Source: Bacteroidales bacterium (lineage in GTDB: Bacteria; Bacteroidota; Bacteroidia; Bacteroidales; UBA932). From it: a stretch of 64,000 nt of DNA. A program made the translations under genes and the position numbers. Within the stretch, counting starts at the first letter, position 1; every line of letters begins with the position of its first letter. The stretch is from contig JAFQAT010000004.1 of the NCBI GenBank assembly GCA_017399865.1, positions 1-64,000 of the forward strand, in the 5' to 3' direction. The notes under the pieces were generated by a model, which did no database searches, was not told the origin of the DNA, and was given only the letters and a program-made list of their open reading frames with translations. Positions 1-64,000 of this stretch are shown piece by piece.

Positions 1-938
1 CAGGTGTTGCAATGGGTCTCATCACAGACAAGGACAATCCTAACGAGCGCTACGCCATCCTTACCGACATCCTCGGTGACGAGGACCACCTCGGAGACAT
101 GGACTTCAAGGTGACCGGTACAAAGGACGGTATCACAGCAACCCAGATGGACATCAAGGTTGACGGTCTCTCATACGACGTTCTCGAGAGGGCTCTCGAG
201 CAGGCACGTCAGGGACGTCTCCATATCATGGGCGAGATGATGAAGACCATCAGCGAGCCACGTGCAGAGTACAAGGAATTCGTTCCACGTATGGTTCAGA
301 TCCGTGTTGCCGGCGAGTTCATCGGCGCAATCATCGGAAAGGGCGGCGAGACCATCCAGCGTATCCAGCGCGAGACCGGCACTACAATCACAATCACTGA
401 GGAGCAGAACAACGGCGTATCAGAGGGTGTTGTAGATATCTTCGGTCTTGACAAGGAGTCTATGGACAAGGCTCTTAACTGGATCAACGGCATCACAGCA
501 GTTCCTGAAGCAGGTACAGTATACCACGGAAAGGTAGTTTCAATCCTCGAGTTCGGTGCATTCGTAGAGATTCTCCCTGGTAAGGAAGGACTTCTCCATG
601 TATCGGAGATCGACTGGAAGAAGACCGAGAAGGTGGAGGATGTCCTCAAGGTCGGTGACGAGGTGGACGTGAAGCTCCTCGAGATCGACGAGAAAACAGG
701 AAAGATGAGGCTTTCACGCAAGGCCCTCATCGAGAAGCCTGAAGGTTATGTAGAGCCTGAGCGCAAGCCGCGCGGAGACCGCGGCCCGCGTCGTGACAAC
801 GACCGCCGCGACAACCGCGGACCACGTCGTGACGACAACCGCGGACCACGCCGCGACGACAGAGGCCCAAGAGGCCCTCGCCGCGAGCGCCCTGCAGACG
901 CTCCTGAGCAGCAGAACAACGAGCCGGAGATGTTCTAA
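1..938 (+). CDS. pnp: Polynucleotide phosphorylase, C-terminal part (5' end outside window)
   Basis: 3'-5' phosphorolytic exoribonuclease of RNA turnover. The frame is open to the left edge, with Gly-Val-Ala before the first visible Met, so this is the end of a gene of about 700 codons. Numbering from the Met at 12, the second RNase PH core ends with the active-site segment GDMDFK (28-33). A KH domain follows at about 90-155, with GxxG in IGKGG (108-112), then an S1 domain at about 168-237 ([17 protein letters not shown]). The last 60 residues are a low-complexity Arg/Gly/Asp tail built on repeated GPRRDD units, a likely RNA-binding extension more elaborate than in E. coli PNPase. A clear intrinsic terminator follows the stop. 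Identification is firm. Confidence 0.97.
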
Positions 939-958
939 ACATCGGAGGGCAAGCGATA

Positions 959-995
959 AAAGAGTGGCAGCATTGATGCAGCCACTCTTTTTTTA
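959..995 (+). terminator. Intrinsic terminator of pnp
   Basis: AGAGTGGC (961-968) pairs with GCCACTCT (981-988). An inner GCAT/ATGC stem (970-973 with 976-979) is separated by a symmetric A-A mismatch, and a T-run reaches 994. It begins 22 bases after the pnp stop. Confidence 0.9.
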
Positions 996-997
996 TA

Positions 998-1005
998 TAC
1001 ATTTG
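998..1005 (+). promoter_or_regulatory. Candidate -7 element for the 5'-nucleotidase gene
   Basis: TACATTTG matches the Bacteroidota -7 consensus TAnnTTTG. It lies just after the pnp terminator and 22 bases before the next ATG. No good -33 TTTG is visible, so this rests on the -7 box and its position. Confidence 0.4.
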
Positions 1006-1027
1006 CATAAAGAAACAGTCATATCAT

Positions 1028-2638
1028 ATGAGACACATACACAGCTTTATCCTTATTGCATGGATTGTCTGCGCAGGCATCTTTGTTTCCTCGTGTGAAA
1101 AGCCTTGGGACAGGGTTCCCGGCGGCAGCAAGGAAGACAATGAAACCGTCACTCCGGAGAAGCCGGAGGAGGAAAAGCCTTCGGAAAAAGAATTCGTAAT
1201 CCTTTTCACGAACGATTTCCACAGCCAGATAGAACCTATAGAAGCAGACGCATCTTCTTATGCCGACCGAGGCGGAATCAAGAGGATGAAGGTTCTTGTG
1301 GACAGCATACGCAAGGCTGAGCCGAACGTGCTTCTTGCCGATGCGGGAGACCTGGTGCAGGGCACATATTACTTCAGCCTCCTCAACGGAGTAGTGGAGA
1401 TGATGGTTCTGGACGAGCTGGGATATGATGTAAGGACGTTGGGAAACCATGAATTCGACAAGAAGATGACAGGTCTGGGAGACATGCTGGCCTTGAGCAG
1501 AGTTCCGGTCGTGGCAACGAATTACGATTTCAGCAACACCGCCATCTCAGGTTATATCCAGGACTCCGCCATAATCGAAACCGGCGGCATAAAGGTAGGG
1601 TTCATAGGTATGAATGTCATGCTGGAGAATCTTGTCGACCCTACGGCATGCGAAGGAGTGGAATGGCAGAATGCGATAAACGTCGCGGACATCGAGGCGC
1701 AGAAACTGCGCCAGGATGGTGCGGACATCGTGATAGCGCTATCACATCTTGGATACGAAAAGACGGACAGAGTCTATTACGACAGAGGTATAGCATTGAA
1801 TACCAGACATATAGACATGATCATTGGAGGACATAGCCACACTGTCATAAAGCGTCCCGATTATGTCACCAATCTGGACGGGGATGCGGTCCCTGTGGTC
1901 CAGACCGGAAGCAAAGGAGTCTTCCTGGGATATGCGAAGGTGAGAATTGACGATGAAGGAAAGCCTTCATTCACATACCGGCTGATTCCAGTAGACAGCA
2001 GGCTGGACAGCCGTATCGACAAGGATTTTTCAGCTCTGATAGATGTCTATTCAGCTACAGTCACAGACAAGATGAGCGAAGTGATAGGACATAGTCCAAG
2101 ATCCATCAGGAAAGGCTCTCCGGAAAGTCCGCTCGGAAATCTTACAGGAGACGCTCTTGTCTGGATGGCGGAAGAGCTTTACGGTGTAAAGACCGATGTC
2201 GGCATCTACAATTCAGGAGGCATACGCGCGGAGATTTCAGCGGGAGACGTGACGGTCGGAGATGTATACGCAGTCTATCCTTTCGACAACGTCCTTTCTC
2301 TTGTAACCCTCAAGGGAAGAGACCTTAAGAAGCTGTTCGACTACGTTGCCTCAAGCGGAGGGCTCCCGATCAATGCAGGTGTGAAGATGGTAATCCAGGA
2401 CGGAACCGTCAAGTCCGTCACAGTCGGAGGAAAGACTGTAGATGACAGCAAGACCTATACTGTAGCTACCATCGACTATCTCGTAAACCTCGGAAGATAC
2501 GGCCTGGAGAACGCAATGACACGTCGTGACGCCTCTGATATCATAAGAGACAATTTCGTGGATTATTTCAGACATCTTGCAGCAGAAAACGGCGGCATGA
2601 TAACGGCTGCAAAGGACGGGCGCATCACTGTGGAATAA
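1028..2638 (+). CDS. 5'-nucleotidase/UshA-type metallophosphatase lipoprotein
   Basis: Predicted periplasm-facing lipoprotein that would hydrolyse nucleoside 5'-phosphates or related phosphoesters. A signal sequence ends in a lipobox at Cys23 (VSSC), followed by a Pro/Glu/Lys-rich linker to about residue 54. The calcineurin-like metallophosphatase motifs are complete: D63-x-H65 (TNDFHS), GD at 107-108, GNHE at 139-142, H240, and GGHSH at 267-271. The C-terminal half has the 5'-nucleotidase C domain signatures SPLGNLTGDA and NSGGIR, which bind the substrate base. Both domains are in one chain of 536 residues, the usual UshA size. It stands alone between pnp and the histidine operon. Family is firm; the exact substrate is not determined. 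Confidence 0.9.
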   Translation: MRHIHSFILIAWIVCAGIFVSSCEKPWDRVPGGSKEDNETVTPEKPEEEKPSEKEFVILFTNDFHSQIEPIEADASSYADRGGIKRMKVLVDSIRKAEPNVLLADAGDLVQGTYYFSLLNGVVEMMVLDELGYDVRTLGNHEFDKKMTGLGDMLALSRVPVVATNYDFSNTAISGYIQDSAIIETGGIKVGFIGMNVMLENLVDPTACEGVEWQNAINVADIEAQKLRQDGADIVIALSHLGYEKTDRVYYDRGIALNTRHIDMIIGGHSHTVIKRPDYVTNLDGDAVPVVQTGSKGVFLGYAKVRIDDEGKPSFTYRLIPVDSRLDSRIDKDFSALIDVYSATVTDKMSEVIGHSPRSIRKGSPESPLGNLTGDALVWMAEELYGVKTDVGIYNSGGIRAEISAGDVTVGDVYAVYPFDNVLSLVTLKGRDLKKLFDYVASSGGLPINAGVKMVIQDGTVKSVTVGGKTVDDSKTYTVATIDYLVNLGRYGLENAMTRRDASDIIRDNFVDYFRHLAAENGGMITAAKDGRITVE

Positions 2639-2651
2639 ACATTAATTTTAC

Positions 2652-2659
2652 TATATTTG
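2652..2659 (+). promoter_or_regulatory. Candidate -7 element for the histidine-degradation operon
   Basis: TATATTTG fits TAnnTTTG and sits 37 bases before the ftcD ATG in the only gap upstream of the operon. No convincing -33 box. Confidence 0.4.
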
Positions 2660-2696
2660 TAGGATAAACGGAAATTCTATAAAAACACAACCATAT

Positions 2697-4400
2697 ATGG
2701 AAAGAATCATCGAGTGTGTGCCTAACTTCAGCGAAGGCCGCAACATGGAAGTTATAGACGCTATCGTGGCGTCAATTGAGAAATCAGGCGGAGTCAAGGT
2801 GCTGGACGTAGATCCGGGCGAAGCGACAAACCGTACGGTCGTTACTTTCGTAGGCTGTCCCGAGGCTGTCGTGGAGGCTGCATTCCAGGGAGTGAAGACT
2901 GCTGGAGAACTTATCGACATGCGACATCACCATGGTGCCCATCCTCGTTCGGGAGCTACAGACGTGCTTCCTCTCATCCCTATTTCCGGTATTACACTCC
3001 AAGAATGCGCTGAACTGGCAAGAAAGCTGGCTGAGCGCATTTTCAATGAACTGGAGATCCCATGCTACTGCTACGAGGCTGCAGCTCAGAAGCCGGAGCG
3101 CAAGAACCTCGCGGTATGCCGTGCAGGTGAATACGAGGCTCTTCCTGAAAAGATGGGCGACCCTGACCGCCAGCCGGACTTCGGTCCGGGATGCTACACA
3201 GAACGTGCGGCACAGGCTGGTGCGACCAACGTAGGAGCCCGTGATTTCCTCATTGCAGTGAACTACAACCTCAACACGACTTCCACCCGCCGCGCAAACG
3301 CCATCGCATTCGACGTGCGCGAAAAGGGACGTCCGAAGAGAGAAGGCAATCCTATCACAGGAAAGATCGTCAAGGACGAGAATGGCAAGACCGTCATGAT
3401 TCCGGGCACATTGAAGGGCTGCAAGGCGATCGGATGGTTCATCGACGAATACGGAATCGCACAGGTTTCCATGAACATAACCGACATCAACACGACTCCG
3501 CTTCATGTGGCATTTGACGAGGTCTGCCGCGCCGCACAGGCCCGCGGCCTCCGCGTCACAGGTACAGAGATCGTGGGTCTGGTTCCGAAGCGTACGCTCA
3601 TCGAAGCGGGACGCTACTTCCTTGAGAAGCAGCAGCGCTCGACAGGTATCTCAGAGGAGGAAATCATGAAGATTGCTGTGAAGTCCATGGGACTTGATGA
3701 TCTGAAACCGTTCGATCCTAAGGAGAAAGTGGTAGAGTTCATGATGGAAGACCCTGCTGAAACTGCAGCACGTGAAAGACTCGTACGCATGACCTGCAAG
3801 GGCTTTGCATATGAGACTGCATCTGAATCCCCTGCCCCAGGAGGCGGATCCATTTCGGCGTATATGGGCGCGCTCGGAGCGGCTCTCGGCACTATGGTGG
3901 CTAACCTTTCATCTCACAAGGCTGGATGGGACGCACGCTGGAAGGAGTTCTCTGACTGGGCTGACAAGGGCCAGGATGTGATGCGCAGACTTCTCGCTCT
4001 CGTGGATGAGGATACTGCGGCGTTCGACAGGATCATGGCAGCCATAGGCATGCCTAAGGGATCTGATGAGGAGAAGGCAGCGCGTGCTGCGGCTCTGGAG
4101 GCAGCAACCCTTTATGCTACTGAAGTCCCTCTAAAGACAATGAAGACTGCCATGGAGGTTTTCCCAGTAGTACGCGCCATGGCTCAAGAAGGCAATCCTG
4201 CGTCGGTTTCTGACGCTGGTGTAGGAGCCCTCGCGGCGCGCAGCGCCGTGCTCGGAGCCCAGCTTAACGTGCGCATCAACGCGGCCGGCCTCGCTGACCG
4301 CGAGGCTGCCGGCCGCCTCTGCGCCGAAGCAGCCGCTATCGCGGCGCAGGCCGTAGCAGCAGAAGCAGAGGTGCTGGAGATAGTAAACGGTAAGATCTAA
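2697..4400 (+). CDS. ftcD: Bifunctional glutamate formiminotransferase / formiminotetrahydrofolate cyclodeaminase
   Basis: Takes the formimino group from formiminoglutamate, the last product of the Hut pathway, to tetrahydrofolate. It then deaminates 5-formimino-THF to 5,10-methenyl-THF plus ammonia. The start MERIIECVPNFSEG is the family signature, and His82 in HHHGAHPRSG matches the catalytic His of characterised formiminotransferases. The transferase part runs to about residue 330. The cyclodeaminase domain starts near 370 with the Gly-rich ESPAPGGGSISAYMG. At 567 residues it is a complete fused enzyme as in vertebrates and Bacteroides. First gene of ftcD-hutU-hutH-hutI; the one-carbon product can enter the folate pool used by FolD (same window) and purine synthesis. 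Confidence 0.96.
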   Translation: MERIIECVPNFSEGRNMEVIDAIVASIEKSGGVKVLDVDPGEATNRTVVTFVGCPEAVVEAAFQGVKTAGELIDMRHHHGAHPRSGATDVLPLIPISGITLQECAELARKLAERIFNELEIPCYCYEAAAQKPERKNLAVCRAGEYEALPEKMGDPDRQPDFGPGCYTERAAQAGATNVGARDFLIAVNYNLNTTSTRRANAIAFDVREKGRPKREGNPITGKIVKDENGKTVMIPGTLKGCKAIGWFIDEYGIAQVSMNITDINTTPLHVAFDEVCRAAQARGLRVTGTEIVGLVPKRTLIEAGRYFLEKQQRSTGISEEEIMKIAVKSMGLDDLKPFDPKEKVVEFMMEDPAETAARERLVRMTCKGFAYETASESPAPGGGSISAYMGALGAALGTMVANLSSHKAGWDARWKEFSDWADKGQDVMRRLLALVDEDTAAFDRIMAAIGMPKGSDEEKAARAAALEAATLYATEVPLKTMKTAMEVFPVVRAMAQEGNPASVSDAGVGALAARSAVLGAQLNVRINAAGLADREAAGRLCAEAAAIAAQAVAAEAEVLEIVNGKI

Positions 4401-4504
4401 CAAGCCGTCCAGTCATAACACTGACTCTCAACGACTTACATTGAATCGCATGAGACAATTGGCACAGGCGATTCAGCATAAAATACTGATAATAATACAT
4501 TTAG

Positions 4505-6525
4505 ATGACACATAGTAAATTTCAAGAAGACATTCTGGCAGGTATACCGGCAGTGCTGCCGCAGCCGAAGCCTTATGACACGACGGTGAACCATGCTCCG
4601 AAGCGCAAGGATATCCTCAGTGCTGAAGAGAAGGTACTGGCAATCAGGAACGCCCTCCGCTACTTCCCGGCGGAGCATCATGAAGTCCTCGCAAAGGAGT
4701 TCGCGCAGGAACTGAAGGAATACGGACGCATATACATGTACCGCTTCCGTCCTGACTACGAGATGTATGCCCGCCCGATCGGCGAATATCCTGCAGAATC
4801 GAAGCAGGCGGCTGCGATCATGGCAATGATCCAGAACAATCTCGATTATCGTGTAGCACAGCATCCGCACGAGCTCATCACCTACGGAGGCAACGGAGCC
4901 GTGTTCCAGAACTGGGCGCAGTACCGTCTTGTGATGCAGTACCTTGCTACAATGACGGACGAGCAGACCCTCGTGATGTACTCCGGCCACCCTCTCGGAC
5001 TTTTCCCTAGCCACAAGGACGCCCCACGCGTGATCGTGACTAACGGAATGGTGATTCCGAACTATTCGAAGCCGGACCATTGGGAGAAGTTCAACGCCCT
5101 CGGAGTATCGCAGTACGGTCAGATGACTGCAGGTTCATACATGTACATCGGTCCTCAGGGCATCGTGCACGGCACAACAATCACTGTAATGAACGCAGCA
5201 CGCAAGCAGCTCAAGGCACGCGGGCTCGAAGGTACCCAGGAGAACATGAAAGGAATGCTCTTCGTGACTGCCGGACTCGGCGGAATGTCAGGAGCGCAAC
5301 CGAAGGCAGGCGTCATCTCGGGCGTCGTAAGCGTATGCGCGGAGGTCAATCCTCACGCTGCACATAAGAGGCACGATCAGGGCTGGGTGGACGAGATCCA
5401 TGAAGACCTTGACGAACTGATACCTCGCATCCGAAAGGCTATCGAGGACAAGGAAGTCGTATCGATAGCATATCAGGGCAATGTCGTGGACCTTTGGGAG
5501 AGACTCGCAGAAGAAGACATCCATGTCGACCTCGGCTCCGACCAGACCTCACTCCACAATCCTTGGGCAGGCGGCTATTATCCTGTCGGATACTCATATG
5601 AAGAGTCTAACCGCATGATGGCAGAAGAGCCTGAGAGATTCAAGGAATGCGTCCAGGAGTCACTCCGCAGGCATGCAGCCGCTGTCAACAAGCTCGCGGC
5701 AAAGGGCATGTACTTCTTCGACTACGGCAACGCCTTCCTCCTCGAGGCTTCACGCGCCGGTGCGGACGTCCTGAAAGCGGACGGACGCTTCCGCTACCCT
5801 TCTTATGTACAGGACATCATGGGTCCTCTGTTCTTCGACTACGGATTCGGTCCGTTCAGATGGGTCTGCATGTCCGAGAATCCTGAAGACCTCGCGAAGT
5901 CCGACGCAATCGCTGCACGCGTACTGCGCGAGATCATGGCAGAGGCACCGGAGGAAATCCAGGGACAGATGATGGACAACATCAGATGGATCGAAGAGGC
6001 CGGCCGAAACAACCTCGTCGTCGGCTCACAGGCCCGCATCCTCTATGCCGACTGCGAAGGCCGCACCAAGATAGCCCTGGCATTCAACGAGGCCATCCGC
6101 AGCGGCGAAATCACAGCTCCTATCGTCCTCGGACGCGACCACCACGACGTATCGGGAACCGACTCGCCTTTCCGCGAGACATCGAACATATATGACGGAT
6201 CTCAGTTCTGCGCCGACATGGCAGTACATAACGTCATCGGCGACGGATTCCGCGGCGCGACATGGGTTTCGATCCACAACGGCGGCGGAGTCGGCTGGGG
6301 CGAGGTGATGAACGGAGGATTCGGAATGGTCATCGACGGCAGCGAAGACTCTGACAGGCACATCCGCGAAATGCTTCTGTGGGATGTGAACAACGGAATC
6401 GCACGCCGCAACTGGGCCCGCAACGAGGGCGCCATCCATGCCATCCGCCGTGAGATGGAGCGCACTCCTGGCCTGAAGGTCACTCTCCCGAACATTGCAG
6501 ACGAAGAAATGATCAAGAACATATT

Positions 6526-6529
<4 letters not shown>
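4505..6529 (+). CDS. hutU: Urocanate hydratase (long form)
   Basis: Cytoplasmic enzyme that converts urocanate to 4-imidazolone-5-propanoate with NAD+ as a tightly bound cofactor. Recognisable urocanase segments are YGGNGAVFQNWAQYRL, YSGHPLGLFPS, the Gly-rich GLGGMSGAQPKA of the NAD-binding core, and the C-terminal NGGGVGWGEVMNGGFG. At 674 residues it belongs to the longer urocanase type found in Bacteroidota and animals, not the roughly 555-residue Pseudomonas type. The ATG at 4505 follows a 104-base gap after ftcD. The stop overlaps the hutH start by four bases (ATGA), indicating coupled translation. Confidence 0.96.
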
Positions 6530-7997
<1,468 letters not shown>

Positions 7998-7998
<1 letters not shown>

Positions 7999-9323
7999 TG
8001 AAGACTATAATATACAACATAGGGACGCTGGCGGGGATTCTACCGGCTGAAGTCAAGAGGCTGGAAGGTCCGCAGATGAATCATGTGGAGTGCATAGAGG
8101 ATGCATACCTTGTGATTGAAGACGGAATCATCGCAGAGTTCGGTAGCATGGAAGCCCTCAGCTGGGGCGGTGTTCAAAACCGTGCTACCCCCCTGGCCGC
8201 AGGGGGAGGGGCCCGCTCCGAAGGAGTGGGAGGGGTTGTTTTGAACACCGCCTCAGCTGAGGGCGTAGAGTATATCGACGCCCAGGGAGGATTCGTGATG
8301 CCGGCGTTCTGCGACAGCCATACCCATATCGTATATGCGGGATGCAGGGACGGAGAGTTCAGGGACAAGATTGCCGGACTGTCATATGAGGAGATCGCCG
8401 CACGCGGAGGCGGAATCCTCAACTCTGCAGACCTGCTTCATGAGACATCTGAAAACGATCTATATGAGCAGTCAATGGTCCGTGTTCGCGAGATAATGGC
8501 CATGGGTACCGGTGCAGTAGAGATCAAGAGCGGCTACGGACTCACAGTCGAGGATGAGTTGAAGATGCTCCGCGTTATCCGACGCATAAAGGAAACAGCT
8601 CCTATCACAGTCAAAGCCAATTTCCTTGGAGCACATGCAGTCGGGCGCGCATACAGGGGACGCCAGAGCGAGTATGTGGATCTTGTGTGCAGGGAGATGC
8701 TTCCTCGCGTAGCAGAAGAAGGGCTGGCAGACTTTGTCGACGTATTCTGCGACGAAGGATTCTTTACAGTTGAGGAGACCGACAGGATCCTTACCGAAGC
8801 GGCGAAATACGGAATCACTCCTAAGATCCATGCAAACGAGCTGGATGTTTCCGGCGGCGTGCAGGTAGGTGTGAAGCATAACGCCCTCTCGGTCGACCAT
8901 CTTGAAAAGACCACTGATGCGGAAATAGAAGCACTGCGAGGAAGCGTGACTATGCCTACGATGCTTCCCGGTTGCTCTTTCTTCCTGGGACTCCCATACG
9001 GCAGGGCAAAGGACTACATCAAGGCTGGTCTGCCGGTAGCCCTGGCATCGGATTACAACCCGGGATCAAGCCCTAGCGGAAACATGAGGTTCGTAATGGC
9101 TTTGGGATGCATCAGGATGCGCCTGACCCCGGAACAGTCATTCAACGCCACCACGATAAACACGGCATACGCGATGGGAGTAAGTGATATTTTAGGATCA
9201 ATAACGGTCGGAAAGAAGGCGAATCTGATAATCACCAAGCCCGTTCCTTCTCTGGCTTTCATCCCATACAGCCACCAGACCCCGGTCATCGAAAAGGTCA
9301 TCCTGAAGGGAAAAGCCATCTAA
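7998..9323 (+). CDS. hutI: Imidazolonepropionase with an in-frame palindromic insertion
   Basis: Metal-dependent amidohydrolase that opens 4-imidazolone-5-propanoate to formiminoglutamate. The HxH metal site is in FCDSHTHIVYAG (His108 and His110). The later metal ligands are in IHANEL and SVDHLEK, and the conserved Asp is in ALASDYNPGSSP. At 441 residues it is about 25-35 longer than usual. The excess is residues 54-88, encoded by a 105-bp inverted-repeat element (8157-8261) that keeps the frame. The extra residues are Gly/Ala-rich and sit in the N-terminal beta region just before the first metal motif. All catalytic motifs remain, so activity is plausible but unproven. Confidence 0.93.
8157..8261. 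repeat. 105-bp palindromic element inside hutI
   Basis: Bases 8157-8180 and 8238-8261 are 24-bp inverted repeats with one mismatch (core GGCGGTGTTCAAAAC against its complement). They enclose a G/C-rich core with CCCCCCTGGCCGCAGGGGG and a second small stem around CGCTCCGAAGGAGTG. The total of 105 bases equals 35 codons and has no stop in the hutI frame. The core resembles the elements at 9870-9973 and 13789-13846. Confidence 0.8.
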
Positions 9324-9343
9324 TACGGCATCAGTATTGCAAC

Positions 9344-9377
9344 TCTGTCTGTAAACGGACTTTAAAAAACAGACAGA
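9344..9377 (+). promoter_or_regulatory. Inverted repeat directly before the ferritin start
   Basis: TCTGTCTGT (9344-9352) and ACAGACAGA (9369-9377) are a perfect 9-bp inverted repeat ending one base before the ATG. In RNA this would sequester the start region; in DNA it could be an operator. Function not known. Confidence 0.45.
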
Positions 9378-9378
9378 C

Positions 9379-9864
9379 ATGATTACAAGTAAATTGCAGC
9401 AGGCGGTGAACGACCAGATCACAGCCGAATTATGGTCATCGAACCTATACCTCCAGATGTCATATTATCTGAAACATATGGGTTGGGACGGTTTTGCACA
9501 CTGGATGAAATGCCATTCGGACGAGGAAAGGGAACATGCGACAAGGATGGCCGACTATCTGACAGACAGAGGAGGACAGGTCAAGCTCCAGATGGTAAAT
9601 CTGGTTCCTGAAGGCTGGGGATCGGTTCTTGAAATCTTCGAGCATTCGCTCAGCCAGGAGAAGATGGTGTCAAAGATGATCGACAAGATCGTGCTTCATG
9701 CCATCGAGGAGCAGGATTTCGCCACGGAGAATTTCTTCAGGACATTTGTCGACGAGCAGGTCGAAGAGGAAGCGCTTTTCGGCGGAGTCGTGGACAGGTT
9801 GAAGATGAGCGGGGACAGTGCGCTGCCGTTCATGGATGCCCAGCTCGGCAAACGCCGTGAATAA
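9379..9864 (+). CDS. ftnA: Non-haem ferritin
   Basis: Iron-storage protein of the four-helix ferritin fold; 24-mers oxidise Fe2+ and store the mineral. Ferroxidase-type residues are visible in TAELWSSNLYLQM (Glu on helix A), HSDEEREHATRM (helix B Glu/His pair) and the later Glu-rich EEQDFATENFF and DEQVEEEALF. Length 161 is typical of bacterial FtnA, and there is no haem-ligand Met characteristic of bacterioferritin. It lies 55 bases after hutI and converges on the membrane-protein gene downstream. An inverted repeat abuts its start codon. Confidence 0.95.
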   Translation: MITSKLQQAVNDQITAELWSSNLYLQMSYYLKHMGWDGFAHWMKCHSDEEREHATRMADYLTDRGGQVKLQMVNLVPEGWGSVLEIFEHSLSQEKMVSKMIDKIVLHAIEEQDFATENFFRTFVDEQVEEEALFGGVVDRLKMSGDSALPFMDAQLGKRRE

Positions 9865-9869
9865 TCATC

Positions 9870-9973
9870 AATAAAAGGACCGTACGTTGTTCCGGCGACC
9901 CCCACCTGCCTGCGGCAGGTACCCCCTAGCCGTGGGTGGCATGTCGCTCTACACAACGTACGGTCCTTTTATT
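9870..9973. terminator. Bidirectional terminator with a palindromic element in its loop
   Basis: Perfect 21-bp inverted repeats (9870-9890 and 9953-9973; inner part GGACCGTACGTTGT) end in A-runs and T-runs on the two sides. They sit between the convergent ferritin gene and the 748-residue gene, as expected of a shared terminator. The 62-base centre is G/C-rich, with the stem ACCTGCC/GGCAGGT and further pairing GGCGAC/GTCGC. It resembles the core of the hutI insertion. Confidence 0.75.
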
Positions 9974-9982
9974 ATTAGAAAA

Positions 9983-12229
9983 CTATTCTGCTGCGACTAC
10001 TGCAACAGTGTCGGCAGGAGCGGTTTCTTCTGCAGCGCACTCAATTACTTCCTCCACTACGGTTTCAGGCTGGTTGTAGCGTGGGAGCGGAGACTTCAGG
10101 CCTGCCCATGAGAGGAGGTTGAAAATCCAGAGTCCGGCAGCGACCACAGCCAGAGCGGCAATGGTGATGAGCCAAGCCTTCCATGGAGCAATTCCCTTCT
10201 TTGCATATGGGTCCTTGAGCTTCATCTTAGGGTACTTGACAGCATCTGTAAGGGTCTCTCCGAAAGGTATGCTGATCTTTGAAGCGGCATTGACAGCCCA
10301 TCCGTTTGCATTAAGAAGAGGAGCTACGTTACGGCGGCGGAGCTTCATCCACGCCATTACCATAGCCGGTCCTGAAATCACGAGCAGGATGCCGACGAAT
10401 GCCAGTACAAGCTGCCACCACTTAAGGGCAAAGATTCCTTTCGCAAGCGATGCCAATGCGGTTCCGATCATTCCCAATGCCATTCCTAATGCGGCAGTGA
10501 TACCTGCGAACTTCGCAATATCGAACGGCGGTGCTGCGGCTGGCTTGCCGTCAGCAGCCGGCGCCGCCGCAGGTGCAGCGTTTATCTTTGCAGTCGCGTC
10601 CGCCATTATCTTCGCATCCTTGTCTGCTGCGCTCTTGTTTATGAGGTTCTCTATTGCCTTTGCCATCCTGCGATATGGAGACCAGAATGACTGGGCTATG
10701 CTGATAGGATTGTCTACTATCTTGGTAATAACTGCATCCCATTCTTCTCCTGCATTGTCATAATAAAGTGCATTCTTTCCTACGATAAGGTCTCCTATAT
10801 CGCCAACGGTAACTGCTGCTACGATGGACAGTTTGCCTGGCTTTGACTTGGTGGTACAGTCACAGTAGATCAGGAACATGCCGCTGGTAGCCGCAGAGGC
10901 GTTATGCTTCGCCATATCCGCAACCTTCATACAGAAGCGGCACTCCCTCTGGTCGATGATGAGACGGCCTGACTGGAAGATGGCGGAAACCTTCTCGTCC
11001 TTATCATAGAAATCGCTTAGAGTCACGAAGTTTCTGAGAAGCCTGTAGAAGTCACGGAAGATATGGAGGAACTTGTCTACCATCTCGATATTGGCAGCCT
11101 CTTCCGCAAGGGCGGCATCCTGGGCAACCAGGTCAAGAAGGGCAGCCTTCCTGTCCTTGGCAATGAATTCCTTCACTGCTTCAAAGCCGAGGGTCTCTAC
11201 GCATGCTCCGGCCTTTGCAGCCTTCCATGCCGTATATGCAGCAAACTTTGCGCCCACTTCAGCCCAGTCAGCTTCTGTCAGCACCTTCCTGTCTGCAAGA
11301 GCGACCTCCTTCACAAGTTCAAACTTAGCAGCCCATGCAGGGTTGACAGGAGCGGTAAGGTCAATCTCCGGCTTTCCAGTTATGCGTGCTATAGGATATG
11401 AAGCGATTTCGTCTGTCTTACCTGTGAGGTTTTCAGTACTGATCGCCTGTATGCTTGAAGTCTGTACATCAAGCGAGGCTATGCTGTCAGGTGAAAACGC
11501 AGCAAGTTTCGAACGCATGAAGTAATCCTTCACCTTTGCATCCAGAGCATTGTATGCGTCTATAACAGCGTCAGTCTTGTCACCGAACGGAGCCTCGACC
11601 GCTGCCTCATTCCATGCGACATAGTCAGCGAGATTCTTATAGAATGCTTCGATCATGTCTGCATTCAGACCAGCCGCACCGCTTCGGTCAGCAACGCCGC
11701 CAAGAGATGCTACAGCAGCTGCAATCGCAGCCTTGTCGTCCGCATCCTCTGCAGTAGCTTCGGTGATCACTCCGTCTCCGTTGAATCTTGTCTTTGCGAA
11801 GATTGCTGCGACATCTGCTGTATCTTCCAATGAAATGACCGTACCCTCCTTGCCGAGATTTGCAAGAATCTGCTTTGCCGAAGAGTAAAGCTTCTTTCCT
11901 GCCTCATTTTCCTGATCAAGGGCTTCGATATCTATGCTGTCCTTGCCTTCCAGAAGAAGGTCAGCATTCTTAAGAGCTCCGGTAATCCACTGTGCAGTGG
12001 CGATCACATCATTGACACGGATCTTGGTATCCCCGTCGATATCCATGTACTTCAGACTCTTTTCATCGATTTCCAGACCGGTCACAGGACATGAAAGAAC
12101 GGTCCACATCTTAGGGTCCAGCTCGCCGAGATGAGCGATATCCTCACCTGAACTGATCCTTACCCTTGAGGAGCCGCCTATATTCACGAACTCCCACTTG
12201 TACTTCTTGTCGTTGTTAAAGATAGCCAT
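9983..12229 (-). CDS. Uncharacterised large protein with EF-hand-like motifs and three C-terminal membrane segments
   Basis: I do not recognise a named family. The 748 residues begin without a signal peptide. Residues 63-74 (DIDGDTKIRVND) form a calcium-loop-like DxDxD..D pattern, and NGDGVIT near 150-156 is a second, dockerin-like one. The middle is Ala-rich helical sequence, with a cysteine pair in ECRFCMKVADM. An Ala/Pro linker precedes hydrophobic segments at about 574-600, 604-628 and 683-707, and an acidic Glu/Ala tail ends the protein. The upstream minus-strand gene (12309-13736) is another unknown membrane protein, likely co-transcribed across 79 bases. A membrane-anchored cytoplasmic protein is the simplest reading; function unknown. 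Confidence 0.8.
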   Translation of the reverse strand: MAIFNNDKKYKWEFVNIGGSSRVRISSGEDIAHLGELDPKMWTVLSCPVTGLEIDEKSLKYMDIDGDTKIRVNDVIATAQWITGALKNADLLLEGKDSIDIEALDQENEAGKKLYSSAKQILANLGKEGTVISLEDTADVAAIFAKTRFNGDGVITEATAEDADDKAAIAAAVASLGGVADRSGAAGLNADMIEAFYKNLADYVAWNEAAVEAPFGDKTDAVIDAYNALDAKVKDYFMRSKLAAFSPDSIASLDVQTSSIQAISTENLTGKTDEIASYPIARITGKPEIDLTAPVNPAWAAKFELVKEVALADRKVLTEADWAEVGAKFAAYTAWKAAKAGACVETLGFEAVKEFIAKDRKAALLDLVAQDAALAEEAANIEMVDKFLHIFRDFYRLLRNFVTLSDFYDKDEKVSAIFQSGRLIIDQRECRFCMKVADMAKHNASAATSGMFLIYCDCTTKSKPGKLSIVAAVTVGDIGDLIVGKNALYYDNAGEEWDAVITKIVDNPISIAQSFWSPYRRMAKAIENLINKSAADKDAKIMADATAKINAAPAAAPAADGKPAAAPPFDIAKFAGITAALGMALGMIGTALASLAKGIFALKWWQLVLAFVGILLVISGPAMVMAWMKLRRRNVAPLLNANGWAVNAASKISIPFGETLTDAVKYPKMKLKDPYAKKGIAPWKAWLITIAALAVVAAGLWIFNLLSWAGLKSPLPRYNQPETVVEEVIECAAEETAPADTVAVVAAE

Positions 12230-12233
12230 ATGT

Positions 12234-12287
12234 AAAAAATGATTATTTTTTCAGAATCCTAAAATCCATCAAAATTAATCATTTTTT
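12234..12287 (-). promoter_or_regulatory. AT-rich inverted repeat upstream of the 748-residue gene
   Basis: AAAAAATGATTA (12234-12245) and TAATCATTTTTT (12276-12287) are perfect 12-bp inverted repeats in the 79-base gap between the two unknown membrane-protein genes. It could be an operator or an attenuator-like hairpin with T-run; the choice is open. Confidence 0.4.
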
Positions 12288-12308
12288 CTGAATGACAATC
12301 AATTGCCC

Positions 12309-13736
12309 TTATATTTCATCAATAGAAAGCACACCATTACGTGTCATTGTGATCCGGAAGTGATGATACTCCACCTCTCCATCATGCTGAAGCTGGAAGA
12401 CGACATTAACATGATATATCTTCTGGACATCCACACACTCGACATTGCCTGATTCATCCACAGAGTCCACCGGAATCACCGGATTGTCCATCTTCTGGGT
12501 GAAACGCGTCAGATGCAGACGCATGATCTCATTGATCCCCCTCATCGGATAGTCGTCATTTTCAGCAAGAGCGACGTCATCTATCGTCACATGCTTTCGA
12601 TATAGAAGAATCTTCTCCTCAAAGATGCGGGACTCATCCTCAACCGACGAGGCCTTTTCTCGAAGGCGCAGCACCTGTGCAGGAATCTTTGACTCTGAAA
12701 TGAAGTCAAATCCTTCCTTTATGACTCCTACACGTTTCTTTCCTATTGTGATTACTGCCTTCTTATCGTAGTATTTGTTTCCCAGCTTATGCACAAAGAA
12801 ATATCGCAGAAGTTCCTTTATGCGGTCCTTCATCATATAGCTCACGACCAGTACAACAAACAGAGGCCATGTGATGTTTCCATATTTCACCTGGGTGAAC
12901 CACGCAACAGCAGTTGCAAATATCATTGCAAGGCCCGCCGCGATGCTGTAGCATATCTGCTCGACAGCCACCCCATCCTTCTTCTTGTCAAGACGGATGT
13001 ACAGTTCGCTCTCGATGAACTTCTTCAGCATTCCGCGATGATAGACAAGCTGCCGGTCATGCTTTCCGTCGCCGTTCAGGACTCCGTAATCATGGGCGAT
13101 CTTATATTCACGCTCTCCCATTATCAGGTCCATGAACTCCGGCCTGTCCACTATCCTGATCAGCCTGATGGTCCTCATTTCCACGACATGGCTCATGAAT
13201 TCGTCGCAGAGACGGAAAAGGCTGCGTGTCTTGTCAGATACCGTAGGCACATCAATTATCCGATACAGCGCTCTGAATTTCTTCAGCACATCCCTAGTGC
13301 TTGACACAAAATCCTTCACAAGATAGTCCGCCGATTCCAGCGGACGGGCGGCAGCGATATGGGCGACCTGGTCTCTCAACGCACTCTTGAAGATGGCCGC
13401 AAACATCTTCAGATGGTATTCGTATGCATCCAGGTCCGAGGGCTGAGGATTGCTCACGACCTTCTCCAGCGCCTGACGCAAAGAAGTGAGGGGAAGCGAG
13501 CTGTCCTGCGCTATATCACGCATCAGGTATACCGGCGTTATGAGCCTCACATTCGACTTTATGTCGCGGTAGAACTGCTTCTTGCCGTAATTTTCAGGAT
13601 TGATGTCCAGGCTGTTAGGCACAAACATCCAGGCATTCACGGAAAAGTCGTCCGTGATGCCGTCTTCCTTGCTGTTGAATCCGAACGTGAACTCAACGGA
13701 GAAATTATCATGTTTCTTTGCCTGTATCGATATCAT
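12309..13736 (-). CDS. Uncharacterised protein with two central membrane segments
   Basis: 475 residues, family not recognised. A soluble N-terminal part (1-255) is rich in charged and aromatic residues. Two adjacent hydrophobic segments follow at about 261-283 and 288-303, then a basic stretch KDRIKELLRYFF. A second soluble region contains VITIGKKRVGVIKEGFDF and a C-terminal HVNVVFQLQHDGEVEYHHFRITMTRNG that looks like beta structure. No signal peptide, so both ends are probably cytoplasmic. It precedes the 748-residue gene on the same strand and follows a DASS transporter gene across a G/C-rich repeat. The pair may form a membrane-associated complex, which is inference from adjacency only. 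Confidence 0.8.
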   Translation of the reverse strand: MISIQAKKHDNFSVEFTFGFNSKEDGITDDFSVNAWMFVPNSLDINPENYGKKQFYRDIKSNVRLITPVYLMRDIAQDSSLPLTSLRQALEKVVSNPQPSDLDAYEYHLKMFAAIFKSALRDQVAHIAAARPLESADYLVKDFVSSTRDVLKKFRALYRIIDVPTVSDKTRSLFRLCDEFMSHVVEMRTIRLIRIVDRPEFMDLIMGEREYKIAHDYGVLNGDGKHDRQLVYHRGMLKKFIESELYIRLDKKKDGVAVEQICYSIAAGLAMIFATAVAWFTQVKYGNITWPLFVVLVVSYMMKDRIKELLRYFFVHKLGNKYYDKKAVITIGKKRVGVIKEGFDFISESKIPAQVLRLREKASSVEDESRIFEEKILLYRKHVTIDDVALAENDDYPMRGINEIMRLHLTRFTQKMDNPVIPVDSVDESGNVECVDVQKIYHVNVVFQLQHDGEVEYHHFRITMTRNGVLSIDEI

Positions 13737-13788
13737 GCACCTATTATTTTACTATTTCTATTCAAAATCCCTCGGTACGGATTAACAA

Positions 13789-13846
13789 GCCCCGAAGGGG
13801 CCGGCCCGGGCAGGGCCGAAATCCCCCTGACAGGGGGCAGGGGGTT
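13789..13846. repeat. G/C-rich palindromic element between two minus-strand genes
   Basis: CCCCGAAGGGG (13790-13800) is followed by a GGCC-rich stretch and then CCCCCTGACAGGGGG (13823-13837) with a second GGGGG just after. The CCCCCTG..CAGGGGG core resembles that inside hutI. No coding potential. Confidence 0.6.
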
Positions 13847-13851
13847 AAGAC

Positions 13852-13883
13852 ATATACCCAGGACTAGAAGAGTCCTGGAGTAT
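13852..13883 (-). terminator. Hairpin spanning the DASS-transporter stop codon
   Basis: CAGGACT pairs with AGTCCTG around a 5-base loop that contains the stop codon, and the stem extends outward through TATAC/GTATA. There is no T-run, so termination is uncertain; it may instead protect the 3' end. Confidence 0.4.
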
Positions 13884-15474
13884 ATCCCAGCCAATGGAGC
13901 ACGGTTTCACCCCAGACGAGAATCATCACCCATGCGATGAGCATCATCGTGATACCGAACTTGAAGGTGTCGCTCCAGCTGTAATGGTTTGTAGTATATA
14001 GCAGCGCCGCCGGCTTGCTGTTGAACGGCAGCACGTAAACATGTTCGATCAGAAGCGCCACAGGGAATGAAAGGCTGAGTGGCGGGAAGCCGAACTGCTG
14101 CTCCACTCCGATTGCAATCGGAATGAAAACTAGCGTCCTCATAGTCTTGGACTGGAAGATGAGACCGCTGAAAAGCATGAGTCCGGTAAACAGGAGGTAA
14201 AGCACGAAGAACGGAGTATTCTGTGTAATTCCAAGATATTCCATTCCCGCATTCACCATGATAGATGGCAGGTCTGTAGCATTGAGACCCGATCCGAGGG
14301 TATATGCTCCCGCTGAGAAGAGCATCAGATGCCATGGTATATCGACATCGTTCCACTTTACGACACCGATTCCCGGCATGAGGGCTACGATGGCACCTAT
14401 GAATGCCACTGTAGTCTCATCGATTCCATGCAGCTCTCCCGTCATCCACAGAAGGAGGACGCCGACGAAGATCGCAATGGATTTATATTCCTCGACTGTC
14501 ATCTTGCCCATTGACGCGAGTTCCTCGCGAAGGCGCTCCATACCGCCCTCGATCTGAGGCTTCTTCTCCTCAGGTTTCATTGGGAAAATAACCTTTACAC
14601 CGATGAACCATCCGAGCAGAAGCAGGATTATGGTCATCGGGAATCCGGCATAGAACCAGTCCGCATAGCTGAATGAAAGCGAGCCGTAGGCTCCCATCAT
14701 GAGGGAGATTGCAAGAAGATGTGCTCCTGAACCTGTATAGAAGGCGGTCGCACCGACATTGACCTGGAAGAGGTTCTGAAGCACAAGGTTACGTCCGAAA
14801 TTGTTGCGCTCTCCGCGGCTTGCACCGAAGATCGCAGCAATCACCATGAATATCGGAAGGAGGATTGTAGCCTTCACTGTAGTAGCCGAGATGAACATCG
14901 AAAGGACGAGGTTTATGACAAGGAAACTGAAAAAGATTCCCGTCGTGCTCTTGCCGAATTTAAGCACGAACCACAAGGCAAATCGTTTCGCAACCTTGGT
15001 CTTGACAAGCATGCTTGCAAGCACAAAAGAAAGGATATTCAACCACATCACCGGATGTCCCAGCTGGGCGAATGCATCCTTTTGAGTAGTGACGCCACAC
15101 AATACTATGGCAAGAATCACCATCAGCGATGTCAGGTAGCTCTGCACGGCCTCTGTGATCCAAAGGATGATGGATGAGCAGAAGATGGCCAGCATCGCAT
15201 AGCAGGCTCTGATGAAGGCAGGCTCACCGATTACGGAAAGACGCTTCTGAGCCTTTTCAGACAGTTCTGCAAAGTTTATGTTGTCGAACAAAGGGATATC
15301 CACCACCCAATATATAAGGACAAATATAAGTACAGCGAGAGGTCCGCCAAGGCGTGCCATCCACTTCTCGAATCCGGACTTCTCCATCTTCGGAAGCTTC
15401 TCCACCTTGTAATTGTTCATGTCCAGCGGGTCAAAGACCTGCTCCTGTTCAAGTTCGGTATTCTTGTCGGTCAT
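13864..15474 (-). CDS. DASS (SLC13/CitT) family anion:sodium symporter
   Basis: Inner-membrane transporter for di- or tricarboxylates or sulfate, usually driven by Na+. The 536 residues hold about a dozen hydrophobic segments after a charged cytoplasmic N-terminus of about 35 residues. The two family signature hairpins appear as FISATTVKATILLPIF (first half) and LPFNSKPAALLYTTNHYSW (second half). The first lacks the canonical Ser-Asn-Thr order, which may bear on specificity. Length is normal. It stands between the CYTH genes upstream and the unknown membrane-protein pair downstream, separated by repeats on both sides, so it is probably its own transcription unit. Substrate cannot be read from sequence. 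Confidence 0.88.
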   Translation of the reverse strand: MTDKNTELEQEQVFDPLDMNNYKVEKLPKMEKSGFEKWMARLGGPLAVLIFVLIYWVVDIPLFDNINFAELSEKAQKRLSVIGEPAFIRACYAMLAIFCSSIILWITEAVQSYLTSLMVILAIVLCGVTTQKDAFAQLGHPVMWLNILSFVLASMLVKTKVAKRFALWFVLKFGKSTTGIFFSFLVINLVLSMFISATTVKATILLPIFMVIAAIFGASRGERNNFGRNLVLQNLFQVNVGATAFYTGSGAHLLAISLMMGAYGSLSFSYADWFYAGFPMTIILLLLGWFIGVKVIFPMKPEEKKPQIEGGMERLREELASMGKMTVEEYKSIAIFVGVLLLWMTGELHGIDETTVAFIGAIVALMPGIGVVKWNDVDIPWHLMLFSAGAYTLGSGLNATDLPSIMVNAGMEYLGITQNTPFFVLYLLFTGLMLFSGLIFQSKTMRTLVFIPIAIGVEQQFGFPPLSLSFPVALLIEHVYVLPFNSKPAALLYTTNHYSWSDTFKFGITMMLIAWVMILVWGETVLHWLGYTPGLF

Positions 15475-15495
15475 GGTTTGATACGTTGATTTAAA

Positions 15496-15569
15496 AGATT
15501 CTTCGCTTCGCTCAGAATGACATGAAAATTCAACCTAAGACTGTCATCCTGAGCGATAGCGAAGGATCT
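15496..15569. repeat. Inverted pair of TGTCAT...GCGAAG...ATCT intergenic repeats
   Basis: Left copy 15496-15522 and right copy 15542-15569 are inverse complements apart from one 1-base gap and two substitutions, around a 19-base centre. Shared pieces are TGTCATYCTGAGCGA and GCGAAGRATCT. This class of intergenic palindrome is common in many bacterial genomes. Here it fills the gap between the CYTH and transporter genes and could act as a terminator. Confidence 0.7.
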
Positions 15570-15580
15570 CCGATCATGTT

Positions 15581-16054
15581 TTATTTAGCCCAATTCTTAT
15601 ATGGGTTCTTCATAAGCATAGAGTTGTAGTACTTCACATCTCCGGTAACCTCCTCACCAAGCCACTCTGGCTTTACGAAAGCCTCGTCCTCAGATGAAAG
15701 CTCAACTTCAGCCACAGTAAGGCCTTCGTTGTCACCGTAGAATTCGTCTACCTCATAAGTATGCTCGCCAGCCTCAACGAGGTAGCGTGTCTTGTCGATC
15801 ACGCCAGGCTCGCAGATCTGAAGAAGGTCCTGAACTTCTGCTACAGGAATCTCCTTCTCCCACTCGAAACGGCTTGCACCGCTTGCAGATCCGATACCCT
15901 TGATGGTGATGAATCCCTTCTCACCCTTCACGCGTACGCGTACTGTGCGCTCAGGAACTGAGCTGAGGTAACCCTGGGTAATGCGGGTAGCCTTCTTTGC
16001 AAACGGCTTGAAGTCGCCTGCAACCAAGAATTTTCTTTCGATTTCCTGTGCCAT
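15581..16054 (-). CDS. CYTH-domain triphosphate tunnel metalloenzyme
   Basis: Small soluble enzyme of the CYTH/TTM superfamily (triphosphatase, thiamine-triphosphatase or adenylate-cyclase-like). From the chosen start MAQEIERKFLV the signature ExExK is Glu4, Glu6, Lys8. Alternating basic strands follow (RTVRVRVKG, GFITIKG), then the acidic pair in YEVDEFYG and VAEVELS that binds metal. About 157 residues, normal for single-domain bacterial TTMs. I take the ATG at 16054, four bases after the stop of the upstream gene; an in-frame ATG at 16072 would overlap that gene and adds six residues before the conserved motif. The upstream neighbour appears to be a divergent paralogue. Confidence 0.88.
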   Translation of the reverse strand: MAQEIERKFLVAGDFKPFAKKATRITQGYLSSVPERTVRVRVKGEKGFITIKGIGSASGASRFEWEKEIPVAEVQDLLQICEPGVIDKTRYLVEAGEHTYEVDEFYGDNEGLTVAEVELSSEDEAFVKPEWLGEEVTGDVKYYNSMLMKNPYKNWAK

Positions 16055-16058
16055 GATG

Positions 16059-16697
16059 CTACTCGTTTGCAAGTGGTTTGTCTGACATGCCGATCACACG
16101 CTTGATAGCCTGGAGATAGTTGATGTTCTCAACGCCCTCGAGACCGCAGTCAGCGATGGTCTTCTTGATGTCCTCGATTTCAGTAGACTCGGAGTTGATG
16201 GTAACTACCTTCGCACCGTTGATGAGCACGTTTCCTACCTCGCAGATGGTGTTGTTGACCATATAGCCGAAACGCTGCTTGTGCACACGTACAGCTGCGA
16301 GATCAGGATTTGCCTTCACCATTGCGATGAACTCGTCATATGTGTACTCGTCCTTGTCAAGAGCAGGCATCTCCACCATGAATGCAGGGAAAACCTCGTT
16401 CTCAAGCACTGTGCGTGAGATAGGGAACTCGCCCTTCATGAGAGGGTTCCACTGCTCGAGACCGTCGACTGTCTGGACATATGTCTTGATGTCCATCTTG
16501 CCGTTGCGGATCTTGGTGTTGTTGATGTCGTTCTTGCGTGAGATGATGTAGATCTCATCGCTTTCGCGCTCCCATACCTTTTCAGGTACAGGAACGGAAA
16601 GACGAGCCATTCTCTTGTGTGCCTCACAGAAGCACTGTCCGAAAGAGCGGAACTCGAAGCGTGGCTTCGAAATCTCGCCGATTTTCAATTCTGCCAT
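16059..16697 (-). CDS. Divergent CYTH-like protein
   Basis: 212 residues with no family I can name at once. Strand order matches the CYTH gene just downstream. NNTKIRNGKMDIKTY aligns with its RTVRVRVKG..GFITIKG, MKGEFPI with WEKEIPV, and QRFGYMVNNTICEVGNVLINGAKVVTINSE with TRYLVEAGEHTYEVDEFYG..LTVAEVE. The metal-binding acids are partly lost (EVG for EVD), and the ExExK start is replaced by a sequence around RFEFRSFG. This suggests a paralogue with altered or no catalysis. The genes are adjacent, 4 bases apart with the chosen start, so likely co-expressed. The homology is my own by-eye alignment. Confidence 0.6.
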   Translation of the reverse strand: MAELKIGEISKPRFEFRSFGQCFCEAHKRMARLSVPVPEKVWERESDEIYIISRKNDINNTKIRNGKMDIKTYVQTVDGLEQWNPLMKGEFPISRTVLENEVFPAFMVEMPALDKDEYTYDEFIAMVKANPDLAAVRVHKQRFGYMVNNTICEVGNVLINGAKVVTINSESTEIEDIKKTIADCGLEGVENINYLQAIKRVIGMSDKPLANE

Positions 16698-16714
16698 AGT
16701 CTATTCTGTATTTG

Positions 16715-17767
16715 TTATTTTACAAGTTCGTCTTCTTTTGCGTCTGTTGCGTCATTTGCCGCGCCGCCAGTCACTGTAGGAGTAATCATGAACTTACCGG
16801 TTCCATCTGGAATACGGCTCCATGAACCATTGTTGCTCTCTATAGTTTCACCCCAGCCTGCGCCTTTGTCTCCACGCTGGAATGTATCGATCTTCTTGCC
16901 TTCAGCATCGAAGAGCTCCACGATCACAGTCTTCTTTGCTGAGAAACCTGAGCTGAATCCTGTTTCTGTAGTACCCTTTGCACCAAGGATAAGATAGAAT
17001 CCCTTTGCAGCGATCTTGAGGTCATCTGCACCTGTCCAGCAAAGTTCCTCATCCTTATTGATGGTATAGCCCTTAAGGCTCACTTCCTTGCTGCCAGGGT
17101 TGTAGAGCTCGAAGAACTTCTCATTATCTTCACCGGCACCATAAAGTTCATTGAGAACAATCGAAGGCTGCGGAACCACGAGGCTGTTACCTACGAGGTC
17201 TGGGTCACCGGTAGCGCCCTCACCGTTATTTGCAGCACCCGGAGTCGCGGTAGGAGTGATCATGAATGCACCTGTTCCGTCAGGAATACGGCTCCATGAA
17301 CCTTTGTTGTTATCCAGTGCCTGGTCTCCCCATGCACTACCTTTCTCTCCTCTCTGGAAAGTATCCAGCTTTGTTCCGTCTGGAGCGAAAAGTTCTACAA
17401 TCACACTCTTCTTTGCTGAGAAACCTGAGCTGAATCCGTCAGCAGTGGTTCCTTTAGCACCAACAATTGCAAAGAAACCATTTGCAGGAATCTTCTGGCC
17501 TTTTGCTCCTGTCCATGTAAGTTCCTCATCCTTATTGATGGTTACGCCGGCAAGGTCGATCTCCTGGCTGCCGGTATTGTAAAGTTCAAAGAATTTCTCG
17601 TTATCTTCACCGGCACCTGAAAGTTCATTGAGTACAAGCTTAGTGTAGTCATAAACCACTTCCGGCTCTGGTTCCGGTACAAGCGCATCCGGATTCTGCT
17701 CATCCTTTACACATGATACAGCTGCCATTGTCGCAAGTGCAGCCAATGCTAAAAATATCTTTTTCAT
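16715..17767 (-). CDS. Lipoprotein with two lamin-tail domains
   Basis: Signal peptide with lipobox ending at Cys19 (AAVSC). Two tandem copies of a lamin tail domain follow, at about 45-170 and 203-335. Each starts VLNEL(S/Y)GAGEDNEKFFELYN and contains FSSGFSAKK, VIVELF, IDTFQRG or LDTFQRG, and WSRIPDGTG. The copies are very similar, so the duplication is recent or under constraint. Bacterial LTDs are found in secreted and surface proteins, often with nucleases or phosphatases; this one has no attached enzyme. It follows a phosphate-type porin gene 26 bases away on the same strand, suggesting an outer-membrane partner. Function unknown. Confidence 0.85.
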   Translation of the reverse strand: MKKIFLALAALATMAAVSCVKDEQNPDALVPEPEPEVVYDYTKLVLNELSGAGEDNEKFFELYNTGSQEIDLAGVTINKDEELTWTGAKGQKIPANGFFAIVGAKGTTADGFSSGFSAKKSVIVELFAPDGTKLDTFQRGEKGSAWGDQALDNNKGSWSRIPDGTGAFMITPTATPGAANNGEGATGDPDLVGNSLVVPQPSIVLNELYGAGEDNEKFFELYNPGSKEVSLKGYTINKDEELCWTGADDLKIAAKGFYLILGAKGTTETGFSSGFSAKKTVIVELFDAEGKKIDTFQRGDKGAGWGETIESNNGSWSRIPDGTGKFMITPTVTGGAANDATDAKEDELVK

Positions 17768-17793
17768 ATCGTCGTATTTTATTATAAGTTACA

Positions 17794-19221
17794 TTAGAAA
17801 GCTACCTGGAAACGAAGTGCGAGCATCTGGTAGTCTACACCACCCTTTCCGCTAGGAGCAACGACCTTGTTCGGATCCTTTGTAGGAGCTCCGTTGAGAT
17901 CATATCCGACATAGCTCTTGCCTTTTGCATTTGCATAACGGTCATTATTGTTGTACTGCCAGTTGAGAACGATCTTGACGTTCTTGTTAGGGTAATAATT
18001 GAGACCTACGGTATAAGCCTCGCCGCTACCACCGAAGATGCCGGTATCAGCCACCTTGTGAGAGAAGAGCTTACCGGTGTTGAAGTCTGCGTACTCATAA
18101 CGGAAAGCTATTTCGAGGTTGCCCCAGTCGTGCTCGCTTGTTGTACGGGTGTACTTTGCACCATCAGAGTCGTAATTCTGTGTACCGCCGAAAAGGAGCC
18201 AGCTTGCCTGTGCATACCATCCTTCAGCCCACTGGGTCTGTTTAGCATAGTCAGCCTTGTTGACTGCAGGATCCAGATACATTCCGCGAGCGATGTAAGC
18301 TGTCTCGTAACGGAGCTGCTTCCAGTGACCTGCAAGCTCAACTGTCCATGCGAGTTCATGGTCAAGTCCCTTTACATCATCAGTATCGAGATACTTCTTG
18401 CGGTTGATGCTTGTAGAGTTACGTGAGCTGTAGCGTCCTACAGCATATCCGTCTGTACTTGTAACCTTAGGTTCACGATATGAAACCGCACCACCGATGT
18501 GGAGAGATGAAGTAGTCGACTTATAGAAAGGACGGAAAACAATCTTACCTGTGTATGAAAGTCCTTCATTGTATCCGAAGTCCTTGTTGTTGTCCTCCAT
18601 GAAAGTCTGCTCCTCAGAGCTGCTGAGTTCCGGTCCGAACACACCTGCTGATGCCCAGAACCAGTCCTTCGAATACCTTGCGTTGATACCGAGGTGGCGT
18701 GAAGGGGCAAGGTAAGTCACCATTGCACGTTCCATGAACATAAGGTAACGTGAAGTGCTGTTTCTCTGGATAGAGAAGTTCTCCTTGAAGTTACCTGCCT
18801 TGATCTCGAGACCCTCTACGCCTGTGAAAGCCACATAAGCATCCTTAAGTTCAGGTGTACCGCTGGTCCAGTCAGTGTCAAGCTCACCATACCAGTTCTT
18901 GTCGAGCTGTGCCTTTACCGCAAAACGAGTACGGCGAAGATTCATGCCATTACCGATATGGCTTGAATTCCACTTGCCGTCAATCTCCTTTGCACAGAAA
19001 TCAGGTGCGCCGAAATAAACGGCAGCGTCTGCCTGTACACGTACGTCAAACCACATCTTGTAGTTTGCTTCCTTGTTCTGGAACACAAGGATACCGTCCT
19101 GCATCTTTGCTTCTACAGGAACGGACTGCACCTTCTGTCCGTACTGGTTCACTTCAGCTTCCTGAGCAAACATTGCTGTCGCAAATAATGCGAAAAGCGA
19201 AATTAGTAATACCTTTTTCAT
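17794..19221 (-). CDS. OprO/OprP-type phosphate-selective porin
   Basis: Outer-membrane beta-barrel of the phosphate-selective porin family, 475 residues. Signal peptide MKKVLLISLFALFATAMFAQ. The mature chain shows alternating amphipathic strands, with typical segments GMNLRRTRFAVKAQLDKNW, YGELDTDW, LEIKAGNFKENFSIQRNSTSRYLMFMERA and a C-terminal strand ending in Phe (MLALRFQVAF). The family mediates uptake of phosphate, polyphosphate or other anions. The phosphate assignment is supported by the DUF47 PhoU-like gene two genes upstream. It lies downstream of the LuxR-type membrane regulator by 27 bases, so the four genes 21535 to 16715 may be one unit. Confidence 0.85.
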   Translation of the reverse strand: MKKVLLISLFALFATAMFAQEAEVNQYGQKVQSVPVEAKMQDGILVFQNKEANYKMWFDVRVQADAAVYFGAPDFCAKEIDGKWNSSHIGNGMNLRRTRFAVKAQLDKNWYGELDTDWTSGTPELKDAYVAFTGVEGLEIKAGNFKENFSIQRNSTSRYLMFMERAMVTYLAPSRHLGINARYSKDWFWASAGVFGPELSSSEEQTFMEDNNKDFGYNEGLSYTGKIVFRPFYKSTTSSLHIGGAVSYREPKVTSTDGYAVGRYSSRNSTSINRKKYLDTDDVKGLDHELAWTVELAGHWKQLRYETAYIARGMYLDPAVNKADYAKQTQWAEGWYAQASWLLFGGTQNYDSDGAKYTRTTSEHDWGNLEIAFRYEYADFNTGKLFSHKVADTGIFGGSGEAYTVGLNYYPNKNVKIVLNWQYNNNDRYANAKGKSYVGYDLNGAPTKDPNKVVAPSGKGGVDYQMLALRFQVAF

Positions 19222-19248
19222 TGTTCTAATGGTTAATTAATGTTGAGT

Positions 19249-20880
19249 TTATATTGACTTTATGTAATTTACCAGATTATCTCCCTTCGAGAGCCCGAGC
19301 TTCTGGCGCAGCCTGTAGCGGCTGATCTCGACGCTCTTCGGGGTTATGTTCATCAGGGTCGCTATATATTTGGATGAAAATCCAAGCCTCAGCAGGGTGG
19401 AGAGTCTTCTTTCCTGAGGGGTCAGGTCAGGGAAATTTTCTGCAAGCTTTGCATTGAAGTCCTCATGGAGGGACTCTGCCTGCGCATAGAAGTACTGCGA
19501 GTCCACTTCCCTGTCATGCGACAGACGCTGTCTGAGCGAGAGACTCAGTTCAGAAATGAGTTTGTCCCTCTCCCCTTCGTCCTTGGTCTTGGCCAACTTC
19601 TTTACGATCGTGTTCAAGGATTCAAGGTATTCCTTCTGCTCGACTATGCTCAAAGCCACATTCATCACCTCCTGCTTCTTCATTTCCACAGCATTGTGCA
19701 GCGCCTGGTTCTCCGAAAGGACGACCTTGAGTTCCATATCATTGAGAGCGCGGCTGTTCTCATATATCTGTTGCTGCTGGGTATATACCAGCCTCTCAGT
19801 CGCTTCCTTGACAATACGCTGGCGGCGTACATATCCGGCAAATGAAAGGGCTATGAGTATCATGATCATGGCGGCCATCACCATGAAGTCGACCATATGG
19901 TCGGCCGTCTCGCCGCCGATGATGTTGAACATGACATATGCTACCACGAATGAGCAGGACGGTGCAGCCGCGAAGGCTATTCCTTCCCTCACATACTCCT
20001 GACTGCTGAAAAGACGCGTCTTCTGAACGGCTTCGACGCCTGCAACCGCTGCAACGACGAGCGAAGAAACCGATAGCGGAACAGGAGACAGGCCTATAGC
20101 CGACGTCGTAGCGTCAAAGGAGAAAAAGATCATGGAAACAGCTGCAGCAAATCCGACAGAAACCACTGCATAGATGGTGAAATCAGAAAAGAGTCCGACA
20201 TATTCAACATCCTGTTCCTTACTGAATTGCATGAATGCAGACATTATGACTACGACAGCCGCAATCACCGTCAGCGTGACCATCCTTCCTCCGGCTATCA
20301 TGCCGCCGACCCCGCAAAGCAGTCCGCCCCAGTTAAGTCCCAAGGCAAAGACAGTCAGCAGGACACACAGAACGACGGCAAACCTCATATAGTACGACAT
20401 CGTTATCATGTGTATCCTGACTCTTGACAGAACCATCCTGAAGCATGCCATGATTCCCGCAGAAAGCAGGAAGGCTATGAAAGGCGCCGCAATGAAAGAC
20501 AGGGCAAAGCCCCATCGGAAAGTGAATCCTTCTGACGACACAAGCCCATATGCTGCAAGTGCTCCAAGCACCGCGTATACGACAGATCCTGTAACCTCGA
20601 AAGCCTTGAGGACCATCAGGACTATAAGAGCTGACAGAATCACAAGCACGACTGCCTCCGCATCAAGACTGACCGTGAAGCAGTCTGAAAGAGCTGTCCC
20701 GACCGGACCGGATCCGCTCAGCCACAACGCCAAAGGAAGCCCGATAAAAACGAGTGAACAGAAACCTCTGCGGCCAATCGCACATGTCGGAGTGTACACC
20801 CCGAACAAGGTGTCGTACTCGTGGTCAAAGAACCATAAGACAACTACCGACAGGAACAATATGAGGCAGAGGATATCCAT
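19249..20880 (-). CDS. Polytopic membrane protein with cytoplasmic coiled coil and LuxR-type HTH
   Basis: A membrane-embedded transcription factor. Residues 1-355 contain about ten hydrophobic segments. A basic hinge (YVRRQRIVKEA) leads to a long coiled coil at about 365-440 (YTQQQQIYENSRALNDMELKV). The last 65 residues are a LuxR/GerE-like helix-turn-helix (LTPQERRLSTLLRLGFSSKYIATLMNITPKSVEISRYRLRQKLGL). The HTH and coiled coil resemble Bacteroidota regulators that usually carry periplasmic TPR or sensor domains. The membrane part may derive from a PiT phosphate permease, since segments such as LMVLKAFEVTGSVVYAVLGALAAYGL follow the order seen there, but the PiT signature is absent. It abuts the DUF47 gene (1 base apart), a usual PiT partner. 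A phosphate-sensing role is inference. Confidence 0.75.
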   Translation of the reverse strand: MDILCLILFLSVVVLWFFDHEYDTLFGVYTPTCAIGRRGFCSLVFIGLPLALWLSGSGPVGTALSDCFTVSLDAEAVVLVILSALIVLMVLKAFEVTGSVVYAVLGALAAYGLVSSEGFTFRWGFALSFIAAPFIAFLLSAGIMACFRMVLSRVRIHMITMSYYMRFAVVLCVLLTVFALGLNWGGLLCGVGGMIAGGRMVTLTVIAAVVVIMSAFMQFSKEQDVEYVGLFSDFTIYAVVSVGFAAAVSMIFFSFDATTSAIGLSPVPLSVSSLVVAAVAGVEAVQKTRLFSSQEYVREGIAFAAAPSCSFVVAYVMFNIIGGETADHMVDFMVMAAMIMILIALSFAGYVRRQRIVKEATERLVYTQQQQIYENSRALNDMELKVVLSENQALHNAVEMKKQEVMNVALSIVEQKEYLESLNTIVKKLAKTKDEGERDKLISELSLSLRQRLSHDREVDSQYFYAQAESLHEDFNAKLAENFPDLTPQERRLSTLLRLGFSSKYIATLMNITPKSVEISRYRLRQKLGLSKGDNLVNYIKSI

Positions 20881-20881
20881 G

Positions 20882-21535
20882 CTACAAAGTTCTTCTGATT
20901 GCCATTACCGCAAGCTGGTCCGCAACGTTTTCAGCAGCTTTCGAGAGATTCTCGATATGAAGTGCGAAATACCTGAGATGGAATTTTTCACTCAGCTTGA
21001 GGGAAGTCATGTTATGGAATACCGTACGTTTTATCGTCTGCGAGTACTTCACGGCTTCCTTTTCATAGAAATATGCCCTGCTGATCTTGTCTGGGACAGT
21101 ATCCGGAGCCTTGAAGTAAGCCTTTGCAGCAGGTACAACCGCTTCTACCGCAAGAGTGGAGAATTCGGTAAGCTTCATGAATTCTGGATTGAGTTCTGAA
21201 GGGATGAAAGGAGTCTCGATCTCGAACTGGAAAAGACTGTCATAGAGAATGCCGGTGATATTCCTCGTCTTCTCAAACAGACGCATGATGTCTCCTCTGG
21301 AACGTACCAGGGCCGTCTGGGTATAGAGAGCATTCTCGATTTCCCTTCTCAACACCTCCGTCTCGCTCTCAAGTTCAGACATCTTCTTGAGGTTTTCCGT
21401 AAAGTCCGAGCTGTTGGAATAAAGATAATTCCTCACACCGTCCTTGAACACAAGCACAGCCTGGTCCATAAGATCAAAATACCTGTCTATATCCTCAATG
21501 AGCTTATTTGATTTACGTTTTCCAAACATTTTCAA
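20882..21535 (-). CDS. DUF47 / PhoU-like protein
   Basis: All-helical soluble protein of 217 residues resembling the DUF47 family, related to PhoU. Supporting segments are MFGKRKSNKLIEDIDRYFDLMDQA at the start, long amphipathic helices rich in Leu, Glu and Lys, and a closing ALHIENLSKAAENVADQLAVMAIRR helix typical of PhoU-type bundles. DUF47 genes normally neighbour PiT phosphate permeases and tune them; here the neighbour is a membrane protein with a DNA-binding domain instead. A TATCTTTG box (21549-21556, minus strand) is a plausible own promoter. Confidence 0.8.
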   Translation of the reverse strand: MKMFGKRKSNKLIEDIDRYFDLMDQAVLVFKDGVRNYLYSNSSDFTENLKKMSELESETEVLRREIENALYTQTALVRSRGDIMRLFEKTRNITGILYDSLFQFEIETPFIPSELNPEFMKLTEFSTLAVEAVVPAAKAYFKAPDTVPDKISRAYFYEKEAVKYSQTIKRTVFHNMTSLKLSEKFHLRYFALHIENLSKAAENVADQLAVMAIRRTL

Positions 21536-21548
21536 TACTTATATATAG

Positions 21549-21556
21549 CAAAGATA
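21549..21556 (-). promoter_or_regulatory. Candidate -7 element of the DUF47 operon
   Basis: Minus-strand TATCTTTG fits TAnnTTTG, 14 bases before the DUF47 ATG; no clear -33 element. Confidence 0.4.
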
Positions 21557-21724
21557 TAATATTTTGGAAAGAACCAGCATTGTAGAGGACAGACAGAGAA
21601 TGGGCCATGGATTTCCACACAACCCTAAAATACGATTTTACTCGTTGTGTATCAGAATATTACAGGATACTTAAAACACCGGACAACAAACGGATGTAGA
21701 GAGGAATTGTAGAGTTTTTTTTTC

Positions 21725-21807
21725 ACAAAGAAAAGCCGGGAAATCCGCATTTTTCGGAGATCCCGGCTAAAACCATAACCCTATTATTAACAACTAAACT
21801 AACTTGG
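21725..21807 (-). ncRNA. Candidate small RNA between sigma-54-like promoter and terminator
   Basis: A transcript starting about 12 bases after the -12 GC (near 21807) would run into the terminator after roughly 75-80 nt and contains no reading frame. Supported only by promoter and terminator geometry. Confidence 0.4.
21731..21771 (-). terminator. Intrinsic terminator downstream of rnr
   Basis: On the minus strand AGCCGGGA (complement of 21761-21768) pairs with TCCCGGCT (complement of 21734-21741), with an inner CTCCG/CGGAT extension, followed by TTTTCTTT. It ends either rnr transcription or a small RNA begun at the sigma-54-like site. Confidence 0.85.
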
Positions 21808-21817
21808 TTCTAGTAAT

Positions 21818-21833
21818 TGCAAAGGGTATGCCA
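21818..21833 (-). promoter_or_regulatory. Sigma-54-like -24/-12 promoter
   Basis: Minus-strand TGGCATACCCTTTGCA matches TGGCAC-N5-TTGCA in all but one position, with exactly 10 bases between the invariant GG and GC. It lies 6 bases past the rnr stop codon. No RpoN activator gene is in the window. Confidence 0.55.
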
Positions 21834-21838
21834 AACTT

Positions 21839-24160
21839 CTATTTCTTTTTACTGTTCTTACGAGATTTTCTCTTGGATTCCTGGATGGCCTTGCGGACCT
21901 TTTCCTTGCGGGCTGCCTTGTTGATGCCCACAGTCACATTGTCGAATGACCCGTCCTCGCCCTTGATGAAAGAAGTTCCGCGTCCGTACTCGTAGTCGAT
22001 ACGGTCGAATACCCTGTCTTCAAGTCCGGTCTCTATGAGTTCATAATCAAGAAGCTTCTGCTCAAGGTTGGTCTTCTTCACTCTGATGCGCACAGGATCA
22101 CCAAGATTATAGACGACTTTCGAACGCCTTCCGACAAGCCTGTACCTTTCCGCATCAAACTCGAAGAAGTCGCTCTTTATATCTCTCAAAGGCACCATTC
22201 CCTCGATTCGCGAAGGTTCGATCTCAACGTACATGCCCCATTCGGTAAGTCCGGAAACATTGCCTCCGAATGTGCAGCCGACCTTGTCCTCCATAAACTC
22301 GACCAGCTTGTACTTGATGCTTGCCCTCTCGGCTTCAGCAGCAACAATCTCACGCTCGGTCGCATACTTGCACATCTTTGCGTACTTGTCCTCCTTTGCG
22401 GATGCGCCTCCATTGAGGTAATGGTCGAGAAGACGGTGCACCATCATGTCCGGATAACGTCTGATCGGCGAAGTGAAATGGGTGTAATACTTGAATGCAA
22501 GTCCATAGTGGCCCAGGTTTTCGGTATCGTACCTCGCCTTGGCCATCGTACGAAGCGACAGAAGCTCGATCGCATTGTACTCCGGAGTGTCCTTTGCTGC
22601 GGCAAAAAGGGAGTTTAGTTCCTTCGATATTTCCTTTCCGCTTCCGGTAGGACCCATCTTATAGCCGAAATTACCGACAAAGCCACGGAGGTTCTCGATC
22701 TTTTCCTGGTTAGGCTCGTCATGGACACGATATACGAAGGTCTTCCTTGCCTTCGCCACGAATTCAGCGACGCTCCTGTTCGCAAGGAGCATGAACTCCT
22801 CGATAAGCCAGTTGGCCTCGACGCTTACCTTCTGATATACATTCACAGGCTTGCCCTTCTCATCGACCTCGACCTTCATTTCAGGACGCTCGAAGCTGAT
22901 GGCTCCGCTTGCGAACCTCTTCTTGCGAAGCTTCGAAGCAAGGTCGTTCAATATCAGGACAGCATCCTTGATATCCTCGGAAACTCCTTCATGAGACACT
23001 CCGGGACCGGCTTTGATTATGGTCTGGGCTTCTTCATAAGAGAATCTGCAGTCAGAATATATCACGGTCTTGCCAAACCACTGGTCAGCAACTCTGCCTC
23101 TCGGAGTAATCTCAAACACGGCAGAGAAGGTAAGCTTCTCTTCATGCGGACGGAGAGAGCAGAGCTTGTTGCAGAGCTTCTCAGGAAGCATCGGCACGGT
23201 CCTGTCCACAAGATAGACAGAAGTTCCGCGGCTGCGGGCCTCCTCATCCACAACCGAACCTTCACGGACATAATGGGTCACGTCAGCGATATGGACTCCG
23301 ACCTCATAATTGCCGTTTTCCAGCTTGCGGAACGACAGGGCGTCGTCAAAGTCCTTGGCATCCGCAGGGTCAATCGTGAACGTCAGTACATCGCGGAAAT
23401 CACGACGGCCGGCCAGGTCCTCCGAGGTTATCTCTTCTGAAATCTGGTCAGCAGCATTCGCAACCGCCGATTCGAAGCGATAAGGAAGAGCATATTCTGC
23501 AAGAATCGCATGCATTTCGGTATCATTGTCTCCCGGTTCTCCGAGCACGTCGACGATATGTCCGCGAGGGTTCATCTCCCCTCTCGGCCAGTCATCGACA
23601 ACAGCAGCCACCTTCATTCCGGAACGCGCCTGAAGTTCCTTGCGTCCGTATCCGTCTTCTCCAAGTTCGAAGACTCCATGGACTGCATATACATCTTCTT
23701 CCGGAAGAGGCTTGAGGTATCCTGTCTCGTCCTTCGGCTCTGCCATCGACTGTCCCTTCACCTTATGTCTGCGGTAGCGCGACTTGTCGCTTTCAGTAAA
23801 CGGAATCGTTATATCATAAGGCATGAAACGGCTCTGCATCAGCACCCAGGCCTGTCCTGCCACAATATGAAGGACACCTATGAACGGCTTCGGAGAACGT
23901 TCTATTATAGCCACCACTTCTCCTTCCCTGCGCTGCCTGTCCGTCTTCTCGCGGGTCACCGCGACCCTCACCATGTCACCGTTCAATGCTCCTCTGGTCT
24001 TGGAAGCCTTTACAAATACGTCATCCTCCTCTCCTTCAACAATAATGAACGCATAACCTTCCCTGGTCATCTGTACCTTTCCCTCTACAAGAGGGAACAC
24101 CTTCTTTTCCTTTTTCCCGCGTCCTCTTCCCCGGGAGTTCTTCTTTCTTGCCATAAACAT
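21839..24160 (-). CDS. rnr: Ribonuclease R
   Basis: Processive 3'-5' hydrolytic exoribonuclease able to degrade structured RNA. After a basic tail (RGRGRGKKEKK) come a cold-shock domain with GYAFIIVEGEEDDVFV (RNP-type), and the RNB catalytic domain with the Asp cluster in TIDPADAKDFDDALS. Its later part includes HYTHFTSPIRRYPDMMVHR. A C-terminal S1 domain (FGGNVSGLTEWGMYVEIEP) follows, then a Lys/Arg-rich end. Length 773 is normal. The ATG at 24160 gives MFMARKKN; a start two codons later (24154, MARKKN) is equally possible. Divergent from the RND operon. Confidence 0.95.
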   Translation of the reverse strand: MFMARKKNSRGRGRGKKEKKVFPLVEGKVQMTREGYAFIIVEGEEDDVFVKASKTRGALNGDMVRVAVTREKTDRQRREGEVVAIIERSPKPFIGVLHIVAGQAWVLMQSRFMPYDITIPFTESDKSRYRRHKVKGQSMAEPKDETGYLKPLPEEDVYAVHGVFELGEDGYGRKELQARSGMKVAAVVDDWPRGEMNPRGHIVDVLGEPGDNDTEMHAILAEYALPYRFESAVANAADQISEEITSEDLAGRRDFRDVLTFTIDPADAKDFDDALSFRKLENGNYEVGVHIADVTHYVREGSVVDEEARSRGTSVYLVDRTVPMLPEKLCNKLCSLRPHEEKLTFSAVFEITPRGRVADQWFGKTVIYSDCRFSYEEAQTIIKAGPGVSHEGVSEDIKDAVLILNDLASKLRKKRFASGAISFERPEMKVEVDEKGKPVNVYQKVSVEANWLIEEFMLLANRSVAEFVAKARKTFVYRVHDEPNQEKIENLRGFVGNFGYKMGPTGSGKEISKELNSLFAAAKDTPEYNAIELLSLRTMAKARYDTENLGHYGLAFKYYTHFTSPIRRYPDMMVHRLLDHYLNGGASAKEDKYAKMCKYATEREIVAAEAERASIKYKLVEFMEDKVGCTFGGNVSGLTEWGMYVEIEPSRIEGMVPLRDIKSDFFEFDAERYRLVGRRSKVVYNLGDPVRIRVKKTNLEQKLLDYELIETGLEDRVFDRIDYEYGRGTSFIKGEDGSFDNVTVGINKAARKEKVRKAIQESKRKSRKNSKKK

Positions 24161-24174
24161 GATTTTTATTCACA

Positions 24175-24182
24175 CAAAATTA
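24175..24182 (-). promoter_or_regulatory. Candidate -7 element of rnr
   Basis: Minus-strand TAATTTTG fits TAnnTTTG, 14 bases upstream of the rnr start in the divergent gap. Confidence 0.35.
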
Positions 24183-24216
24183 ACACTTTTATTAAATAAT
24201 TATGCTCGTTTTGAAG

Positions 24217-24224
24217 TATCTTTG
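24217..24224 (+). promoter_or_regulatory. Candidate -7 element of the RND efflux operon
   Basis: TATCTTTG fits TAnnTTTG, 34 bases before the chosen start of the membrane-fusion gene. Confidence 0.45.
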
Positions 24225-24258
24225 CAGAAGTATAACAATTAATCACCCTGATGGAACT

Positions 24259-25377
24259 ATGAGAAAAACGGCATTTGTCCTTATCGGCATCTGCGGCCTT
24301 CTTGTGACCGCCTGCAAAGAAGGAGCAAATAATGCTCCAAAAGAAGAGAACCTTTACGAAACACTCTCCGTAACATTAAGCGACAGGACCCTGACGACAG
24401 GTTATTCAGCTGCGATAAGCGGAGTACAGACTGTCGAGATCCGTCCGCAGGTCAGCGGAATGATCACCGACATCCTCATTGAAGAGGGCGAGAGCGTAAG
24501 GAAGGACCAGGTGCTTTTCATCATAGACCAGACCCCATATAAGGCAGCTTACGAGATCGCAGTAGCGAATGTCAAGAGTGCGGAAGCAGCCCTTTCGACA
24601 GCGGAACTCATACTTGAAAGCAACAAGAATCTCTACGAACAGGACGTGATATCGGAATTCGATCTCATGACTGCACAGAACGACCTGACCGAAGCACAGG
24701 CGAAGCTTGCGCTGTGCAAGGCGGAAGAGGTAAATGCCAGCAACAATCTCTCTTACACAGAAGTGCGTTCCCCTGTAAACGGAGTGGCTTCAATGATTCC
24801 ATACAGGGTGGGAGCCCTTGTAGGCAGTTCGATAGCACAGCCTCTTGTTACCGTATCAGACGACAGCAGGGTATATGCATATTTCTCAATGGCCGAAAAT
24901 CAGATGCTTGATATGGTCCAGCAGTACGGTTCCCTCAACAACGCCATAAGGCAGATGCCTCAGGTCGAGCTTATCATGAGCAACGGACAGAAGTACGAGC
25001 ATACAGGAAAGATCAACGCTATAAGCGGAACAATCAGCGAGAGTACCGGTGCAGTCAGCCTCAGGGCCGTATTTGACAACCGCAACCACCTCCTCCGTAA
25101 CGGAGGAAGCGGAACCATCATCATCCCTTCGACAATAAAGAACGCAATCGTCATCCCTCAGAAGTCCACCTACGAGCTCCAGGACCGCATATTCGTTTAT
25201 AAGGTAGTGGACGGAAAGGCATCGGCAACAGAGATTCATGTCGCCCCAAACAACAATGGAGTGGAATACATTGTCAATGACGGACTTGAAGTCGGAGACA
25301 TCATAGTGGCGGAAGGCGCAGGCCTCATAAAGGAAGGTACTCCTATCAGAAGCAAGAACATGGAGGGTCAGGAATAA
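24259..25377 (+). CDS. RND efflux periplasmic adaptor (membrane fusion protein)
   Basis: AcrA/MexA-type lipoprotein linking the inner-membrane pump to the outer-membrane channel. Starting at the ATG at 24259, the signal sequence MRKTAFVLIGICGLLVTAC ends in a lipobox. An upstream in-frame ATG at 24202 would put 19 hydrophilic residues before the signal, so I rejected it. The mature protein has the lipoyl half-motifs (VEIRPQVSGMITDILIEEGESVRKDQVLF and YTEVRSPVNGVASM) around an alpha-helical hairpin (VANVKSAEAALSTAELILESNKNLY), then the beta-barrel. 372 residues from this start. The stop overlaps the pump gene start by one base. Confidence 0.93.
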   Translation: MRKTAFVLIGICGLLVTACKEGANNAPKEENLYETLSVTLSDRTLTTGYSAAISGVQTVEIRPQVSGMITDILIEEGESVRKDQVLFIIDQTPYKAAYEIAVANVKSAEAALSTAELILESNKNLYEQDVISEFDLMTAQNDLTEAQAKLALCKAEEVNASNNLSYTEVRSPVNGVASMIPYRVGALVGSSIAQPLVTVSDDSRVYAYFSMAENQMLDMVQQYGSLNNAIRQMPQVELIMSNGQKYEHTGKINAISGTISESTGAVSLRAVFDNRNHLLRNGGSGTIIIPSTIKNAIVIPQKSTYELQDRIFVYKVVDGKASATEIHVAPNNNGVEYIVNDGLEVGDIIVAEGAGLIKEGTPIRSKNMEGQE

Positions 25378-28300
25378 TGAACGTAAGGACTTTCATCGAC
25401 CGCCCCATTCTTGCGGGAGTCATTTCAGTGGTGATACTCCTGCTGGGCCTCATCGGCCTTACGCAGCTTCCGGTGGAGCAGTTTCCGGAAATCGCTCCTC
25501 CTACAGTCAGCGTATCCGCCGCATATGCGGGTGCCAATGCCGAAACCGTACAGAAGAGTGTGCTCGTGCCTCTCGAGGAAGCCATCAACGGAGTCGAGGA
25601 CATGATGTACATGGTATCTTCCGCAACAAACAGCGGATCCGCCAGCATCCAGATCTATTTCCGCCAGGGAACTGACGGCGACATGGCGATGGTCAACGTG
25701 CAGAACAGGATCGCATCGGCCCAGAGCCTTCTGCCGGGCGAAGTTACCCGAAGCGGCGTGACGGTGCGCAAGCGCCAGACCAGCCGCATCAAGAGTCTGG
25801 CGGTATACAGCCCGGACAACTCGTTTGACAGGAAGTTCATTGTCAACTATCTGAAGATCAACATCGAACCTCGCCTGTCGCGAATAGCCGGAGTAGGAGA
25901 AGTCGATGTCCGAGGAGGAGACTATTCGCTTCGTATATGGCTGGATCCCGGCAAGATGGCGAAATACGGCCTCATGCCTTCCGACATATCGGCCGTCCTT
26001 GCGGAACAGAATCTCGAAGCGCCGACCGGTACTCTCGGAGCTGAATCCATCAACACATTCAGATATGTGCTCAAATATCGCGGACGTTATGAGAACGTGA
26101 CCGACTACGAGAACATGGTCATCCGTGCCGAAAGCAACGGTACCGTGCTGAGGCTCAAGGATGTAGCATCAATAGAGCTCGGAGAGAGAAGCTACGACTA
26201 TATCGGCATGGTGAACGGCCATCCTGGCACCACCATCAGCATATCGCAGACCTCCGGATCCAATGCGAACGAGATCATCATCGCAGTGGACAAGGAAATA
26301 GAGAAGATACGTGCGGAACTGCCTAAGGGACTGGAAATCGTGGACCTGATGAGTACCAAGGACTTTCTTGACGCATCGATTAAGAACGTGATCAAGACCC
26401 TTTTCGAGGCAATCCTGCTCGTTATTCTCGTGGTGTTCGTCTTCCTGCAGAGTTTCCGTTCGACAGTCATCCCGACCATATCGATCATAGTGTCGCTGGT
26501 CGGAACATTCGCATTCCTGATGGTGGCGGGCTTCAGCCTCAACATGATCACCCTCTTCGCCCTCGTGCTTGTGATCGGAACGGTCGTGGACGACTCGATC
26601 GTGGTGGTGGAAGCGGTCCAGGCAAAGTTCGACATCGGATACCGGTCGGCCTACAGGGCGTCCGTCGATGCCATGGAAGGCATCTCGTCCGCCCTCGTCG
26701 CAACGACTTTCGTCTTCATGGCCGTGTTCATCCCTGTAAGCTTCATGGGAGGAACCACAGGTACATTCTATACCCAGTTCGGACTCACAATGGCTGTGGC
26801 TGTCGGCATATCGCTGATCAATTCGCTTACCCTCTCCCCTGCCCTATGCTCACTCATCATGACGCCGCATGAGATCGTAACGGAAGGAAAGAAGGCCGGC
26901 TTCACGACCAGATTCCACCATGCATTCGACACCGCATTCGGCGCATTGATAAACAAATACAGCAAGGTCGTCCTTTTCATGTTCAAGCGCAGATGGCTCA
27001 CATTCATCCTTCTTGCAATAGCATGCGGAGGCCTTGTATATCTGATGAACACGACCAAGACAGGACTCGTTCCGAAAGAGGATATGGGATCCATCAATGT
27101 GGACATCCGCACTCCTCCGGGAACCAACATCGCCGAGACCGACAAGGTCCTCGCGGAAATAGACCGAAGGATCAGCACCATCCCTCAGATAAAGGCCTAT
27201 TCGAGGACGACAGGATGGGCCGGACAGTTCGGCCAGGGCTCGTCGACAGGAAACTTCGTCATCAGGCTCCATGACTGGGAAGACCGAAAGGGTGAGAACG
27301 ACGACATCGATTCCGTAATGGATGAGATCTTTGCACGTACCGCTGACATCAACTCAGCCGACATCATGGTATATACACGAGGCATGATTCCAGGATACGG
27401 ATCAAGCAACGGATTCGAGATCTATGTGCAGGACCAGAAGGGCGGAAAGCTTGAGGATCTCGAGAAGATAACGGACGAATTCATCATAGAGCTGAACAAG
27501 CGTCCTGAGATATCCCGCGCAAAGACAGCCTTCGACAGCTCGTACCCTATGTATCTGGTAGAGGTCGATGCCGTGCAGTGCAAAAGGAACGGAATATCTC
27601 CGGGAGACGTGCTCAGCGTCCTGTCCGGCTACATCGGCGGAAGCTACGCATCCAACATGAACCGCTTCTCCAAGCTCTACCGAGTGATGCTCCAGGCTGC
27701 TCCGGAGTACCGTCTTGATACGGAATCCCTCCAGAACATGTTCGTACGCAACTCCAAGGGCGAGATGTCTCCGGTCAACCAGTATCTTACGCTGACCAGA
27801 ATATATGGACCTCAGTCGATCTCGAGATTCAACCTGTTCACGGCGATCTCGATCAACGGACAGGCAGCCAACGGATACAGCTCCGGACAGGCCATCCAGG
27901 CCGTGCGTGAAACTGCGGCCAAGGTGCTTCCTGCCGGATACGGCTTCGAATTCGGAGGAATGTCCCGCGAGGAGGCTGACACAGGCAATTCAGTAGCCGT
28001 GATATTCGTCATCTGCATCGTGTTCATCTACCTCATCCTCTGTGCGCTGTATGAGAGCATATTCATACCGATAGCGATCATCGTTTCGATTCCGTTCGGA
28101 CTTGCCGGCAGCTTCCTGTTCGCCCGCATGTTCGGTCTTGAGAACAACATCTATCTCCAGATCGGTCTCCTGATGCTCATCGGACTCCTTGCCAAGACCG
28201 CCATCCTTCTTACGGAATATGCCTCACAGAAGAGAGAAGAAGGAATGAGCATATCCCAGGCAGCCCTGTCAGCGGCCAAGGCGCGTCTGAGGCCGATTCT

Positions 28301-28505
28301 GATGACGTCCCTGACCATGATATTCGGCATGCTTCCGCTCATGTTCGCAAGCGGAGTCGGTGCAAACGGCAACATATCCATCGGTGTGGGAACAGTGGGA
28401 GGAATGCTCATCGGAACGCTTGCACTCCTTATCATCGTCCCTCCTCTGTTCATCATATTCCAGCACATCGAAGAAAAGGTCATGCCAAAAAGGAAGAGGG
28501 AGTAA
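25377..28505 (+). CDS. RND (HAE1-type) multidrug efflux transporter
   Basis: Proton-driven inner-membrane pump of the AcrB/MexB group, 1042 residues, complete. Features: MNVRTFIDRPILAGVISVVILLLGLIGL as TM1, two large periplasmic loops (about 35-340 and 565-870), and the TM4 proton-relay segment VLVIGTVVDDSIVVVEAV with the Asp-Asp pair. Also seen are FMAVFIPVSFMGGTTGTFYTQFGLT, and LMLIGLLAKTAILLTEYA and RPILMTSLTMIFGMLPL in the second half. Specificity cannot be told from sequence. Middle gene of a complete adaptor-pump-channel operon. Confidence 0.95.
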   Translation: MNVRTFIDRPILAGVISVVILLLGLIGLTQLPVEQFPEIAPPTVSVSAAYAGANAETVQKSVLVPLEEAINGVEDMMYMVSSATNSGSASIQIYFRQGTDGDMAMVNVQNRIASAQSLLPGEVTRSGVTVRKRQTSRIKSLAVYSPDNSFDRKFIVNYLKINIEPRLSRIAGVGEVDVRGGDYSLRIWLDPGKMAKYGLMPSDISAVLAEQNLEAPTGTLGAESINTFRYVLKYRGRYENVTDYENMVIRAESNGTVLRLKDVASIELGERSYDYIGMVNGHPGTTISISQTSGSNANEIIIAVDKEIEKIRAELPKGLEIVDLMSTKDFLDASIKNVIKTLFEAILLVILVVFVFLQSFRSTVIPTISIIVSLVGTFAFLMVAGFSLNMITLFALVLVIGTVVDDSIVVVEAVQAKFDIGYRSAYRASVDAMEGISSALVATTFVFMAVFIPVSFMGGTTGTFYTQFGLTMAVAVGISLINSLTLSPALCSLIMTPHEIVTEGKKAGFTTRFHHAFDTAFGALINKYSKVVLFMFKRRWLTFILLAIACGGLVYLMNTTKTGLVPKEDMGSINVDIRTPPGTNIAETDKVLAEIDRRISTIPQIKAYSRTTGWAGQFGQGSSTGNFVIRLHDWEDRKGENDDIDSVMDEIFARTADINSADIMVYTRGMIPGYGSSNGFEIYVQDQKGGKLEDLEKITDEFIIELNKRPEISRAKTAFDSSYPMYLVEVDAVQCKRNGISPGDVLSVLSGYIGGSYASNMNRFSKLYRVMLQAAPEYRLDTESLQNMFVRNSKGEMSPVNQYLTLTRIYGPQSISRFNLFTAISINGQAANGYSSGQAIQAVRETAAKVLPAGYGFEFGGMSREEADTGNSVAVIFVICIVFIYLILCALYESIFIPIAIIVSIPFGLAGSFLFARMFGLENNIYLQIGLLMLIGLLAKTAILLTEYASQKREEGMSISQAALSAAKARLRPILMTSLTMIFGMLPLMFASGVGANGNISIGVGTVGGMLIGTLALLIIVPPLFIIFQHIEEKVMPKRKRE

Positions 28506-28507
28506 CG

Positions 28508-28532
28508 TCATCCCCGGCTTGACCGGGGATCT
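28508..28532. repeat. GTCAT..TGA..ATC palindromic repeat, single copy
   Basis: ATCCCCGG (28510-28517) and CCGGGGAT (28523-28530) form a perfect stem around CTTGA in the 39-base gap between pump and channel genes. Same family as the two copies at 52825-52887. Being inside an operon, it may moderate downstream expression. Confidence 0.75.
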
Positions 28533-28544
28533 AATACAAATCAG

Positions 28545-29894
28545 ATGAAAAGAACATATATAATATTATTGGCATTCGCCACCCTCCTGCTCCCGGGCTG
28601 TGGGGTATCCAAGTTGTACACTCAGTATGAGAGGGAGGGCGTGGAATATGTAGACAGCCTATACCGCAGACTGCCAGCCCACCATACCGATTCCTTGTCC
28701 ATCGCCTCCCTTTCCTGGACCGAATTCTTTACAGATCCTATCCTCCAGGAATGGATAAGGTTAGGCATTGAACATAATACGGACCTCGCTATCGCGCGTC
28801 TCAGAGTAGAGCAGGCCCAGGCAACGCTTCATGCAGCGGGAGAAGCGTTCTATCCGGGAGCATCGCTTTCTGCCTCAACCGGAATCGGCACACCTGGCGG
28901 CTTAAGCTATAGGATAGCACCTACGGTCTCTTGGGAAGCTGATATATTCGGAAGACTCGAAAACGCAAAGCGACAGGCAGCGGCAGCCATGAAGCAGAGC
29001 GTAGCTTACAGACAAGCTGTTGAGTCTCAACTAGTTGCTACTATCGCCGAATCTTATTACAGACTTCTGATGCTGGACATGAAGCTTGCTATCAGTGAAC
29101 GCACCCTGGAAACATGGGAAGAGAATATCAAGACATTGGAAGCCCTGAAACGCGCCGGAAAGACAAATGAAGCCGCAGTACTTCAGGCAAAGGCGAATAA
29201 GCTTGAAGTTCAAAGTTCCACCTATAGTCTCCATCTCCAGATATTTGAGACCGAAAACGCGTTTGCAGCGCTTCTCGGCACAGTTCCGTTCAAGATCGAG
29301 AGAGGCACTCTGGAAAACCAGTCCTTCACTCATTATCTCTCCGGAGGAATACCTGCCGAGATCCTCAGCAACAGGCCTGACGTGCGTCAGGCCGAGATGG
29401 CTCTCGCACAGGCATTCTATGCTACAAACATATCGCGCGCCGCTTTCTATCCGAGTGTCAAACTCACAGGAGACATGGCTTTCAATCCTTCAGGATTCAT
29501 TGCAGATCTTACGGCATCTCTCCTTCAGCCTCTTTATTCCAAGGGCGTGAACAAGGCAAACCTCACCAAAGCGGAAGCCGCACAGAAAATTGCTACATAT
29601 GAGTTCAGGCAGAGCCTTCTCGATGCAGGCGTAGAAGTCAACAACGCCCTGATAGCCCTCCAGACAGCAAGCAGCAGGCTGAAGATAGACCAGAAGCAGA
29701 TCGTAACCCTTCAGGCTGCCGTATGGAACACCCAGATGCTCATGAAGCACGGAAACGCCAACTATCTCGAGGTCCTGTCAGCCCAGCAGAAGCTCCTGCA
29801 GGCTGAACTTGCAGAGGCTTCCGACCGTTTCGAGGAGATCCGCAACGTCATCAATCTCTACCACGCATTAGGAGGTGGCTACAGCGACAGATAG
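28545..29894 (+). CDS. TolC/OprM-type outer-membrane efflux channel lipoprotein
   Basis: Outer-membrane factor of the RND system, 449 residues. The lipobox is LLLPGC (Cys19). The N-terminal part has SIASLSWTEFFTDPILQEWIRLGIEHNTDLAIA, and the two structural repeats of the OEP family are seen as long helices (IARLRVEQAQATL; RPDVRQAEMALAQAFYATNISRAAFYPSVKLTG). Each repeat contributes beta strands and tunnel helices. The order of genes matches a complete NodT-type tripartite pump. The stop is TAG, direct evidence that amber terminates in this organism. Confidence 0.93.
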   Translation: MKRTYIILLAFATLLLPGCGVSKLYTQYEREGVEYVDSLYRRLPAHHTDSLSIASLSWTEFFTDPILQEWIRLGIEHNTDLAIARLRVEQAQATLHAAGEAFYPGASLSASTGIGTPGGLSYRIAPTVSWEADIFGRLENAKRQAAAAMKQSVAYRQAVESQLVATIAESYYRLLMLDMKLAISERTLETWEENIKTLEALKRAGKTNEAAVLQAKANKLEVQSSTYSLHLQIFETENAFAALLGTVPFKIERGTLENQSFTHYLSGGIPAEILSNRPDVRQAEMALAQAFYATNISRAAFYPSVKLTGDMAFNPSGFIADLTASLLQPLYSKGVNKANLTKAEAAQKIATYEFRQSLLDAGVEVNNALIALQTASSRLKIDQKQIVTLQAAVWNTQMLMKHGNANYLEVLSAQQKLLQAELAEASDRFEEIRNVINLYHALGGGYSDR

Positions 29895-29898
29895 TACC

Positions 29899-30786
29899 AT
29901 GCACATTCAAACACCGGTCAAGATGTACGATATACAGCAGGAAATAGTTCCCATAAGTCATGATGACTTCTTTATCATTCTGAATCATTATGACGCGGAA
30001 TTCAAGTATCCGATCCACTGTCATCCCGAATATGAGATAAACGTCGTGATGAACACCAGCGGATCGAGAGTGATCGGCGACTCGGAAGAGACTTTCGACG
30101 GTCTGGATATCGTGATGATAGGGCCCAACCTCCCCCATGTCTGGAAAGCGGAGGGAAGCGGCCATCGTGTGGTGACGATACAGTTTTCCGGTGACCTGCT
30201 CAACTATAACATAATCAACAAGAGACTCTTCCTTCCTGTCAGGCAGCTGCTCATAGATTCCGCCCAAGGACTTTGCTTCAACGGCCCGAATGCGGAAAGG
30301 ATCAAGGAAGAGATTCTCGAGCTTACTATGCTTCAGGGATTCCAGACTGCAACGAAGTTCCTGAACATACTCCATTACATGGCCACAGCCTTCAGAAGAA
30401 AGCTGGTCAGCAATTATTCCGAGTCGGAAGTGACTCTCAACACCCCAAACTCCCGCAGGATAAGCAAGGCCTGCCGGTATATCGAAGACAATCTCTCGGG
30501 AAAGATAACTCTTTCCGAGGTCGCAGAACTGGTCAACATGTCGGATTCGGCATTCAGCCATTTCTTCAAGAAGAAGACAGGCATCTCTTTCATCACTTAT
30601 GTCAACAACCTGCGTATTGCAAAGGCCTGTGAACTTCTGATCGGTACTTCCTTGAGTGCGTCTGAAATATGTTATGATTGCGGATTCAACAACAAATCCA
30701 ACTTTATAAGGATATTCACACAAAGAAAGAACATGACTCCTATCGAATACAGGAATCATATGACCCACTTATACCTGAAATATTGA
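29899..30786 (+). CDS. AraC-family regulator with cupin sensor domain
   Basis: Probable regulator of the RND operon or of a sugar-related target. The chosen ATG (29899) lies 4 bases after the channel gene stop; an upstream ATG at 29875 would overlap that gene. N-terminal cupin at about 20-100 (KYPIHCHPEYEINVVM; IGPNLPHVW) could bind a small ligand. A linker follows, then two AraC helix-turn-helix motifs in the last 100 residues: KITLSEVAELVNMSDSAFSHFFKKKTG and SEICYDCGFNNKSNFIRIFTQRKNMTPIEYR. 295 residues is typical. Its place at the end of the efflux operon suggests autoregulation of the pump, by inference. Confidence 0.9.
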   Translation: MHIQTPVKMYDIQQEIVPISHDDFFIILNHYDAEFKYPIHCHPEYEINVVMNTSGSRVIGDSEETFDGLDIVMIGPNLPHVWKAEGSGHRVVTIQFSGDLLNYNIINKRLFLPVRQLLIDSAQGLCFNGPNAERIKEEILELTMLQGFQTATKFLNILHYMATAFRRKLVSNYSESEVTLNTPNSRRISKACRYIEDNLSGKITLSEVAELVNMSDSAFSHFFKKKTGISFITYVNNLRIAKACELLIGTSLSASEICYDCGFNNKSNFIRIFTQRKNMTPIEYRNHMTHLYLKY

Positions 30787-30866
30787 CACAATACATTTGA
30801 TAATGTAGAAAGTACCGGTAATCGGAGGAGGCGGTTACAGCCGGACGGAGCAGAACCTGCCAAGTG

Positions 30867-31724
30867 CTATGCGTTCATTTTACGAAGGAAGCACTCGATG
30901 GTATTTTCCATGAGGCAGGTAATGGTCATAGGACCGACTCCGCCTGGGACCGGAGTGATGACTGACGCTTTCGGCTCTATTGCTGCATAGTCGACGTCTC
31001 CGCAAAGCTTTCCTGTTTCCGGATCACGGTTGACTCCGACGTCTATCACGACAGTTCCTTCGGAAACCATGTCGGCAGTAACGAATTTCGGACGTCCGAT
31101 TGCAACCACAAGTATCTCAGCGTTACGCGTAACGGTAGGAAGATCGACAGTACGGCTGTGCGCGATGGTCACTGTGGCATTCTCGTCAAGAAGAAGCTTC
31201 GACACAGGAAGGCCGACGATATTGCTTCTGCCTATCACGACAGCTCGCTTGCCCTTGATATCTACTCCAGCTACCTTAAGCATCTTTATGATGCCCTTCG
31301 GAGTGCATGGGAGGATGCAGTCCTGCTTCTGCCATAGGGCAGCCACATTAAGCGGATGGAATCCGTCGACATCCTTTTCCTTAGCTATTGTGGCGATCAC
31401 CTTGTCCTCGCTGATATGCTTAGGAAGCGGAAGCTGAACAAGTATTCCGTCCACGCTGTCGTCTGCATTGAGTTCCTCGATCATCCCGAGAAGTTCTGCC
31501 TCCGATATCGTATCCGGCTTGCGTATGGTTGTGTTCCTGATTCCTACGAATTCAGATGCCTTTGCCTTTCCTGTAACATAAGACACGCTGCCCGGATCCT
31601 CACCTACGAGGATCACGACAAGATGAGGCACCCGGCCATATTTCTCCGGAAAAGTGGCTACCTGTGCCTTCATTTCCTCTTTCAGCTTTGCTGAAAGTTC
31701 CTTTCCTGATATCACTTTTGCCAT
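30867..31724 (-). CDS. folD: Bifunctional methylene-THF dehydrogenase / methenyl-THF cyclohydrolase
   Basis: Interconverts 5,10-methylene-, 5,10-methenyl- and 10-formyl-THF; 10-formyl-THF feeds PurH (in this window). Start chosen at 31724, where the ATG shares its A with the purD stop (TAATG); a longer form from 31772 lies inside purD and lacks family similarity at its start. Conserved segments: YVTGKAKASEFVGI (catalytic Tyr and Lys), DGILVQLPLPKH, HPLNVAALW, the nucleotide-binding VVIGRSNIVGLPVSKLL, and the C-terminal VTPVPGGVGPMTITCLMENT. 285 residues, normal. Co-transcribed with purD. Confidence 0.95.
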   Translation of the reverse strand: MAKVISGKELSAKLKEEMKAQVATFPEKYGRVPHLVVILVGEDPGSVSYVTGKAKASEFVGIRNTTIRKPDTISEAELLGMIEELNADDSVDGILVQLPLPKHISEDKVIATIAKEKDVDGFHPLNVAALWQKQDCILPCTPKGIIKMLKVAGVDIKGKRAVVIGRSNIVGLPVSKLLLDENATVTIAHSRTVDLPTVTRNAEILVVAIGRPKFVTADMVSEGTVVIDVGVNRDPETGKLCGDVDYAAIEPKASVITPVPGGVGPMTITCLMENTIECFLRKMNA

Positions 31725-32977
31725 TACAATACCCTCCATCCTATGTCGCGACGATAGAAAAGACTGTCGCATTCTATTGACTCGACTGCAGCGAGCGCCT
31801 TGTCATGCGCCTCCTGAAGGTCGGCTCCGAAGCCGACAACCATCAGCACTCGGCCGCCAGATGTATAATACTTGCCATCCTTCAGCGATGTGCCCATGTG
31901 GAAGACCCTGATGTCTTCAGGCAGCCTGTCCAGGCCGGCGATCTCATATCCCTTTTCATATGAGCCCGGATAGCCTTTTGAAGCCATGACGAAGCCCATT
32001 GTGACCTCCTTCTTCCATTCGATATGCGGCATAGGAGTGTGATCTGCTACGGCAGAGAAGATGTCGTATATGTCTGTTGCGAGACGTGGCAGAACCACTT
32101 CTGTTTCAGGATCTCCGAAACGGCAGTTGAACTCGATCACCTTGACGCCTGACGGGGTCTTCATCAGACCTCCGTAAAGGACTCCTGTAAAAGGACAGCC
32201 TTCCGCCACCATTCCCGCAGCAGTCGGTTTCATGATCTTCTCCATCGCATATTCCACATCCTCGTCTGTGATGATCGGAACCGGAGAATATGCGCCCATT
32301 CCACCTGTATTAGGACCCTTGTCGCCCTCGTATGCCCTTTTGTGATCCTGCGAAAGCGTCATAGGATAAACATCCGTTCCGTCGACAAAGCACATGAACG
32401 AGAATTCAGGTCCGGTGAGGAATTCCTCGACAACCACCTTGCCCTTTCCGAACTTGTCGTCAAGAAGCATGTCCTTGAGCGTTGCGTCAGCTTCCTCAAG
32501 AGTCTCAGGAATCACCACGCCCTTACCTGCTGCAAGACCGTCGTATTTGAGAACGACAGGGAACGATCCCTTCTTCACATATTCAAGAGCGGCCTCATAG
32601 TCTTCGAATGTTTCGAATGCAGCTGTAGGGATGTCATATTTTGCCATCAGCTGCTTTGCGAAGTCCTTGCTGGCCTCGATCGTAGCCGCAGCCTGCGACG
32701 GTCCGAATATACGGAGTCCAGCATCCTTGAATGCATCCACGACACCTGCTGCAAGAGAAACCTCAGGTCCCACTACAGTCAGGTCCACAACATTCTGAAG
32801 GGCGAATTCCTTGAGTTCTTCCACCTGTGTATCCTTGATCGGAACACATTCAGCCTGCTCTGAAATGCCTGCATTTCCCGGAGCACAATAAATCTTTCCT
32901 ACCTGCGGACTGCGGCTGAGTGCATCCACTATCGCATGCTCCCTGCCACCGCTACCAATTACAAGAACTTTCTTCAT
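31724..32977 (-). CDS. purD: Phosphoribosylamine-glycine ligase (GAR synthetase)
   Basis: Second step of purine synthesis: ATP-dependent joining of glycine to phosphoribosylamine. ATP-grasp enzyme of 417 residues. Landmarks: MKKVLVIGSGGREHAI at the N-terminus, VGPEVSLAAGVVD, the ATP-grasp core FPVVLKYDGLAAGKGVVI, and HKRAYEGDKGPNTGGMGAYSP, GFTGVLYGGLM-like FTGVLYGGLM, and EFNCRFGDPETEVVLPRL. The TAA overlaps the folD ATG by one base. A minus-strand TATCTTCG (33014-33021) is a plausible -7 box. Confidence 0.96.
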   Translation of the reverse strand: MKKVLVIGSGGREHAIVDALSRSPQVGKIYCAPGNAGISEQAECVPIKDTQVEELKEFALQNVVDLTVVGPEVSLAAGVVDAFKDAGLRIFGPSQAAATIEASKDFAKQLMAKYDIPTAAFETFEDYEAALEYVKKGSFPVVLKYDGLAAGKGVVIPETLEEADATLKDMLLDDKFGKGKVVVEEFLTGPEFSFMCFVDGTDVYPMTLSQDHKRAYEGDKGPNTGGMGAYSPVPIITDEDVEYAMEKIMKPTAAGMVAEGCPFTGVLYGGLMKTPSGVKVIEFNCRFGDPETEVVLPRLATDIYDIFSAVADHTPMPHIEWKKEVTMGFVMASKGYPGSYEKGYEIAGLDRLPEDIRVFHMGTSLKDGKYYTSGGRVLMVVGFGADLQEAHDKALAAVESIECDSLFYRRDIGWRVL

Positions 32978-33013
32978 ATGATTTAATCTATATTGAAACG
33001 CTATATTGAAGCG

Positions 33014-33021
33014 CGAAGATA
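33014..33021 (-). promoter_or_regulatory. Candidate -7 element of purD-folD
   Basis: Minus-strand TATCTTCG, one mismatch to TAnnTTTG, 37 bases upstream of purD. Confidence 0.3.
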
Positions 33022-33141
33022 CTATTTTTCCTGATTACCTGCAAAAACAGTCCTTTGTGACCGAAAAACTTGAGGTATCCCGTTATCCGTCAGGCGCTTT
33101 TTTGCCTGTCGGTCTGAAGGGGAACCATATGCCTGGAGGGA

Positions 33142-34179
33142 TCAGCAGCTTCGTCCTTCAATAAGAGTCGGACGGATCAGTATTTGTGACGAATCCTGGT
33201 GTTCTGTCATAGTACGTGAAGCGTCATCACCCGCATCATCATTTTCAATCAGCCTCACAAGGTTGTCAGTAGCAAGCTTGCCGATGGTGTTTAGCGGCTG
33301 TTCTATCCTCGTTATTGCGGGGTCTAAATAATCAAGAAAACGATTATTGTCAAATGAAATCAGAGCGATATCATCCGGAACTTTGAGTTTCAGCTCCTTC
33401 ACCGCCTTTATGACGCCCAACAGAATCGTCGTGCTGAACGCAAATATGGCATCAGGCTTATTATCGGAAGTGAGTGCAAGATATGCCTCTCTATAACCGT
33501 TATCTACAGAGAAGGAATCTCCGGCCGTCCTTTCCACGACTCCTGCTCCCTGATGGTCACGTGCCGCCTGGACAAATCCTCTCAACCTTTCTCTGTTAGG
33601 CATCGAGGTCTGCACTCCCTGAATCGCAAGAATGTTTCTATAGCCTCTATCGATCAGATACTCGGTAGCGATGTATCCACCGGAATAATTATCGGTACAG
33701 ACATAAGGCAAGGTCGTGTTTTCGAAATATCTGTCTATCAGAACCACAGGCACATTATGCGCGATCTCTTCTAGATATGAAGGAGAAGAACCGACAGGGA
33801 CTGCGATTATGCCGTCCACTTTTCTTGACACGAATGAATTGATGGCCTGCATCTCATTAGATTCGTTTTCCATTGTATCGGAAAGCAGAATATTATAGCC
33901 CTGGCTTTTGAACTGGTTGATGATCACTGCCGCCAAAGTGGAGAAGAACGGATTATCGATATTTGGAACCGTCAGACCTATGGTATTGGTCCTTCTTGTC
34001 CTCAGACTCTGAGCTATAAGGTCGGGAGTATAATTGCACGAGCGCGCCACACCGGTAATGTAATCGATTGTCTTCTGACTTATCCTGTAAGAGGGTCCTT
34101 TGCCGGACAAGACTCTGGAAACTGTGGAAATCGAAAAACCTGTGCGCTCCGATATGGAAAGCAATGTATCCTTCTTCAT
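33142..34179 (-). CDS. LacI-family transcriptional regulator
   Basis: 345 residues. N-terminal LacI HTH (LLSISERTGFSISTVSRVLSGKG, about 5-27) with hinge region, then a periplasmic-binding-protein-like effector domain (NTIGLTVPNIDNPFFSTLAAVI; VDGIIAVPVG; YVCTDNYSGGYIATEYLIDRG; DIALISFDNN). It is transcribed divergently from the ribokinase-SusCD operon, whose promoter has repeated TGYGCA palindromes with the central CG/CA step typical of LacI-family operators. The likely role is control of that operon with ribose or a ribose phosphate as ligand; this is inference from position and sites. Confidence 0.92.
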   Translation of the reverse strand: MKKDTLLSISERTGFSISTVSRVLSGKGPSYRISQKTIDYITGVARSCNYTPDLIAQSLRTRRTNTIGLTVPNIDNPFFSTLAAVIINQFKSQGYNILLSDTMENESNEMQAINSFVSRKVDGIIAVPVGSSPSYLEEIAHNVPVVLIDRYFENTTLPYVCTDNYSGGYIATEYLIDRGYRNILAIQGVQTSMPNRERLRGFVQAARDHQGAGVVERTAGDSFSVDNGYREAYLALTSDNKPDAIFAFSTTILLGVIKAVKELKLKVPDDIALISFDNNRFLDYLDPAITRIEQPLNTIGKLATDNLVRLIENDDAGDDASRTMTEHQDSSQILIRPTLIEGRSC

Positions 34180-34400
34180 GATTGTGCAGTCTTTTAAGAA
34201 ACAGTTTAAAGATTTCTATGAAAATGATAAGAAGCTCTTTAAATATTTCTCCGAAAAATATCAATTGTTGAAACCGCTTTGCAGAAGACGACTCAATATG
34301 TTCGACATGACAAGTGTAAACATATATAGTGTTCCCTGAATCAAACAGTTTCTAAAGATTATGCGAAAGTACTATTATTAGCAAAAAAAACGAAATAATT

Positions 34401-34430
34401 TTTGTTTTTAAATACAAAAAACTATTTTTG
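34401..34430 (+). promoter_or_regulatory. Promoter of the ribokinase-SusCD operon
   Basis: TTTG (34401-34404) and TATTTTTG (34423-34430) are spaced 18 bases apart, close to the Bacteroidota -33/-7 arrangement. The palindrome array starts 7 bases downstream, so repressor bound there would overlap the transcription start. Confidence 0.6.
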
Positions 34431-34437
34431 CACCATG

Positions 34438-34493
34438 TTGTGCACAATCGTTTGCGCAAACATGTGCACAAATTATGCGCAATCATTTGCGCA
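34438..34493 (+). promoter_or_regulatory. Array of five TGYGCA palindromic operators
   Basis: Sites: TTGTGCACAA (34438-34447), GTTTGCGCAAAC (34450-34461), TGTGCACA (34463-34470), TGCGCA (34476-34481), TGCGCA (34488-34493). Centres are 13, 11, 12 and 12 bases apart, near one helical turn. Very probably binding sites for the divergent LacI regulator. Confidence 0.7.
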
Positions 34494-34554
34494 GGAAACC
34501 ACAGTAACGACTGACGTATTAATAAAATAATTAATAACTAATAACTTGATCAAT

Positions 34555-35460
34555 ATGAGCGAAAAGAAGATCATGGTCATCGGAAGCAGCAACACCGATA
34601 TGACCGTAGTAGCAGACAGGCTCCCTATTCCAGGTGAGACCGTCCTTGGAGGAAAATTCGCAATGGGTCCGGGAGGCAAGGGTGCCAACCAGGCCGTAGC
34701 AGCTCAGAGACTTGGCGGAAACGTTTCATTCATCTGCAAGGTCGGCAACGACATTTTCGGCGAAAATGCCATCAGACACTACAACAACGAGGGCATGGAC
34801 ACTACCGGCATCATGCGCTCGGAGCTTCCTTCCGGTGTGGCACTCATATCTGTCGATACGAATGCAGAGAACTGCATCGTAGTGGCATCCGGTGCCAACG
34901 GAGACATCACAGAGGCTGACATCGAAGCTCACAGAAAGGAGATCGAAGAGTCTTCAATCCTTCTCCTCCAGCTTGAGATTCCGGTTGAAGCTGTCGTAAG
35001 GGCAGCCAAGATAGGACATGAGGCAGGTGTATATGTCGTTCTCAACCCGGCTCCTGCCTGCGACCTCCCTGAAGAGATCTATCAGTATATTTCTCTGATA
35101 ATTCCTAACCAGACCGAGATTGCCCTCATGACAGGCATCGAGGCAAAGAACGAAGAAGGCGCCGCAAAGGCAGTTGAGGCACTGCAGGAAAAAGGCGTCC
35201 AGGATGTCATCGTGACAATGGGATCCAAGGGATCCATGGTATATAACCAGGGTCAGGCGACATTCGTTCCTTCCAGAAAGGTCAATGCCGTAGACACGAC
35301 AGCAGCAGGCGACACTTATTGCGGAGGTCTCTGCGTGGCACTGTCCGAAGGCAAGGACATCATCGAGGCAGCGGAGTTCGCCACAGCAGCATCAGCACTC
35401 ACAGTGCAGAAACGTGGAGCTCAGGACTCTATTCCATACAGAAAGGATATAATTCTATAG
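34555..35460 (+). CDS. rbsK: Ribokinase
   Basis: PfkB-family kinase converting ribose to ribose 5-phosphate. Start at the ATG 34555 (MSEKKIMVIGSSNTDMTV); a TTG three codons earlier is less likely. Signature 1 is GGKGANQAVAAQRLGG near residues 38-53. Signature 2 with the catalytic Asp is DTTAAGDTYCGGLCVAL near 247-263. The Asn-rich KPNxTE-type motif appears as IIPNQTEIALMTG. About 301 residues, normal. It heads the operon, so ribose is the anticipated end product of the surface and periplasmic steps encoded downstream. Ends with a TAG stop. Confidence 0.93.
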   Translation: MSEKKIMVIGSSNTDMTVVADRLPIPGETVLGGKFAMGPGGKGANQAVAAQRLGGNVSFICKVGNDIFGENAIRHYNNEGMDTTGIMRSELPSGVALISVDTNAENCIVVASGANGDITEADIEAHRKEIEESSILLLQLEIPVEAVVRAAKIGHEAGVYVVLNPAPACDLPEEIYQYISLIIPNQTEIALMTGIEAKNEEGAAKAVEALQEKGVQDVIVTMGSKGSMVYNQGQATFVPSRKVNAVDTTAAGDTYCGGLCVALSEGKDIIEAAEFATAASALTVQKRGAQDSIPYRKDIIL

Positions 35461-35490
35461 TATATAATAACAACTAAAACAATCAACACC

Positions 35491-36501
35491 ATGTTTATCA
35501 TCAACAGCTACCTTCTTGCAGTAGTATTCTGCTTCATTACAATGATGTGCTGGGGTTCATGGGGCAACACCCAGAAACTCGCGGCTAAAAGCTGGAGATA
35601 TGAGCTCTTCTACTGGGACTATGTAATCGGTATGGTGCTCTTCTCACTCCTTATATGTTTCACCATGGGAAGCTTCGGAAGCGAAGGACGTCCTTTCGTT
35701 GAAGATATCGCGCAGGTGAGCCTCAAGAACGTAGGAAGCATCATCCTCGGAGGTATCATCTTCAACGCTTCAAACATTCTTCTCTCAGCATCGACTTCCA
35801 TTGCCGGCATGGCAGTGGCATTCCCTCTCGGAGTAGGTCTCTCACTCGTACTGGGAACCATCATCAACTATATCGGAGCGCCTAAGGGAGATCCGGTGAT
35901 CCTCTTCATCGGCGTGGCTCTCATCGTCGTGGCCATCATCTGCAACGGCATCGCGTCAGGCAAGGTGCAGCAGAGCAATGAGGAGCAGAGCAAGAACGGA
36001 AGAAAGGGTATCATCCTCGCCGTACTTGCCGGCATACTCATGGCATTCTTCTACAGATTCGTGGCAGCTGCAATGGACCTCGACAACTTTGCAGCTCCGG
36101 CAGCAGGAAAGGCTACTCCATACACGGCCATCTTCATTTTCTCACTTGGAGTACTTATAAGCAACTTCCTTTTCAACACTCTCGTGATGAAGCGTCCTTT
36201 CGTAGGCGAGCCTGTCTCTTATAAGGAATACTTCAAGGGCAACGGCAAGACTCACCTTGTAGGAATGCTCGGCGGAGCTATCTGGTGCCTCGGTACAGCA
36301 TTCAGCTACATTGCATCAGGCAAGGCCGGTGCCGCAATCTCCTATGCACTCGGACAGGGCGCTCCGATGATTGCAGCCATCTGGGGAGTATTCGTATGGA
36401 AAGAGTTCAAGGGTGCCAGGAAAGGCGTCTACGGTCTTCTCTGCGTGATGTTCCTCTTCTTCCTTGCAGGTCTCGGATGCATCATCATCTCAGGAAACTA
36501 A
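35491..36501 (+). CDS. GRP/RhaT-type sugar permease, probably for ribose
   Basis: Inner-membrane transporter with ten hydrophobic segments in 336 residues, from the drug/metabolite superfamily sugar branch. Segments such as MMCWGSWGNTQKLAAKSWRYELFYWDYVIG and the second-half AAISYALGQGAPMIAAIWGVFVWKEFKGA match the glucose/ribose porter (GRP) family. It sits 30 bases after ribokinase and before SusC, so ribose is the probable cargo. The substrate is inferred from context. Confidence 0.85.
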   Translation: MFIINSYLLAVVFCFITMMCWGSWGNTQKLAAKSWRYELFYWDYVIGMVLFSLLICFTMGSFGSEGRPFVEDIAQVSLKNVGSIILGGIIFNASNILLSASTSIAGMAVAFPLGVGLSLVLGTIINYIGAPKGDPVILFIGVALIVVAIICNGIASGKVQQSNEEQSKNGRKGIILAVLAGILMAFFYRFVAAAMDLDNFAAPAAGKATPYTAIFIFSLGVLISNFLFNTLVMKRPFVGEPVSYKEYFKGNGKTHLVGMLGGAIWCLGTAFSYIASGKAGAAISYALGQGAPMIAAIWGVFVWKEFKGARKGVYGLLCVMFLFFLAGLGCIIISGN

Positions 36502-36520
36502 ACGACAAAAGACGACTATA

Positions 36521-39439
36521 ATGAGAAAATTATTGATAATTCTCCTTGCATGCGTATGTTCAGCTGTTTCCGTACATGCGCAGACTAAGGCCGTGACCGG
36601 AAAGGTCAGCGGCAGCGATGGAGAAATCCTCACCGGAGCGACCCTCGTCACCGCCGGCGGCAATTATGCCCTGACCGACATCGACGGAAGCTTCTCCATC
36701 GAGTCAAAGAACGGTGAAAGCATCGTAGTGTCATATCTCGGCTATGACGACTACACATTTACAGCAGATGGTCAGCAGGGCCTTGATATCATCCTTCAGC
36801 TTTCGGCAAACACAGTCCTTGAAGAGGCTGTAGCCATCGGTTACGGAAAGACCACCAAAAAGGAGGTGACCGGATCTGTAGCAAGTCTCAAGGCAGAGGA
36901 CTTCGACAGAGGAACCTTCACTACTCCGGCAGCAATGCTTCAGGGTAAGGTGGCAGGTCTTACAGTAACCAATCCGGACGGAGGTGACCCTAATGCATCC
37001 TTCGAAATCATGCTTCGCGGTACCAACACTCTCGTGGCAGGTCAGGGTCCGCTCGTGATCATCGACGGCGTCGCAGGGGCCGACATGAGGACCATCAACT
37101 TCCAGGAAGTGGAATCCATAGACGTTCTCAAGGACGGATCGGCAGCTGCGATCTACGGTACCCGTGGTACGAACGGTGTCATCATCATCACCACCAAACG
37201 CGCAAAGAGCGGCAGCACATCTGTCGAATATGACGGTCAGGTGACAGTACAGACTGTCGCTGCACGTGCAGAGCCTCTGAACGCCAAGCAGTATGCTGAA
37301 GCCATAAAGAAGCACGCTCCTACACTGACAAGCAAACTTTACGGTCACGACACAGACTGGTTCGAGGCGATCACAAGAACTCCGATAAGCCACAAGCACT
37401 CGCTGGCAATCTCAGGAGGATCTGAAAGCTTCTCGCATCGTACTGTCCTGAACATCGAGCAGAACCAGGGCCTTCAGAAACTGAATGACTCTCAGAAATA
37501 CCTGATAAAGACCAATATACATCAGGATGCTCTTCAGGGATGGCTTACATTCGATTACAATCTCTCATACACCAAAAGGCAATATACACCTGCAAACTAT
37601 AGTGCGTTCAGACAGGCTTTCCTCAGAAACCCTACAGAGCCTGTCTATGACAAGTCCAACACAGAGGCCGGCGGATACTTCACCATCGACGCGATGGACT
37701 ACTACAACCCTGTGGCAATGCTTGAACAGAAGGACAACGACACAGATGTAGACAACTTCTCAGGATCCATCAGAGCGACTTTGAACATCCTGCCTGTGAA
37801 AGGACTCAAGTGGGACAACTTCATCAGCTACAACAACGAGCGCTACGAATCAAGAGAGTACCTCCGCAGATACTACCCTAGTTCTCTGGGACAGCAGGGA
37901 GTGGCATACATCTCGAACTCATATTCGAGCGACGTACAGTATGAAAGCACGCTTCAGTATTCGAACACCTTCGGAAAGCACTCTGTACAGGGAGTCCTCG
38001 GATATACCTACCAGGAGACAAATGAGCGCAGCGCATCCATGGAGAACTATGGTTTTGACTTCGATGATTTCAAGACGGACAACATAGGAGCAGGCGGAGC
38101 GCTTCAGGAAGGTCTTGCCGACATGAGTTCATTCCGGGGAATGAGCAGATATATCGCTTTCTTCGGCCGCGTGATGTACAATTATGACGAGAAATATCTC
38201 GCATCCGTATCGCTCAGACGCGACGGTTCAAGCAAATTCGGAGCGGACAACAAATGGGGATGGTTCCCGGCTGTCAGCCTCGGATGGCGCATCAACAAGG
38301 AAAGCTGGTTCGAGGACACCGACTGGCTCAGCGACCTCAAGCTCAGAGCTGGTTTCGGTGTGACCGGCAACCAGGACTTCTCAAGCTACAAGTCACTTCT
38401 GCTCATGGATCCGTTCAGCTTCTATTATTATGACGGCAAATGGGTGACTTCATATGCTCCGGCAAGCAATCCTAACCCGGACCTTGCCTGGGAAAGAAAG
38501 AATGAGTTCAACGTCGGTCTCGACTTCGCATTCTTTGACAACCGCTTCGGTGGAACAATCGACTATTACTACCGTCTCACCACCAACCTCCTTTACAACT
38601 ACACTGTGCCTGTGCCGCCATATGACTACGGAACCATGTTCACGAATGTAGGTTCCATCAGCAACACAGGTATAGAGCTCACATTGTATGGCACCCCGGT
38701 ACAGAAGGAGAACTTCGAGTGGAACACCACCCTTACTCTCGCCAACAACACCAACAAGCTCATCAAGTTCACAAACGACGAGTTCACTGCCGGTGAATAC
38801 AAGGTAGGCTACATGTCTACTCCGATCGGAGCATACTCGCAGAGACTGATAGAGGGTGAAAGCCTCGGAACATTCTATGCCCCTATCTGGAACGGTGTAA
38901 ACAAACAGGGAGAGGACAAGCTTCTAGACTCGAATCCTCTGACAGGAAGAGTAAAGGAAGAGGATTGGGAGAACGTGGGATCTGCATATCCTGACCTCAC
39001 ATTCGGATGGAGCAATAACTTCAGGATATGGAAGTTCGGAATCAGCGCCACTTTCAGAGGTCAGATCGGTGGAAAGATATTCAACACCTACAGAGCCCTG
39101 TATGAGAATGTTTCCAACCTCGGACAGTCCAACATCCTTTCAAGCTGGCTTGCCGACACTGATTTCAAGGGTAAGGAGATCAAGTATTCGACCAAGTTCA
39201 TCGAAGACGCATCATTCCTCAAGCTTGACAACATCTCGGTTTCATATGACCTGAAGCTGAAGAATGACATTCTCAGGAAGATCCGTCTCTACCTCACGGC
39301 TCAGAACATCTTCTGTCTGACAGGATATTCGGGAGTCGACCCTGAAGTGAGTCTTTCAGGAATTGCCCCTGGTATCGAGGGAACAAGCTATTACCCTCGC
39401 ACAAGATCATTCACGTTTGGTGCAACATTCACATTCTAA
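36521..39439 (+). CDS. SusC-like TonB-dependent outer-membrane transporter
   Basis: Barrel of a SusC/SusD uptake pair. The ATG at 36521 is preferred because it begins a signal peptide (MRKLLIILLACVCSAVSVHAQ); an upstream in-frame ATG lies inside the permease gene. A carboxypeptidase-D-like regulatory domain follows (VTGKVSGSDGEILTGATLV; GSFSIESKNGESIVVSYLGYDDY). The plug comes next (VAIGYGKTTKKEVTGSVASL; GPLVIIDGVAGADMRTINFQ; VLKDGSAAAIYGTRGTNGVI), then a barrel ending FTFGATFTF. 972 residues, complete, no frame damage. Expected to import a riboside or ribose-containing ligand with ATP-free TonB energy. Its SusD partner is interrupted. Confidence 0.94.
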   Translation: MRKLLIILLACVCSAVSVHAQTKAVTGKVSGSDGEILTGATLVTAGGNYALTDIDGSFSIESKNGESIVVSYLGYDDYTFTADGQQGLDIILQLSANTVLEEAVAIGYGKTTKKEVTGSVASLKAEDFDRGTFTTPAAMLQGKVAGLTVTNPDGGDPNASFEIMLRGTNTLVAGQGPLVIIDGVAGADMRTINFQEVESIDVLKDGSAAAIYGTRGTNGVIIITTKRAKSGSTSVEYDGQVTVQTVAARAEPLNAKQYAEAIKKHAPTLTSKLYGHDTDWFEAITRTPISHKHSLAISGGSESFSHRTVLNIEQNQGLQKLNDSQKYLIKTNIHQDALQGWLTFDYNLSYTKRQYTPANYSAFRQAFLRNPTEPVYDKSNTEAGGYFTIDAMDYYNPVAMLEQKDNDTDVDNFSGSIRATLNILPVKGLKWDNFISYNNERYESREYLRRYYPSSLGQQGVAYISNSYSSDVQYESTLQYSNTFGKHSVQGVLGYTYQETNERSASMENYGFDFDDFKTDNIGAGGALQEGLADMSSFRGMSRYIAFFGRVMYNYDEKYLASVSLRRDGSSKFGADNKWGWFPAVSLGWRINKESWFEDTDWLSDLKLRAGFGVTGNQDFSSYKSLLLMDPFSFYYYDGKWVTSYAPASNPNPDLAWERKNEFNVGLDFAFFDNRFGGTIDYYYRLTTNLLYNYTVPVPPYDYGTMFTNVGSISNTGIELTLYGTPVQKENFEWNTTLTLANNTNKLIKFTNDEFTAGEYKVGYMSTPIGAYSQRLIEGESLGTFYAPIWNGVNKQGEDKLLDSNPLTGRVKEEDWENVGSAYPDLTFGWSNNFRIWKFGISATFRGQIGGKIFNTYRALYENVSNLGQSNILSSWLADTDFKGKEIKYSTKFIEDASFLKLDNISVSYDLKLKNDILRKIRLYLTAQNIFCLTGYSGVDPEVSLSGIAPGIEGTSYYPRTRSFTFGATFTF

Positions 39440-39451
39440 AGATTAAGAGTT

Positions 39452-41002
39452 ATGAAAAACATATATAAATACATTCTGACTGCCTTAGCCTTTGGAATGG
39501 CAGTATCCTGCACCGATCTTGACGAAGAAGTATACTCATACATCTCAAAAGAAAACTTCTTCACATCAGAGGAGCAGGTGGCGATCTATGCCGGAAGAGC
39601 ATACACATCACTTCAGAACTGGGGCTCGGAGCAGAGCTGGCTGACCATGGACATGCTTCTTGGAGACGAGGCCTGCGCACCGATCAACCCTGAGGGAGCA
39701 TGGAATGACAACGGCCGCTACAAGGAGCTCCAGGAGCACCGCATCCCGACATCAAGCAAGCTCAACCTGATGACCTGGGACTTCATCTTTGATGGCATAG
39801 CAGCATGCAACGATGTCATCTACGAACTTGAAAACACAAGCTACGAGTTTGACGGACGTGCAAGAGTGCTTTCTGAAATAAAGGTACTCCGTGCATTCTT
39901 CTATTATCTTGCTGCAGACGGATACGACAACGTTCCGTTCTCCATAGACAAGATGGACACAAGCTATCCTAAGCCTAAGGACCGCACATATCTGTACGGA
40001 TTCATCGAGAAGGAAGTGACAGACAATATCGGCAACCTCGCCGACAGCCGCGAGACCAACTATTACGGCCGCATCACCAAGGGAGTCGCCAACACCCTGC
40101 TTGCAAAGCTCTATCTCAATGCGGATGTATGGGGTCATGGCACATAGTGGGCCAAGGCAGAGGCGGCAGCCAAGGCTGTCATCGAAAGCGGCACATATGA
40201 ACTTGCCAAGAACTACAAGGACAACTTCATAGTTCACAACGAGACTTCTCCTGAAGCGATTTTCGCCATCCCGTACAGCACTCAGTACATCGAGAGCAGC
40301 GACAATGCATTCTGCCTCTTCGCACTCACCCTTTCAGCAAGCGTTGCAAAGCAGAAATACAGCATCGGTGACGGATGGTACGGTTATGTCGGTCAGCCAG
40401 ACTTCATAGCTACATACGAAGAGGGAGACACACGTCTCAGCGACACATACCTCTTCGGTCAGATCTATGACAAGACCGGCAAGAAGATGACCATCACTCC
40501 GAAAGGAAGCAAGGAAGAAGTGGATTACGTCATAGATCCTATCTTCGACGAGAAGAAGTTCACCGAGGGCAGGACTGAACTCGAAGGAGCCTTCATCCAC
40601 AAGTGGGAGTACCAGAATGACGGTCTTCTCACGAGCTACAAGATCAGTATGGAAAACGACATATTCGTCTTCCGCTATGCTGATGTCATCCTTATGTACG
40701 CCGAAGCGCTTCTTCGTCAGGGAAAGGCTCTTGACAATACTGCTCTTAATGGTCTCAACGCACTTCGCAAGAGAGCAGGTCTTGCAGCAAAGGCCTCATT
40801 CGACCTCAATGAGCTTTATCTGGAAAGAGGCCACGAGATGGCTCTTGAAGGATGGAGAAGACAGGACATGATCCGCTTCGGCACATACCAGAACACATGG
40901 TGGGCAAAGGCAAAGAGGACAGAAGATCATGCATTGCTTCTCCCTATCCCTAGCGAGATCATCAACGCCAACCCTAATCTCAAACAGAATCCTGGATATT
41001 AA
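39452..41002 (+). pseudogene. SusD-like surface lipoprotein interrupted by an amber codon
   Basis: Ligand-capturing partner of the SusC transporter. The lipobox is MAVSC near residue 20, followed by TDLDEEVYSYISKENFFTSEEQ typical of SusD. The reading frame is intact on both sides of TAG at 40145-40147 (codon 232). Before it comes YLNADVWGHGT, after it WAKAEAAAKAVIESGTY, which is continuous SusD sequence to NPNLKQNPGY at the end. Without the amber it would encode 516 residues, a normal SusD. TAG ends other genes here, so recoding is unlikely. A recent nonsense mutation, a minority variant or a sequence error are possible. If real, the product is a 231-residue fragment. Confidence 0.85.
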
Positions 41003-41017
41003 TATACAACTATCATA

Positions 41018-42988
41018 ATGAAGAAATTTACCTTTATACTTATCAGCCTCCTCGCTTTGGTGTCATGCGGCACCAAGGCTGAGAAGGAGATCTCTGAGGC
41101 AGAGCTCAGGGACAAGATAGCCGGCGCATGGCTCGGCCAGATGGTCGGAAACATCTATGGTCTCGAATACGAGAACGACTTCGTAGACGAGCCAGGTGAA
41201 GGACCTTTCACCTGGGAGAAGGGTATGAGAAAGATGACGGAAGTCGACGGAGCATTCTCCGATGACGACACAGACGTCGAGTACATGTACCTTACCCTCA
41301 TGGAGAAGTTCGGCACACAGCCTACATATGCACAGATCCGCGACGGATGGATGTATCACATCAGGGACAGGGTATGGCTTGCAAACCGCGCTACTCTCGG
41401 TCTCATGCATTACGGTCTCACACCTCCTTTCACAGGTGACGAGGATGTGAATCCGCACTGGTTCCAGATCGACCCACAGCTCATAAATGAAATCTGGGCG
41501 TTCACAGCACCGGGCATGGCAGAGTATGCTGCAGGCATTTCCGACTGGGCTGCACGCATCACTTCAGACTCATGGGCTGTTTCTCCTACTGTAGTATACG
41601 GAACCATGTATGCCAACGCCTTCTTCGAAAAGGACATGCGCAAGCTTGTGGAGACTTCTATCGAATTCCTTCCTGACGGAGACCGTTACAAGGATATCGT
41701 AAAGGAGTGTATCGCACTCTATGACCAGAATCCTGAGGACTGGCATCCTGCAAGAAAGGTCATCGCTGACAAGTACTGGCACAACGAGAACACATTCTCA
41801 AAGACCATCTGGAATGCCGCGCTCAACGGAGCAATGGGTATCCTCTCAATGCTCTATGGAGACGGCGACATGGCAAAGACTCTCGAGATCGGCTGTGCAC
41901 TCGGATTCGACTGCGACAACCAGACAGCTACAGTCTGCGGTATCCTCGGAACAATGTATGGTCTCAGCTCTATTCCTGAAGAGTACTCAAAGCCATTCCC
42001 ACACTGGGAGAAGCACTTCAACGACCGCTACATCAACGTTACCCGCTACGACATGCCTGACGCTTCCATCGAGGACATGATCGACAGGACAGTAGCCATG
42101 GCGGAGAAGGTGATCCTCGAAAACGGCGGACGCATAGAGGAGCGTGACGGACAGAAGTGGTACATCATCAACACAGCTGCAAAGTACAGCTACCCTCTCG
42201 AGTTCTGTGTAGGTCCTAACCCTCGCATCATCTCAGGAGAGCCAGTTGACTATGAGTTCTATGCTGTAACTACAAAGAACTATGACTGGAAGCTCGTGAA
42301 GGGAGACCTTCCTGAGGGACTCGTTTTCGAAAATGGAAGACTCACAGGAACGACTGACAAGGCTGGTCACTACCCTATCACCCTCAGCCTCAGCGACGGC
42401 AAGCAGACGATAGAGAAGGAATTCGACCTCGTCGTAAGAGGACGTAATATATCAAAGGAATCTCTTGAAATTCTTTCACTTGCAAAGAAGAGCCGTCTTG
42501 ACATCATCGATTCATGCTGGACTACAAATTCTATGGACTACTACACTGAGAGCGTAGAGGCTATCAACGACGGTATCATCAAGGGTCCTCACTCTGTGTT
42601 CGCTACAGTTACAGAGAAGTCAAACACACCTAAGCGTGACTACTTCGGATACAGATGGGAGAAGCCTGTCAGGACAAACATGGTGGCATTCCACTATGGA
42701 TGTCTTGAGGAGTACGGCGGATGGTATTCAAACATGCATGTAGAGTATCTTGACGCTGAAGGCAACTGGCAGCCTGTCGATGCTACCGTGACTCCTGCCC
42801 TTCCGGAGAGTGACGTAGTATTCATCCAGCCACATTTCGCTGAATTCGTATTCGAGTTCGATCCGGTAGAGACTACAGCGGTGAGAGTGATCGGCGACAA
42901 CAGCATCCTCATCCACTATAACAAATACACCAGGAACGTAGCAGGATTCGTTTCAGTTTCTGAGGTACAGGTTTACGAAGCAGTTTAA
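41018..42988 (+). CDS. ADP-ribosylglycohydrolase-family lipoprotein with Ig-like and C-terminal beta domains
   Basis: Lipoprotein (lipobox at Cys17, LVSC), probably facing the periplasm or cell surface. The ADP-ribosylglycohydrolase fold spans about 30-370, with the start motif DKIAGAWLGQMVGNIYG, the metal-site acids in SDDDTD (82-86) and the second site in GFDCDNQTATVCG (Asp298, Asp300). A putative-Ig segment follows at about 400-475 (VDYEFYAVTTKNYDWKLVKGDLPEGLVF). A C-terminal region (500-656) resembles discoidin-like beta domains. 656 residues. The family removes ADP-ribose from proteins or cleaves related ribosides. In this locus it is expected to release ribose-containing units. Activity on a specific substrate is not shown. 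Confidence 0.88.
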   Translation: MKKFTFILISLLALVSCGTKAEKEISEAELRDKIAGAWLGQMVGNIYGLEYENDFVDEPGEGPFTWEKGMRKMTEVDGAFSDDDTDVEYMYLTLMEKFGTQPTYAQIRDGWMYHIRDRVWLANRATLGLMHYGLTPPFTGDEDVNPHWFQIDPQLINEIWAFTAPGMAEYAAGISDWAARITSDSWAVSPTVVYGTMYANAFFEKDMRKLVETSIEFLPDGDRYKDIVKECIALYDQNPEDWHPARKVIADKYWHNENTFSKTIWNAALNGAMGILSMLYGDGDMAKTLEIGCALGFDCDNQTATVCGILGTMYGLSSIPEEYSKPFPHWEKHFNDRYINVTRYDMPDASIEDMIDRTVAMAEKVILENGGRIEERDGQKWYIINTAAKYSYPLEFCVGPNPRIISGEPVDYEFYAVTTKNYDWKLVKGDLPEGLVFENGRLTGTTDKAGHYPITLSLSDGKQTIEKEFDLVVRGRNISKESLEILSLAKKSRLDIIDSCWTTNSMDYYTESVEAINDGIIKGPHSVFATVTEKSNTPKRDYFGYRWEKPVRTNMVAFHYGCLEEYGGWYSNMHVEYLDAEGNWQPVDATVTPALPESDVVFIQPHFAEFVFEFDPVETTAVRVIGDNSILIHYNKYTRNVAGFVSVSEVQVYEAV

Positions 42989-43004
42989 TTTACAAGACAC
43001 ATAC

Positions 43005-44624
43005 ATGAAGAAGATTATATTTATCGCTGCAGCTCTGCTGGCCCTCGTATCATGCGGCCAGCAGCAGGCTGAGCAGCCTACAGAGGTAACAATGACCAAG
43101 GCAGAACTCCTCGACAAGATCAAGGGAGGCTGGGCAGGTCAGACAATCGGTGTAGTATATGGTGCACCGACCGAGTTCAAGTTCAGAGGAACGACAATCC
43201 AGGACTATCATACCATTCCTTGGGGTGACGGTTATGTAATGTACTGGTGGAAGAAGAAACCAGGTCTTTTCGATGACATCTACAACGACCTTACTTTCGT
43301 AGAGGCTTTCGAGGAGCTCGGTCTTGACTGCTCACAGGACTCACTCGCACTCCGCTTTGCTTATGCGGACTATCACCTTGCTCACGCAAACCAGGCCGGA
43401 CGCTACAATATCCGTCGCGGAATCATGCCTCCTGAATCAGGTCACTGGCTCAATAACCCACATGCTGACGACCTCGACTTCCAGATCGAAGCTGACTTCA
43501 TCGGTCTCATGGCTCCGGCCATGATTCCACAGGCTGTCGAGATTGCTGACAGAGTCGGTCACATCATGAACAGCGGTGACGGTTTCTACGGTGGTGTATT
43601 CGCAGCTAACCTTTATTCAGCTGCCTTCAAGTGCAACGATCCTGCAAAGGTCATCGACATGGCACTTGAGCCTATTCCAGCCGAGAGTACATTCTATCAG
43701 TGCATCGATGATGTACGTAAGTTCCACAAGCAGCATCCGGAAGACTGGAAGGAGTGCTGGTGGGAGATCAACAAGAAGTGGAACAAGGACGTCGGATGTC
43801 CTAAGGGAGTATTCCTCAACTTCAACATCGACGCAAAGATCAATGCTGCATTCATCGCTATCGGTCTCCTTTATGGTGAGGGTGACTTCACAAAGTCTGT
43901 AGACATCTCTACAAGATGCGGTCAGGACTCTGACTGTAACCCTGCTACCGTAGGTGGTGTGCTTGGAGTTATGGTAGGTTATGAGAACATCCCTGAGTTC
44001 TGGCTCAATCCTCTTAAGGAGATCTGGAATCTCGACTTCGAGGGCACTACAGTTTCTCTTGACAAGGGTGCCAACTACTCATACAATCAGGCACTTCAGC
44101 TCATCGAGAAGAACGGAGGATGCATCGAGGGTGACAATGTAGTCATCCCACAGAAGGAGGTTTCAGTTCTTCCTCTCGAGCAGAACTTCATAAACACATA
44201 CCCTACTTACAGAGAGAGATGGGATTGCTGGATGGACAAGGAGTTCGAATTCGATTTCGAGGGTAACGGTTACATCATCTGGGGTAACCTCGTGAAGACC
44301 AAGGAGGTATCACCAAGATACGCTCATATGGTGGCTATCCGTCATATAGGTTCAGAGCCATTCGCTCTTGCAGAGCTTGATGACCCATATGTAGCAGAGA
44401 TCGAAGTATGGATCGACGGCAAGCTTGATGAGGTTTCAATCATGCCTATGAAGAACACCGCACGCCGCCTTGAGCCTACATGGAAATATCAGATGCCTGA
44501 GGGCAAGCACACTGTGAAGCTCGTATGGAGAAATCCTCATAAGGACTACCTTCTCCGCATAAACGACATTCAGTACTACTCTGAGAACGAGAACACCAAC
44601 CAGTTCTACTACTACGCAAGATAA
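43005..44624 (+). CDS. ADP-ribosylglycohydrolase-family lipoprotein, second copy
   Basis: Lipobox at Cys17 (LVSC). Family core begins LLDKIKGGWAGQTIGVVYGAPTEFKF. Metal-site acids are in FDDIYNDLTFVE (90-96), HADDLDFQIEADF, and RCGQDSDCNPATVGG (Asp308 and Asp310). A C-terminal beta region (about 390-539) contains the pattern YVAEIEVWIDGKLDE followed by HTVKLVWRNPHKDYLLRINDIQYY. 539 residues. It is much closer to the third copy (45233-46762) than to the first, indicating a within-locus duplication with the AT-rich lipoprotein gene between. Likely secreted catabolic hydrolase of the ribose locus. Confidence 0.88.
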   Translation: MKKIIFIAAALLALVSCGQQQAEQPTEVTMTKAELLDKIKGGWAGQTIGVVYGAPTEFKFRGTTIQDYHTIPWGDGYVMYWWKKKPGLFDDIYNDLTFVEAFEELGLDCSQDSLALRFAYADYHLAHANQAGRYNIRRGIMPPESGHWLNNPHADDLDFQIEADFIGLMAPAMIPQAVEIADRVGHIMNSGDGFYGGVFAANLYSAAFKCNDPAKVIDMALEPIPAESTFYQCIDDVRKFHKQHPEDWKECWWEINKKWNKDVGCPKGVFLNFNIDAKINAAFIAIGLLYGEGDFTKSVDISTRCGQDSDCNPATVGGVLGVMVGYENIPEFWLNPLKEIWNLDFEGTTVSLDKGANYSYNQALQLIEKNGGCIEGDNVVIPQKEVSVLPLEQNFINTYPTYRERWDCWMDKEFEFDFEGNGYIIWGNLVKTKEVSPRYAHMVAIRHIGSEPFALAELDDPYVAEIEVWIDGKLDEVSIMPMKNTARRLEPTWKYQMPEGKHTVKLVWRNPHKDYLLRINDIQYYSENENTNQFYYYAR

Positions 44625-44626
44625 TC

Positions 44627-45226
44627 ATGAAAGTTTTTTTAACAGCCGCCTTGTGCATATCCTGTTGTTTCTTCTTGGGATGCAATGGGAATGATGCTGA
44701 AAGTCAGAGTCCATCTAATCAAATAAGCATAGATGAAATCCAAGGCTATTGGCAAAGTAACGGTACATCCATTCCGGTAAATGTCGACAGGAATTTCATT
44801 ATTACTGAAAGAGGACTTCCTGCACCAACAGGACTACGCAACGACCTTCAATATTATTACATTATCACAGGTAATACCGTTGATTGTTATGTAAAGTGTA
44901 TTGTCGACGCATACTTGCCGGGAGCAACCGATAATCCCGTGTATGTTATACAGTTGGATAATGAAAGGATCATATCTGTTGAAGACGGACATAAGGTCAA
45001 AACGGATATCTTCGAAAACATCTCAGCCTATGATGTCGCCATTGATAACAGCACAGAATCATCAATAGCCCTTGTAAGGCAGCAGAATAGAGATGGATAT
45101 TCACATATCGCTTTCACATTGAATGCAGTAACGGCAACAGAGTGGTCTGAAACAATAAATGAGGTCATATCTCCAGGTGACCCTGACTACGAAGAAGCTT
45201 ATGATGCGGTTTTCAATAACTTTTAA
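44627..45226 (+). CDS. Small AT-rich lipoprotein of unknown function
   Basis: 199 residues; lipobox FFLGC at Cys19. No family recognised. The mature part is probably beta-rich, with segments such as QGYWQSNGTSIPVNV, LQYYYIITGNTVDCYVKCIVDAYL and YSHIAFTLNAVTATEW. Its base composition is visibly more AT-rich and its codon choice differs from all neighbours (many ATA, AAT, GAT and TAT codons). It is wedged 2 bases after one ADP-ribosylglycohydrolase gene and 6 bases before the next. Recent acquisition or an immunity/adaptor-type lipoprotein are both conceivable; nothing favours one. Confidence 0.8.
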   Translation: MKVFLTAALCISCCFFLGCNGNDAESQSPSNQISIDEIQGYWQSNGTSIPVNVDRNFIITERGLPAPTGLRNDLQYYYIITGNTVDCYVKCIVDAYLPGATDNPVYVIQLDNERIISVEDGHKVKTDIFENISAYDVAIDNSTESSIALVRQQNRDGYSHIAFTLNAVTATEWSETINEVISPGDPDYEEAYDAVFNNF

Positions 45227-45232
45227 GACACA

Positions 45233-46762
45233 ATGAAGAAATTTATAGTACTCATCGCCGCTGCTGCGGCAATATTGTCATCGTGCTGTAACAATAACTG
45301 CTCTACCATCAAGTATGGTGAGCAGGTTGTTATCGACGAGGCGACAATGATGGACAAGATCAAGGGAGGATGGTTCGGACAGACCATCGGATGTACCTAC
45401 GGAGGACCTACCGAGTTCAAGTACAAGGGAGGTATCATCTGGGACGGTATTCCGATTCCTTGGTATGACGACTACATCTACGACACTTTCATCCTCGACC
45501 CGGGGCTTTATGACGACGTCTACATGGACCTCACATTCGTTGATGTGATGATCGAGCACGGCATCGACGCGCATGTGGATCTTTTCGCTGAAAAGTTTGC
45601 AAACGATGACTACAAGCTCTGGCACGCGAACCAGGCTGCACGATACAATATCCTCAAGGGCATGAAGGCTCCAGAAACAGGCCACTGGATGAATAACCCG
45701 CACGCTGACGACATCGACTTCCAGATCGAGGCTGACTTCATCGGTATGATGACTCCAGGTCTTCCTGACGTGTCAAACGAGATATGCGACAGGATCGGTC
45801 ATATCATGAACTACGGTGACGGCTGGTACGGCGGCGTATTCATCAGTGCGATGTACTCGATGGCATATGTATGCAATGACATACCTACAATCGTAACTGA
45901 AGCACTCAGGACTATTCCGGAAGGAACAAAGTTCCATAATGCGATCTCAAGCGTGATCAAGTACTGGAAGATGTATCCTGATGACTGGAAGAGATGCTGG
46001 TTCGAGGTAGAGCAGAGACATGGCGTGGACATCGGATGTCCTGAGGGTGTATGGAACGGTTTCAACATCGACGCTGTAATCAACTCCGCATACGTAGTGA
46101 TCGGCCTCCTCTACGGAGAAGGTGACTTCTTCAAGACCATGGACATCTCTACAAGATGCGGTCACGACTCAGACTGCAACCCGGCATCTGCCTGCGGTAT
46201 CCTCGGCGTAATGAACGGTTACGAGTGGATTCCTGAGGAATGGAAGAGGGGCATCGGCAAGATCGAGGACATGGCATTCCCATACACAGACCTCAGCCTC
46301 AACTCAATCTGCGAGATGAACCTCAAGCTTATGAAGGAGATCGTGGAGAAGAACGGAGGATCTTTCGAGAACGGTGTGTTCACATTCACAGCAAACGAGC
46401 CTCACGCAGTGCGTTACGAGCAGTCTTTCGAAGGTCTTAAGCCTGTCGACAAGGTTGTGCTCAAGAAGCAGTTCACAGACGAGCTCACCCTCAAATTCAA
46501 GGGCAACTCGATCGTGGTTGAAGGCGCAGTGATCAAGACCGGACACAGCGATGACGCATATGTAGCAGAAGTATCGGCATACATCGACGGCGAGAAGGTA
46601 GAGGACTTCCTCATGCCTTTCGATTACATCACCCGCAAGTATGAGATCTTCTCAAAGTACTGTCTCGAAAGCGGAGAACATACACTCAGACTCGTCCTCA
46701 ACAATCCGCACAGAGACTTTGCTCTCAATGCAACCAATATGGTGATTTACGACAATGAGTAA
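45233..46762 (+). CDS. ADP-ribosylglycohydrolase-family lipoprotein, third copy
   Basis: Lipobox LSSC at Cys18, with an unusual run of cysteines (CCNNNC) after it. Core motifs parallel the second copy: MMDKIKGGWFGQTIGCTYGGPTEFKYKGG, LYDDVYMDLTFVDV (metal acids), NNPHADDIDFQIEADFIG, and STRCGHDSDCNPASACGILG near 300-320. The C-terminal beta region ends HTLRLVLNNPHRDFALNATNMVIY, also shared with copy two. 509 residues. Its last 8 bases overlap the start of the first esterase gene, so the products are probably made together. Confidence 0.88.
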   Translation: MKKFIVLIAAAAAILSSCCNNNCSTIKYGEQVVIDEATMMDKIKGGWFGQTIGCTYGGPTEFKYKGGIIWDGIPIPWYDDYIYDTFILDPGLYDDVYMDLTFVDVMIEHGIDAHVDLFAEKFANDDYKLWHANQAARYNILKGMKAPETGHWMNNPHADDIDFQIEADFIGMMTPGLPDVSNEICDRIGHIMNYGDGWYGGVFISAMYSMAYVCNDIPTIVTEALRTIPEGTKFHNAISSVIKYWKMYPDDWKRCWFEVEQRHGVDIGCPEGVWNGFNIDAVINSAYVVIGLLYGEGDFFKTMDISTRCGHDSDCNPASACGILGVMNGYEWIPEEWKRGIGKIEDMAFPYTDLSLNSICEMNLKLMKEIVEKNGGSFENGVFTFTANEPHAVRYEQSFEGLKPVDKVVLKKQFTDELTLKFKGNSIVVEGAVIKTGHSDDAYVAEVSAYIDGEKVEDFLMPFDYITRKYEIFSKYCLESGEHTLRLVLNNPHRDFALNATNMVIYDNE

Positions 46763-48293
46763 ATGCTTGAACATATTGTCAGCCATATGTCTTCTCACAG
46801 TCATAATCGGCTGTGAGAAGACTCCTGCTGGCAAAGAGCCGCAGGAGCAGGAGTTCGAAAGATATGCGCAGAACATACTTTACGAGAACAACTCCAAAGT
46901 ATACAAGTCCACCTATTCGATCCTGCTGCCGGAAGGCTACGACAAGGAACCGGAAAAGAGATACCCTGTAGTGTATATGCTCCACGGATTCGGAGAAAGC
47001 GGAAAGGACTGGAGCAGCTGGGTCAGTGCGATCAAAAGCATGGAAGGAGCCGGACTTCAGCAGATGATCTATGTCTTCCCGAACTGCAATGATTCATACT
47101 ACTGCAACTACTACGACGGGAAGGCGATGTATATGGACATGATCGTCAAGGAACTGGTTCCACTCATCGACAACACATACAGGACAATCGCGGACCGCGG
47201 ACACAGAGCGGTCATGGGCTATTCCATGGGAGGATTCGGAGCCATGGTGCTACCTCTCAAGAACCCGGACGTGTTCAGCATCTCCGTTCCTCTCAGCATG
47301 TCATTCAGGACCGACGAGCAATATATGACAGAGTCACAGTCAGGCTGGGACAGCCAGTGGGGAAAGATCTTCGGAGGAAGAGGCAAGACCGGAGAGGACC
47401 GTCTTACCGATTATTATAAGGAGCATTGCCCGTTCTATCAGTTCATACCGGAAAACAAGACAGAACTGTCAAGAGTGAAGTGGTTCTTCCATTGCGGAGA
47501 TGATGAAGAACAGCTCCTGATCGCCAATGACAATCTTCACGTACAGCTCAGGGACAATGGCTTCGAGCATGAATTCCGTATCAGCGACGGCGGGCACAGC
47601 GGAGACTATTGGAGAACAGCCGCAAGAGAGACGCTCCCGTGGATCCAGCATGTGATGAACGGCGGTGGCGAATGGACAAGGATCATGAAGGATGTGACCG
47701 TCACCTCAGCTGCACTGAACGAAGACGGAAGCTTTTCATCTGACAAGTTCAAGGAGAACCCTCAGGAAGGAGGTCTCGCCATTTATCTGGCCCACAACGG
47801 ATTCAGCAGGGATCTCATGGAAAAGGCTGTCGGCATGCTTTCACAGACAGGACAGATCTTCCCTTACATGGTGCTCCCTTGCGATCTCGATGTCAAGCCG
47901 CTGACAGAATGGATGACAGAATACAACGGAAAATACGGCATCGGAGGGTCTGCGGAGAAATCACACATCATCGCTTTCGGCAATGCAGGGCGCGAGGCAT
48001 ACGCACTTGCTGACCGATTCAATGCATATTACTATGTAGATGCAGACCTGACTGACAGCGAAGAATCTATCACAGCCGACGTCACGAAGAGGTATTATAT
48101 CGACCAGACTGATGACGGTGCAAATTACAGAGACATGAATGCTCTGTACAGAGCCTGCAAGAATGTAGTCCTTGAAGACGGAAAGACAGATGAAGCTGAC
48201 TTTGAATACAGGATGCGCAACGGCAATTCTGACAAGGAGAAGGAAATACTTCTGGCAATAAAGTCGGTTGCAGACAATCTGAGGTACAAGTAA
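46755..48293 (+). CDS. Esterase-D-like lipoprotein with a second, inactive hydrolase domain
   Basis: Lipobox VIIGC at Cys20. The first domain (about 50-300) is an esterase-D/feruloyl-esterase alpha/beta hydrolase: YPVVYMLHGFG oxyanion region, nucleophile Ser157 in GYSMGG, acid in HCGDDEEQ (Asp249/250), and His281 in DGGHSGDYW. The second domain (about 338-512) repeats the fold order. GLAIYLAHNGF matches the first strand, FGNAGREAYAL the nucleophile elbow with Asn410 for Ser, and IDQTDDGANYRDMNALYRACK the acid segment, but no His is found at the end. It therefore looks like a catalytically dead duplicate that might bind ligand. Substrate probably an acylated sugar or riboside; not proven. Confidence 0.82.
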   Translation: MSKCLNILSAICLLTVIIGCEKTPAGKEPQEQEFERYAQNILYENNSKVYKSTYSILLPEGYDKEPEKRYPVVYMLHGFGESGKDWSSWVSAIKSMEGAGLQQMIYVFPNCNDSYYCNYYDGKAMYMDMIVKELVPLIDNTYRTIADRGHRAVMGYSMGGFGAMVLPLKNPDVFSISVPLSMSFRTDEQYMTESQSGWDSQWGKIFGGRGKTGEDRLTDYYKEHCPFYQFIPENKTELSRVKWFFHCGDDEEQLLIANDNLHVQLRDNGFEHEFRISDGGHSGDYWRTAARETLPWIQHVMNGGGEWTRIMKDVTVTSAALNEDGSFSSDKFKENPQEGGLAIYLAHNGFSRDLMEKAVGMLSQTGQIFPYMVLPCDLDVKPLTEWMTEYNGKYGIGGSAEKSHIIAFGNAGREAYALADRFNAYYYVDADLTDSEESITADVTKRYYIDQTDDGANYRDMNALYRACKNVVLEDGKTDEADFEYRMRNGNSDKEKEILLAIKSVADNLRYK

Positions 48294-48296
48294 GAC

Positions 48297-49721
48297 ATGA
48301 AAAGAATTTTATATATCATAGCCATTTGTGCAATCGCCATCACTGCCGATGCGCAGGAGAGATTCGTCTCCGGGCAGCCATTCCACAGCGAGATGCTGGG
48401 AATGGACCTCCCGTACGCCATAGTTCTGCCTGCGGATTATGAGGCAGAGACGGATACAAGATACCCTGTCATCTACCTTACGCATGGAATAGGATGCACA
48501 CCGGACGACTGGAATGACAGATACATCCAGTTCGAGAACACTCTGAACGGACTTGAAGAGGCTGGTCTCGGAGACTTCATCTATGTCTTCCCTACCGGTC
48601 TGAATTCTTACTACAGCAACACATATGACGGAAAGTTCCCATACATGGACATGTTCATCCAGGAATTCATTCCGTTCATCGACGGCAAGTATAGAACCAT
48701 AGCCGACAGAGACCACAGGGCAACTATAGGTTTCTCGATGGGAGGTTTCGGAGCCATGGTGCTTCCGTTGAAACACCCCGAGACATTCTGCTTCTCGGCT
48801 CCTTTGAGCATGTCGTTCAGGACAGACGAGATGTATCTGGAAGAGCCTCTCAAATGGTGGAACGAACAGTGGGGATCCATTTTCGGCGGAGTTGATCAGG
48901 AAGGCGAAGGAAGGCTTACAGACTACTACAAGGCACATTGTCCATACTATCAGTTCACCAGGGAGAACCTTGAGGAACTCTCGAAGGTGAAGTGGTTCAT
49001 TCACTGCGGAGACGACGAGGAACGCCTTCTCATTGCCAATGACGACCTTCATATCCAGATGCGAGACAACGGTTACACACATGAATATCGCGTCAAGGAC
49101 GGCGGGCATACCGGACGTTACTGGAGAACATGCCTTCAGGACGTGCTTCCTTACATCGAGGCTGTAATGACCGGATCAGAGACACCGGCGGAACCACATG
49201 CCGAGATCCCGGAAAAGGTCGGAAAGAATCAGGACGGCGGAACGGTCATCTTCCTTGCACACGACGGTCTTAAGAGAAGACTTGTCAAGGACATCATACG
49301 ACTTGTCAAGAAAGACTCAGGGGACAAGCCCCTCGCCGTCGTGAAATGCAACACCAGGTGGACTTCATTGGAAAAGAAGATCAGGAGATGGTCACGCAGA
49401 CATTCTTTCACAGATGCACAGGTCATAGCCCTCGGAAAGGCAGGCCGCGAAGCATATGCACTTCAGGAGAAATTCTCACGTCTGTATTTCGACAATGCTG
49501 ACCTGCTCGATGACGAGACTCAGCTTCAGGCAGATCCTGAGAAATTCTGGTATATGTCACAGACCGACGACGGTCCATACTACAAGGACATGGGAGGTCT
49601 CTACAAGGCCTGCAAGAAGAGCGGGGCTGAATTCCAGTACAGAGTACGAAACGGTGTTCCTGACGACAGGTCCAACATACTTACAGGTATTGAAACAATT
49701 AAACCTTACATTATTTATTAA
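48297..49721 (+). CDS. Secreted esterase with a second, inactive hydrolase domain (paralogue)
   Basis: Paralogue of the preceding gene, 474 residues, with a cleavable signal peptide (ITADAQ) instead of a lipobox. Active domain about 35-295: YPVIYLTHGIG, Ser147 in GFSMGG, HCGDDEERLL (Asp239/240), His271 in DGGHTGRYW. The second domain (about 312-474) contains GGTVIFLAHDGL, ALGKAGREAYAL (Lys381 in the nucleophile position) and MSQTDDGPYYKDMGGLYKACK. This tail aligns with the first domain's acid-to-end segment but again lacks the His. Three bases separate it from the previous gene. One esterase would be membrane-tethered and one soluble in the periplasm. Confidence 0.82.
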   Translation: MKRILYIIAICAIAITADAQERFVSGQPFHSEMLGMDLPYAIVLPADYEAETDTRYPVIYLTHGIGCTPDDWNDRYIQFENTLNGLEEAGLGDFIYVFPTGLNSYYSNTYDGKFPYMDMFIQEFIPFIDGKYRTIADRDHRATIGFSMGGFGAMVLPLKHPETFCFSAPLSMSFRTDEMYLEEPLKWWNEQWGSIFGGVDQEGEGRLTDYYKAHCPYYQFTRENLEELSKVKWFIHCGDDEERLLIANDDLHIQMRDNGYTHEYRVKDGGHTGRYWRTCLQDVLPYIEAVMTGSETPAEPHAEIPEKVGKNQDGGTVIFLAHDGLKRRLVKDIIRLVKKDSGDKPLAVVKCNTRWTSLEKKIRRWSRRHSFTDAQVIALGKAGREAYALQEKFSRLYFDNADLLDDETQLQADPEKFWYMSQTDDGPYYKDMGGLYKACKKSGAEFQYRVRNGVPDDRSNILTGIETIKPYIIY

Positions 49722-49744
49722 CCCATTTATTAATCAAAATCATT

Positions 49745-50536
49745 ATGAAAAAGTTTTTCACTCTGGCAGCAATCGCATTTGCTGCAATCGCAATGGTTTC
49801 TTGCGAGAAAGACCCTAACAAGACAGGAGATGAAGAGAACAATGATGCAGTAAGAAAGGTTCTCCTCGCGCTTCCTAGCGAAATTGACGAAGACGGCAAA
49901 CTCGTATCAGGCCGTTCATTCCGTTACAATGCTGACGGTTCACTTGCCGGCGTTGACGAAGTATGGACAAACGATGACGGTACTCTCGGAACATGGAATC
50001 TCAATGTGACAAGAAGCGGCAACAAGCTTACTCTTACTACTGACGAAGGTGATGTCGAGTACGAGTGGGAAGTCAATGCACAGGGCTACGTGGTAAAGAA
50101 CGGTGACTACTCTTACGAGTACGATGCTGAAGGTCACCTCACAAAGGTCATCGAGGACTGGGGCGAGGGCCCACAGGTGGTTTCTATCTGCACTTGGGAG
50201 AACGGCAACCTTACTTCATGGACAAGAGAAGGCGAGGCTGAGGACGGCAGCGGTGCTGCACGCGTAAAGAGACAGACTTACAAGACTGACCTTAACGTAG
50301 GTGGTATCTTCACTTGCTTCACTGAGAAGAGCTCACTCAAGAAGTGGATGTTCGAGGCTGGTTTCTTCGGAAAGCCATCAAAGAACCTCGTTGCTACTGA
50401 CAAGTGGGATGACAGAGAGAATGGTGCTGACTTCGAGTACAGATGTGACGACGACGGTTATGTAATCGCCGAGGTCAAGTATTGGAAGGGAGAGGTTGAC
50501 GATGAGACTTACTACATCTGGCAGCCTGCCAAGTAA
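49745..50536 (+). CDS. Lipoprotein with YD-like repeats (DUF4595-like)
   Basis: 263 residues; lipobox AMVSC at Cys20. The mature part carries repeated YD/RHS-like hairpin motifs (SFRYNADGSLAGVDEVW; DYSYEYDAEGHLTKVIEDW; FEYRCDDDGYVIAEVKYW) that resemble the Bacteroidota DUF4595 group of beta-rich secreted lipoproteins. It is the last gene of the ribose-locus strand, 23 bases after the second esterase and followed by a strong terminator. A surface ligand-binding role in the locus is possible; nothing direct shows it. Confidence 0.75.
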   Translation: MKKFFTLAAIAFAAIAMVSCEKDPNKTGDEENNDAVRKVLLALPSEIDEDGKLVSGRSFRYNADGSLAGVDEVWTNDDGTLGTWNLNVTRSGNKLTLTTDEGDVEYEWEVNAQGYVVKNGDYSYEYDAEGHLTKVIEDWGEGPQVVSICTWENGNLTSWTREGEAEDGSGAARVKRQTYKTDLNVGGIFTCFTEKSSLKKWMFEAGFFGKPSKNLVATDKWDDRENGADFEYRCDDDGYVIAEVKYWKGEVDDETYYIWQPAK

Positions 50537-50559
50537 TCTCTCTGAGATCTGAACAAAAC

Positions 50560-50605
50560 ACAAGCGGTGGCTGGTTATGAGAATCCGGCCACCGCTATTA
50601 TTTTA
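50560..50605. terminator. Bidirectional terminator at the end of the ribose locus
   Basis: AGCGGTGGCTGG (50563-50574) pairs with CCGGCCACCGCT (50585-50596), 12-bp stem with one G-T type pair, loop of 10. It has ATTATTTTAT downstream on the plus strand and TTGTGTTTTG on the minus. Lies between two convergent genes. Confidence 0.85.
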
Positions 50606-50621
50606 TAGGACATCAGGCACT

Positions 50622-51242
50622 TTAAAGCTTCACGTTGAATGTGAGCCACAAGACGTGGTCATCGTATGCTCTCTGGTACTGGTCCTGGTAGACGTATTGG
50701 AGAAGAACAGAGAGGTTCTTAGTACAAGCGATGCTCACGCCTGCATAATACCTCGTCCTTGCAAATTCAGACATATAATACGGTTCCACCGCCACAAGCG
50801 GGCTGAAAGGGGTCTTGGGGATCTTATATCTTACCTGGGCCTTGGTCCTGAAGAGGAACCCCCAGCTGTCGTCCGGCTGTTTCCATGTTATCTGGAGCCT
50901 CTGTCTCAAAGACAGGTCGAAGCCATGGACCTTATGGGAAAAGACCACCTGCGGCTGCATCCTGATATTGAATCCCGAAGACATCCAGGCGAAATCGGCC
51001 TGAGCGGCAGCCTTCATCCATGGAAGTATTTCATATTCTACAATAGGTCTGATATAATACTGCTGCGTATTGGACATATTCTGGTTGGCTCTATGCTCTG
51101 CCCTGACTCCAAGAGTCCATTTTTCGCTTACATCAGCCTTCATGGATATGGCATTCCAGAAGCACAGGTCGTCTTCCTGTGCAAACAGTGCTGACGGGAG
51201 GGCCGCCAGCACCATTATGATGATTGTCTTGAAATGTTTCAT
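50622..51242 (-). CDS. DUF2490 outer-membrane protein
   Basis: Predicted beta-barrel of about 206 residues. Start chosen at 51242 (MKHFKTIIIMVLAALPSALFAQ, signal peptide), which lies 2 bases after the purH stop; a start 17 codons earlier would be inside purH. Mature sequence has DUF2490-type segments: DDLCFWNAISMKADVSEKWTLGVRAEHR, QYYIRPIVEYEILPWMKAAAQADFA and RTRYYAGVSIACTKNLSVLLQYVYQDQ, and a final strand ending in Leu (HVLWLTFNVKL). Function unknown for the family; it appears co-transcribed with purH only by adjacency. Confidence 0.82.
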   Translation of the reverse strand: MKHFKTIIIMVLAALPSALFAQEDDLCFWNAISMKADVSEKWTLGVRAEHRANQNMSNTQQYYIRPIVEYEILPWMKAAAQADFAWMSSGFNIRMQPQVVFSHKVHGFDLSLRQRLQITWKQPDDSWGFLFRTKAQVRYKIPKTPFSPLVAVEPYYMSEFARTRYYAGVSIACTKNLSVLLQYVYQDQYQRAYDDHVLWLTFNVKL

Positions 51243-51244
51243 TT

Positions 51245-52795
51245 CTAGTGTTTGAAGTGGCGCATGCCGGTGCAGAGCATAGTGATGCCGCACTCGTCTG
51301 CCTTCTTTACAGAGTCCTCGTCACGGACACTTCCGCCCGGCTGAACTATTGCCTTGACGCCGTACTCTGCTGCGAGGGTCACAGTGTCATCGAACGGGAA
51401 GAATCCGTCAGAGCCAAGAACGAGAGCCTCGTTCCTTATATCCTTGCCTGCCTCCTTGAGGGCAGCCTCAGCCTGTTCCAGAGCGATCTTTGCAGAACCT
51501 ACACGGTTCATCTGACCAGCTCCTACTCCGAGGGTCGCGCCATCCTTGACTACTACGATAGCGTTTGACTTTACGTGCTTCACTATTCTCCAAGCGAAGT
51601 CGAGGTCAGCAAGCTGAGCCTCTGTAGGCTTAGCCTCTGTAACGCACATGTCGGCTACAACAGTCTTTGTGTCGATATCCTGCTCCTGTACGAGGATACC
51701 GCCGTTCATGCTGACATACATGTTATGTCCGCCCTCTTCCTTGCTCATATCCACCTTCAGGAGACGGAGATTCTTCTTGGTACAGAGGACTTCGAGAGCC
51801 TCGTCAGTAAAGCTTGGGGCCATGATGATCTCAAGGAAGATAGGCTTCATGAGCTCGGCAACTTCCTTGTTAACTTCACGGTTCACAGCCACGATACCTC
51901 CGAAGATGCTGACCTTGTCTGCCTCGTATGCCTTCTTCCATGCATCTACAACGTCGGTTCCGATTGCCGCACCGCATGGGTTCATATGCTTGAGGCCTAC
52001 GCAGAACGGTGCATCGAACTCGCGGACGATGTTGAGTGCCGCATTTGCGTCCTGGATATTGTTGTATGAGAGTTCCTTTCCATTGAGCTGCTCTGCAGTC
52101 GCGAGCGAATATGGAACCTTGTCGAGGGTAGCATAGAACTTCGCGTTCTGGTGCGGGTTCTCGCCGTAGCGGAGGCTCTGCTTGAGGTCATACTCGAGGA
52201 AAAGCTTCTCATTCAGACCCGCAGCCTTGCGCATATATGTAGCAATCATCATGTCATACTCTGCAGTGTGGGTATATGCCTCTGCCGAGAGCTGAAGACG
52301 GGTCTCCTTTGTTGTGTTGCCGAACTCACGGATCTCTGAAACGATCTTCGCATAGTTGTCAGGATTGCAGACAACCGTCACTGCACTCCAGTTCTTTGCT
52401 GCGCTGCGTAGCATTGAAGGACCTCCGATATCGATGTTCTCGATTGCGTCCTCCATAGTCACGTCAGGCTTCGCGATGGTCTGCTTGAACGGATAAAGGT
52501 TCACGCATACCATGTCGATGAACTCGATGCCGTTCTCCTTGAGCTGTGCGATATGGCTATCGAGGTCGCGACGGCCGAGAAGACCGCCATGAACCTTCGG
52601 ATGAAGGGTCTTCACGCGCCCGTCACAGATTTCAGGGAAACCTGTGATCTCGCTGATGTTGATTACCTTAAGCCCTGCATCCTGCAGAAGCTTCATCGTT
52701 CCGCCGGTCGCGATGATCTCCCAACCGAGCTCCACTAACTGACTGGCGAATTCTACCACGCCTGTCTTATCACTTACACTGAATAATGCTCTCAT
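51245..52795 (-). CDS. purH: AICAR formyltransferase / IMP cyclohydrolase
   Basis: Last two steps of IMP synthesis. N-terminal IMP cyclohydrolase (MGS-like) domain opens with MRALFSVSDKTGVVEFASQLVELGWEIIATGGT. The formyltransferase part has LRYGENPHQNAKFY, the catalytic KHMNPCGAA (Lys-His) and SDGFFPFDDTVTLAAEYGVKAIVQPGGSVRD near the C-terminus. 516 residues, normal. Uses 10-formyl-THF from FolD. Separated from purM by two inverted palindromic repeats. Confidence 0.96.
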   Translation of the reverse strand: MRALFSVSDKTGVVEFASQLVELGWEIIATGGTMKLLQDAGLKVINISEITGFPEICDGRVKTLHPKVHGGLLGRRDLDSHIAQLKENGIEFIDMVCVNLYPFKQTIAKPDVTMEDAIENIDIGGPSMLRSAAKNWSAVTVVCNPDNYAKIVSEIREFGNTTKETRLQLSAEAYTHTAEYDMMIATYMRKAAGLNEKLFLEYDLKQSLRYGENPHQNAKFYATLDKVPYSLATAEQLNGKELSYNNIQDANAALNIVREFDAPFCVGLKHMNPCGAAIGTDVVDAWKKAYEADKVSIFGGIVAVNREVNKEVAELMKPIFLEIIMAPSFTDEALEVLCTKKNLRLLKVDMSKEEGGHNMYVSMNGGILVQEQDIDTKTVVADMCVTEAKPTEAQLADLDFAWRIVKHVKSNAIVVVKDGATLGVGAGQMNRVGSAKIALEQAEAALKEAGKDIRNEALVLGSDGFFPFDDTVTLAAEYGVKAIVQPGGSVRDEDSVKKADECGITMLCTGMRHFKH

Positions 52796-52823
52796 ATTGT
52801 TGTCATGTATTAATTTTTCGAAT

Positions 52824-52888
52824 CGTCATTGCCGGCCTGACCGGCAATCCCTATATCATCAGATGCCCGATCAGGTCGGGCATGACGT
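52824..52888. repeat. Inverted pair of GTCAT..TGA..ATC palindromic repeats
   Basis: Copy one has stem ATTGCCGG/CCGGCAAT (52828-52835, 52841-52848) around CCTGA. Copy two has ATGCCCGA/TCGGGCAT (52863-52870, 52876-52883) around TCAGG and is in the opposite orientation. Both carry the flanks CGTCAT and ATC. With the copy at 28508 they form a family; the paired arrangement resembles a BIME. Confidence 0.8.
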
Positions 52889-54057
52889 CAATATATGAAT
52901 TCTCCGAATTCAGACCGGATGATGAGTTCCTTATGGTCACACTCATCTACCCTTCCCACGATCTGTGCATCGATGCCGAAGCTCTTTGAGATCGCGATCA
53001 CCTCTTCGGCATGCTCCGGCGAAAGATATACCTCAAGACGGTGGCCCATGTTGAAGACCTTGTACATCTCCGCCCAGTCAGTTCCGCTCTGCTCGTGGAT
53101 GGTCCTGAAGAGTGGCGGAACAGGGAAGAGGTTGTCCTTTATGACACGGATATTGTCTCCCACGAAGTGAAGGATCTTGGTCTGCGCTCCGCCGGAGCAG
53201 TGGACCATGCCGTGGATCTGCGGACGAAGAGCGTCAAGAAGCTTCTTCACCACAGGTGCATAGGTACGGGTAGGAGAAAGAACAAGCTTTCCGGCATCTA
53301 TCGGCGAACCTTCCACAGAATCTGTCAGCTTCAGGCCTCCGCTGTAGACGAGGTCTTCAGGGACAGCCTTGTCGTAACTCTCAGGATACTTCTCCGCAAG
53401 ATACTTCGAGAAGACGTCGTGGCGGGCGCTGGTAAGTCCGTTGCTGCCCATTCCGCCGTTGTACTCCTTCTCATATGTCGCCTGTCCGAATGATGCAAGA
53501 CCTACGATGACGTCCCCCGGACGGATGTTGGCGTTATCGATGACATCGCTGCGCTTCATACGGCATGTGACAGTCGAATCCACGATGATCGTACGTACCA
53601 GATCGCCGACATCTGCAGTCTCTCCGCCGGTCGCATACACTCCCACGCCCATCTCGCGAAGCTCCGCCAGAAGCTCGTCAGTACCGTTGATGATGGCGCT
53701 GATGACTTCGCCCGGAACCAGCATCTTGTTGCGGCCGATAGTCGATGAAACGAGGATATTGTCGACTGCTCCTACGCAGAGAAGGTCATCTATGTTCATG
53801 ATGAGCGCATCCTGTGCTATGCCCTTCCACACGCTGAGGTCTCCCGTCTCCTTCCAATAGAGATATGCAAGCGAAGACTTTGTGCCTGCGCCGTCCGCAT
53901 GCATGATGTTGCAGTACTCGGGATCGCCTCCCAGGATATCAGGGATGATCTTGCAGAAAGCCTTCGGGAAGATTCCTTTGTCGATATTCTTGATTGCGTT
54001 GTGGACATCCTCCTTCGATGCCGAAACACCACGCTGCATGTACCTTTGGTTGCTCAT
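52888..54057 (-). CDS. purM: Phosphoribosylformylglycinamidine cyclo-ligase (AIR synthetase)
   Basis: Fifth step of purine synthesis: ATP-dependent ring closure to AIR. PurM-family fold; landmarks are the ligand-binding DGAGTKSSLAYLYWKE, IAQDALIMNIDDLLCVGA, GGETADVGDLV, VIVGLASFGQATYEKEYNGGMGSNGLT, and the C-terminal HRLEVYLSPEHAEEVIAISKSFGIDAQIVGRV. At 389 residues it is the longer Bacteroidota-type variant (E. coli about 345). A minus-strand TATCTTTG at 54084-54091 is a good -7 candidate. Confidence 0.93.
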   Translation of the reverse strand: MSNQRYMQRGVSASKEDVHNAIKNIDKGIFPKAFCKIIPDILGGDPEYCNIMHADGAGTKSSLAYLYWKETGDLSVWKGIAQDALIMNIDDLLCVGAVDNILVSSTIGRNKMLVPGEVISAIINGTDELLAELREMGVGVYATGGETADVGDLVRTIIVDSTVTCRMKRSDVIDNANIRPGDVIVGLASFGQATYEKEYNGGMGSNGLTSARHDVFSKYLAEKYPESYDKAVPEDLVYSGGLKLTDSVEGSPIDAGKLVLSPTRTYAPVVKKLLDALRPQIHGMVHCSGGAQTKILHFVGDNIRVIKDNLFPVPPLFRTIHEQSGTDWAEMYKVFNMGHRLEVYLSPEHAEEVIAISKSFGIDAQIVGRVDECDHKELIIRSEFGEFIY

Positions 54058-54083
54058 AGGACGAGTGTTTTTAAAATGACGCG

Positions 54084-54091
54084 CAAAGATA
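54084..54091 (-). promoter_or_regulatory. Candidate -7 element of purM
   Basis: Minus-strand TATCTTTG, a perfect TAnnTTTG match, 27 bases before the purM ATG. Confidence 0.45.
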
Positions 54092-54156
54092 GCAAATTTC
54101 CTGCATATATACCTTATAGAAAGCGAGTCCCTAATAAAGAATCAAGTATGGAGCAG

Positions 54157-54291
54157 GAGGTTGAGCGGATGATATTGTAGTAGAATGCACCGTAATGGAT
54201 ATGCTTCCGCTCAACGTAGGGATTTACCGACCGTTGAGCGAAGGGAACATCGATATATGGGCTTCAGGAGCAATTCTTCTCGCTCAACCTC
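54157..54291. repeat. Nested inverted repeats of GTTGAGCG boxes
   Basis: GTTGAGCG at 54160-54167 and 54233-54240, CGCTCAAC at 54208-54215 and 54281-54288. Two 56-base units each have terminal inverted repeats, the outermost pair extended to 11 bp (GAGGTTGAGCG with CGCTCAACCTC). The unit interiors are not alike. Confidence 0.55.
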
Positions 54292-54437
54292 TTGGAAATA
54301 TCGCCTCTCGTCTGCATCTGCAGTGCTGTCCCAACTCGTTTTGCAATACACTATCTTTCAGCAACTTACAAAAAGTGCGTGCCGCCAAAGGGGAGCACGC
54401 AGATTACATAACAAACTAACATGCAAGGAGTTATGGT

Positions 54438-54592
54438 TCAGGATTTTGAGGCTCGGTACAGCTGCCACGAGTTGTAGAGATTGTGCCAGATGCTGTAGAG
54501 GCCGCCGACGATGGCGGTTTCCGGGGTCATGAATGTATAACCCATCCATATTGCGAAGACGGTGTTCTTCTGTCCGAGCGACTGTCCTGCAG
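54438..54592 (-). pseudogene. 3' fragment of a BASS transporter gene
   Basis: Encodes AGQSLGQKNTVFAIWMGYT through NSWQLYR and stops, equal to the last 45-50 residues of the complete transporter gene at 58055-59098. Bases 54472-54539 are identical to 58095-58162 (68 of 68). No start and no membrane core. The fragment joins directly to a TonB-receptor remnant near 54592. Confidence 0.85.
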
Positions 54593-55196
54593 GGCTCGGC
54601 TGCCGAAACGCAACTGGATGCCGGTCGGGCTGTAATACAGCCAACGGTTTGCGAAGTTGAACTGGAGCATCTGAGGGTCATCCCTGAAGCTGTCGTGGTT
54701 GTGGTCGAAGGTCTTTAAATTTCCCGATATGTGTCCGAGTATGACCGTGCTCCAGCTGTCGCCCATCTGAAGAGAAGATGCGATGTTGACGTCGGTCTTG
54801 GTATCGTTCATCGCGGACAGATTCACAAAAAGAGGCTTTTCGTCCGTAGGTTTGCGATACTCGGTATTGATCTGTCCGGTGATGGATTCAACACCGTTGA
54901 CAACCGTGGAGAGGCCTTTTGACACCTGAATGCTTTCCAGCCACTGCCCGGGTACATAAGACAGCTCGAAAGGGGCGGCAATGCCGCGCATAGCCGGCCT
55001 GTTCTCGTCTAGCATCTGGGTATAAACGCCGCTCAGTCCAAGAATCCTGATTTGTCTGGCACCCGTGACGGCGTCGGAATAGCCCACGGTGACGCTTGCT
55101 GAATTTTCAAAGCTGTCAGCAAGGTTGCAGCAGGCCATCTTGCGCAGGCCGGCGGAAGAGATGACTTCTGTCCTGTCTTTCTCCGTATATATCAGT
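54593..55196 (-). pseudogene. TonB-dependent receptor remnant (plug domain only)
   Basis: About 200 codons of the plug domain: TEVISSAGLRKMACCNLADSF, SVTVGYSDAVTGARQIRILG, LSYVPGQWLESIQVSKG, ESITGQINTEYRKP. The pattern matches Bacteroidota receptors often found with heavy-metal or small-ligand uptake genes. An in-frame TGA lies upstream of about 55196 and there is no signal peptide. The barrel is missing, because the frame runs into the transporter fragment at 54592 and ends soon after. An intact gene would be 650-750 codons. It has lost both ends. Confidence 0.8.
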
Positions 55197-55250
55197 AGTA
55201 TCTTGAAGGGCCTTCAGAGGGCTTGGAGCACCGATGCCGGCCAGGCGCCG

Positions 55251-57623
55251 TCATTCAGTCTTGAAACTCTCGACCGGGTTGACGCTGGCCAGCTGCAATG
55301 TCAGCAAGGCTTCCACGATATATATGGCAACCAACACGGCAGCGCCAGTCAGTGCAAACATCCACCAATCAAGAGGAAGGCGGTATTCGAACATCATCAG
55401 CCATCTGCCGGAAGCAACTACAGCCAGGATTTCGCCGACAAGTATCGAAGGAATTGCCAGATATGAGAAATCCCTGACCACTATCTTCATGATACCCCAG
55501 AGGGAAGAGCCGCACAACTTCCTGATGGCCACCTCTTTACGACGTCGCTTAAGCTCGTCGGAGATGTAACCTACAAGGCCGATTGCCGCAAGGATGGTGG
55601 CGAGAATCGAGACTGTCATCAAGAGATTTCTGAAATGCAACTCTCCCCTCATCTTCAGCTTGTATGTCTCTTCATATATATTCAAAGCATACTTGTCCAT
55701 CGTCTCGTAATCATCCTTGACCTTCTTCATTACGGCATCGATGTTTGCCTGATTGAGATCGGCCAGGCGTATCATCGTGCGGAATCCGCCATAGTACCAG
55801 TCCTCGTATTTGAGGCTCTCGCGTATGCTTGAATAAACTATAGGCTGGTAACGTCCCGTTTCAGTCGAGCGCACGTCATTGACTACACCGATGATGCGGA
55901 GTTTCTGCACTATGTTGCCTTCGTTGTCACCCTGGCAGATGATGCGTCCGAGCGGGTCCTCGGTCATCCCGGCCATCTCAAGGAAATGGCGGTTCACGAC
56001 CACTTCATCCAATGATGACGAGTCGTTGAACATACGGCCCTCAAGAATTTGCATCTCCATCACATCAAAATAGGAATCAGAAACCTGTTCCCTGACGAAC
56101 GGGAAACTCATCTCGCCGCTCTTTTCGTCAATGAACGCATGGCTTGGCATATAGCCGTAGCAAGGAAGAGATAAAGCTGTTCCAACTTTCTCGACACAAG
56201 GCAGGTTTTCAAGGTCGCGTTCAGCATTGAAGAGGGCATCCCCGCCGTGGACAAAGAGGCTGAAGTAGAGCATATTCTTCTGATTGTAACCTATATCGCC
56301 TTCTGTAAGCATCTTGATCTGACGTACCGAAACGAGCAGGAAGGCAAGGGCAAAGCTCACGCAAGTTATCTCAAAGAAGAGCAGGGCGCGCTTCCATCCC
56401 TTTCTGTTGTCGCTGATACCCTTGAATGCAACGGTAGTCGGCACTGAGGCGAAGATTGAAGCCGGAATGAGGCTTGAACCTACAAAGAGAGCCATAATCA
56501 CAAGTACCGTAACCCAGATATTCTTCGGATTGAACAGGTCCGCAACAGGGCAGTCGATGGTAGTTGACAGATAATCCTTCATAAGGAATATCAGAACGGC
56601 GGAAAGAGCTCCCGAAACGAGCATCACGAAAAGAGTCTCCCACATAAACTGTATTCGGATATCTTTCTTGTCGGCGATGGTGCAACGCATAACCGCTATA
56701 GTGCGGCTGCGGTTCACAAGAGAAGAAATCGAAAGCAGGGCGTAGTTCAGGGCGCAGAGTATGAGCACAAGCACGGTGATGATGGCGATGAAATCCATAT
56801 ACTGAGCTCTGGTGCCAACCATCACCTCCGCTCTCTTGACGGGTACCATCATCAATCTAAGCTGATACTTGTCCACCATCTCGCGCAGTCCATATTTGTC
56901 CACCATAGCATTATTCATCCACGCCTCAACATCCACGGCGGATGTCCCCGGACGCAGCTTCACGTATGAGTAGTACTCGTTGCTGTTGTCCCAGCTGGAT
57001 TCTTTGTCATACTGGGTCTGGTGCATGTACTCAGATACAATGGCATCAAAATGTCCGAGCGAAGTGTTGTACGGGATGTCACGAAACACTCCAACCACGG
57101 TCTTCGGGTAATCCAGATTGTCCTTGAGGACTTTGCCGACAGGATCTTCGTTGCCGAAAATTCTCTTTGCCGCCTCTTCCGAGAGGAGCATATTATTGAA
57201 ATCGCCAAGGCTTGCCGCATCTCCTGTAAGAAGGCCGAAGTCAAGGACCTTGAAGAAAAGGCTGTCACAAGCATACGCCGTGAGCTGATGCTCCGATTTA
57301 TCTTCGCCTGTCCAGGCAAAAGTCATAGGTCCGAAAATTCTTGTTCCGCTTTCCACTTCAGGGCAGTCTCTCATCAGGGTGTGTGCCAAAGGCGAGAAGG
57401 TCAGCTGGTCAATGCCTCCCCCACCATTGGCGGAAGTATTGGTGAATATCTTATAAATCCTCTCGTTGTCGGGAAGAAAGTTGTCATAGTTGTACCTGTA
57501 GTTAACAAAGGAAAGAAGAAAAACGCCCAGCGCCAGACCAAGGGTCAGGGAAATTATTCTTGAGAGAACACGACCTTTTCTTCTGGTCAGGCTAAAGAAA
57601 GCCATTCTTGCATTTACGAACAT
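55251..57623 (-). CDS. FtsX/MacB-type ABC transporter permease
   Basis: 790 residues with two FtsX-like halves. TM1 is in RIISLTLGLALGVFLLSFVNY, followed by a MacB-like periplasmic domain (about 45-285). Three TMs come around 290-420 (IAIITVLVLILCALNYALLSISSLVNRSRTIAVMR). A second TM (RALLFFEITCVSFALAFLLVS) with periplasmic domain follows, then the last three TMs from LLMTVSILATILAAIGLVGYISD to the ASVNPVESFK end typical of the family. No ATPase gene is adjacent. In Bacteroidota such permeases are frequently controlled by sigma-54 activators, and a matching promoter lies upstream. Cargo unknown: peptide, lipid or stress efflux. Confidence 0.9.
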   Translation of the reverse strand: MFVNARMAFFSLTRRKGRVLSRIISLTLGLALGVFLLSFVNYRYNYDNFLPDNERIYKIFTNTSANGGGGIDQLTFSPLAHTLMRDCPEVESGTRIFGPMTFAWTGEDKSEHQLTAYACDSLFFKVLDFGLLTGDAASLGDFNNMLLSEEAAKRIFGNEDPVGKVLKDNLDYPKTVVGVFRDIPYNTSLGHFDAIVSEYMHQTQYDKESSWDNSNEYYSYVKLRPGTSAVDVEAWMNNAMVDKYGLREMVDKYQLRLMMVPVKRAEVMVGTRAQYMDFIAIITVLVLILCALNYALLSISSLVNRSRTIAVMRCTIADKKDIRIQFMWETLFVMLVSGALSAVLIFLMKDYLSTTIDCPVADLFNPKNIWVTVLVIMALFVGSSLIPASIFASVPTTVAFKGISDNRKGWKRALLFFEITCVSFALAFLLVSVRQIKMLTEGDIGYNQKNMLYFSLFVHGGDALFNAERDLENLPCVEKVGTALSLPCYGYMPSHAFIDEKSGEMSFPFVREQVSDSYFDVMEMQILEGRMFNDSSSLDEVVVNRHFLEMAGMTEDPLGRIICQGDNEGNIVQKLRIIGVVNDVRSTETGRYQPIVYSSIRESLKYEDWYYGGFRTMIRLADLNQANIDAVMKKVKDDYETMDKYALNIYEETYKLKMRGELHFRNLLMTVSILATILAAIGLVGYISDELKRRRKEVAIRKLCGSSLWGIMKIVVRDFSYLAIPSILVGEILAVVASGRWLMMFEYRLPLDWWMFALTGAAVLVAIYIVEALLTLQLASVNPVESFKTE

Positions 57624-57671
57624 AGTGAAGCCTTTTTTGTAAGTAATAGATGATTATTTTGCGCGAAGCGT

Positions 57672-57687
57672 AACAAATGGTGTGCCA
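57672..57687 (-). promoter_or_regulatory. Sigma-54-like promoter of the FtsX-type permease
   Basis: Minus-strand TGGCACACCATTTGTT: perfect -24 TGGCAC, and a -12 box TTGTT in place of TTGCA at the correct spacing. The predicted start is about 39 bases upstream of the ATG. Confidence 0.55.
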
Positions 57688-57741
57688 TTCGTTATAAACC
57701 ATTATTTATCAATTACTTATAAAATCAACATCCACAAACAG

Positions 57742-57780
57742 TGTAAAATTTTTTAACAGATGGTGTAAAAAGATTTTACA
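57742..57780 (-). promoter_or_regulatory. Paired enhancer-like palindromes
   Basis: TGTAAAATTTTTTAACA (57742-57758) and the perfect TGTAAAAAGATTTTACA (57764-57780), centres 22 bases (two turns) apart and 80-110 bases upstream of the predicted start. This is the layout of an upstream activating site for a sigma-54 activator. Confidence 0.6.
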
Positions 57781-57995
57781 AACTGCCGGTTTCAGGGCCT
57801 TGGGCCGGCGAATTGACTTTGAGGTCATCCTCTTTTTATATCATATTGCCTCCGAGCAGGAGGCATTGCAAAAATAGACATCATTCCTGCTGATAAGCCC
57901 GGTTCATCCCATGCGGGTGCTGATCGCTGTCATCAATCTGTCGAAACCACAAAAACATATGGCACTTAATCGGCTATAGTCCAGGCATTTAAGCA

Positions 57996-58028
57996 GTTAT
58001 GCCTGCTGCAAATTGCAGCAGGCATAAC
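57996..58028. terminator. Perfect 33-bp palindrome after the BASS gene
   Basis: 16-base arms GTTATGCCTGCTGCAA and TTGCAGCAGGCATAAC around a single base, 26 bases beyond the BASS stop codon. A strong hairpin without T-run; it may terminate or stabilise the purL-purF-BASS transcript. Confidence 0.5.
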
Positions 58029-58054
58029 ACATTAAAATGCTGATAGACATTGAT

Positions 58055-59098
58055 TTAAGTACCAGCATTCTCAGCACGGTATAGCTGCCATGAATTGTAG
58101 AGATTGTGCCAGATGCTGTAGAGGCCGCCGACGATGGCGGTTTCCGGGGTCATGAATGTATAGCCGAGCCAGATGGCGAAGACCGTGTTCTTCTGGCCGA
58201 GGGACTGGCCGGCAGTGACTGTACGGACCTTGCGTCCTCTCTCCTCCGCCATCCGGACAGAGGCACTCTGACCCTCGCTTGGAAGAATACGGCGCGGGCG
58301 GTAGCGGCTTCCCACAAAACGTCCCGCCGCAAACTGGAAGATGCAGCAGACAAAGGAGATAAACGCTATCATAAGAAGGAGTCCGACATGCATGTCGCTC
58401 CGGACAATGGATTTGGTCGTGACAGCGATCGCCAGGGTCAGCGCCAAAGCCCATAGGTAGAAAGCGAGGTCCGGATACTCAAGGAGACGCTTATGGACTC
58501 CCGGGGCCAGATACCTCACCAGCCAGGCGGCAAGACAAGGCATGATCAGAAGCGGGAATATCTTCGCCACGATAATGCTGAACGCGGTCCAGAAGTCCAT
58601 TCCCTGCATAGGCTGGATCAAAGGCACGATCAAAGGGACAAGGACAGCCGTCAGCAGATTGATCAGTACGGTGTAGGTCGTGATTCCTGCAACATCGCCG
58701 CCAAGTTTGCGGGTCACCACAGCGGCTGCAGTAGCGGTCGGACAAATCAGGCAGAGCATGGCGCTTTCGATAAGCACTATCTTCCCGTGGCCTTCACCCG
58801 GAATGGAATGAAGAAGCCAATAGGCCAGGAGACCGAGGCCAGTGAAGAGCCCTCCTTGGATCAGGAGAAGCCACCAGTGCCAGCGGTGCGGCTTCAGGTC
58901 CTTCGGCTCTATGCGGCAGAAGGTCAGGAAGAGCATGGCAAAGATCAGCAGGGGCTGGAGCACAGCGACAGCCCCGCTGAGAAACGGGCCGGCCGCATGC
59001 ACAGGCTCCGGCATGAAATGGTACAAAAGATAAAAGGATGCTCCCGTCACCATCGCGATGGGCAGCATCCATTCCCTTATAGTCTCCTTTATACCCAC
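58055..59098 (-). CDS. BASS-family (bile acid:sodium symporter-like) transporter
   Basis: Inner-membrane secondary transporter, 347 residues, about nine to ten hydrophobic segments. Family landmarks: LLIFAMLFLTFCRIEP, MLCLICPTATAAAVVTRKLGGD, and the C-terminal AGQSLGQKNTVFAIWLGYTF. A hydrophilic stretch at about 262-293 (RYRPRRILPSEGQSASVRMA) is longer than expected and separates the last two TM groups. It lies 4 bases after the purF stop, so is co-transcribed with purL-purF. Members carry bile acids, pantoate, pyruvate or other organic anions; the operon context does not settle the substrate. Its 3' end is duplicated at 54438-54592. Confidence 0.88.
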   Translation of the reverse strand: MGIKETIREWMLPIAMVTGASFYLLYHFMPEPVHAAGPFLSGAVAVLQPLLIFAMLFLTFCRIEPKDLKPHRWHWWLLLIQGGLFTGLGLLAYWLLHSIPGEGHGKIVLIESAMLCLICPTATAAAVVTRKLGGDVAGITTYTVLINLLTAVLVPLIVPLIQPMQGMDFWTAFSIIVAKIFPLLIMPCLAAWLVRYLAPGVHKRLLEYPDLAFYLWALALTLAIAVTTKSIVRSDMHVGLLLMIAFISFVCCIFQFAAGRFVGSRYRPRRILPSEGQSASVRMAEERGRKVRTVTAGQSLGQKNTVFAIWLGYTFMTPETAIVGGLYSIWHNLYNSWQLYRAENAGT

Positions 59099-59102
59099 TT
59101 CC

Positions 59103-60500
59103 CTACTCCTCGTAAAGCTTTGTAGGATACTTGTGGTTGAAGCAGGCGAGGCAGAGGTCGTCGCGATGGCCGGCCTTCAGCATTCCTTCGTGAGAGAGGA
59201 ATGCGAGCGAGTCAGCTCCTATCAGCTTACAGACCTGATCCACATCATTGCTGTTGCTTATTAGTTCCTTAGGTGTATGGACATCCACTCCATAATAGCA
59301 TGTATACTTCAAAGGCGCACTGGCAATACGCACATGCACCTCGGCAGCACCGGCCTCACGAAGCATGTTCACGATCTTCAGTGATGTCGTCCCTCGTACG
59401 ATGGAGTCATCTACCAGCACTACCCTCTTGCCTTTCACAATCGTCTTTACAGGAGAAAGCTTCATCTTCACACCCTTCTCCCTAAGCTCCTGTGTAGGCA
59501 GGATGAATGTACGTCCGATATATTTGTTCTTGATGAGTCCCATCTCATATGGCAGTCCGCTTGCTTCGGCATAGCCCTGTGCTGCACTGAGGCTTGAATC
59601 AGGCACTCCGATCACGATGTCGGCATCTGCCGGAGCCTCATGGAACAGAAGTTTTCCGGATTCTTTCCTGTAATTGTGGACATTGCACCCTTCGATATCG
59701 CTGTCAGGACGCGCGAAATACACGTATTCCATTGCACACATGGCATGACGCTCCGGCTCTGAATAGAACTGGCTGCGGACACCATGATGGTCGATGGTGA
59801 CGATCTCACCCGGCTCGACATCACGTATATACTCTGCACCGAGCACATCGAATGCACATGTCTCGCTTGCCACAACATATCCGTCTCCGAGCTTGCCGAT
59901 TGCAAGAGGGTGGAATCCATATTTGTCCCTGCACGCATAGATACGGCGGCCGGTCATTATCAGGAATGCATAGGCACCGTCCATCTGGTTCAGCGCATCC
60001 TTGATGGCAACGATTCGGGGAACATTGTTATATGCGCCCTGCTTCTTGATAAGATGGGCCAGAACCTCGGCATCGGAAGAAGACTGGAAAAGGCTTCCCT
60101 TGTCTTCCAGTTCCATCCTAAGCTGCCTGTAATTGACGATGCTTCCGTTGTTTGCCATCGCAAAATCTCCGGAGTTATGATGGAAGAGGAACGGCTGGAT
60201 GTTCTCCACACCCTTGCAGCCTGCATTGCTGTAACGGACGTGACCTATGGCCATGTTTCCGGTCAGAACCGACATCCTCTGCTCATTGAAGACTTCCGTC
60301 ACCAGACCGTCTCCCTTGACCCTATGGAACACTCCTTCAGAGTCTACCGATACGATTCCGCAGCCCTGCTGCCCCCTATGCTGCAGAGCATGAAGACCAT
60401 AGTATGCAAGATTAGCCGCATCCTGCACACCATAAATACCAAGCACACCACATTCGTGATGAGGCTTGTCATCCCTGTATGTCTTACTACACTTACACAT
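59103..60500 (-). CDS. purF: Amidophosphoribosyltransferase
   Basis: First committed step of purine synthesis: PRPP plus glutamine to phosphoribosylamine. The 465 residues begin with a 16-residue propeptide whose removal would expose the nucleophile Cys17 (HHECGVLGIYG). The glutaminase domain contains GNMAIGHVRYSNAG. The PRPP-binding loop is RVVLVDDSIVRGTTS. Cysteines in LCLACFNHKYPT near the C-terminus, with one further upstream (HAMCAMEYVYFARP), indicate the iron-sulfur, B. subtilis-type enzyme, which is oxygen sensitive. 22 bases after purL. Confidence 0.95.
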   Translation of the reverse strand: MCKCSKTYRDDKPHHECGVLGIYGVQDAANLAYYGLHALQHRGQQGCGIVSVDSEGVFHRVKGDGLVTEVFNEQRMSVLTGNMAIGHVRYSNAGCKGVENIQPFLFHHNSGDFAMANNGSIVNYRQLRMELEDKGSLFQSSSDAEVLAHLIKKQGAYNNVPRIVAIKDALNQMDGAYAFLIMTGRRIYACRDKYGFHPLAIGKLGDGYVVASETCAFDVLGAEYIRDVEPGEIVTIDHHGVRSQFYSEPERHAMCAMEYVYFARPDSDIEGCNVHNYRKESGKLLFHEAPADADIVIGVPDSSLSAAQGYAEASGLPYEMGLIKNKYIGRTFILPTQELREKGVKMKLSPVKTIVKGKRVVLVDDSIVRGTTSLKIVNMLREAGAAEVHVRIASAPLKYTCYYGVDVHTPKELISNSNDVDQVCKLIGADSLAFLSHEGMLKAGHRDDLCLACFNHKYPTKLYEE

Positions 60501-60522
60501 TTTGTCTGATATTTACATTGTA

Positions 60523-63500
60523 CTATTCTCCTCTGAAATATGCTACAGCATTGTGGAACAACGGCTGCTCGCGGGTATCGTCATCAATATTCTTGAAGAG
60601 GTTCTCCTCGAAACGCTCCGTGTGTCCCATCTTGCCGAGAATCTGTCCGTTGCGGCTGATGATGCCCTCGATCGCATAGTACGAACCGTTCGGATTGTAT
60701 GGAGACTCCATCGTAGGCTCCTCTTCGAGAGGATCCACATATTGGAACGCCACCTGGCCGTTCGCAAAGAGTTCTCGTGCAAACTCCTCGTTCACTACGA
60801 ACTTACCCTCACCGTGGCTAACCGCGATGGTATGGAGATCTCCAACCGAGAAGTCCTTGAGCCATGGCGAATTAGTCGTTCCCACACGCGTAGTCACCAT
60901 CTGCGAGATATGACGGTTGATGTCATTGCGGAAGAGGGTCGGGCTGTCCTTGGTCACCTGACCGAGACGTCCGTATGGAAGAAGACCTGACTTGACGAGG
61001 GCCTGGAATCCGTTGCAGATACCGAGGATAAGTCCGCCACGGTCGATAAGAGAGTGGATGGCATCAGCTATCTCCTTGTTGTTGAGAACGTTGGCAATGA
61101 ACTTTCCGCTTCCGTCAGGCTCGTCACCGGCAGAGAATCCGCCGCAGAGCATCAGGATATGGCACTCGTCGATGTTCTTCTTCATCTCTGCTATAGACCT
61201 GAATATATCGTCTTCGGTAAGGTTGCAGAACACGCTCATGCGCACCTCCGCACCAGCGTTGCGCCATGCCTTTGCCGAGTCATAGTCACAGTTCGTTCCA
61301 GGGAATACCGGGAGATATGCTATCGGCTTCTCCACAGGCTCTCCCTTGTACTTGAGGTCGGCCTTCTTCGCCTTGAAAGGCTTCACGCCTTCCAGGCCGG
61401 CAGGAACCAGTTTCTTATGGTAAGCCTCTGCTGTATCAGGATAAACCTCTGCATATTTCGCACCGTTGACAGCCATGAGCTCGAAGATATCGAACTTCTT
61501 GCCGTTAATCGAGAGTTCGCTCTCCTCGCCGTCTGTCACCTCACCGATGAGGATGGCGTTCGGATAATCGAGTTCCTCTTCAGCCTCGACGAGGATCGAA
61601 CCGTATCCGTAATTGAAGAGCTCCGCTTCGTCATACTTTATCTTCGCGTCAAGGGCGTTTCCGAACGACATCTTGCAGACCGCCTCAGCGAGTCCTCCGA
61701 ATCCGAGTGCATAGCCAGAAACGATGTTCTCAGCCTGAATCTGCTCATGGACATACTTCCAGTTCTCCTTGAGCTGCTCGACGTTCGGCATATGGTTTTC
61801 AAGCGGAGTATGCTTAATCAGATAGAGTCTGTTGCCCTCATATTTGAGTTCAGGAGAGATCACCTGGCCTGCGTCTACGGTAGTGATTCCGAAAGCCATG
61901 AGCATTGGAGGCACGTTGATATTCTCGAATGTTCCGCTCATCGAATCCTTTCCTCCGATCGAAGGAAGACCCAGCTCGACCTGCATCTTGAGAGCTCCGA
62001 GAAGAGCCGAAAGCGGCTTGCCCCATGACCTGCGGTCGGTCATGCGCTCGAAGTATTCCTGATATGAAAAACGCATCTTCTCATATGAAGCACCAGCAGC
62101 CACAACCTTTGCGCAAGCCTCCACGACTGCGTATGCAGCACCATGATAAGGGCTCCAGCTGGCGATGAACGGATTATATCCGAACGCCATGATGGAAGCT
62201 GTATCGGTATATCCGTCTGTAGGGAGCTTCTGGACAGAAACCTGGGTCTCAGTAGTCTGGAGCATGCCTCCGAACGGCATGAGGACTGTAGAGCGTCCGA
62301 TAGTCGAGTCGAACATCTCTATAAGTCCCTTCTGGGAAGTCACGTTAGGATCCTGGAGGTTATGGAACACCTTGTCCTTGAGATTGTCGCCAGGAACATT
62401 GCGCTCGAAAGGATTCTTCTGCTCGACAGCTCCGACGGTAGCCTTCGCGTAATGCTTCGCTCCGGCGCTGTCAATGAACTCGCGTGATAGGTCGACCACA
62501 AGTCTGTCACCGTTGAACATGCGCATGCGACCTCGGTCGGTCACATCGGCTACATGGGTCACCTCGACATTCTCGCTGCGGCAGTACGCCATCATCTCTT
62601 CCTTGTCCTTCGCTTCTATGACTATGGACATACGCTCCTGCGATTCGCTGATAGCAAGCTCGGTAGAGTTGAGTCCGCTGTACTTCACAGGAACCCTGTC
62701 AAGGTATATGTCAAGACCGTCGGTAAGCTCTCCGATGGCAACGCTGACGCCACCGGCACCGAAGTCGTTCGATTTCTTGATGAGTCTGGTCACTTCAGGA
62801 CGGCGGAAAAGTCTCTGGAGCTTTCTCTCCTCAGGAGCATTACCCTTCTGTACCTCGCTACCGCAAGTCTCGAGAGACTCTTCAGTATGTTCCTTTGATG
62901 AACCGGTAGCACCACCTACTCCGTCGCGGCCAGTACGGCCTCCGAGAAGGAGCACGATGTCTCCTGGCGCCGGGCTTTCGCGGCGCACGCTGTCTGCCTT
63001 TACAGCACCGACAACCGCACCTACCTCAAGGCGCTTTGCCACATATCCCTCATGATAGACCTCGCGGACATGGGTCGTCGCAAGTCCGATCTGGTTTCCG
63101 TAGCTTGAGTATCCGTGAGCAGCCTTGCGTGAAATGATGCTCTGCGGCAGCTTTCCAGGAATGGTGTCAGCAACAGGAAGCCAGATGTCTCCGGCACCCG
63201 TCACACGCATCGCCTGATAAACATAGGCGCGACCTGAAAGAGGGTCGCGGATGGCTCCGCCAAGACATGTTGCAGCGCCACCGAAAGGTTCGATCTCAGT
63301 AGGGTGGTTATGGGTCTCGTTCTTGAACTGGAGAAGCCACTTCTCTGTTGTCATCTCTCCCTCGTCGTCAACGATATCGACATCCACATATATGCTGCAC
63401 GCATTGTTCTCCTCGCTGACCTCCATGTCGTCAAGAAGGCCCTTCGACTTGAGATAGCGCGCACCTACGGTCGCCATATCCATGAGGTTCAGACCCTTGT

Positions 63501-64000
63501 TCTCGCGTCCGAGGTCCTTGCGGATCTTCATGTAGAGATTGAGGGTTCCGTCGATCTCCTCCTTCATGAATGACTCCTCCACGTCGATTTCCTCGAGTTC
63601 GGTAGTGAATGTGGTATGACGGCAGTGGTCGCTCCAGTATGTATCAAGGATACGGAGCTCAGTCTCATACGGATCACGTCCTTCAGCCTTGAAATAGTTC
63701 ACCACTTCGCGGAGGTCATCCGCATTCATGGCGAGGCCCATCTTCTTGCAGAACGGTGCCAGTTCCTCCTCTGTCAGTGCTGTAAGTCCTTCGAGCACAT
63801 GGACAGGAACCACCTCGGGCTGCTCCATTGCGGTAAGCTTCGCAAGATCCTTCTCGCGCGACTCCACAGCATTGATGTAATACTTCTTGATCTTCTCCAC
63901 CACTTCGTCGGAAGTGTCTCCCGGAAGGATGATGAGCTTCGAGCTCTTGATGCTGACCTTCGCGGAAGGATCGATAAGACGGACGCAGTCTACAGCCGAA
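60523..64000 (-). CDS. purL: Phosphoribosylformylglycinamidine synthase, large single-chain type (5' end outside window)
   Basis: Fourth step of purine synthesis: FGAR to FGAM with glutamine. The frame is open to the window edge (SAKVSIKSSKLIILPGD.. before the first in-window candidate start at 63903), so about 30 or more N-terminal residues are missing. Visible: SDHCRHTTFTTELEEI, the FGAM synthase catalytic cores (FKNETHNHPTEIEPFGGAAT; LLLGGRTGRDGVGGATGSS), a second synthase half (LPSIGGKDSMSGTFENIN), and a C-terminal class-I glutaminase domain. The last has PVFPGTNCDYD, LCGGFSAGDEPDGS and GICNGFQAL, whose Cys is the nucleophile. The size agrees with the roughly 1230-residue proteobacterial/Bacteroidota form, not the PurLQS complex. 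Confidence 0.96.
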   Translation of the reverse strand, partial: SAVDCVRLIDPSAKVSIKSSKLIILPGDTSDEVVEKIKKYYINAVESREKDLAKLTAMEQPEVVPVHVLEGLTALTEEELAPFCKKMGLAMNADDLREVVNYFKAEGRDPYETELRILDTYWSDHCRHTTFTTELEEIDVEESFMKEEIDGTLNLYMKIRKDLGRENKGLNLMDMATVGARYLKSKGLLDDMEVSEENNACSIYVDVDIVDDEGEMTTEKWLLQFKNETHNHPTEIEPFGGAATCLGGAIRDPLSGRAYVYQAMRVTGAGDIWLPVADTIPGKLPQSIISRKAAHGYSSYGNQIGLATTHVREVYHEGYVAKRLEVGAVVGAVKADSVRRESPAPGDIVLLLGGRTGRDGVGGATGSSKEHTEESLETCGSEVQKGNAPEERKLQRLFRRPEVTRLIKKSNDFGAGGVSVAIGELTDGLDIYLDRVPVKYSGLNSTELAISESQERMSIVIEAKDKEEMMAYCRSENVEVTHVADVTDRGRMRMFNGDRLVVDLSREFIDSAGAKHYAKATVGAVEQKNPFERNVPGDNLKDKVFHNLQDPNVTSQKGLIEMFDSTIGRSTVLMPFGGMLQTTETQVSVQKLPTDGYTDTASIMAFGYNPFIASWSPYHGAAYAVVEACAKVVAAGASYEKMRFSYQEYFERMTDRRSWGKPLSALLGALKMQVELGLPSIGGKDSMSGTFENINVPPMLMAFGITTVDAGQVISPELKYEGNRLYLIKHTPLENHMPNVEQLKENWKYVHEQIQAENIVSGYALGFGGLAEAVCKMSFGNALDAKIKYDEAELFNYGYGSILVEAEEELDYPNAILIGEVTDGEESELSINGKKFDIFELMAVNGAKYAEVYPDTAEAYHKKLVPAGLEGVKPFKAKKADLKYKGEPVEKPIAYLPVFPGTNCDYDSAKAWRNAGAEVRMSVFCNLTEDDIFRSIAEMKKNIDECHILMLCGGFSAGDEPDGSGKFIANVLNNKEIADAIHSLIDRGGLILGICNGFQALVKSGLLPYGRLGQVTKDSPTLFRNDINRHISQMVTTRVGTTNSPWLKDFSVGDLHTIAVSHGEGKFVVNEEFARELFANGQVAFQYVDPLEEEPTMESPYNPNGSYYAIEGIISRNGQILGKMGHTERFEENLFKNIDDDTREQPLFHNAVAYFRGE

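Follow-up and report, generated by a model that had tools for sequence, protein, structure and literature searches.

RESULTS

The window analysed here is a 64,000-nucleotide stretch of a gut Bacteroidales metagenome-assembled genome (MAG; 2.19 Mb, completeness 77.8%). It contains 11 co-directed genes, from a ribokinase to the small lipoprotein sL2, separated by intergenic gaps of at most 30 bp as judged from their coordinates, and a divergent regulator gene:

33142..34179, minus strand: divergent LacI-family regulator (PF00356, PF13377)
34441..34458, no strand assigned: operator-like palindrome TGCRCAA-N4-TTGYGCA, copy 1, exact site
34476..34493, no strand assigned: operator-like palindrome TGCRCAA-N4-TTGYGCA, copy 2, exact site
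34546..35460, plus strand: ribokinase (TIGR02152 equivalog, 357.6 bits versus a cut-off of 299.65)
35491..36501, plus strand: GRP/RhaT-like sugar permease (PF07168, PF06800)
36518..39439, plus strand: SusC-like TonB-dependent transporter (TIGR04056, 707 bits)
39452..41002, plus strand: SusD-like lipoprotein with an in-frame TAG at 40145-40147 (matches SusD of relatives)
41018..42988, plus strand: PF03747 enzyme A, lipoprotein, with He_PIG and a further C-terminal region
43005..44624, plus strand: PF03747 enzyme B, lipoprotein (clade support 98/100)
44627..45226, plus strand: small accessory lipoprotein sL1 (no Pfam match)
45233..46762, plus strand: PF03747 enzyme C, lipoprotein (not separated from single enzymes)
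46755..48293, plus strand: esterase E1 (PF00756 plus a degenerate second esterase-like domain)
48297..49721, plus strand: esterase E2, a paralogue of E1 without lipobox (PF00756; 47% identity to E1)
49745..50536, plus strand: small lipoprotein sL2, DUF4595 (PF15283, 39.1 bits versus a cut-off of 34.2)

Every gene named in an earlier note on this DNA is present at the place and on the strand given there. The three PF03747 proteins scored 90.8, 139.4, and 127.5 bits (cut-off, 26.2) and are the only matches to this family in the available assembly, which is 77.8% complete. By eye, the N termini of A, B, C, E1, SusD, sL1, and sL2 contain a lipobox Cys; that of E2 does not. The earlier note saw no nucleoside hydrolase, and none was found in the window cluster or anywhere else in the assembly (PF01156, 0 matches). 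Scans for promoters (27 found versus 19.9 ± 4.4 in shuffles) and terminators (11 versus 12.5 ± 3.6) carried little information.

The earlier note overlooked the TAG in SusD, which is codon 232. This interruption could be read as strain-specific decay of the locus, but the remaining genes are open, the SusD frame beyond the TAG is intact and homologous, SusD of relatives aligns with almost all of the protein before and after the stop, and the TAG may be a MAG consensus error. Decay is very improbable. SusD is open in the nearest relatives (L054 and L055, 515 and 517 amino acids), and the interruption says nothing about what the module does in relatives.

The LacI protein is most similar among NCBIfam models to RbsR (199.4 bits, below the cut-off of 382). 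The 2.19-Mb genome contains exactly two TGCRCAA-N4-TTGYGCA sites, both ahead of the ribokinase, and a site within one mismatch is found in 25 of 37 LacI-bearing relatives (0.8 expected). This pattern suggests that in the window lineage LacI would control the locus as a repressor bound to the two operators.

The earlier note proposed a search of rus loci for this gene order. The order recurs, as ribokinase-(permease)-SusC-SusD-A-B-C-esterase-(esterase)-(permease)-sL2. A, B, and C occur as separate genes in 71 of 100 gathered loci from several Bacteroidota families, a count in which single-enzyme loci are under-sampled because the named loci are the 80 with the highest scores among 580 confirmed stretches, and which includes both copies of DNA present twice (L034/L075, L035/L065, and L040/L096) and all close kin (L060/L061, L113/L114, and L116/L123). 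An esterase is found in 68 of these 71 loci and a labelled sL2 homologue in 61. Esterases are therefore not an addition peculiar to the window genome, and the locus that had been called expanded is a conserved module. At least two esterase-labelled genes are present in 28 loci, or in 24 if only full-length genes (>400 amino acids) are counted. The sL1 label appears among the 100 loci only in the nearest relative, L054, where the gene adjoins a C10 peptidase. The Hallella ribokinase, like that of the window, matches the ribokinase equivalog. The phylum search with A scored at most three candidates per genome and may undercount. Among 296 genomes of the Lutibacter order, the centre genome itself was the sole match. 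A-like genes also occur apart from the other locus genes, in G1016 and, in another class, in L139, L141, and L142; in G310 such a gene lies behind a SusC/SusD pair, and no ribokinase, B, C, or esterase was labelled.

Enzymes A and B each form their own clade in the PF03747 tree (support of 100/100 and 98/100, respectively), while C is not set apart from the lone enzyme that compact ribose loci encode; C needs two changes on the tree, and one change in 34% of bootstrap trees. B and C are ∼50% identical to the enzyme of compact loci. On the evidence of the tree, the lineages of A and B are old and distinct, which rules out a recent triplication, and the earlier description of the glycohydrolase as tripled does not stand.

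Among possible ribose sources, the earlier note pointed to ADP-ribosyl conjugates, NAD fragments, or ADP-ribose itself, with a 5′-nucleotidase at position 1028 as a possible helper. The family name is consistent with this, as are the Asp pair in each metal motif and a Glu in the first motif, functional residues that by eye seem retained in the alignment. Nevertheless, the GNGxxMR loop, which we take to participate in ADP-ribose binding, is found in none of 245 locus enzymes compared to three of three DraG-type controls. An NPH motif is present in 244 of the 245, and the Thr of both metal motifs is substituted in B and C. Of the three window enzymes, none reached an NCBIfam equivalog for ADP-ribosyl hydrolases, B alone registering at an E value of 0.001 (18.8 bits versus a cut-off of 490), and solved structures gave no relevant match when searched with a profile of A. 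Two histidine phosphatases and two Exo_endo_phos proteins occur among 94 neighbouring proteins of relatives, but no phosphatase or Nudix family exceeds two of the 94 (among the 25 of 86 families listed), and the 5′-nucleotidase has no homologue in the 100 loci at an E value of 1e−5. Ribose freed from ADP-ribose stays 5-phosphorylated and is not a substrate for ribokinase. This reading also leaves unexplained the citrate genes described below. Because the loop is absent and no nucleoside hydrolase was found in the genome, ADP-ribose or NAD is quite unlikely as the source and, together with the 5′-nucleotidase helper, was set aside as the leading interpretation. PMC10434189 places a PF03747-type gene in a haem locus of Prevotella intermedia.

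In both esterases the C-terminal half repeats the N-terminal half in degenerate form (hhalign probability, 99.6), so their earlier description as double-domain proteins was correct. The first domain is CE1-like, with a PF00756 score over the Pfam cut-off and a Ser-Asp-His set that is presumably the catalytic triad; the corresponding E2 columns S147, D239, and H271 are at least 90% conserved (18 rows, one an empty placeholder). E1 and E2 are not an ancestral pair, as both fall inside the first-esterase clade through a duplication that the window shares with L054 and L055 (support of 95/81). Among 42 esterases treed, the second esterase clade has no member from the window lineage. This second type is present in L086, L097, and Hallella (L098), which have no citrate genes.

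Ribose might instead come from nucleosides or RNA, as in compact rus loci. L036 has a PF01156 nucleoside hydrolase beside LacI, homologues are labelled in L037, L039, and L040, and the Parabacteroides single-enzyme loci L130 and L133 have one as well. Against this, the window genome has no match to a nucleoside hydrolase, and the esterases, A, and B have no evident part in nucleoside cleavage. We assign this possibility a small probability.

In a second group of 27 loci (L099, L100, L102 to L124, L126, and L128), 20 of the 22 visible members encode citrate/dicarboxylate transporters or citrate lyase within the cluster or next to it. These counts are not independent, because the members cluster taxonomically and the limits of the group were drawn partly with its gene order already in view. 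No citrate gene was labelled in the other 44 visible loci, among them the kin of the window, or in 19 single-enzyme loci. Titles in the second group mostly name lakes, springs, caves, soil, or the sea, several being silent on source; the other group is mostly gut-titled, with digester, oral, and unclear records.

CitDE-CitF lies upstream of ribokinase in L117, L120, and L128, and CitDE-CitF-CitMHS lies downstream in L113, L114, L116, and L126. L109 has DASS-CitDE-CitF downstream, followed by a ribokinase, L124 has CitMHS with a convergent citrate lyase, and elsewhere DASS or CitMHS occurs alone. The same 3′ place is taken by two transporter families, which are not independent inventions because both match Pfam's CitMHS model. 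The transporter may be transcribed separately, since in L100 and L122 its start lies ∼130 to 290 bp past sL2 and G923 carries it on the other strand. The L104 CitMHS scored 544 bits on TIGR00784 (cut-off, 259.7), and CitF of L113 scored 512.5 on TIGR01584, with a cut-off of 501.45 that L120 CitF narrowly misses (494.7); CitE scores of 276 and 278 are below the curated cut-off of 443.4. DASS carriers can also transport other anions.

In further genomes, a test set from a single order, seven of eight new genomes with an A-like gene have the complete set. All seven complete loci have DASS (six) or CitMHS (one), and one also has CitDE-CitF. Of the 26 second-group genomes searched, 22 have a strong CitF match, versus 37 of 395 phylum genomes. 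This comparison is confounded by lineage; the search covered 43 of 44 loci chosen from the 80 named, all but L120. Linked citrate genes are absent from L103 and L111 despite the presence of the locus, and no strong CitF was found for these two, L115, or L118. The window genome has no CitF match and has DASS or CitMHS-family genes elsewhere but none beside the locus, which is not classed as citrate linked.

These results bear on an alternative in which a rus-type locus serves ribosides with ordinary acyl groups (acetyl, feruloyl, etc.) and the citrate genes, linked for other reasons, serve general citrate use. The closest PDB sequences to E2 are ferulic acid esterases (7xrt, E value of 1.7e−36), and the window's own group has no linked citrate genes. 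The variety of arrangements, with citrate lyase ahead of the cluster in some loci and after it in others, the two transporter families in one place, and the transporter in every complete locus of the further genomes argue against it, and we consider this alternative rather unlikely. Citrate genes beside the module in more distant relatives suggest a possible identity for the acid.

DISCUSSION

From gene content, conservation, enzyme lineages, the operator pattern, and genomic linkage to citrate genes, we infer enzyme activities, an ester and its acid, a substrate, and repressor action. A ribokinase, SusC/SusD, a GRP-like permease, and a related PF03747 enzyme are present, in keeping with the earlier assignment to ribose utilisation of the rus type, and O-acylated ribosides, which that note also put forward, hold up as a suggestion. 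We give about an even chance to a rus-type locus for an O-acylated ribofuranoside, with citrate, or a close tricarboxylate, as the simplest candidate for the ester-linked acid. The exported esterases would remove the ester-linked acid, and A, B, and C, as three specialised ribosyl hydrolases, would each cut different ribosyl bonds. SusC/SusD would import fragments, the permease would carry free ribose over the inner membrane, and ribokinase would yield ribose-5-phosphate. The second group may also keep the freed acid, importing it through DASS or CitMHS and breaking it down with citrate lyase, while the window's own group may have retained the ribose branch alone.

A broader proposal is that an undescribed family of natural glycans or glycosides, built on citrate-esterified ribofuranose and common in lakes, sediments, soils, and guts, selects for this patchy, phylum-wide module, with exported A, B, and C as a new ribofuranosidase group rather than ADP-ribose hydrolases. 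This is possible but doubtful. We know of no natural glycan with both ribose and citrate. Neither a ribose-citrate glycan nor this gene set appeared in titles and abstract openings among the literature matches listed, and in the excerpt of PMC11976392 citric acid is solely a reagent or analyte. If the citrate-ester interpretation is right, a nutrient not known so far could be named by its parts, ribose and citrate, "ADP-ribosylglycohydrolase" annotations in such loci are probably misleading, and rus-type loci may have diverged toward acylated substrates, which is testable with purified enzymes. Organisms that are isolates by record title and carry the locus are Gelidibacter salicanalis, Ferruginibacter sp. 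HRS2-29, and Hallella multisaccharivorax DSM 17128.

The locus enzymes share with DraG and ARH ADP-ribosylhydrolases the family PF03747 and both Asp pairs, but they lack GNGxxMR (0/245), have NPH (244/245), differ in the Thr of both metal motifs in B and C, and carry export signals and extra C-terminal regions. The first esterase domain resembles CE1-type feruloyl/acetyl esterases (PF00756) in GxSMGG and the conserved Asp and His; the locus esterases add a degenerate esterase-like second domain that lacks the nucleophile. The compact ribose loci L041 to L047 of the same family (SusC-SusD-ribokinase-glycohydrolase-permease) encode the same functions as the window locus, but with one PF03747 enzyme, no esterase, and no labelled citrate genes. 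They show no nucleoside hydrolase by homology label, and we therefore treat this enzyme as variable rather than defining for rus-type loci.

The rus system of Bacteroides thetaiotaomicron (Glowacki et al. 2020), a species outside the gathered loci, reportedly comprises a ribokinase, a permease, SusC/SusD, a PF03747 enzyme, and a dedicated regulator, all of which have counterparts in the window locus. PMC12596196 describes BT2803-2809 as the Rus PUL, with RusR and RusT. Compared to rus, the window locus lacks a nucleoside hydrolase and has LacI where other loci have a protein of ∼510 amino acids; it adds two PF03747 lineages, one or two esterases, and a DUF4595 lipoprotein, and its second-group versions add citrate genes.

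Gene content of the locus

All of the genes that the earlier note had listed for this region of the window are present: a divergent lacI and a co-directed set comprising ribokinase, a permease, SusC/SusD, three PF03747 lipoprotein enzymes (A, B, and C), two PF00756 esterases (E1 and E2), and two small lipoproteins (sL1 and the DUF4595 protein sL2).

Minus strand: lacI, divergent from the co-directed set
34546-50536, opposite strand: 11 co-directed genes, intergenic gaps of ≤30 bp
40145-40147: in-frame TAG in susD
50622-51293: DUF2490 gene separating the locus from purH
13864-15474: DASS-family anion symporter (TIGR00785, above cut-off), ∼18 kb away and unlinked to the locus

A, B, and C are the only PF03747 matches in the window genome (2.19-Mb assembly, 77.8% complete). 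susD is open in the closest named relatives of the window, loci L054 (from a goat rectum MAG) and L055 (from a water buffalo colon MAG), and both have the DUF2490 gene next to the locus. The TAG codon in the window may be either a strain mutation or an assembly error.

Three separate PF03747 enzymes and paired esterases

The glycohydrolase had been described as tripled, but a tree of 74 enzymes shows that A, B, and C are three separate enzymes. Enzyme A forms a single clade (support 100/100) distant from B and C, and enzyme B forms another (98/100), while enzyme C does not separate from the single enzymes of compact, rus-like ribose loci that encode one PF03747 enzyme and no esterase; the C label on the latter was assigned by best match. 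The GNGxxMR loop was found in none of 245 locus enzymes versus all three DraG-type controls, and an NPH motif takes its position in 244 of the 245, in an alignment that contained one of the three controls. Profile alignments to solved relatives show retained Asp pairs and, in B and C, substitutions of the Thr residues; for enzyme A, the profile search returned no relevant solved relative. We take the loop and these Asp and Thr residues to be those that bind ADP-ribose and metal.

The first half of each esterase is a PF00756 domain, to which the second half aligns with a probability of 99.6%, and the GxSMGG serine motif is absent from the second half. A tree of 42 esterases places the pairs of a second group of 27 relative loci, whose record titles mostly name lakes, springs, caves, soil, or the sea, in two old clades. 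Both window esterases, E1 and E2, belong to the clade of the first esterase, as products of a duplication that the window shares with L054 and L055. In a Hallella relative (L098:13162-15230), the first esterase is apparently cut to a 112-amino-acid frame followed by a 580-amino-acid frame.

Distribution of the module

We gathered 100 loci, 80 from a scan of named genomes (the best 80 of 580 confirmed) and 20 from the family, including three pairs of identical DNA. A, B, and C occur as separate genes in 71; an esterase is present in 68 of these, and 28 have two or more esterase-labelled genes (24 counting full-length genes only). Three further loci (L034, L072, and L075, with L034 and L075 from the same genome) contain a single open frame of 1173 or 1193 amino acids that is a natural fusion of A and B. 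Carriers include Bacteroidales, Flavobacteriaceae (Gelidibacter and Lutibacter), Chitinophagaceae (Ferruginibacter), and Cyclobacteriaceae.

The module is rare, with a patchy distribution. Within the family, protein B has matches in 29 of 149 genomes, counting the window's own genome and three found only at E values of 3e−4 to 5e−4. A-like genes were found in 5 of 395 genomes sampled across the phylum, only the window's own sitting in this locus; in 1 of 296 genomes of the Lutibacter order, namely, the search centre itself; and in 12 of 393 genomes of the order of a lake MAG, 4 of them previously known. In genomes of another class (L139, L141, and L142), a lone A-like enzyme adjoins genes that by eye resemble glycogen branching and debranching genes.

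Regulation

The exact palindrome TGCRCAA-N4-TTGYGCA occurs twice in the window genome, both times in the lacI-ribokinase interval. Sites with at most one mismatch were found in 25 of 37 LacI-bearing relatives, whereas equally long stretches taken from these loci gave an expectation of 0.8. Of the 37 A+B+C loci lacking a LacI label, 14 encode a ∼510-amino-acid protein of no assigned family, also found in 8 of 19 single-enzyme loci; in others the upstream flank is truncated or carries other genes.

Citrate genes accompany the second group

Unlabelled neighbours in the second group included DASS (PF00939, TIGR00785) and CitMHS (PF03600, TIGR00784) transporters, CitD-CitE fusions, and CitF (PF04223, TIGR01584). 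Among the 66 esterase-bearing loci with at least 1.2 kb visible past the 3' end, a citrate-type gene was found in 20 of 22 second-group loci (the exceptions being L103 and L111) and in none of the 44 others, nor was one found in the 19 single-enzyme loci. Citrate lyase was traced to the same contig in L109, L113, L114, L116, L117, L124, L126, and L128 and read directly in L120; its position varies, upstream in some loci and downstream in others. Strong CitF matches occur in 22 of 26 second-group genomes searched versus 37 of 395 phylum genomes (matches under E 1e−20; Fisher P of ∼3e−17, kinship ignored) and in none of 12 other esterase-bearing or 5 single-enzyme genomes.

Eight new genomes with an A-like gene, none used in forming the citrate idea, served as a test set. 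Seven contain a complete locus and the eighth only an orphan A-like gene. All seven complete loci have a citrate-type transporter, DASS in six (one convergent) and CitMHS in one, and one additionally has CitDE-CitF. Sequence overlap between these loci and those gathered earlier is limited to a few 60-base words at most (G1181 versus L106).

Other neighbours

Neighbours located in relatives:

L036:16242-18116: GH127 gene, directly 3' of sL2
L036:532-1524: nucleoside hydrolase (PF01156), adjoining lacI
L054:11636-13439: C10 (streptopain-like) peptidase with Spi prodomain and adjoining sL1 homologue, between B and C

We scanned 94 unlabelled proteins encoded up to two genes away from any of 71 clusters. 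Among the 25 of 86 families listed, the most frequent were housekeeping families with five or six members each (tRNA synthetase, uridine kinase-like, and PLP enzyme); GH127 accounted for four proteins and histidine phosphatase (PF00328) and Exo_endo_phos for two each. GH127 is a furanosidase family (beta-L-arabinofuranosidase), and these neighbours fit a furanoside substrate in some relatives. A histidine phosphatase-like gene, judged by its RHG motif, overlaps the end of sL2 at L054:18665-20071. A nucleoside hydrolase adjoins lacI in some same-family relatives, and none was found in the window genome. Where L054 has peptidase and sL1, the window has sL1 alone, which suggests an inserted pair partly lost in the window.

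Proposed function and relation to rus

Ribokinase requires free ribose. As export signals are present on both the esterases and the ribosyl hydrolases, deacylation by the former and release of ribose by the latter would take place outside the cytoplasm, and the products would be carried inward by SusC/SusD and the permease. We infer both the ester and its acid; given the citrate genes of second-group relatives, citrate is the most economical identity for the acid. A citrate link to ribose loci was not met in the literature searched, the coverage of which was incomplete. The 2020 paper on rus, the ribose-utilisation system of B. thetaiotaomicron (BT2803-2809), reportedly treats ribose systems as diversified across the Bacteroidetes, and the gene set described here may therefore already be drawn there. 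Judged by gene functions, the window locus is most likely a variant of rus-type loci, as all of the functions treated as defining them are present.
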